IMG/VR virus record: IMGVR_UViG_3300021963_000649
Coordinates: 1-23,815 of that record
Reading direction: 5' to 3' (one strand)
Source: a virus
Length of the DNA: 23,815 nt
The translations under genes were made by a program, and so were the position numbers. The notes under the pieces are model-generated. The model saw nothing but the letters and a program-made list of their open reading frames with translations. It did not search any database and was not told where the DNA came from. This document shows, one piece after another, positions 1 through 23,815 of this stretch (position 1 is its first letter; each line of letters opens with the position of its first letter).

Positions 1-162
1 GATTGTCAGTGTGTTGCCACCTGAGATGGTTTGACTGCTTCCACTATCACCAGCAACGGTGAAGTTCTCCATCTTGTCATTGTTTAAATTTGTGATGTTA
101 GCATCACCTTCAGTCCAGGTTAATGCTGAACCTTTGGCTGCTCTTGTGTATATTGTTGCCAT
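1..162 (-). CDS. Fibre-like protein, 3' part beyond the window
   Basis: 54 residues visible, starting ATG 162 and running off the left edge in frame. It begins ATIYTRAAKGSALTWTEGD and NITNLNND, the same N-terminal pattern as the fibre-like protein at 1807-2574 (KGQALSYSELDTNFTNL). It then becomes Ser/Gly/Thr-rich (GDSGSSQTISGGNTLTI). This N-terminus probably attaches to a shared virion site. It has its own leader after the terminator at 239-260; the weak purine-rich bases before the ATG (GGAGCAAGTCACA) hold GGAG. Confidence 0.8.
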   Translation of the reverse strand, partial: MATIYTRAAKGSALTWTEGDANITNLNNDKMENFTVAGDSGSSQTISGGNTLTI

Positions 163-238
163 TGTGACTTGCTCCACTAAATGTTTGTTCTACACACTCT
201 AGGAGTCCAAGTCTAGAATGCTGGATGTTTTCAGCCGA

Positions 239-260
239 AAAGGGAGCCGAAACTCCCTTT
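239..260 (-). terminator. Intrinsic terminator after Gp80-like gene
   Basis: Minus-strand AAAGGGAG, loop TTTCGG, CTCCCTTT, then TCGGC, with a T run inside the 3' arm. It separates the Gp80-like gene from the left-edge fibre gene. Confidence 0.75.
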
Positions 261-276
261 GACTTTACCTAATTGA

Positions 277-696
277 TTAGGCTAGGCTTACTGTCAAGTT
301 ACCAGATGAAACTTGGAATGTGTCACCAGTTTCAATGGTCTTAGAAGTTGTAACCGCACCGTAGAATAACACGTTGCCTGAGCCTGCTGTACCACCGTCC
401 ATGATTGCCACGTGAGTGATAGTGCCCCAGTTTGCTGTGGCTGTGTCAAAAGTCACAGTAGCGTTGGTTGCTGATGAACCGCCAGATGCTGCGGCAAAAG
501 TCACTGCCTTGCGAGCATAAGCAGTACCTGATGTAGATGTTTCATCAGTTAATGTGCCTGCTTCTAGGTTAGCGGCTGCGTTGCCTGAAGTGTTGTTGAA
601 CAATGCTAGGTAACGAGTACCTGGTGCTGTGTATGATGTTGCTGTTAAAACGTGATCGAGAACTTTATTCTCTAAGTAATTACTTGCTGCTGACAT
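277..696 (-). CDS. Gp80-like phage structural protein
   Basis: 139 residues of a widespread phage family. It starts SAASNYLENKVLDHVL, has APGTRYLALFNN and GTAYARKAVTFAAA segments, and a characteristic NWGTITHVAIMDGGTAGSG near residue 90. FQVSSGNLTVSLA ends it. This beta-rich protein family (named after mycobacteriophage Gp80) is common in marine and cyanophage tail or fibre modules; its job is thought to be structural. AAGGAG lies before the start. A terminator follows 17 bases after the stop. Confidence 0.88.
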   Translation of the reverse strand: MSAASNYLENKVLDHVLTATSYTAPGTRYLALFNNTSGNAAANLEAGTLTDETSTSGTAYARKAVTFAAASGGSSATNATVTFDTATANWGTITHVAIMDGGTAGSGNVLFYGAVTTSKTIETGDTFQVSSGNLTVSLA

Positions 697-753
697 TTGG
701 TTTTCTCCTTATAAGGTGTTTTTTGTCAAAACTGTGTTATCGCGTAACAGATA

Positions 754-760
754 TATTTAG
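754..760 (-). promoter_or_regulatory. CTAAATA late-promoter-like motif
   Basis: Minus-strand GGCTAAATATATCTG, 57 bases before ATG 696, in the gap after the propeller gene. The distance is almost the same as for the copy before the connector gene. The ribosome site further on is part of the palindrome CCTTATAAGG. Confidence 0.4.
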
Positions 761-781
761 CCAGTTATGGTTATACCACAT

Positions 782-1807
782 TTATACCGTGATATAACTT
801 AAAATTCTGTTAGGTGATTGATTATAGGCAGGATCCAGTGTGCCTATGGATGTAAATGTGTTATTAACTCTGGAAAAAATGTAAAAATATGGACTACTTG
901 TGGTCAATAGATATATTTCAGACCCATCATCTGTCCATTTAACATTTAACACAGTGCCCGACACTGACAGATCAGTGATGTATGTATAGGTATCTCCACT
1001 GACATTGTATATGGTATTACCCACTGCTAGGCTTGTGCCATTCTGATTCCAAGCCACATGACTGGCCACAGTGGGTCTTGATCCTGCTGGAAATGTTGAG
1101 TCTGGTAACTTGGTATAGGTAGTGCCTGAAATATTGTATATGGCAATGTAAGGTGACACTGAATGACTGACTGCCAATTTGGTACCATCTGGTGAAAAGT
1201 CCATGCTACGAACTAATCCACCTAGATCTGTTTTGGTCAATACATCTGTAAATGTAGTACCTGAGATTGATACAATTCTAATATCAACGTTGGCAGCATT
1301 GGCAGTATAACCTAAGGCCAGGGTGTCACCGGCTTTGTTAATGGCCAAATATCTAGCATCATCTTCATAGGCATCACTGATGCCAAGATCAAATGAATCA
1401 TAGGCATTAGTCCAATATTGAACATAAGCAGATTCTGGTTCGCCTTGAACTGTGACAAATTTAAATGCTGTGTTTGGTGACCAAGCAAGATCTAATATTC
1501 CTTGATTGGTACCAAAACTACTGTAGAGTTCTGTGAGTGTTGAGGTATCGTTGTTGAATGAATATACTTTAAAATATTCACTGCCGCCAACCACACCCTG
1601 CCACACCATGGTATCACCTCGAGGATTCACAGACAATTCAAAAGTTTCTGTGGGTGTTGAAGGTGACCAAGTCAATGCCTGTTCTGTCAATGTGTCAGTG
1701 CCGGTACGCTTGTAGAGATTGACCACATCGTCAGTATTGGCTTCACCACTGAGAAATAGATTAGCCCACTTTTCTCTCAGTGTGCCTGCTGTCCAATGAA
1801 AAAACAT
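782..1807 (-). CDS. Predicted beta-propeller (WD40/YVTN-like) structural protein
   Basis: 341 residues with six or seven repeats of about 45 residues, each with a DxxWSPxG/T-type turn and a Y-strand. Examples: LTWSPSTPTETF (about 45), LAWSPNTAFKF (about 107), LAINKAGDTLALG (about 154), MDFSPDGTKLAVSH (about 203), VAWNQNGTSLAVG (about 250) and VKWTDDGSEIYLL (about 289). These match the beta-propeller pattern in which FSPDG turns mark blades. No catalytic residues of lactonases or peptidases can be named. Placed between two fibre-type genes, it is probably a receptor-binding or adhesin component. Stop-start overlap TAATG couples it to the fibre gene. Confidence 0.85.
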   Translation of the reverse strand: MFFHWTAGTLREKWANLFLSGEANTDDVVNLYKRTGTDTLTEQALTWSPSTPTETFELSVNPRGDTMVWQGVVGGSEYFKVYSFNNDTSTLTELYSSFGTNQGILDLAWSPNTAFKFVTVQGEPESAYVQYWTNAYDSFDLGISDAYEDDARYLAINKAGDTLALGYTANAANVDIRIVSISGTTFTDVLTKTDLGGLVRSMDFSPDGTKLAVSHSVSPYIAIYNISGTTYTKLPDSTFPAGSRPTVASHVAWNQNGTSLAVGNTIYNVSGDTYTYITDLSVSGTVLNVKWTDDGSEIYLLTTSSPYFYIFSRVNNTFTSIGTLDPAYNQSPNRILSYITV

Positions 1808-2574
1808 TAAGAATAATTCCTAATCAATGATGACAGGTATCTTGATCCATCATAGTAAATGGTCATGACATCTATTGCGTTGGCAGATGCTGTGAGCGTT
1901 TTGATACCATTGGCAAACTTATAACTGGCGTTAGGTGTAAATGTACGACCACCTGTACCATCCTGTGTGATGATCAGTGTTAGATTTGCTCCCGCTGCGA
2001 TATTACTGGGCAGAGCCAAAGTAAAGTTACCTGTAGCAGTCACAGTCTGTACAGGTCCATTTGCGAAATTAGGTGTCACTGTGCCTGAACCTGAATTGCC
2101 TATGCTATAAACTGATTCTTTGTAGGGACCCAATGTGGTTGTGCCTGTAAATGATTTAGCACCTGTGACAGTCTGAGAAGTGTCAGTGGTTACCACATTG
2201 TTGGCTGCGATGGTTATGGTATCTGTGCCAGCATTTGTGGTTATCACAATGTTGTTGCCCTGAGCAAAGGTCAATGTATCTGCGGTACTGTCAGGAGTTA
2301 TCGTGGTCTGTCCTGAGACTTCAATGCTGGTGAATAAGTTTGGACTAGGCTGTGAATTGGTTATGGTCAGCGTGTCTGTAGTGGGATTCAGTGTCAGTGA
2401 AATGCCAGTGCCCGCTGCGATAGTCAATGCTGAATTTAGGTCAATGGTAGCAGTGTCTGAGCCCACAGTGAAGCCTATGGTACTGTCACGTAAGTTAGTA
2501 AAGTTTGTGTCAAGTTCTGAATAACTCAACGCTTGGCCCTTGACTGAGCGGAACGTTATTGAGGGTTTGGCCAT
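1807..2574 (-). CDS. Tail fibre-like structural protein
   Basis: 255 residues, rich in Thr, Ser, Gly, Asn and Ile. N-terminus ALSYSELDTNFTNLRDS is a known start in aquatic phage fibre proteins and is matched by the partial gene at the left edge (ALTWTEGDANITNLNND). Repeated beta-strand blocks (ATIDLNSALTIAAGTG, NIVITTNAGTDTITIAANN) suggest a beta-solenoid shaft, then a C-terminal VMTIYYDGSRYLSSL end. It is probably a trimeric fibre or fibre base. It ends TAATG with the propeller gene. Its ribosome site lies in a hairpin loop. Confidence 0.82.
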   Translation of the reverse strand: MAKPSITFRSVKGQALSYSELDTNFTNLRDSTIGFTVGSDTATIDLNSALTIAAGTGISLTLNPTTDTLTITNSQPSPNLFTSIEVSGQTTITPDSTADTLTFAQGNNIVITTNAGTDTITIAANNVVTTDTSQTVTGAKSFTGTTTLGPYKESVYSIGNSGSGTVTPNFANGPVQTVTATGNFTLALPSNIAAGANLTLIITQDGTGGRTFTPNASYKFANGIKTLTASANAIDVMTIYYDGSRYLSSLIRNYS

Positions 2575-2576
2575 CT

Positions 2577-2596
2577 GTGAAGATCCTTGTCTTCAC
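2577..2596 (-). promoter_or_regulatory. Hairpin with Shine-Dalgarno in loop, CsrA-consensus-like
   Basis: Minus-strand GTGAAGA, loop CAAGGA, TCTTCAC: a perfect 7-bp stem. The loop with its flanks reads ACAAGGAT, matching the core of the CsrA/RsmA consensus (ACARGGAU), and it is the ribosome site of ATG 2574. Confidence 0.6.
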
Positions 2597-2597
2597 A

Positions 2598-2605
2598 TAT
2601 TTATA
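2598..2605 (-). promoter_or_regulatory. TATAAATA late-promoter-like motif before fibre module
   Basis: Exact TATAAATA in the 34-base gap upstream of ATG 2574. A start six bases downstream would fall inside the left arm of the AAGGA-loop hairpin at 2577-2596, so late RNA would lack that hairpin while read-through RNA would have it. Confidence 0.5.
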
Positions 2606-2608
2606 ACA

Positions 2609-2869
2609 TCAATGCTGACCAGTACTGTTAGGAGTGGATTTGTTTAATAATTCGACCTGTAGCATAGCATGTTGTTGCTGTATGTCCAAGATCTTCATTA
2701 TGGTCTTAGACTGCTGTTCTACTATGGCATTTAGATTGTTCACTGTAGAGATCAGGTCTTCAATCTTATGTTTATGATTATTGGCAGCATTTTCCAAACG
2801 CTGTATGCGTTGGTTGTGTTCAATCATGAGATCCCAGGGATCTACCTGTGGTTTAAAATCGTCATTCAT
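2609..2869 (-). CDS. Small coiled-coil protein
   Basis: 86 residues, mostly one heptad-patterned helix (IEHNQRIQRLENAANNHKHK, then LISTVNNLNAIVEQQSKTIMKIL) with a short N-terminal part (MNDDFKPQVDPWDLM) and a Ser/Thr/Asn tail. No membrane segment, which separates it from the XhlA-like protein near the terminase. Such helices often link fibre parts or form trimers. It overlaps the preceding gene and is followed by a motif-bearing gap. Function inferred only from the coil. Confidence 0.72.
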   Translation of the reverse strand: MNDDFKPQVDPWDLMIEHNQRIQRLENAANNHKHKIEDLISTVNNLNAIVEQQSKTIMKILDIQQQHAMLQVELLNKSTPNSTGQH

Positions 2870-3248
2870 AGTCTAGTCCAATTTGGAATCTAACTGCTTC
2901 ACAGCCCATCTGTGCTAGAGCAAGACTGATATATTCAATGTCTTCCATCTGCTTGTTGGTAAAGTCACGCTGTGGCTGAGTCTTGAACATCATATTGTGT
3001 AGTATGCCAGCGACCACAGAACAGGGCGTGTTTGGACCCTGCTGTCCTTTGTGTAGTTTCTTGCTTTTCTTATGCCACCATTGATCACGGACCCAACGAC
3101 TGTCCTGATCATGATTTTGATCCATCTGACCTAGCACAGTTTGCCAACGTATGAGTTCAGTCTGTAACCACAGTTGATCATCCTGAGATATCTCACGATA
3201 CTCTGTGTTGGCTGAAGTTACTTTGGGTAGATATTTTATGATCCGCAT
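2862..3248 (-). CDS. Protein of unknown function (128 aa)
   Basis: Start at ATG 3248 was chosen because AAAGGAG lies nine bases upstream; a start eight codons earlier would skip it. The protein has RIIKYLPKVTSANTEYRE, a charged helix (DDQLWLQTELIRWQTVLGQ), a Trp/Lys-rich central part (RWVRDQWWHKKSKKLHKG) and an Ile/Leu helix near the end. No motif is recognised. It overlaps the coiled-coil gene by eight bases. Position between small accessory genes and the fibre module does not define a role. Confidence 0.7.
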   Translation of the reverse strand: MRIIKYLPKVTSANTEYREISQDDQLWLQTELIRWQTVLGQMDQNHDQDSRWVRDQWWHKKSKKLHKGQQGPNTPCSVVAGILHNMMFKTQPQRDFTNKQMEDIEYISLALAQMGCEAVRFQIGLDYE

Positions 3249-3514
3249 AGTTGTTTTCTCCTTTCCAAGCATCTGCGTATGTGTTCAGCACGAGGCACTA
3301 TTTCTACATTGTCTATGCTCCAGGCACCATCTGGATCTCTGCGTGTCATGGTAAGACTGTCACTGTCACGCCCACGTAGATGCCATTGGCCCTCCCAGGC
3401 AGTGACAAACTCTTCTTCTGTAAGCAGCCATTCTTCACCACGGAAGTGTGCCTGTGAGTCCATGACCACATAAGCACGATGCTGTGCTTTTTCTAGATCA
3501 GTCCAGGTTTTCAT
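3236..3514 (-). CDS. Small HNH-associated-like protein of unknown function
   Basis: 92 residues from ATG 3514, which has AAGGAC upstream. The frame extends to ATG 3565, giving 17 more residues (PKLKYKTQRRTWSRTE), but that ATG lacks a ribosome site and would be leaderless behind TATAAATA. The sequence LTMTRRDPDGAWSIDNVEIVPRAEH has the layout of a motif (LxxxRxDxxxxWSxxNVxxxxRxEH) found near HNH-type phage nucleases, but no His-Asn-His set can be seen. Role could be DNA binding or a degraded nuclease. It overlaps the next gene by 13 bases. Confidence 0.72.
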   Translation of the reverse strand: MKTWTDLEKAQHRAYVVMDSQAHFRGEEWLLTEEEFVTAWEGQWHLRGRDSDSLTMTRRDPDGAWSIDNVEIVPRAEHIRRCLERRKQLCGS

Positions 3515-3570
3515 TTCAGTCCTTGACCAAGTCCTACGCTGTGTTTTATATTTTAGTTTGGGCATAGTTA

Positions 3571-3578
3571 TATTTATA
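3571..3578 (-). promoter_or_regulatory. TATAAATA late-promoter-like motif
   Basis: Exact TATAAATA on the minus strand in the 33-base gap after the lipoprotein gene. A start about six bases on would coincide with ATG 3565 (leaderless) or give a leader of about 50 bases to ATG 3514. Confidence 0.5.
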
Positions 3579-3598
3579 TAAGAACACTGATATCAGGG

Positions 3599-3820
3599 TT
3601 ATCGTGGTCCTATGACAGACTGTATCTGACCTGTTGAGTAGTTGGGCACGATCACATAGTTGCCACTGTTGGTCACTATGGTTGAAGCACTGGGGCTTCT
3701 TGCTGTAGTACCTGTGTGCTGTGGTGATTGTCCTTCAGGAAAGTAGTTGGCCATCCTATAGGGGTTCATGGCACAGCCTGTGCTCAACATTGCCAAAAGA
3801 ATCAAAATGCCTGGTTTCAT
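3599..3820 (-). CDS. Small phage lipoprotein
   Basis: 73 residues. The N-terminus is a lipoprotein signal: Lys2, a hydrophobic core (ILILLAML) and lipobox LSTGC with Cys16 as lipidated residue. The mature part has MNPYRMANYFPEG, a Ser/Thr/Gly stretch and YVIVPNYSTGQIQSVIG, with no known domain. Asn at +3 after Cys favours the outer membrane. Phage lipoproteins of this size act as superinfection-exclusion proteins or outer-membrane spanins; no Pro-rich Rz1-like stretch is seen, so exclusion or receptor masking is plausible. Starts by ATGA overlap and shares the sigma70-like promoter. Confidence 0.82.
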   Translation of the reverse strand: MKPGILILLAMLSTGCAMNPYRMANYFPEGQSPQHTGTTARSPSASTIVTNSGNYVIVPNYSTGQIQSVIGPR

Positions 3821-4005
3821 AATTGTTTTTCCTTTTGTTGTGAATTAACTAAACTGTTGGGATATTGCTTGATGACTTCTGCTTCACAGGATAGTTTATA
3901 CTGTGACTTTAACCAGGCAAGATACTTTGGAGAGGGTGTGCCCAAAGTACGTTGACGATTGATCCAAGTTCTCAACTGCTGTGTTGTAGGTGTCTGTGTT
4001 GTCAT
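3817..4005 (-). CDS. Small protein from a probable leaderless transcript (62 aa)
   Basis: The frame could be extended to 4155, but that would overlap the 56-residue gene and skip the promoter. I place the start at ATG 4005, six bases after the -10 box. There is no Shine-Dalgarno sequence; the bases before are TATAATAAT. The protein has a Thr/Gln-rich start (TTQTPTTQQLRTWINRQ), a PKYLAWLKSQYKL helix and a Lys/Gln-rich end. It resembles helicase-associated or small DNA-binding helices (LRTWINRQRT…PSPKYLAWL), but that is weak. It is joined by ATGA to a lipoprotein gene, so both are expressed together, probably early or in lysogeny-like conditions. Confidence 0.72.
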   Translation of the reverse strand: MTTQTPTTQQLRTWINRQRTLGTPSPKYLAWLKSQYKLSCEAEVIKQYPNSLVNSQQKEKQL

Positions 4006-4011
4006 ATTATT

Positions 4012-4040
4012 ATAGTAGCATATAATAAATATGTTGTCAA
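4012..4040 (-). promoter_or_regulatory. Sigma70-like promoter with extended -10
   Basis: TTGACA at 4040-4035, a 17-base spacer ending TGC (an extended -10 TG), and TACTAT at 4017-4012; a perfect TATAAT overlaps three bases further on. The expected start is at or next to the A of ATG 4005, so the mRNA would be leaderless. Confidence 0.75.
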
Positions 4041-4207
4041 TGATCAGAAACACCAAAAGGTATTCCCAAACTGGCCAAACGCCAAAACAGCATGGGGCTA
4101 GGATCCGTAAACACAAACTCATCTTCCATGGGATTTTGGAATTGGCAGTCCACATAGGGCTCTAATTTTTCCCATTCGTCATCCATGATTGTGGCCCAAA
4201 TTTTCAT
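4037..4207 (-). CDS. Small acidic protein of unknown function (56 aa)
   Basis: Starts in an ATGA overlap with the preceding gene and stops at 4037. The protein starts MKIWATIMDDEWEKLEPY, has a PMEDEFVFTDPSP segment and ends FWRLASLGIPFGVSDH. It is acidic and Trp/Pro-rich, with no recognised domain. The overlap and open frame with ordinary composition support it. Its stop codon lies inside the -35 box of the next promoter. Confidence 0.6.
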   Translation of the reverse strand: MKIWATIMDDEWEKLEPYVDCQFQNPMEDEFVFTDPSPMLFWRLASLGIPFGVSDH

Positions 4208-4611
4208 TTCTTTAATTTAGTCATAAGGTCACCAAAGTCAATTTCAACATCTTGATTGATTTGACTTTCTAACCAAGAATTAAATTCAATTTTCTTTTCC
4301 CAAACACCTGTATGGGTAATTGGATATCCATTGCTTTGTCGTAATACAAATTCAAATGATTCATCTGAATTTGAGATGTTTATTTCTATAACAAAATTAT
4401 TACCTAATTTTGATAGGTAAGCCACTATACCTGATACCAGTGTTTTATCTGATTTTGTTTTGGCTGTTTTGTTTTTAAATGAGGTATCTGTGTTATTGAG
4501 GTCAAAACCTAAAAATATCTCTTCATTGAGGTTATTGAACTTCAAATAACAAGTTGCTGTGTTTCTTTTGTGATCTTGATACAATGTTGCTTTGATTTTA
4601 CTAATTGCCAT
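4204..4611 (-). CDS. AT-rich protein of unknown function
   Basis: 135 residues, with a clear AGGAG ribosome site before ATG 4611. It is visibly more AT-rich than its neighbours and uses many Lys, Asn, Ile and Phe codons, which suggests recent transfer. The sequence is beta-rich (ATCYLKFNNLNEEIFLGFDL, then FVIEINISNSDESFEFVLR) and ends in an acidic helix (VEIDFGDLMTKLKK). No family recognised. The upstream palindrome suggests regulated expression. It overlaps the next small gene by ATGA. Confidence 0.78.
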   Translation of the reverse strand: MAISKIKATLYQDHKRNTATCYLKFNNLNEEIFLGFDLNNTDTSFKNKTAKTKSDKTLVSGIVAYLSKLGNNFVIEINISNSDESFEFVLRQSNGYPITHTGVWEKKIEFNSWLESQINQDVEIDFGDLMTKLKK

Positions 4612-4628
4612 GTTATCTCCTGATTAAA

Positions 4629-4646
4629 GGACTTCTATAGAAGTCC
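4629..4646. repeat. 18-bp perfect palindrome, operator or RNA hairpin
   Basis: GGACTTCTA/TAGAAGTCC with no spacer, 17 bases before ATG 4611. A symmetrical site of this size suits a dimeric repressor; as RNA the stem would have little loop. It is followed by TTTAATCAGGAG, which holds the ribosome site. Confidence 0.6.
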
Positions 4647-4653
4647 GTTCTGC

Positions 4654-4691
4654 GTAAAATACTACATTCGCTCTGCTCACTTGTATTTTAC
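4654..4691. repeat. Inverted repeat GTAAAATAC / GTATTTTAC
   Basis: Two perfect 9-base arms with a 20-base spacer, in the leader upstream of the gene at 4204-4611. It could be an operator or an RNA hairpin. Function unknown. Confidence 0.6.
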
Positions 4692-4762
4692 TTGAACTAA
4701 GCAAAGATCTCAACAAACACTTCACCAAACATATAGAGAAACTTTATGTAGATTGTTCAGTC

Positions 4763-4791
4763 AGACGGAACCTATCTTAATGGTTCCGTCT
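4763..4791 (+). terminator. Hairpin with T-rich tail, plus-oriented
   Basis: AGACGGAACC, loop of nine, GGTTCCGTCT: a perfect 10-bp stem, followed on the plus strand by TATTGTCTTT. No plus-strand gene is visible, so it could stop antisense RNA or, in the minus direction, act only as a structured element. Confidence 0.4.
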
Positions 4792-5192
4792 TATTGTCTT
4801 TATGTGAGTTATCCCAGCCGAGACATTTGGAAGTAGGTAATTTTTCACTGTGTGCTAATGGGCTCTGTGCTTTCCCCGCCTACCACGACATCACGTATTT
4901 CTACGCTATCCCAAGCCTCGTTCCTAGTGCTTTGGGTTTTTATAGCCAGTGTGTTCGTATGCTAACATTCATACTATATCAAAGCGTTGGGCATATGGTT
5001 CGAACCCTCGGACTCACTTCCATTTTTCAGGATACTAGGATCTACCTAGGGGAGTGCTTCAATATGTCACGTGTCCTGTTTTTCACGCAGGTTTTTCCAC
5101 AGCGGTATTACAATCTGGCCCGCCAACCTTGGGTGTTAGATGTTTTGCCTAGAGAATTTGCCATTTGATTTGCCATTACGTTGCCTACGAAT

Positions 5193-5199
5193 TATTTAG
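5193..5199 (-). promoter_or_regulatory. CTAAATA motif in noncoding stretch
   Basis: Minus-strand TTGCTAAATAATTCG. It is the third CTAAATA-form copy and lies downstream of the hairpin at 5242-5267. It precedes no clear gene; only a 22-codon frame (MANQMANSLGKT…) follows, without a good ribosome site. Confidence 0.25.
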
Positions 5200-5241
5200 C
5201 AAGGACCAAAAAGACCATGATAAAAGTGGTTTTGCTCAAAC

Positions 5242-5267
5242 GAAAGCCCGTATAGGGACGGGCTTTC
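5242..5267 (-). terminator. Hairpin, possible terminator
   Basis: Minus-strand GAAAGCCCGT, loop CCCTAT, ACGGGCTTTC: a perfect 10-bp GC-rich stem with three T in the 3' arm, then GTTTG. It may end transcripts from the zinc-protein gene, or from the motif at 5364. Confidence 0.55.
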
Positions 5268-5363
5268 TAACACAGAGCAAGACCCATGGCAAGGTCTATG
5301 AGAAGATATTGATAAGTGACAGCCTATCAATTCAGGTAGATAACGGATGCCCTGTGCTAAAAA

Positions 5364-5370
5364 TATTTAT
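5364..5370 (-). promoter_or_regulatory. GATAAATA motif just after the zinc-protein gene
   Basis: The minus strand reads CATGATAAATATTTTTAGC, starting seven bases past a TAA stop. It fits the NATAAATA late-promoter form. The following RNA would run to the hairpin at 5242-5267, with no gene. Could be a small RNA promoter or chance. Confidence 0.3.
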
Positions 5371-5377
5371 CATGAGA

Positions 5378-5800
5378 TTAATCATGGTACCTAGTTATGG
5401 TTACTTGTCCGTGGGTTTCCTGTGTCATGCTACGACCATCTTTGTCTATGGCTTCTACTTTTTGAACTTTTTCCAATTGTTTGGCTTCAAGTTTTAACTG
5501 CTTGCGTTCATGCCTAATGATGCTGAGTACTTTGGCTGCGGTGCTGGTCAAAGGACCTTCTATGGGTTTCATGGTAATGGGATCCAAATACATGCCACAG
5601 CCCTTACAGTGACTACGCCAATAGACAAATGGCATATGCTGTTTGCTCATTTTACAGAAATTGTCAGTGACGGATTGATCACAGCGATCACAGTTGATGA
5701 TCTGTGGTCGCATTTTTTTGATCACCCAACTGCCAGTGTCTTCAGAATGAACTATTTCAGCCAGTTCACGTAAGCGTTTTTCAAAAAGTTCTTTGTCCAT
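5378..5800 (-). CDS. Cys-rich putative zinc-binding protein of unknown function
   Basis: 140 residues. Two CxxC pairs (C37/C40 in NCDRC, C65/C68 in HCKGC) with another Cys at 49 fit a zinc ribbon or knuckle. Around it are an N-terminal helix (MDKELFEKRLRELAEIV) and a long C-terminal charged helix (RHERKQLKLEAKQLEKVQKVEA). It could bind DNA, RNA or protein. It follows the tail terminator, so it needs its own promoter; I see none that is convincing and no good ribosome site before the ATG (ATAGTTTC). It is unknown to me. Confidence 0.72.
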   Translation of the reverse strand: MDKELFEKRLRELAEIVHSEDTGSWVIKKMRPQIINCDRCDQSVTDNFCKMSKQHMPFVYWRSHCKGCGMYLDPITMKPIEGPLTSTAAKVLSIIRHERKQLKLEAKQLEKVQKVEAIDKDGRSMTQETHGQVTITRYHD

Positions 5801-5924
5801 GAAACTATCTATCTCTGGTGTTAGAATGCCATATCCAAATGTGGTTAGAAAAAACCCTGTTGTAGACGCCTGTAAACTAGGCCTTTTGACTCGTTTGACG
5901 TACTTTTAACAAAATAGGCCGTAA

Positions 5925-5964
5925 AATACCCCGAGGGTATATCTACATACTGGCTCGGGGTATT
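5925..5964 (-). terminator. Intrinsic terminator ending the tail operon
   Basis: An 11-bp perfect stem (minus strand AATACCCCGAG / CTCGGGGTATT) with an 18-base loop that can itself pair GTAT/ATAC, then TTTTACGG on the minus strand. It lies 21 bases past the last tail gene's stop. Confidence 0.8.
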
Positions 5965-5985
5965 AATCTGACATTTGCGAGCCGT

Positions 5986-6411
5986 TTAGGTCGCAGATAT
6001 GGTGCTGCCTAGGCTTATGACCTTCCAAGCAGTGCCATTGTACATGGCTAGACAGGGTTGTCCTGCGTTGCCATTGCTGAGTGCTATGATATCCCCTGTT
6101 TGAGGACTGGGAAAATCCGCAGCCACATCAGCGACCACTTTGGCAGGCAGTCTGAGACAGTCCTGTATGGTCACATAGTTGCTGGTTGGATTCAGAGTAA
6201 GGGTGGCAGTAGTGACTGTGGTTGGAAACGCGGTGGTATTGATCTTGCCCGTGGCATCTAGAGTCAATACACCATTGGCTGCGTTTTCTGAACTGATTAT
6301 GTCATTGACTGCTACTGCCAAACTGTATAAATCTGCTCTTGCTGACGCTGGCGAATCTGTGCCAGAATCTAAATTTGTGGTATTGATTGATGTTCCTGTT
6401 GGAAACGACAT
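5986..6411 (-). CDS. Fibre-like structural protein
   Basis: 141 residues. The first half (TSINTTNLDSGTDSPASARADLY) has the Asn/Thr/Ser/Asp-rich layout of tail-fibre or collar proteins. The LNPTSNYVTIQDCLRL and GDIIALSNGNAGQPCLAMYNG segments look like a small beta-sandwich end domain with a possible Cys pair. It is the last gene before the terminator at 5925-5964, so it probably ends the tail transcript. AGGAG precedes the ATG. A receptor or fibre-base role is inferred; no catalytic motif is visible. Confidence 0.75.
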   Translation of the reverse strand: MSFPTGTSINTTNLDSGTDSPASARADLYSLAVAVNDIISSENAANGVLTLDATGKINTTAFPTTVTTATLTLNPTSNYVTIQDCLRLPAKVVADVAADFPSPQTGDIIALSNGNAGQPCLAMYNGTAWKVISLGSTISAT

Positions 6412-6423
6412 TTTGTTCTCCTG

Positions 6424-7146
6424 TTATCTCGTGATTAAATTACCATTGCTCATGTATTGTTCACCCATGACGATGATTTCATAGTCAATGACAGCATTTC
6501 TAGGTACATTATCTAAGCCTACTAGTTTGAATTCAGGACCTGATCTGGTCCTAGATATCACTGTGGGTATTAGGGTATTGGCTGCTAGATAATCAGTGAC
6601 ATAAACATCTTGATTATAAGACACTGGGTGTGGCTGTATGCTGATACTCCAAATATGGCTGACTGTGCGTCCCAAACTGATGGTCCTAGACGATGAAGTT
6701 CCTGCCAGTGTTGAAGAATCCACACCGCTTCTTGACACAGTAAACACATTGGTATTGGGTATGACTTCTATGCTTTGTAATTTTTGTATGCCACCTGTAT
6801 TGGTCACTGTCACAGACACAATGACATATCTGCCATTGAATGCCGCAACGTCAGTGGCTGTGTTTGAAATCACAGTTTCTGTTTCTTCACCATCAAACGC
6901 ACCTGTGTTGCTGGTATAGACCTTGTAACTGACAATGCCTTCTGCTCTGGTAGTGATACCTAGATTAAAGTAAGTGCTGCGTCCTAGATCAATGCGGTCA
7001 GTGTTCCAAACTATGGTTGTGGTTGGTGCTGTGATCCAAGCACCTAGATCATCCCAAGAAGTCCAGTCTGCCCACTCTGCTTGATCTTCTGGCAAGACCT
7101 GGTTAGTGGTTATTTCAAATATTCCAGAATGTGCGGGTAATGACAT
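6424..7146 (-). CDS. Tail-tip or fibre structural protein of unknown family
   Basis: 240 residues, beta-rich. It starts with SLPAHSGIFEITTNQVLP and has a WADWTSWDDLGAWI segment near the N-terminus. A FNLGITTRAEGIVSYKVY strand region, an Ig-like looking YVIVSVTVTNTGG stretch and a Tyr/Asp/Val-rich end (DYEIIVMGEQYMSNG) follow. I recognise no exact family. Its place between the J-like gene and the following fibre-like gene supports a virion role. The ATG lies one base after the preceding stop. Confidence 0.75.
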   Translation of the reverse strand: MSLPAHSGIFEITTNQVLPEDQAEWADWTSWDDLGAWITAPTTTIVWNTDRIDLGRSTYFNLGITTRAEGIVSYKVYTSNTGAFDGEETETVISNTATDVAAFNGRYVIVSVTVTNTGGIQKLQSIEVIPNTNVFTVSRSGVDSSTLAGTSSSRTISLGRTVSHIWSISIQPHPVSYNQDVYVTDYLAANTLIPTVISRTRSGPEFKLVGLDNVPRNAVIDYEIIVMGEQYMSNGNLITR

Positions 7147-7147
7147 G

Positions 7148-7429
7148 TTATAAAATTCCTGGGCTTGGTGGTGGTGATATCGAAGTATCTATGCCTTTGA
7201 TATCTCTGCGATAGGTATTGTGTCCTAGGTAATTAAACAAAAAATTATCTACGGTTAGATTGTTGTTGGCTACAGCAGAAGTTCTGCTGTTGGCCAAGGT
7301 CTTAGACGAAATGGTTATACCTGAGTCGTAATTGGCCACAGTCACTGTGGGTGGTATACTACCATTAATGCCTGTTACCAAAAGATCCTGTGAACTACGC
7401 AATGGATCTGCGGCTGTACCTCTGATCAA
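7148..7429 (-). CDS. Small tail-tip associated protein, TTG start
   Basis: 93 residues, starting with TTG overlapping the J-like stop by four bases (TTGA). No ATG or good ribosome site is available, so translation is probably coupled. Content is Asn/Ser/Thr-rich (SGITISSKTLANSRTSAVAN) and ends YRRDIKGIDTSISPPPSPG. Small proteins just after J in related phages often form tail-tip or fibre-attachment parts, but nothing here identifies the role. The next gene begins one base after its stop. Confidence 0.68.
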   Translation of the reverse strand: MIRGTAADPLRSSQDLLVTGINGSIPPTVTVANYDSGITISSKTLANSRTSAVANNNLTVDNFLFNYLGHNTYRRDIKGIDTSISPPPSPGIL

Positions 7430-10400
7430 TATACCACTGCTGAAGCAAAAGCACCACTGCCTGTGTCCTGATAGACCACTATCAATATTTCATCATAGGG
7501 ATTTGGTGCTGAAATTGGCACACCTCTAGCAGTGTTATTGTAAAGATTATTGATGCTGCCATCTCTGTTGTATTCGTAAAAGTGTGTTGGTGGTCTTAGA
7601 TACACAGTGATGTTACCACTAACGGCCTGTGCGGCTGTTCTGGTAATATATTCCCAACGACCAAGACCCCAATCTACATCACCTGTTTGACGTGTGAGTC
7701 CTGTGTGATTAGATCTACGGTAAAATCTAACACTGTGGAAACTCACGCCAATGTGTCCAATGTTGACCACTAGTTTGTAATAACTTCTAAGTGCGTTAGA
7801 AGTGATAAGATCAGTCCAGCAACCACTGGTTGATGTGTTAAAAATCTTAGATTCAATGATCTGTGCTGTGGGATTAACCTGTGCTTTGACTGCCTGTATG
7901 CGATTCAGTGCTTCGTTGGTGTTGGATTCTACAGGTGTCCATAGGCTCTTGTAGTTGATCTGTTCACCATAGACAGTGCTTAGGAATGTGTCGCTGGGTA
8001 TGCCTGGTTGTGAACCCGCTTGTGATCTACTCACAGCATAAGGTTTACCTGTTAGTGTCCAACATTTATCCGATTCAACAGTGCTGCTGCCATCTCTGAC
8101 CAAAGGCACTAGGATCCAGTCGTATTCAAAATTGAAATCTACGTTTACAGGAATACCTACAAGTCCATCTGCGTCATTGCTTTGTACAGGTACATCTGCT
8201 GACTGCCAAGGATTGTTTCTTGAGAACGGATCATATTTTCTCCAATACAGTCTTAGTCCTCGATAATAGACCAAATTGGCTGAGGCAGTGGGTATTACGC
8301 CAAATCTCACTGTAGGTACATTGCCTCCGCCGAGGCCAGATGATCTTGCGAATACATAGCGTATTCCTACAGTGAGATTCTTAGGCGATCCAACCGCTCC
8401 CGGATTGTCTGCTACTCTTAATAATTCATAAGCACCTGCTTCTTCTGTAAAGATAGAAACTGTGCTAGGTATAAACACTCCATAGAAATTACCTGTGTAG
8501 GTAACATCTACGTTCATGTATCTACGCTGTCTTGTTGACTGGCGTGTGTCATTGTAGTAATATCTAACAATGAAATCATAGTTTTTAACCAAATCACCTG
8601 TGTTACCAATGTTGCCATCAAACACAATGTTGGCAATATCACCGCTGCGGTATGTGCTAGGGAATCTGTAGATCTGTTCATACCAATACACAGTGCCGGT
8701 TTGACGCCAGTAGATGATCACACCTACAATATCTGGGTTTGGTGATTCTGCTCCTACAGTGCTGAGACAGTTTTCTTGTATTTGAAAATTTAATCTTCTA
8801 GCACTGCCTGATGTAGCAGCGTTGGCATAGGTTATGCCCGGTCTATTGTTTCTAATCAATGCTGGTACAAAGATAGGCAACGACCAACCTGGTTCTATTA
8901 TAGAAATGTTGTCATCTGGTGCTACTCTAGCATCTCCAAATGATGTAGCATTGAAATTAAATCTGTTTACAGCCTGTGACTTTTCACCTGTGCTGTATCT
9001 AACTCTACTGATAACTTCATAGGCACGATTATTGATCACTGCTTCTGGTAAAGTAAAACTGATCAGTTGACCAGCACCAGGTTTAAATGTACACACTGCC
9101 TGTTTGTAGCCAATGTCTGTTAATCCTCGATACCACAACTCCACAGACTCATACATGGCATGACTTGGCTGCGTAAATTCTAATATAGCATTCAACTGTT
9201 GGTCAGCGATCACAGTAAATCTAATGTACTGTATGTCAATAGTATCAGTTAAGGTCAATGGTATTTCTACAGGTGGTATACTAGGTGTTTGTATGTTGAT
9301 ACTTCCACCAGATCCACCAACACCACCACCTGATGAAGTATTTGGATTAGTTTGGTTATATCCGGGAACATATGCTGGTGGAACTAGTCCAATTGGCAAT
9401 GCGTTGTTGCTGGTTGGATAATAAATTGACGCACCCTTAGGCACAAACACTGGTAACACGATATCTTCTTCGCCTACACGAGTATGCGGATAGATGTCAT
9501 CAGGATTACGCACACATGATAACTGTACAGTCATGTCGTCATTTAATTTAAATGAAATAATACGCCATGGATCTGTGCTAAAATCTAAAATATTGCTCTG
9601 TATGCGTATACAATCGCCAGGTTCTAATTCTAGTGCTTGACTGCTGACAGTGAGTGTACAAGATTCTTGACGACGTGATTTGTTAAACAACATGCGAGCA
9701 AAATCTTTGGCAATAGCATAATTGGTAATAGTACCAAATGTAGACTCTAATTTGTTTTCACGTCCACCATCTTGTACAATATAAGTCTGACGGTCTGATT
9801 CTGATTCTGGATAGATAACCTGTTGTGTAGAATACTTGTTGTCTGGATCTACATAGGTCACAGCCACTGATGTATATTTGGCAGATTTATCAATGCCAGT
9901 AAATTGTACATCACCTTGTATATTGTCTGGTGTAAATGTAGCAGCAATAGTGGCTACACCACTTAGGATGTCATCTGGATCACCAGCATCTTCAACCTTT
10001 AATTTGTATTTGCCCTGTACATAAGGCATGTAAGAACGAAATCCCTGTAATAGAGATTTTGTGTTGTTTAACAATGACTGACCTGTGTCTAACACATAAT
10101 TACAGGTCATAATAGGACCTTTGATATCTGAAGTGTAGGTTACTTCCTGATTACATTTTATAGCAGCCTTTTTCCAAGTGGTAAAATCTATGTCCGCATT
10201 GACCAATCCTTTACCATATCTAGGATTGCGTAGATAATCTAAAAGTATTTCTGCTGGGTTAGTAGAATAACGTTCTGTATAGCCCGCAGCACCATATTCA
10301 TATTGCCCCGGATTAGCAACTACTAGGCTGGCTACTTTTTTACCTAACAGTGTGGCTTTGACTTCTGGAATTGAACCAGTAAATGGATTTGAATCAGCAT

Positions 10401-11013
10401 CGGCTTGTGTTTCAATTTTTCTCCAATAGAAACGAGCAAACAAAACTGCCAAACCATTGTAATACATGCTGTCTTTCCAACTTGGTGCGTCAGCCATTAA
10501 TGTTCTGCTAGGTACTACTGAATCATTAACTGGGTCATCATAGTATACGCCTGGAAAAAATTGTAACTGTACACGACCAGCATATTTGCCTTCGCCTACA
10601 GCAACAATGTTACCTTCTCCGGCCATTAGGTTAGTGATAGTGGCATTGTCTATTTGGTAATCATCGATGTAAAGTTCTCTAAGCCCTTCTACTAGTCCTT
10701 CAGAAAACACATAGGCTACCCAAAGATATTGGTTATTGCTGGATCCTGTTTCTGCGTAGGTAACAATACCGCCAACTTTACGCATACCATAAACCACAGG
10801 TATGTTTACATTTGATCCTTGTCTTTGTACTAGTACGCCATCTTGCCTCTGTGCTTCTTGTCCAGCATTGGGCATGTCCATGGGTCCCATAAATGGCTGT
10901 GTTAGGAAGTTCAATACTGAACCAACAACACCAACCACTGCCTTGACTACACCAACTACGGCTTTGACTACACCACTAATGGCATTGCCAATGGCTTTAA
11001 AGACCTTACTCAT
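7426..11013 (-). CDS. Tail tip/central fibre protein, J-like (TipJ type)
   Basis: 1195 residues, the largest gene and the last shared tail gene, like lambda gpJ, which recognises the host. The N-terminus has a repeat of GVVKAVV in a hydrophobic helix, then GSNVNIPVVYGMRKVGGIVTY, a typical start for this family. A conserved hub part (RNPRYGKGLVNADIDFTTW and the later TGQSLLNNTKSLLQGFRSYMPY, read in part) follows through about residue 550. A Gly/Ser linker with GGGVGGSGGS comes next, then fibronectin-like and beta-rich modules to the C-terminus. The C-terminal part is likely the receptor-facing portion. Its stop overlaps a TTG start of the next gene. Confidence 0.93.
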   Translation of the reverse strand: MSKVFKAIGNAISGVVKAVVGVVKAVVGVVGSVLNFLTQPFMGPMDMPNAGQEAQRQDGVLVQRQGSNVNIPVVYGMRKVGGIVTYAETGSSNNQYLWVAYVFSEGLVEGLRELYIDDYQIDNATITNLMAGEGNIVAVGEGKYAGRVQLQFFPGVYYDDPVNDSVVPSRTLMADAPSWKDSMYYNGLAVLFARFYWRKIETQADADSNPFTGSIPEVKATLLGKKVASLVVANPGQYEYGAAGYTERYSTNPAEILLDYLRNPRYGKGLVNADIDFTTWKKAAIKCNQEVTYTSDIKGPIMTCNYVLDTGQSLLNNTKSLLQGFRSYMPYVQGKYKLKVEDAGDPDDILSGVATIAATFTPDNIQGDVQFTGIDKSAKYTSVAVTYVDPDNKYSTQQVIYPESESDRQTYIVQDGGRENKLESTFGTITNYAIAKDFARMLFNKSRRQESCTLTVSSQALELEPGDCIRIQSNILDFSTDPWRIISFKLNDDMTVQLSCVRNPDDIYPHTRVGEEDIVLPVFVPKGASIYYPTSNNALPIGLVPPAYVPGYNQTNPNTSSGGGVGGSGGSINIQTPSIPPVEIPLTLTDTIDIQYIRFTVIADQQLNAILEFTQPSHAMYESVELWYRGLTDIGYKQAVCTFKPGAGQLISFTLPEAVINNRAYEVISRVRYSTGEKSQAVNRFNFNATSFGDARVAPDDNISIIEPGWSLPIFVPALIRNNRPGITYANAATSGSARRLNFQIQENCLSTVGAESPNPDIVGVIIYWRQTGTVYWYEQIYRFPSTYRSGDIANIVFDGNIGNTGDLVKNYDFIVRYYYNDTRQSTRQRRYMNVDVTYTGNFYGVFIPSTVSIFTEEAGAYELLRVADNPGAVGSPKNLTVGIRYVFARSSGLGGGNVPTVRFGVIPTASANLVYYRGLRLYWRKYDPFSRNNPWQSADVPVQSNDADGLVGIPVNVDFNFEYDWILVPLVRDGSSTVESDKCWTLTGKPYAVSRSQAGSQPGIPSDTFLSTVYGEQINYKSLWTPVESNTNEALNRIQAVKAQVNPTAQIIESKIFNTSTSGCWTDLITSNALRSYYKLVVNIGHIGVSFHSVRFYRRSNHTGLTRQTGDVDWGLGRWEYITRTAAQAVSGNITVYLRPPTHFYEYNRDGSINNLYNNTARGVPISAPNPYDEILIVVYQDTGSGAFASAVVY

Positions 11014-11473
11014 TGATCAACTCCTTGCTCATCATTACCAACGGTTTAAATCCAAAACTTTCATATAAGGCCTTGGTGCGGTCAGGATTGATACCAATGT
11101 CGCCCCCGGTTATTTCGTCTGCGTCTATGGTCTTGGCCCACTCAGTGAACTTTTCCATTAGGGCTTTAAATCTTTCCATGTTTCTATGACTTTTCAACAC
11201 ATAGATAAATGCGATATTAGCACTTACTTTGTTTTTGTTCCAAGGACAAGCCGAAGCATATCCTGCTATAAATCCCACGGGTCTATTGCCTTCATACATG
11301 TTGAACCAACAGTATTCATAATTGCTGGCATACAATCTAATAGTTTCTAACACAGAGTTTTCATCATATTCTTCTGCGATCTGTGGTAGACTTTCTATGG
11401 CTTCATCACGATAATATCCAAATAGGATCATAGTGCTGTCAAACTCTTGAGGTAACATCTTTCTTACAATCAT
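11006..11473 (-). CDS. GNAT-like acetyltransferase in tail-tip operon
   Basis: 155 residues, starting in an ATGA overlap at 11473 and overlapping the J-like gene by eight bases. The fold order fits GNAT. MIVRKMLPQEFD opens the domain, GNRPVGFIAGYA gives strands 2-4, SANIAFIYVLKSHRNMERFKALMEKFTEWAKT (quoted as the region at about 86-117) is the acetyl-CoA strand and helix, and DRTKALYESFGFKPL is the family C-terminal motif. The usual R/QxxGxG/A loop reads LKSHRNMERF, so the glycines are missing and catalysis is uncertain. In lambda this place holds gpK, an NlpC/P60 peptidase. It may modify a tail or host protein, or be a structural relic. Confidence 0.78.
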   Translation of the reverse strand: MIVRKMLPQEFDSTMILFGYYRDEAIESLPQIAEEYDENSVLETIRLYASNYEYCWFNMYEGNRPVGFIAGYASACPWNKNKVSANIAFIYVLKSHRNMERFKALMEKFTEWAKTIDADEITGGDIGINPDRTKALYESFGFKPLVMMSKELINE

Positions 11474-12063
11474 AGACGACCCCATTTAAATTCTGTTTGT
11501 CCTACAAATCCTGTTTTTTCCATAGTGGTATCGTCTTGCCTTCCTTGATAAAACCAGTTTGACCAATTGTTGGTTTTACGACCTGCTGTGCGTTCAAAGT
11601 CAGCAAATAGACTAGAACAATCTACATTCAATTGACATGATTTTGAACTTTCATTAACCGCAATGTTGTAAATGATACCATCAAACATTAGGATTGGAGT
11701 CTGAACAATGGCCAACGTCTGTGTATTTAAAAAGGCCTTATAGACCACTACACGTTTTCCTTCTGTGCCTTGTCCAATAAATTTATTAACAAAATTATTA
11801 CCAATGGCTGACAGATAGATTGTAAATTTGCCTATCTTAACATCAAAGTCTTCTGAGATTCCTGAAAACCCCATAAAGTCACCTTGTGCTGTGTAGACAT
11901 TGCTGCCTGCGTCTGGTGCTGTACTACTATCATAACTGATGTTAGCACCGCCTGTAGTTAGGTACAGGTTATTAGGTGACCCTAATTGTATTTCTACTAG
12001 GTCAACACAGAAATTATGATCTCTGTAAAATTCATCTCTAACATCTTGATGATATGTTTTCAT
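11470..12063 (-). CDS. Minor tail protein (DUF2163-like / gpL-like position)
   Basis: 197 residues. Start at 12063, which forms TAATG with the preceding stop; 20 extra codons upstream (Trp-rich) lie inside the previous gene and are unlikely. A LVEIQLGSPNNLYLTTGGANISYD segment, a FSGISEDFDVKIGKFTIYLS segment (each cited in part) and a later Cys pair (CQLNVDCSS) suggest a beta-rich tail-tip protein like lambda gpL or DUF2163 proteins. These make the tip complex with J. It ends ATGA with the next gene, so translation is coupled. Exact family is not certain. Confidence 0.75.
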   Translation of the reverse strand: MKTYHQDVRDEFYRDHNFCVDLVEIQLGSPNNLYLTTGGANISYDSSTAPDAGSNVYTAQGDFMGFSGISEDFDVKIGKFTIYLSAIGNNFVNKFIGQGTEGKRVVVYKAFLNTQTLAIVQTPILMFDGIIYNIAVNESSKSCQLNVDCSSLFADFERTAGRKTNNWSNWFYQGRQDDTTMEKTGFVGQTEFKWGRL

Positions 12064-12881
12064 TACCAGTTTTCTCTCATGCCAATTTTTAAAGTAGTTA
12101 GTCCACCATAACCTACCGACCATTCTTGTACATCTTCACTGAGTATGGCTGTAAATGGCACAGCAGTTAATGTTAATGATTCATGATAGGTAACCATAGT
12201 TGACACCACAGTCTGACTCTGACTTACTGTAGCAGTTGTTGAATTAGTAACAGCAGTAATATAAGTGCCGTTGACAACACCAGAACCCGTGATAGATTTT
12301 CCAACATAACTAGAATCCAATCCTGTAGTGGTTAATGTAGTGCCTGATATGCCAGTGCTTTTTAACACAGTGTCTACGTTATTGGTCAATGAACCTGAAA
12401 AATATAATGTAGCATTACCAGCAAAATCGCTGTCACAGGGACTAACACACATATAGACTTTTGAGTGTCCACTAAATTTGAAAAAATCACCAGCGGCCAA
12501 CACACGCTTTGATGATCCACAATTTTCTAATTTAATCTGTTTAACACCTATGGTATTAGTAAATCCATTAGGTGCGTCAGCAGTGACCACACGTACTCTA
12601 GTACTAGGAGCATTAGTGCTCTTTGTATAAGAAATTTCTGGCAGCACAATTTCAAATGATAATTGTGGACCAAATGTTTGTGCTAGATATCCCTGTATAG
12701 TGCCTGCTTCTACAGGAGTTAGTGTGGGATATTGTACTTCCCATGTGTAGTAACTGACGCCATAACCTGTTCTACGAACTTTGCCTGAATTTGTTTCGGT
12801 TACCTGGCTAGGCGTTACTAGTTTAAAATTCACTGATTGAAAACTAGGACTACTTGGATATTGTGTTGTTAAATCAGCCAT
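12063..12881 (-). CDS. Distal tail / minor tail protein with inserted repeat domain
   Basis: 272 residues, first gene after the tape measure, where distal tail (gpM or Dit-like) proteins lie. The N-terminal part is beta-rich (YTWEVQYPTLTPVEAGTI, then FGPQLSFEIVLPEIS). From about 168 to 232 there is a Thr/Ser/Gly-rich repeat-like stretch (GISGTTLTTTGLDSS, SITGSGVVNGTYITAV). It looks like a fibre or Ig-type module inserted before the C-terminal TAVPFTAILSEDVQEW. Such a GSGVxxGTYITAV pattern is known from adhesin and tail-fibre repeats. The stop forms TAATG with the next gene. Position suggests a hub or distal-tail role; domain boundaries are inferred. Confidence 0.75.
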   Translation of the reverse strand: MADLTTQYPSSPSFQSVNFKLVTPSQVTETNSGKVRRTGYGVSYYTWEVQYPTLTPVEAGTIQGYLAQTFGPQLSFEIVLPEISYTKSTNAPSTRVRVVTADAPNGFTNTIGVKQIKLENCGSSKRVLAAGDFFKFSGHSKVYMCVSPCDSDFAGNATLYFSGSLTNNVDTVLKSTGISGTTLTTTGLDSSYVGKSITGSGVVNGTYITAVTNSTTATVSQSQTVVSTMVTYHESLTLTAVPFTAILSEDVQEWSVGYGGLTTLKIGMRENW

Positions 12882-15257
12882 TTATACCATGCTCCTTTGT
12901 CCACGCTCAAGCATGGCATCTGAAATAATCTGTTTGATCACAGTCTGTCTTGATGTTAACAATTCATCAAAGCCTGTGGTGTCATTGGCAACAATAGTAA
13001 AGTTTACGTTTACTGGACCACCGCCGCCTAGATCACTGTTTCTAGTTATTGAACCAGTGGTGTTGGGTGTGAACAATTCTGGACCGTTCTCACCAACTAG
13101 GTATGGTGTACCGCCCATAACTGGACCACCTAACTGACGTCCTGAGTATTGTTGGTTACGGATCGTGGCAACCTGAGCAAGACCCATACCAATAACCGCA
13201 GCGGCTGCGATAAAGTTAAATGGTGGTGGATAAGTGGCCAATGCTTTGGTAGCACCCATATAGGTGTTCATGATAGCGTTGGCAATGTTAAATGCCTTGG
13301 CTGCTTCAAAGGCTTTCTTGTTGTGAGCACCTAATGCTGAGAACATTTGAGCACCTTGGTCGATGACAAATGCGGCTTTTTCTGTTTCTGATTTCTTTTC
13401 AAATGCGATACGATCATTAACGATCTGTGCCTGACGTTCCTGGGCACCGCGTTGCTGTAATATGGCTTGATCATCAGCACTAAGTTTTTGTGCCATACCT
13501 GATCTTTCAGCCATTAATGTACGTTGAATACGATCTACATCAACTTGTAATTGTTTTTCAGCATATTCTTGTTTTAATCTTAATTTTTCTTCTTCTAAAG
13601 CACGATATAGATCAGTTTCTCGACCATTGTTCATAATCAATGATTGTGTTTGAGTATTTGATATATCTCCACTTTTCTTAACGTAATCCATTTCTAATCT
13701 ACCGCGTTCTGTTAGACTCCATCCATATTGAATTACAGTCTGGCGGAAATTATGTTTTACGCGATCATATCTTTGTTGTTCTAAATCAATTAATTCAGCA
13801 TTACCTGATTTTTGTGCTTCTATTAATGCTTTGTTAGCAACTTCAATTTCTTTGGCAGCACTATCAAATTCTTTAGAACTTGGAACAGCAAATTTTAATT
13901 CTGCCTGTCTTAGGGCGTCTCTTGTGGCCTGTATACGTTTTACTGCTTCTTCTTCTCTGATAGCACCTGCTATTCTGTCTTTTTGTTGTTGTGTTAGAGT
14001 CAGGCCAACCTTTTCTAATTTGGCATTTTCTTCAGCCAATACTCTAACCACGCGAGCCTCAATTTCACCTAAGGCCAATCTATCGCGTTGGAATTGTACT
14101 GCTCTTTCAAGACCTAATATGGTAGTTTCTAATGTTTCTAAGGCCTTTTTCTGTTCTTCGTTAAATCCTTGTGCTACTTCAACTGCTTCAGTTAATTTTT
14201 CATTTCTAGTATCTAAAGCAACATTGATTTGATCTTCAGCACCTTTGATATCTAGATTAAGATCTAAAAAATCGCCGGCTGCTCCAACAAGATCGACACC
14301 TAATGCGTCTGCGGCTATGGCTATACCAGCAGCCAATAATCCAATTGGTGTCCTAGCCAATACAGCACTGATGCCTTTGGCTGCTATCAGAGCACGACCT
14401 AATTGGAAGGCAAATTGAGCAGCACCAACTACTAGTCTAGCAGCCAATATGGTAGCAATGATTGTAGCAATGTTGGCAATGGTATGTAAGACTTCTTTGA
14501 TCTTTTTCCATATGCCTTCAAATCCACCTGCTTCTTTAATGGCTTCTTTGATTTTATTGACTATGGCAACGATATATGGTGCTATTTCTGCCACGGCTTT
14601 CTTGACGCCAGCATCCCATAATATTTTTAATTGGTCTACACTATCGCTGGCTTCATCTAGGGCTACTAGATCTCTTTCAGTGACACCTAGTCCTGTTTCT
14701 TCTGTGATCCTACGTACTTTTTCTAATTCTTCTGCGACTTTAAGAATTGCTGGCCCTTGTTTGCCAAACAACTCTATACTTGCTGCTACTCTCTGACTAG
14801 GATTTTCTATAGCCAGTATTGCTTGACTGATCCTTTGGAATTGTTCATCAGGTCGAGATCTTACTATTTCCTGGATAGGGATATTAAGACTTTTTAAGGC
14901 TTCAACAGCAGGTCCTGAACCTTTGGCTAATCCTTCACCGATATTATTAGACAGTCTAATAATGCTAGCATTGAGTGTGTCAGCACCTACTCCTGCTAGA
15001 CCTGCGGCATATTGTAGTTCTTGTAATTTTGCTGCTGAAATACCAATAGCGTCAGCGGCATCTATAACAGCACCAGCAGCATCGGCAGTTCTGAGAACTG
15101 CGTAGGTCATTGCTGCCGCAGCACCTGTTATTATTCCCAGTGCTGCTGCTACATCTGCTGAAGCCGATTGGAGACTATCTAGGCTCTTTTCTAGATTACC
15201 AATGGCACGTTCCGCTTGACTGGTATCCGCGGTTACTTTAATTTTTGTTTCTGCCAC
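12882..15257 (-). CDS. Tail tape measure protein
   Basis: 791 residues starting at GTG, with GGAG seven bases upstream and directly after the chaperone extension's stop. The N-terminus (AETKIKVTADTSQAERAIGNLEKSL) is typical of tape measures. A long alpha-helical body has hydrophobic segments around 250-330 (IANIATIIATILAARLVV and following), thought to insert in the host membrane, and a coiled-coil, Gln/Arg-rich middle. The C-terminal part (GAQMFSALGAHNKKAFEAAKAFNIANAIMNT and GGPVMGGTPYLVGENGPELF, both only partly quoted) is the conserved tail end of this family. Tape measure length sets tail length; 791 residues suggest a tail near 120 nm by the usual rule of about 1.5 Å per residue. Confidence 0.95.
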   Translation of the reverse strand: MAETKIKVTADTSQAERAIGNLEKSLDSLQSASADVAAALGIITGAAAAMTYAVLRTADAAGAVIDAADAIGISAAKLQELQYAAGLAGVGADTLNASIIRLSNNIGEGLAKGSGPAVEALKSLNIPIQEIVRSRPDEQFQRISQAILAIENPSQRVAASIELFGKQGPAILKVAEELEKVRRITEETGLGVTERDLVALDEASDSVDQLKILWDAGVKKAVAEIAPYIVAIVNKIKEAIKEAGGFEGIWKKIKEVLHTIANIATIIATILAARLVVGAAQFAFQLGRALIAAKGISAVLARTPIGLLAAGIAIAADALGVDLVGAAGDFLDLNLDIKGAEDQINVALDTRNEKLTEAVEVAQGFNEEQKKALETLETTILGLERAVQFQRDRLALGEIEARVVRVLAEENAKLEKVGLTLTQQQKDRIAGAIREEEAVKRIQATRDALRQAELKFAVPSSKEFDSAAKEIEVANKALIEAQKSGNAELIDLEQQRYDRVKHNFRQTVIQYGWSLTERGRLEMDYVKKSGDISNTQTQSLIMNNGRETDLYRALEEEKLRLKQEYAEKQLQVDVDRIQRTLMAERSGMAQKLSADDQAILQQRGAQERQAQIVNDRIAFEKKSETEKAAFVIDQGAQMFSALGAHNKKAFEAAKAFNIANAIMNTYMGATKALATYPPPFNFIAAAAVIGMGLAQVATIRNQQYSGRQLGGPVMGGTPYLVGENGPELFTPNTTGSITRNSDLGGGGPVNVNFTIVANDTTGFDELLTSRQTVIKQIISDAMLERGQRSMV

Positions 15258-15769
15258 TTATCGTCTCCTTTGGCTTGCTTTTTTAATCTCTTTGGCTTCC
15301 CAACTATAGAATGCTACCCAAGTTTGGAATTCCACTACTGACATCTCAAATACCTGCTCTAGTGTCAGACCCAGATCCTTGCCTAGCCTACAGGCAAACA
15401 TCAGGTCCGGATCTGCTACTAGTTTTTTTCTACTTTCTCCAAATCTTCTTCTTGGCTAGATGCTTCATTAATCTCACCAACTACGCGAATAATTACAGCA
15501 GGATCTACTTCATTCATCATAGTAACCTTGTCTGGCATGTTAAACATCTTTGTGCCATCTTCATTACGTGCTTTGACAATTAGGCTTTCAACCAATGCTT
15601 CTGTGGTCTTGCCCTGCTGTGCTAGTTCAATTAATTTGCTCTGCTCTCTTAGACTGATAGAATTTTTAAAATAAATCTTTGTTTCCCATTCTGGAACATA
15701 GATGTGTTTTAATTCGCCACCAATCTTTTCACGAAAGTGTGCTGTTGCTCGTTCTAATACTTTACTCAT
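15258..15769 (-). CDS. Tail assembly chaperone, -1 frameshift product (gpGT-like), 170 aa
   Basis: Ribosomes slipping back one base at A AAA AAC (15422-15428) continue into an open -1 frame of 54 codons, beginning LVADPDLMFACRLGKDLG and ending AFYSWEAKEIKKASQRRR. The frame stops at TAA 15258-15260, touching the GTG start of the tape measure gene. LGKDLGLTLEQVFEMS and WVAFYSWE resemble the T-type extension of gpGT proteins, which contacts tail proteins. The extension has no start codon or ribosome site of its own that would explain it. Evidence is the slip site, the frame, the precise fit and known biology of lambdoid tails. Confidence 0.88.
15419..15769 (-). CDS. Tail assembly chaperone, short form (gpG-like)
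   Basis: 116 residues, between tail-tube and tape-measure genes where the lambda G/T chaperone lies. It starts in an ATGA overlap and holds a KNSISLREQSKLIELAQQGK segment typical of tail assembly chaperones, then a Glu-rich C-terminus. The last codons read GAA AAA AAC TAG, which places a slippery A AAA AAC in frame directly before the stop. Chaperones of this class coat the tape measure while the tube grows and are not in the finished virion. The zero-frame product is expected in excess over the shifted one. Confidence 0.9.
   Translation of the reverse strand: MSKVLERATAHFREKIGGELKHIYVPEWETKIYFKNSISLREQSKLIELAQQGKTTEALVESLIVKARNEDGTKMFNMPDKVTMMNEVDPAVIIRVVGEINEASSQEEDLEKVEKN
15422..15428 (-). 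promoter_or_regulatory. Programmed -1 ribosomal frameshift site A AAA AAC
   Basis: A canonical X XXY YYZ heptamer in the correct zero phase (GAA AAA AAC TAG), one codon before the stop of the short chaperone. It lies in a run of seven A. I did not verify a downstream stimulatory structure. Confidence 0.85.
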
Positions 15770-16074
15770 TTAATTTTCCTCTCGACTGAAGTTAATGTTG
15801 GCCCAATAATACCTTTAGGGGCCTTCTTGCTCTTTACATATGGTTTCTCAAGGTATACAGTGTACGGTTGTGAGTTTGTAACTTCAAAATTACGACCACT
15901 ATCGGTCATTTTACTTTCCCAACTAGCCGCAGCCTTACCGGTGCGTTTTGGGGTGAAGTTAGGTGCTTCTTCCACAATAGTATCTGCTACTCGCTCCAGA
16001 AACTCACGGTAGTCACCTTGTACTTGTTTTATACTTTCAGCGACACCGCGAACTTCAATCTTGATTCCTGCCAT
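15766..16074 (-). CDS. HK97 gp10-like tail completion/neck protein
   Basis: 102 residues. The EEAPNFTPKRTGKAAASWESK segment, read in part, and the later NSQPYTVYLEKPYV strand are the family pattern of HK97 gp10-like proteins (TPxRTGxLxxSW and PYAxYLExG). These act at the head-tail joint or tail completion. The unusual point is its place after the tail-tube genes; in HK97-like phages it normally comes before them. It overlaps the next gene as ATGA. The pattern is clear; its exact role in this phage is inferred. Confidence 0.85.
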   Translation of the reverse strand: MAGIKIEVRGVAESIKQVQGDYREFLERVADTIVEEAPNFTPKRTGKAAASWESKMTDSGRNFEVTNSQPYTVYLEKPYVKSKKAPKGIIGPTLTSVERKIK

Positions 16075-16077
16075 TTA

Positions 16078-16500
16078 TTATACTGCTGTGGTTGAGAATA
16101 CAGTAGCACCAGTTCCTTGGAAACTGATACTGGCTTCTACCATGCCATCAAATGAACTGTTCACAGTATAACCAGTTACGATCACATTGCCTGTGAATGC
16201 GTAGTCTGATGTACTAGAATAGTTTTCTTGAATGTATAATTTTACAGCAACACCACTAGCACCTACTAGACCTGCTGTGGGATTGAATGTGCTTTCCGCA
16301 CCATCAAACTCACTGGGATCAAAATAGATATCGGCAGTGCCACTAAATGAACTTAATCCAGACACATAAGTTCTTACGTCTGTGCCCATAGTTGAAGTTT
16401 CAATTGTGTCAGCAGTCATTTCTACTGAAAAACTTCTTACGGCAGCAATGGCTGTTGAACCAATTGTCACTGCTCCGTTGTTACCTGTTAATATAGCCAT
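16078..16500 (-). CDS. Tail tube protein, copy 2 (paralog)
   Basis: 140 residues, a tandem paralog of the preceding gene. They share MAILTGNNG, AAVRSFSVE, DTIET, GTADIYFDP, VNSS and DGMVEASISFQG, by eye well over half identical. The variable loop is different and slightly longer (SEFDGAESTFNPTAG and LYIQENYSSTSDY), and the C-terminus has an extra FSTTAV. The ribosome site AGGAG lies just after a CCTAATTAGG palindrome that includes the stop of copy 1. Both copies look intact. Which one forms the bulk of the tube cannot be told from sequence. Confidence 0.9.
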   Translation of the reverse strand: MAILTGNNGAVTIGSTAIAAVRSFSVEMTADTIETSTMGTDVRTYVSGLSSFSGTADIYFDPSEFDGAESTFNPTAGLVGASGVAVKLYIQENYSSTSDYAFTGNVIVTGYTVNSSFDGMVEASISFQGTGATVFSTTAV

Positions 16501-16513
16501 CTTGTTCTCCTAA

Positions 16514-16939
16514 TTAGGCTGTAAATGTACAAGCACCTGAACCTTGGAAACTGATAGATGCTTCTACCATTCCGTCCATGCTTGAATTTACTGTAAAGCC
16601 AGTGATGATAACTTCACCAGCAAATTTGCCTGCGGTGTTGTCAAGATATAATTCCACTGACAATGTACCTTGACCTACAGTACCACTTGTTGGGTTTAAC
16701 ACTGTATGAGTTGCTAAGGTACCTGTAGATGCTGCTGGATCAAAATAGATATCAGCAGTACCTGACCAAGAACTTAATCCATTTAGGTAAGTTCTAACAT
16801 CTACACCCATTGTGGTTGTTTCAATGGTATCACGTGTGAGTTCTACTGAAAAACTTCTTACTGCGGCGATAGTTGCTACTACTCCGCCTACAGATGCGTC
16901 TAATTTTACAACGCCATTGTTACCTGTTAATATGGCCAT
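16514..16939 (-). CDS. Major tail tube protein, copy 1
   Basis: 141 residues of the lambda gpV/TP901-1-like tail-tube type: a short beta-rich protein with an AAVRSFSVELTRDTIETTTMG segment near residue 25. A GLSSWSGTADIYFDP strand pair and a C-terminal SMDGMVEASISFQGSGA complete the pattern. These are the strands and turn that polymerise into hexameric rings. It is followed at once by a clear paralog, with which it shares its first nine residues and most of its core. It differs mainly by an insertion after residue 9 (DASVGGV) and in the loop around residue 70-100. One copy may be the tube protein and the other a minor or decorated version. Confidence 0.9.
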   Translation of the reverse strand: MAILTGNNGVVKLDASVGGVVATIAAVRSFSVELTRDTIETTTMGVDVRTYLNGLSSWSGTADIYFDPAASTGTLATHTVLNPTSGTVGQGTLSVELYLDNTAGKFAGEVIITGFTVNSSMDGMVEASISFQGSGACTFTA

Positions 16940-17142
16940 TATTCGTCTCCTTTGTTAATATTGGCTTCTTCTACGGCTGTTACGGTCGCCTTAGACTTCA
17001 CCGGGGGCTTGAGACGAATAACCTCTTCTCCAGCCTGTTCTTTTTTATCAGAGGCTTCAATCCAACCTGCTGACTGTAATAATTCTTTTTCTGATTCTTG
17101 GCACCAACGTTCCATGCCTTTTTTCATCATCTTAATTTTCAT
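16939..17142 (-). CDS. Small protein of unknown function in tail operon
   Basis: 67 residues, highly charged, starting in an ATGA overlap with the tail-terminator candidate and ending in a TAATG overlap with the first tail-tube gene. An ERWCQESEKELLQSAGWIEA segment resembles short phage proteins that carry an EKELLxxGW motif; the rest is a Lys/Glu-rich, probably disordered tail. I cannot assign a function. The tight overlaps on both sides support it being a real translated gene. Confidence 0.75.
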   Translation of the reverse strand: MKIKMMKKGMERWCQESEKELLQSAGWIEASDKKEQAGEEVIRLKPPVKSKATVTAVEEANINKGDE

Positions 17143-17585
17143 AGGGAACCTCTTAGGTAATTGTATCTAACTTGATATTCTATAGAAAACTCTGCTAATG
17201 GCGGCATGCGTTCTTCAATTTCAATTAAAGTAATTTGACTGTCAATAACACCACTGCTAATTAAATCTCTATATCTGTCTGAATCTAATGCTTCTTCAAT
17301 GGCTTCAATAAGATCTGATCTACGACGATCTAATTCATTGCCTCTAACATACCCTCTAATAGTGTAGGTAATTGTGCCCATTCTGCGTCCAACACCACCT
17401 TGACCCATAGTAATTGTTTCGCGGTCTTCTGTTGTTGGTGTTACTAGAATAGCAGGAAATTGTGTAATAGCCAGTTCTAACACATTGAATGGTTCTCTAG
17501 TAACCAACACTGGCTGTGGATCATTGATGGTCTTAAGTACATCAATGATATTTTCAGAGATCTGTTGGCGTAGATTCTGTGCCAT
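17139..17585 (-). CDS. Tail terminator / minor tail protein candidate
   Basis: 148 residues. The N-terminal helix (QNLRQQISENIIDVLKTI), followed by beta segments including FPAILVTPTTEDRE and the conserved-looking TITYTIRGYVRG, then a helix LDRRRSDLIEAIEEAL, is the layout of lambda gpU-like and related tail terminators, which cap the tail tube at the head-proximal end. The C-terminal strand FSIEYQVRYNYLRG fits the same fold. Its place just before the tail-tube genes agrees. The stop overlaps the next start as ATGA. The assignment is structural and positional. Confidence 0.72.
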   Translation of the reverse strand: MAQNLRQQISENIIDVLKTINDPQPVLVTREPFNVLELAITQFPAILVTPTTEDRETITMGQGGVGRRMGTITYTIRGYVRGNELDRRRSDLIEAIEEALDSDRYRDLISSGVIDSQITLIEIEERMPPLAEFSIEYQVRYNYLRGSL

Positions 17586-17586
17586 A

Positions 17587-18024
17587 TCAGCGTACCAATC
17601 TCATTGGGTTAACACTTTTCTTTTCACTGTCACTGACTGTACCACTGTCATCTAGATCATAGCGAACACCTTCACGTAGGACTAGGTCCATTTCGTGTTC
17701 AAAGCGGCCACGATAGTAATCCATCATTACTTGGAACTTGTCTGGCTCAGCACCTGAAAATTGTGTTAGTTTGGGACAGATATGATAGGCCATGGCATGA
17801 TATACAGTGGCCTGTGTGAATTGAGTTGCGTCTAATAATGTAGCGTCAAATTCTGTATTGATAATTGAAGGATGTGCTTTTTGATATGCTTGATACCAAC
17901 GCACTTTAAGGACTCTATTGACTTCGTTTTCTGAACGTGCTAATTCGACATCCCATTCGAGTTGTCCATAATCTTGGATTGTGGGTTCGACCTGTAGGAG
18001 GTCGTCTAGTGTAGCATAAGCCAT
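17587..18024 (-). CDS. Head-tail connector (adaptor) protein candidate
   Basis: 145 residues, first gene after the capsid. It begins with MAYATLDDLLQ, the kind of N-terminus seen in gp6/gp15-type connectors that join the portal ring to the tail. The middle is helical (ARSENEVNRVLKVRWY, then TQATVYHAMAYHI), and the C-terminal DLVLREGVRYDLDDSGTVS segment has an acidic turn. Adaptors of this kind are usually helical bundles of about 100-150 residues. Function is inferred from size, helix content and position. Its ribosome binding site lies in the loop of a hairpin, suggesting controlled translation. It ends one base before the next start. Confidence 0.75.
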   Translation of the reverse strand: MAYATLDDLLQVEPTIQDYGQLEWDVELARSENEVNRVLKVRWYQAYQKAHPSIINTEFDATLLDATQFTQATVYHAMAYHICPKLTQFSGAEPDKFQVMMDYYRGRFEHEMDLVLREGVRYDLDDSGTVSDSEKKSVNPMRLVR

Positions 18025-18026
18025 AG

Positions 18027-18041
18027 TTGAGTCCTTCTCAA
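18027..18041 (-). promoter_or_regulatory. AAGGA-loop hairpin 2 carrying the ribosome binding site
   Basis: Minus-strand TTGAG, loop AAGGA, CTCAA: a perfect 5-bp stem whose loop is the Shine-Dalgarno sequence of the connector gene, ending two bases before ATG 18024. A protein that binds the loop, or the stem itself, could block translation. Confidence 0.55.
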
Positions 18042-18054
18042 TTAAATTGTTCTG

Positions 18055-18071
18055 CGTCAGTCCTTCTGACG
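18055..18071 (-). promoter_or_regulatory. AAGGA-loop hairpin 1 (CsrA/RsmA-like site)
   Basis: Minus-strand CGTCAG, loop AAGGA, CTGACG: a perfect 6-bp stem with a purine pentaloop containing GGA. Together with the similar hairpin nearer the start codon it makes a tandem pair. GGA in a hairpin loop is the hallmark of CsrA/RsmA binding sites. Confidence 0.5.
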
Positions 18072-18078
18072 TTCAGTA

Positions 18079-18085
18079 TATTTAG
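18079..18085 (-). promoter_or_regulatory. CTAAATA late-promoter-like motif before tail operon
   Basis: The minus strand reads AACTAAATATACTGAACG. It sits just after the capsid terminator and 54 bases before ATG 18024. A start about six bases on would place the 5' end of the RNA right at the first AAGGA-loop hairpin (18071). It has the same CTAAATATA form as the copy upstream of the gene at 277-696. Confidence 0.45.
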
Positions 18086-18099
18086 TTCGGCCAAAAGAA

Positions 18100-18130
18100 A
18101 AGGGCCTTACTTCGGTGAAATAAAGCCCTT
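18100..18130 (-). terminator. Strong intrinsic terminator downstream of the major capsid gene
   Basis: Minus-strand stem AAGGGCTTTATTTC pairs with GAAGTAAGGCCCTT (14 pairs, two of them G-U) over a 3-base loop, then TTTCTTTT follows. It closes the scaffold-capsid transcription unit before the tail genes. Confidence 0.85.
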
Positions 18131-18170
18131 GTCCCGTTTTCGGAATATAGTATGTCAAGTACTACACTTT

Positions 18171-18177
18171 TATTTAG
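18171..18177 (-). promoter_or_regulatory. CTAAATA motif between capsid hairpin and terminator
   Basis: The minus strand reads GACTAAATAAAAG. It matches the CTAAATA form seen at 18079 and 754. If used as a promoter it would give only a short RNA of roughly 65-70 bases ending at the terminator at 18100-18130. It may equally be a chance match in AT-rich spacer. Confidence 0.25.
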
Positions 18178-18182
18178 TCATG

Positions 18183-18206
18183 ACAAAGGACCCGAAGGTC
18201 CTTTGT
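18183..18206 (-). other. Perfect 10-bp hairpin with TTCG loop after capsid gene
   Basis: On the minus strand ACAAAGGACC, loop TTCG, GGTCCTTTGT form a perfect stem with a very stable UUCG tetraloop, about 20 bases after the capsid stop. The bases after it (CATGACTAAATAAAAG) lack a T run, so it is not a standard intrinsic terminator. It could protect the 3' end of the capsid mRNA or help a downstream stop of transcription. Confidence 0.7.
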
Positions 18207-18226
18207 GGTATTGATTCTACTTAAAA

Positions 18227-19081
18227 TTAAGCAGGATCAACTAGGCTTGAGTCAGCAGTGATCTTAACACCGTAACCATCATACAACTCGCCAACGCCAT
18301 AGTGAGCGGAAGCAACGATGTCGTCGCCTACGAAACTAGCACGTCTTTGTGTTTCAATTTGGATGTCACCAATCATAGCAAGACCTAAAGCGTCACGATG
18401 GAATACAGCACCAACGTAATCACCAGCAGTACCAGTGTTAGCAATGTTGCTTGACTCAAATACTGGAACACCAAATAGTGTACCAACATAGCCAGTAGCC
18501 ATTGCTTCGTTTTGGATGATACCAGCATTTGGGTTAGCAAATGTGTTGGTTAATGCTGATTTCAAGTCATAGGCAACGTATGGGTTAACCACACATGCCA
18601 ATTGATCGCTAGGAACACTGTTAGCACGAAGACGAGCAACTGCTTGTGCTAGGATGGCTGCTGAGAATGCTGTAGAAGCACCACCAACGCCTGTTGAGAA
18701 ACCGCTGAATAGAGCCAATAGGTCTTGGTCCATCTTCTTAGCGATTGCTTCACCGAATAAACGGCCAACGTCTGCTACTACGTTAGAAGCAGCAGAAGCA
18801 CGTACAAGGTCAGTAACCATAGTACGAATAGCAACTGTAGAAACAGTTAGTGTAACACCATCAGTGCTGATTGCTGTGTTAGAAACCTCATCACCTTCAG
18901 TCAATGCTGCTGCTGATTGTGTTGGGTAGATAGGCACAGTAATGGTTTTACCATTGCTTGCTGGGATTGAATAATTCTTAACGAGACCACGCATGATGGA
19001 TCTCTCGTTAGCAACGAACATTGCTTCAGCGGTAATCGCTGGTAGCAGGTCGTTTAAAGTTGTGGTTGTTGAACCGGCCAT
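18227..19081 (-). CDS. Major capsid protein
   Basis: 284 residues, the size and place of an HK97-fold coat protein. The N-terminus (TTTTLNDLLPAI, then FVANERSIMRGLV) resembles the N-arm region of P22/T7-like coats, and the later DQDLLALFSGF and PYVAYDLKSAL segments fit a spine helix and A-domain. No separate delta domain or protease gene is visible, consistent with the separate scaffold gene upstream. Composition is Ala/Val/Gly/Thr-rich, as in abundant structural proteins. The start has AAGGAG nearby. A gap with a hairpin and a strong terminator follows, so transcription is probably cut after this gene to favour capsid over tail output. Confidence 0.93.
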   Translation of the reverse strand: MAGSTTTTLNDLLPAITAEAMFVANERSIMRGLVKNYSIPASNGKTITVPIYPTQSAAALTEGDEVSNTAISTDGVTLTVSTVAIRTMVTDLVRASAASNVVADVGRLFGEAIAKKMDQDLLALFSGFSTGVGGASTAFSAAILAQAVARLRANSVPSDQLACVVNPYVAYDLKSALTNTFANPNAGIIQNEAMATGYVGTLFGVPVFESSNIANTGTAGDYVGAVFHRDALGLAMIGDIQIETQRRASFVGDDIVASAHYGVGELYDGYGVKITADSSLVDPA

Positions 19082-19099
19082 AATAATATCTCCTTGATG

Positions 19100-19783
19100 T
19101 TAGGCTAATCCTTGTTGTTTGCGGTATTCCGCATACTTCTTTCTATCTTCAGGATTCTTCATATCCAACTTCAAGATATCTACTTTGCCAGTATTCTGAG
19201 CAGTGATACTGCTTTTACTGTTAGTGGTAGCAGGAGTAGGTTGGACGAAGTGTGGATTCGAATCTAAAAAGGTTTTCACCAAATCATTCACACTCCACGG
19301 TTCTCCTCGATCGTTATATCGAACTGAACCTTTATCATCTACTACTTCTACGTCACCATCTTGATTAAGTCTTACATTATTTGCTAACAACGCTTTGACC
19401 TGTTCAGCATTCACAGCACGAAATTGAGCAGCGGCACTGAGCAGAGGCGTGTTAATTTGGTATTCCTTAATCTTCGCATCTCTCTTTTGGATTTCTGAAT
19501 CCTTTTTAGCAGCCAGTTCTTGTAGAGTCTTTTCAAACTCACCACGCTTGATCTGTTGTTCCTGAGCACGGCGTTCTGCCTCTGACTTGAGACTACGCAG
19601 TTCATCTGGATCACCTAGATCTTGATATGGTTTCAGAAGTTTCTTTTCTAATGAACCACGCATACGGGCCATCATGTTATCTACTTCTTCTTGTGTATAA
19701 GTCTTGGTTGCTTGTGCCTGATTTTCAACTTGTGTGTTGTCCGCATCAGTTGCGTCATTTTGTACCAATGTATTTTCTGACAT
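19100..19783 (-). CDS. Capsid scaffolding protein
   Basis: 227 residues, acidic and highly charged, immediately before the major capsid gene. After a low-complexity, Asn/Asp/Gln-rich N-terminus comes TYTQEEVDNMMARMRG and a long predicted coiled coil (about residues 30-110, rich in K, E, Q and R). A globular stretch follows, then a Ser/Thr/Asn linker and a positively charged C-terminal helix (PEDRKKYAEYRKQQG). Such a basic C-terminal helix is known in scaffolds that contact coat protein. No protease motif is visible, so the scaffold may be expelled or cut by an enzyme encoded elsewhere. AAGGAGG precedes the start. Assignment rests on layout and position. Confidence 0.85.
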   Translation of the reverse strand: MSENTLVQNDATDADNTQVENQAQATKTYTQEEVDNMMARMRGSLEKKLLKPYQDLGDPDELRSLKSEAERRAQEQQIKRGEFEKTLQELAAKKDSEIQKRDAKIKEYQINTPLLSAAAQFRAVNAEQVKALLANNVRLNQDGDVEVVDDKGSVRYNDRGEPWSVNDLVKTFLDSNPHFVQPTPATTNSKSSITAQNTGKVDILKLDMKNPEDRKKYAEYRKQQGLA

Positions 19784-19814
19784 TGTGGCATCGCCTCCTT
19801 ACGAGTAATGTTAG

Positions 19815-19822
19815 TATTTATA
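19815..19822 (-). promoter_or_regulatory. TATAAATA late-promoter-like motif before scaffold gene
   Basis: The minus strand reads TATAAATA here, the exact consensus of T4-type late promoters. Transcription would begin about six bases further on, leaving a leader of roughly 26 bases with AAGGAGG before ATG 19783. It lies in the only gap between the 41-residue gene and the scaffold/capsid pair, where strong late expression is expected. A chance AT-rich match is possible; the location and the other copies argue against it. Confidence 0.5.
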
Positions 19823-19853
19823 GTGTTTCACCTGAAATCACCATATTAACTAG

Positions 19854-19979
19854 TTATTTCTTCTTTTTATAGCCCGAAGCATATATGGCTTGGCCTTGCT
19901 TTTCAGCGGCCTTCTTAGTGGGATATACTTTACCAGTATTACCCCATTGATATCCGCCTGGTACTTTACGAACTGGCAT
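19854..19979 (-). CDS. Small basic phage protein (41 aa)
   Basis: A short gene starting at ATG 19979 and ending TAA. The protein begins MPVRKVPGGYQWGNTGK, continues with a YPTKKAAEKQGQAIYAS helix and ends in a run of lysines. It is strongly basic and has the shape of small phage proteins with a KVYPTKxxAxKQGxAIYAS signature that I have seen next to structural genes. Its role is unknown; binding to nucleic acid or to the acidic scaffold is possible but not shown. It overlaps the preceding gene by 14 bases and is the last gene before the spacer upstream of the scaffold gene. Confidence 0.8.
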   Translation of the reverse strand: MPVRKVPGGYQWGNTGKVYPTKKAAEKQGQAIYASGYKKKK

Positions 19980-20310
19980 CTTGTTGCTCCCTAAGTTCTT
20001 TTAGACGTTGTCTATTCTGTTGTATCAACACAGCCACTGGAGTGGCAAAATCACCATATCCAGGATAGGAAAATAGCCATTCATCTTCACCATGATCTAG
20101 ACCAGCAGCCAATGCTTCTACAGTTTCATTGGGTGCGTTTACTAGATATACACGAGCAGCATATGGGCCTAACGGCAACACACTGCCCGTGTAATCTCTA
20201 ATGTCAATTTGGCCTTTTAGATAGGCTGCGTAACTCCAAGGGCACTCTACTCGAATGCTCTTGAAATAATCATACCAATTAACGTTTTGGTGGCTTTTTG
20301 CCTTTTCCAC
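19966..20310 (-). CDS. Small conserved phage protein of unknown function, start uncertain
   Basis: The clear core runs from NVNWYDYFKSIR through PWSYAAYLKG to FSYPGYGDFATPV and a basic-acidic C-terminal helix. I recall similar proteins in uncultured marine phages but know no function. The frame is open up to 20382, which would overlap the endonuclease by over 100 bases. The listed start is a GTG at 20310 with only a poor ribosome site. The best ribosome site nearby (AAGGAG, six bases before ATG 20323) serves the other frame, which stops after 14 codons. A +1 shift from that ATG would give a natural N-terminus, so either the start is weak or there is an indel or shift here. The gene overlaps the next gene by 14 bases. 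Confidence 0.7.
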   Translation of the reverse strand: MEKAKSHQNVNWYDYFKSIRVECPWSYAAYLKGQIDIRDYTGSVLPLGPYAARVYLVNAPNETVEALAAGLDHGEDEWLFSYPGYGDFATPVAVLIQQNRQRLKELREQQDASS

Positions 20311-20626
20311 GACCTCTTCCCATGGTTTTCTCCTTGTATGTGGGATGTACAATATCTGTGTGAGTCTTGGTAATGTAATCAACTATGTTGCTGGCCCACT
20401 TAGACAATCTTTGAATGTCCATCCTATTTCTAGCCATGTTGTTTTCTATTTTGCCCAACATGCTATTACACCCTCTGTGTAATACCTGTCTGATTAGACC
20501 AGTTCTATGATCATGGTCTAACACAGCATCATCAATAATCATATCACCACAGAGAGCACAGCAACTACGTTGTTCAGATAATTGCTGTGATCTATAGTCT
20601 TTGACTTCAGTGTATTTTAATCTCAT
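20279..20626 (-). CDS. Recombination endonuclease VII-fold (HNH/ββα-metal) protein
   Basis: 115 residues with the endonuclease VII signature. CALC at 23-26 supplies two zinc ligands, LDHDHRTG at 36-43 is the catalytic DHDH core, and LHRGCNSMLG at 49-58 supplies the second zinc pair and the Asn of the fold. In T4 endonuclease VII both pairs are cysteines; here the second pair reads His50-x-x-Cys53, which can still bind zinc. The family resolves branched DNA before or during packaging, which suits a gene between portal and scaffold. The C-terminal tail is very basic (GRGRGKGKKPPKR). An internal ATG at 20323 has a perfect AAGGAG ahead of it and may belong to the next gene. Confidence 0.9.
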   Translation of the reverse strand: MRLKYTEVKDYRSQQLSEQRSCCALCGDMIIDDAVLDHDHRTGLIRQVLHRGCNSMLGKIENNMARNRMDIQRLSKWASNIVDYITKTHTDIVHPTYKEKTMGRGRGKGKKPPKR

Positions 20627-22095
20627 TCTTCCTCATGAACGTAACCCATATTAGCATACTTGATATGCTCTTGTTCAGTACGTGCTATGTATTTGTCGCC
20701 TGTACTAGGATCAATCATGTAATGTGGTTCAAAAGGTTTCTTCTCTGGTATTTCTGCTGGATTGAATATTTCAGGAATGATCATATCACCTTCTTCACCT
20801 AAGAGTTCGATCAACTCATGATCGATGATGTTTAGGACTCTAGGATCAGTAGCAGCCTGTTTGGCTTTGACCAATGTTTCCACAGCATTCTGTGTGTCTC
20901 TGATGGCAAATGAGTCTGGATATTCAATTTTACCATCCCATGAATAACCCTGGTAGTAGCAGAACCATTGCCAAATTTGTTCTTCTGTTAATTCTAGACT
21001 GTCTGCTTTTTCTGATAGTCTAGCATTTAATAATTGGAACTCCTGTTCCTGTGCCACACCACTCATGCGGCGTGCTTCTGTGGCACGTATTGAGCCAGTG
21101 TTGGCCATCTTGTCAATGATTTCACTGTAGTGGTTAATGCTGGTAAAGATCGAATTGATGTCTGTGCTTACTGACAACATGTATGGCTTAAGGCCTGGAT
21201 CCATGTTATCTTCCATTTGGATTATAGCACCTGCTCCTGCGGCTGCTTCTGTACCAGCAGTTTTAACCAATGCTGGATGACCATTGATACGCACTGACTG
21301 TTCTACTTCTGAAGTCATGTTATAGATAAACTTCTGAGCATCTGCTATGTCACTGATATCACCAACACCAATACCTCTCACAGGTGATTTTTGATTGTAG
21401 GCACAGATCGCAGGTATTTCACCTAGTTGATTAGGTTCAATGGTGTGTTCAAGCACTGTGCGACTTTTATGATCAACTACCCAGGTATGGATTTCTGTTT
21501 CAGTCCATTCTTTGATAGTAGATATCGAGTCATTGGCATCTTCGATATATTTGATATAGGTTAGATTATAACGACCATTTGGCAGTCTATTCCAACGCCA
21601 GTCGGTGACCACTAAAGGTGTTATTAGGTTAACATAAGGACGCACACCCTGTTGTAGTTCATCGCCTTTGGTAATCGCACCAACGTTAGGTTTAACAATT
21701 AGAATCCAAACATGACCAAATACCGAGGACCAGATCGATACTTCTTTCATGAATGAATTAAATGAACGGCCGTCCATGTCAGAGTCTTCAAGGAAATCTT
21801 TTAAGGCTGGATCATATTCCAATGAACCAAAATCTCTGTCAGGTTCTTCACGGAACAAGAAACTCACATAGGTACTGATCACTGATTTACAGTGATTTTC
21901 TAAAGGAGTGCTCAATACCCTGGCAGCATATTCTCCACCAGTTTCGTTGACGTATTTGGTCAGGTGTTGTCCACGCTGCCATTCTTCTCCGCCCATATAG
22001 GCTTCTAACAGATACTGCCAACGGTCTCTGTTTCTAATATGGAGTTGATTACTTGAAGTAATCTGTAGGTACTGTTCTAATAATGTTTGATTCAT
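20623..22095 (-). CDS. Portal protein
   Basis: A 490-residue protein directly after the terminase, the usual place for the dodecameric portal that forms the DNA entry vertex. An N-terminal stretch with WQYLLEAYMGG and ENHCKSVISTYVSFLFREEP, and a later NHYSEIIDKMANTGSIRATEARRMSG segment given here only in part, fit the clip, stem and crown order of SPP1/HK97-type portals. The start at 22095 was chosen because AAGGAC lies seven bases upstream, and a second AAGGAC copy precedes it. A start 13 codons earlier would overlap the terminase and adds an Arg/Thr-rich tail. The stop overlaps the next start as ATGA. Family assignment rests on size, position and these segments. Confidence 0.92.
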   Translation of the reverse strand: MNQTLLEQYLQITSSNQLHIRNRDRWQYLLEAYMGGEEWQRGQHLTKYVNETGGEYAARVLSTPLENHCKSVISTYVSFLFREEPDRDFGSLEYDPALKDFLEDSDMDGRSFNSFMKEVSIWSSVFGHVWILIVKPNVGAITKGDELQQGVRPYVNLITPLVVTDWRWNRLPNGRYNLTYIKYIEDANDSISTIKEWTETEIHTWVVDHKSRTVLEHTIEPNQLGEIPAICAYNQKSPVRGIGVGDISDIADAQKFIYNMTSEVEQSVRINGHPALVKTAGTEAAAGAGAIIQMEDNMDPGLKPYMLSVSTDINSIFTSINHYSEIIDKMANTGSIRATEARRMSGVAQEQEFQLLNARLSEKADSLELTEEQIWQWFCYYQGYSWDGKIEYPDSFAIRDTQNAVETLVKAKQAATDPRVLNIIDHELIELLGEEGDMIIPEIFNPAEIPEKKPFEPHYMIDPSTGDKYIARTEQEHIKYANMGYVHEEE

Positions 22096-22109
22096 GGTCC
22101 TTGTCCTTG

Positions 22110-23345
22110 TTATGCTGCGATTTTGTGCGTCCAACGTTTAGGTTGTGGTGTGTCTTCACGATCACGTTTTATTGGGAACATATAATCCACCATATAACCT
22201 AATGCGTCATTCATATGATCATAACCAGAGTCTTTGTCTGGTTGACTAGATCCCTCTTTGTAAATCTGTCTTTCTAGGCATTCTATCACTGACTTACAAT
22301 GAGGTTCTACAAAAAGATATCTTGTACCACTGCTGGCACAGAGTCTTGAGTTTACTGCGTTGATACGATCTCTCACGGGCGTATGCTGATGTGGTGCTTT
22401 GACTACAAATCCTGCGTTTTGGAGGATGGTGATGTCAGTAGTGCCGCCAGCCGAGGTTTTTCTTTGTTTGCCCGCTGGATCTGGATAGACCCAGATTTTA
22501 CTACTTGGATATCGGCTCTTAATTTCTTCCACAATTTCGGCGGTGTTAGAAGAAAACAAGCGGATTTCATCAATGACATGTAATGTATCCCCATAACGGA
22601 TTGCTATCACTGCTGACATAGGATCAACGTTAAAGTCAATGCCTATGTACAGCACAGAACGATCTTGAATTTCACACTTACGAACATTATGTATGCGTTC
22701 AAATGAATAGTAAACACGGCCTGTGAATGTTTCAAATGTGGCCATGTATTCTTGACGGAATGTGCGTTCGTCTAGATCTCGACGTGCCTGTTCAATTTCT
22801 TCTTGGGGCACATTACCACCATCGATTGTGGTATATTGATAGGCCTTCCAATTTTTACTGTCTTCTTCTGGCATGGTCCATAATTCATAGGCCCAGTTCA
22901 TGCCTTTGGGTGTGCCAATAAACAAGGCCTTGCCCTGTTTGTCAGACAATGTTGGACGCAGTGTTTCATACCATGCTCCTGGATCTATATCAGCAAACTC
23001 ATCTAGTACAATAAAGTCAAGACCGACTCCACGCAGACTATCGTGATTATCAGCACCTTTAAGACTTATAGTACTTCCATTTTTGAGATTGATGGTAAGT
23101 TCAGTTTCATTGATTTTTTCTGCCCAACGCAGATCCTGTAGTCGATGTTTGAGTTTCTTCCAAACGATGTTCTTTGATTGTCTATATGTGGGTGCCACGT
23201 ACCAAACATCTTTGCCTGGTTGTCTAGCATGCCAGCACAGTTCTCTGATGGCCAAGTGTGTTTTGCCAAAGCGACGTCCTGCTATGACCACACGGAATCT
23301 TGTAGCATCATCAGATATCTTTTGCTGTGCCTGGCTTAGGGGCAT
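22110..23345 (-). CDS. terL: Terminase large subunit (packaging ATPase and nuclease)
   Basis: This 411-residue protein is the motor that pumps phage DNA into the prohead and cuts the concatemer. The N-terminal ATPase shows Walker A GRRFGKT at residues 23-29, Walker B IVLDE ending at 116 with the catalytic Glu, and the coupling motif FIGTP near 142-146. The C-terminal RNase H-like nuclease shows Asp in YIGIDFN (D237), Asp in YPDPAG (D289) and DHMNDALGY (D376, D380). The start at 23345 makes a TAATG overlap with the upstream stop and has GGAG seven bases before it. The 27 residues that could be added upstream are Cys/Trp-rich and unlike a terminase. The portal follows 14 bases later. Confidence 0.97.
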   Translation of the reverse strand: MPLSQAQQKISDDATRFRVVIAGRRFGKTHLAIRELCWHARQPGKDVWYVAPTYRQSKNIVWKKLKHRLQDLRWAEKINETELTINLKNGSTISLKGADNHDSLRGVGLDFIVLDEFADIDPGAWYETLRPTLSDKQGKALFIGTPKGMNWAYELWTMPEEDSKNWKAYQYTTIDGGNVPQEEIEQARRDLDERTFRQEYMATFETFTGRVYYSFERIHNVRKCEIQDRSVLYIGIDFNVDPMSAVIAIRYGDTLHVIDEIRLFSSNTAEIVEEIKSRYPSSKIWVYPDPAGKQRKTSAGGTTDITILQNAGFVVKAPHQHTPVRDRINAVNSRLCASSGTRYLFVEPHCKSVIECLERQIYKEGSSQPDKDSGYDHMNDALGYMVDYMFPIKRDREDTPQPKRWTHKIAA

Positions 23346-23590
23346 TAAAATACTCCAAACATTTTGGCAATGCTGGCAGCAACCGCTGTCAATACACCAC
23401 CAACTACTAGTGTGAATATCCACCACAGGCGGCTATCCATCTTGTCTAACTTGTTGTCCTGTTTATCCACTGTGTGTTCGATGCGTTCAACATTGGCCTT
23501 TATGTGATCAATGTCCATCTTGATATGCTCCAGATGATTGTTCTTGATAATTTCAACTTCATCCCAGAGATCTTGTAAACTCTTGCTCAT
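23345..23590 (-). CDS. XhlA-like coiled-coil membrane protein
   Basis: An 81-residue protein. Residues 5 to 55 form a charged heptad-like helix, followed by one hydrophobic membrane segment at about 55-77 that begins at LWWIF. This layout, coiled coil then C-terminal TM, is that of the XhlA family (haemolysin or holin-associated proteins) and of some phage spanin or superinfection proteins. I chose ATG 23590 because it overlaps the preceding stop as ATGA and has GGAG upstream. A Met four codons earlier is possible but lies deeper in the preceding gene. The gene ends in a TAATG overlap with the terminase. It could take part in lysis or be a membrane anchor at packaging; the sequence does not decide. 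Confidence 0.75.
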   Translation of the reverse strand: MSKSLQDLWDEVEIIKNNHLEHIKMDIDHIKANVERIEHTVDKQDNKLDKMDSRLWWIFTLVVGGVLTAVAASIAKMFGVF

Positions 23591-23814
23591 TCGTCGCTCC
23601 ATGGTAAGGGTTCATTTTCTTCACGATTCAATGGATTGTCGCTTTGGCCCAACATGTTCTTGCCTAACCAGATCAACATCACTGCGTTGCCACTTAATGC
23701 CAATCTAATCTGTGCGTTTCTAATCCTTTGTTTTACATCAGCACGACCTTTGTTGATATATTCCATGAAGTTATACTTTAGAGTTTCACGGTTTATGCCA
23801 AACCAATCGGCCAT
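23587..23814 (-). CDS. HTH-like DNA-packaging protein, probable terminase small subunit, 5' end cut by window
   Basis: The visible 75 residues begin with an ADWFGINRETL segment that looks like the recognition part of a helix-turn-helix. An ALSGNAVMLIWLGKNMLGQSD segment and an acidic tail follow. I recognise this pattern from small phage proteins next to terminase, where the small subunit binds phage DNA and recruits the large subunit. The first Met sits one base from the window edge and falls inside the HTH, so the true start is probably outside and the gene is partial. Its stop overlaps the next start as ATGA, and the terminase large subunit lies one gene further on. Function is inferred from position and the HTH-like segment; another DNA-binding regulator is possible. 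Confidence 0.7.
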   Translation of the reverse strand: MADWFGINRETLKYNFMEYINKGRADVKQRIRNAQIRLALSGNAVMLIWLGKNMLGQSDNPLNREENEPLPWSDE

Positions 23815-23815
23815 T

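Follow-up and report, generated by a model that had tools for sequence, protein, structure and literature searches.

Gene content and TAAATA copies of the window

The window, by which we mean the whole 23.8-kb stretch of viral DNA that was analysed, comes from a phage with head, packaging and tail genes of its own, the following all lying on the minus strand: the terminase large subunit (22110–23426; phrog_2), the portal protein (20623–22134; phrog_145), the head scaffolding protein (19100–19783; phrog_2303), the major capsid protein (18227–19081; phrog_267), the tape measure protein (12882–15257; phrog_9483) and a central tail fibre J-like protein (7426–11013; phrog_37728, phrog_31). Its sister phages are the HTVC111P-type Pelagibacter phages (HTVC026P, 111P, 112P and 202P), which have genomes of about 32 kb and a similar gene order; their capsid proteins are 54–55% identical to that of the window's family (55% for the window's own against HTVC112P), and their terminases 51–55%. 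For an endonuclease VII-type nuclease (20279–20626, minus strand; phrog_423), the best matches come from phages of podovirus size, including Xanthomonas phages of roughly 43 kb. Two further minus-strand genes encode conserved proteins of unassigned function, one at 19966–20382 and one with a zinc ribbon (CxxC...CxxC; 5378–5800), which occurs in one of the two subclades of the family only. The former was considered as a cyanomyovirus protein and rejected, as it is without match in phage records and all its matches are on viral contigs no longer than 37 kb. The structure models of the two are modest (pTM 0.33 and 0.67).

The minus strand carries eight TAAATA cores outside the genes, at 754, 2598, 3571, 5193, 5364, 18079, 18171 and 19815, in agreement with the original prediction, which also gave the correct number of exact TATAAATA octamers (three, at 2598, 3571 and 19815). 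Its notation, (T/C/G)TAAATA, was imprecise, because the sites at 2598, 3571, 5364 and 19815 have A ahead of the core and those at 754, 5193, 18079 and 18171 have C. Gene 11470–12123 contains a ninth minus-strand copy, TTTAAATA at 11724, so that the earlier statement that none falls inside a gene is true only of [AC]TAAATA; on the plus strand there is one AATAAATA (4024–4031). TAAATA is below chance over the whole window (10 seen, 20.4 expected), and the signal is therefore where the copies are placed. The gaps make up about 2.0 kb of the 23.8 kb and hold all eight minus-strand [AC]TAAATA, compared with a mean of 1.24 and a maximum of 6 in 2000 dinucleotide shuffles of the window's gap sequence, none of which reached 8.

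Position of the sites relative to genes and hairpins

The TATAAATA site at 19815–19822 (minus strand, as are all the following) precedes the scaffold gene by 31 nt, this being the first gene past the best conserved of these putative promoters. Two ACTAAATA sites share the gap downstream of the capsid gene: the one at 18171–18178 comes immediately after a terminator-like hairpin (AAGGACCTTCGGGTCCTT, 18186–18203), which separates it from the capsid gene, and the second, at 18079–18086, is upstream of a neck-type gene (17587–18024), with a CGTCAG/CTGACG hairpin close downstream of it. The GATAAATA site at 5364–5371 lies in the gap following the zinc-ribbon gene, and a GCTAAATA site at 5193–5200 lies within gap 4612–5377. 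A TATAAATA site at 3571–3578 precedes gene 3236–3565, whose real start is probably an internal ATG preceded by AAGGAC, and a further GCTAAATA site (754–761) is upstream of a head-protein gene (277–696).

The remaining TATAAATA site (2598–2605), upstream of gene 1807–2574, adjoins a hairpin, GTGAAGA-CAAGGA-TCTTCAC (2577–2596), whose loop by fold computation hides a ribosome site. A transcript from the predicted +1 (about 2592) would lack the 5' part of the stem, and its computed fold would have −1.6 kcal/mol, as against −10.6 kcal/mol. This one hairpin is arranged similarly to the leader hairpin of T4 gene e (PMC3014915). Of 91 sites in the family, 16 have a stem of at least 6 bp that starts 1–16 nt past them (1.7 expected), and 13 have a terminator-like stem ahead of them (1.0 expected).

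Conservation in relatives

The expectation that the motif would be kept in the gaps of relatives was borne out. NTAAATA is present upstream of the scaffold gene, at 15–77 nt, in 52 of 53 non-redundant relatives, where 8.8 would be expected. The gaps of 18 related records contain 57 copies of ATAAATA on the coding strand and a single copy on the opposite strand; no other 7-mer, Shine-Dalgarno included, is as strand-asymmetric or as enriched in gaps. A chance build-up of an AT-rich word can draw on the AT-rich gaps and on the whole-window count, which is not above expectation; it was rejected by the gap shuffles, the strand asymmetry and the orthologous conservation, and we give it a negligible probability.

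The motifs lie in gaps, co-oriented with the virion genes and at short distance from them (median 31 nt from motif to start codon, 26 in T4). TAAATA is conserved in the TATAAATA-like family octamer, a change at −13 is tolerated, and neither a −35 box nor a shared activator site was found upstream of the motif in the family. T4 late promoters likewise have no −35 (PMC2988020), and among T4 relatives the base at −13 can vary and that at −12 can be C (PMC1524935). The late promoters of Straboviridae and Kyanoviridae, which depend on gp55, gp33 and gp45, share with these sites the TATAAATA octamer, the variable −13, a −12 base that is A or C and a distance of a few tens of nucleotides to start codons. 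Aeromonas phage Aeh1 and phiM7-type phages use CTAAATA (PMC1524935), the C at −12 being shared with half of the sites in the window, and in phiM7 the gaps show a 10:1 ratio for this form; these phages encode gp55, whereas the family mixes A and C forms and gp55 was not found in it.

Antisense avoidance inside genes

With expectations derived from codon-preserving shuffles, antisense ATAAATA within family genes was seen once, against 61.9 expected. Avoidance of this kind is shared with T4 (4 seen, 20.3 expected), HTVC008M (1 and 18.5), cyanomyoviruses (5 and 17.7) and 80 gp55-bearing contigs (12 and 132). The uncultured DSL-LC06 from the Dishui Lake metagenome, a circular 29.8-kb relative with a capsid protein 44% identical (PMC10611076), agrees with the family (0 seen, 6.3 expected). 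The sister HTVC111P-type phages, unlike the family, neither use nor avoid the motif (37 seen, 27.4 expected). Antisense GTAAATA is also avoided in the family (6 seen, 59 expected) but not in environmental T4-like phages (142 seen, 129 expected), and it seems that the family's reader tolerates G at −12.

These counts bear on the possibility that the hexamer is no promoter and has some different strand-specific role, for example as a terminator tail, within a 5' leader or in mRNA processing. The hairpins that adjoin many copies, on one or both sides, would suit such an element; they are near many sites, not all, and the antisense avoidance inside genes is hard to square with a function in the sense RNA. 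As the octamer is also a known promoter, which gp55-bearing phages avoid likewise, we regard this explanation as quite improbable. From promoter grammar, conservation and coding-sequence selection, all computed here, we infer that the gap-confined sites initiate transcription, and they are very probably promoters of the T4 late type.

Search for the reader of the sites

The original prediction had combined a T4-late-type motif with the phage's own gp55-like system. The first part stands, since the motif is conserved and co-oriented, lacks a −35, lies about as far from start codons as in T4 and is avoided in antisense inside genes. The second does not: neither gp55 (phrog_234) nor the gp45 clamp was found in the window or the closed relatives, with T4 as positive control in both searches. 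A remote search with an 83-sequence gp55 HMM at maximum sensitivity, covering ORFs of at least 25 aa, gave nothing below E = 3 outside T4-like controls. Any gp55-type sigma reading the sites must consequently come from elsewhere.

A late factor of the phage's own that is not recognisably gp55-like, either a sigma or an RNA polymerase appropriation protein, might instead be found among the small early proteins; it would have evolved towards the T4 octamer or converged on it. The non-structural module, where perfect TTGACA-N17-TATAAT promoters are located, is the expected place for one, many small ORFs are without database match, and most T4-like phages do not share the apparent tolerance of G at −12. 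Against this, the motif is present in both subclades, yet the small terminase is the sole non-structural gene that spans the family, and no other tracks the motif. The zinc-ribbon protein was rejected as the late factor, as it is missing in subclade B, which retains the motif. Pfam and PHROG scans of the accessory proteins revealed neither a lysis enzyme nor a transcription-factor family. The one sigma-like hit, to region 1.1, came from a single genome, where it covered about 32 residues of a protein of 74 aa; it was under the curated cut-off and was also discarded. Taken together, a factor of this kind appears rather unlikely.

A host-encoded alternative sigma that reads TAAATA, so that the phage would use a host regulon, could account for a motif that is tracked by no phage gene. 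However, the elements match T4-type promoters, the variable −13 included, and standard housekeeping sigma-70 promoters exist separately. To our knowledge, no bacterial sigma recognises a lone TATAAATA-type element with no −35, and we hold this explanation to be improbable. The host itself was sought with a capsid-gene pattern scan of 84,980 species genomes, in which no copy was found. Palindrome avoidance, as a host fingerprint, gave too few data to name one.

Gene content of the closed relatives

Six relatives are closed (G002–G006 and G010; 28–31 kb). G001 was not accepted as such, as its overlapping ends are only 81–89% alike, and this contig probably joins two relatives around the full gene circle. 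Neither a recognisable endolysin nor a DnaD-type loader was found in the closed family genomes or DSL-LC06, whereas the cultured HTVC111P-type phages have an endolysin in four of four and a DnaD-type loader in three of four; the absence of endolysin and sigma is homology-based, and fast-evolving proteins might escape. Replication genes were mostly absent too: Pfam and PHROG scans found none in G001, G002 and G006. G010 encodes a pair of primase-like and DUF5906 proteins, and G004 and G005 encode large proteins of unassigned function, so that any dependence for replication would not be uniform. The cultured sister phages likewise have no annotated DNA polymerase, and a small genome lacking one is thus no proof of dependence. 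For DSL-LC06, the published account reports replication proteins in all seven genomes (PMC10611076), contrary to its feature table, in which we found neither an endolysin nor a replication gene.

Discussion

T4 late transcription, with gp55 and the sliding clamp, has hitherto been regarded as a trait of T4-related phages. These have large myovirus genomes with gp55 and gp45, while the freshwater family described here is of siphovirus type, with genomes of 30 kb in which neither was found. T4-like promoters without these genes suggest that the family may rely on transcription proteins from a co-infecting T4-like phage. At roughly even odds (about 0.5), we infer from the sequences that its members are satellites which build their own virions and obtain the late transcription factors in trans from a T4-like helper. 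The broader proposal of a diverse and widespread group of freshwater siphovirus-like satellites, with genes for complete virions, no late sigma, clamp or recognisable lysis enzyme of their own, and T4-type late promoters that fire only during the helper's late infection, is tentative and falls a little short of even odds.

In the proposed mechanism, the perfect sigma-70 promoters of the early module would be read at once by the host enzyme, and the virion genes would wait for a gp55-like sigma, most likely provided in trans by the co-infecting T4-like phage. This sigma would recognise [A/C]TAAATA as a lone −10-like element (−12 to −6) without −35, often right behind a terminator, and transcripts would start about six bases past it. 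The T4-like helper would provide replication and lysis too. The Streptomyces satellite phages Flayer and Mulch likewise encode what they need for encapsidation, and key replication genes are missing from them (PMC10690885), as seems mostly to be the case in the family. Their dependence is reported from isolates; for the family it is deduced, with a T4-like helper and with the promoter type as the link.

T4-type late promoters thus probably drive an unrelated 30-kb siphovirus-type lineage in which the genes of their reader were not found. Should a new phage factor read the sites, it would have arrived at this promoter independently. Were the reader supplied by a helper, T4-like phages would commonly be parasitised by virion-building satellites in lakes, and the promoter grammar together with antisense avoidance would provide a detector of helper dependence that needs only sequence.

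Distribution of TAAATA sites

The window is an IMG/VR fragment whose supported genes all lie on the minus strand; they encode a terminase and a portal, head scaffold and capsid proteins, and a tail of siphovirus type. The eight minus-strand TAAATA sites reported earlier were recovered at 754, 2598, 3571, 5193, 5364, 18079, 18171 and 19815, four as ATAAATA and four as CTAAATA. Their placement outside genes holds for all eight copies of [AC]TAAATA, but not for a further copy, TTTAAATA, which is inside a gene at 11724. The gaps total about 2.0 kb and contain 8/8 [AC]TAAATA, while shuffles gave a mean of 1.24 and never reached 8.

A capsid search of viral contigs yielded 372 matching stretches, of which 80 were kept, and 17 large contigs from relatives were examined over their full length. 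Terminal repeats show six of these to be closed (G002, 31.3 kb; G003, 30.1; G004, 30.0; G005, 29.9; G006, 29.6; G010, 28.0). Metagenomic contigs can be chimeric, and the relatives' gene calls are mechanical; contig G001 covers one turn of the gene order with overlapping ends merely 81-89% alike, and therefore probably joins two relatives. Its terminase and portal share a single 903-aa open frame near one contig end (L087/L088, oriented 29729-32440), which may be a product of that joining. The G001 fibre (L087 13601-14263) shares a laminin-G-like domain chiefly with T4-like phages of Synechococcus, in baseplate or structural proteins (433 phage records).

The motif is kept in the gaps of these relatives. 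In 18 records, gap copies of ATAAATA number 57 on the coding strand and 1 on the other (25 to 1 for CTAAATA), and ATAAATA ranks first of all 7-mers for asymmetry and gap enrichment, ahead of the Shine-Dalgarno sequence. At 52/53 non-redundant loci the scaffold gene is preceded by NTAAATA, compared with 8.8 regions in shuffles; these copies (44 A, 8 C, 3 G in all) lie 15-77 nt from the start. Ahead of the scaffold promoter, the window encodes a conserved protein (19966-20382, minus strand) in which the motifs CPWSxAA and EWLxSxP occur and which has zero matches among phage records.

Avoidance inside genes

Against codon-preserving shuffles, family genes contain 1 antisense ATAAATA where about 62 are expected, and 11 sense copies where 40 are expected. 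Antisense avoidance is similar in gp55-bearing phages (seen/expected: T4, 4/20; HTVC008M, 1/18.5; two cyanomyoviruses, 5/18; 80 environmental contigs, 12/132), so that the family's DNA is shaped as though a gp55-type reader acts upon it. The Dishui Lake metagenomic phage DSL-LC06 shows this avoidance too (0/6.3), but the sister Pelagibacter phages do not (37/27). GTAAATA (6/59) and ATAAGTA (9/49) are also avoided in the family, unlike in the environmental T4-like set. Small samples of four other T4-like lineages suggest that −12 specificity differs among them. Palindromes including AAGCTT, AGCGCT, ACGCGT, GGTACC and AGTACT are also strongly avoided in family coding sequence, a possible mark of host restriction enzymes.

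Promoter anatomy

Recognition by a host sigma factor is an alternative that we place behind a phage-encoded factor. Neither a −35 hexamer nor any shared upstream site was found at the family's sites; the −35 is likewise missing from T4 late promoters (PMC2988020). Position −13 varies in T4 relatives, and Aeh1 uses CTAAATA (PMC1524935). The median distance from site to next start is 31 nt, compared with 26 nt in T4. Terminator-like stems precede 13/91 sites (1.0 expected), and stems of at least 6 bp start 1-16 nt downstream of 16/91 (1.7 expected). Many sites are directly followed by a perfect inverted repeat (for example G003 18622, G014 11421 and window 18079), possibly a 5'-end hairpin on late mRNA.

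At 2577-2605 (minus strand), TATAAATA at 2598 adjoins a downstream hairpin with the ribosome site in its loop. RNA begun at the predicted +1 would lack the stem's 5' portion, and its folding energy would change from −10.6 to −1.6 kcal/mol, the arrangement described for T4 gene e (PMC3014915). Several members also have one or two perfect TTGACA-N17-TATAAT promoters of sigma-70 form within the non-structural module, so that an early/late split of transcription is likely. We consider the motif a T4-late-type promoter, well supported by sequence, at a probability of about nine in ten.

Candidate readers of the motif

The original prediction of a gp55-like system of the phage's own was not borne out: neither the PHROG profile, with T4 serving as the control, nor a full-sensitivity HMM built from 83 gp55 proteins detected gp55 in the family, and the gp45 clamp is absent. 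The main rival to a helper phage as source of the reader is an unrecognised factor encoded by the phage itself, and family scans can miss fast-evolving proteins. A conserved zinc-ribbon protein (CxxC...CxxC; window 5378-5800, minus strand), with zero database relatives, occurs in one subclade only, and both subclades use the motif; small terminase is the sole non-structural gene spanning the family. Pfam and PHROG scans of the accessory proteins, one of them listing 25 of 38 families, gave nucleases, holin-like proteins, a methyltransferase, a UDP-glucose dehydrogenase and others of this sort; lysis enzymes, polymerases and transcription factors were not among the matches listed. G010 is the exception, encoding one protein that resembles a primase and another with DUF5906.

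The nearest named phages are HTVC111P-type Pelagibacter phages and DSL-LC06. A few of the family's sample sources are Lake Erie data sets; these and DSL-LC06 point to a probable freshwater habitat. All four sister phages carry an endolysin, and three of them also have a DnaD-type loader; neither occurs in the closed family genomes or in DSL-LC06. The DSL-LC06 feature table (OR003941, L086) lacks replication genes, yet its paper claims replication proteins in all seven Dishui Lake genomes.

Satellites that build their own virions exist in Streptomyces (PMC10690885). A helper phage supplying the reader in trans would explain in one step how T4-type promoters persist without a reader gene, and would also account for the family's lack of the lysis and, mostly, the replication genes of its cultured sisters.
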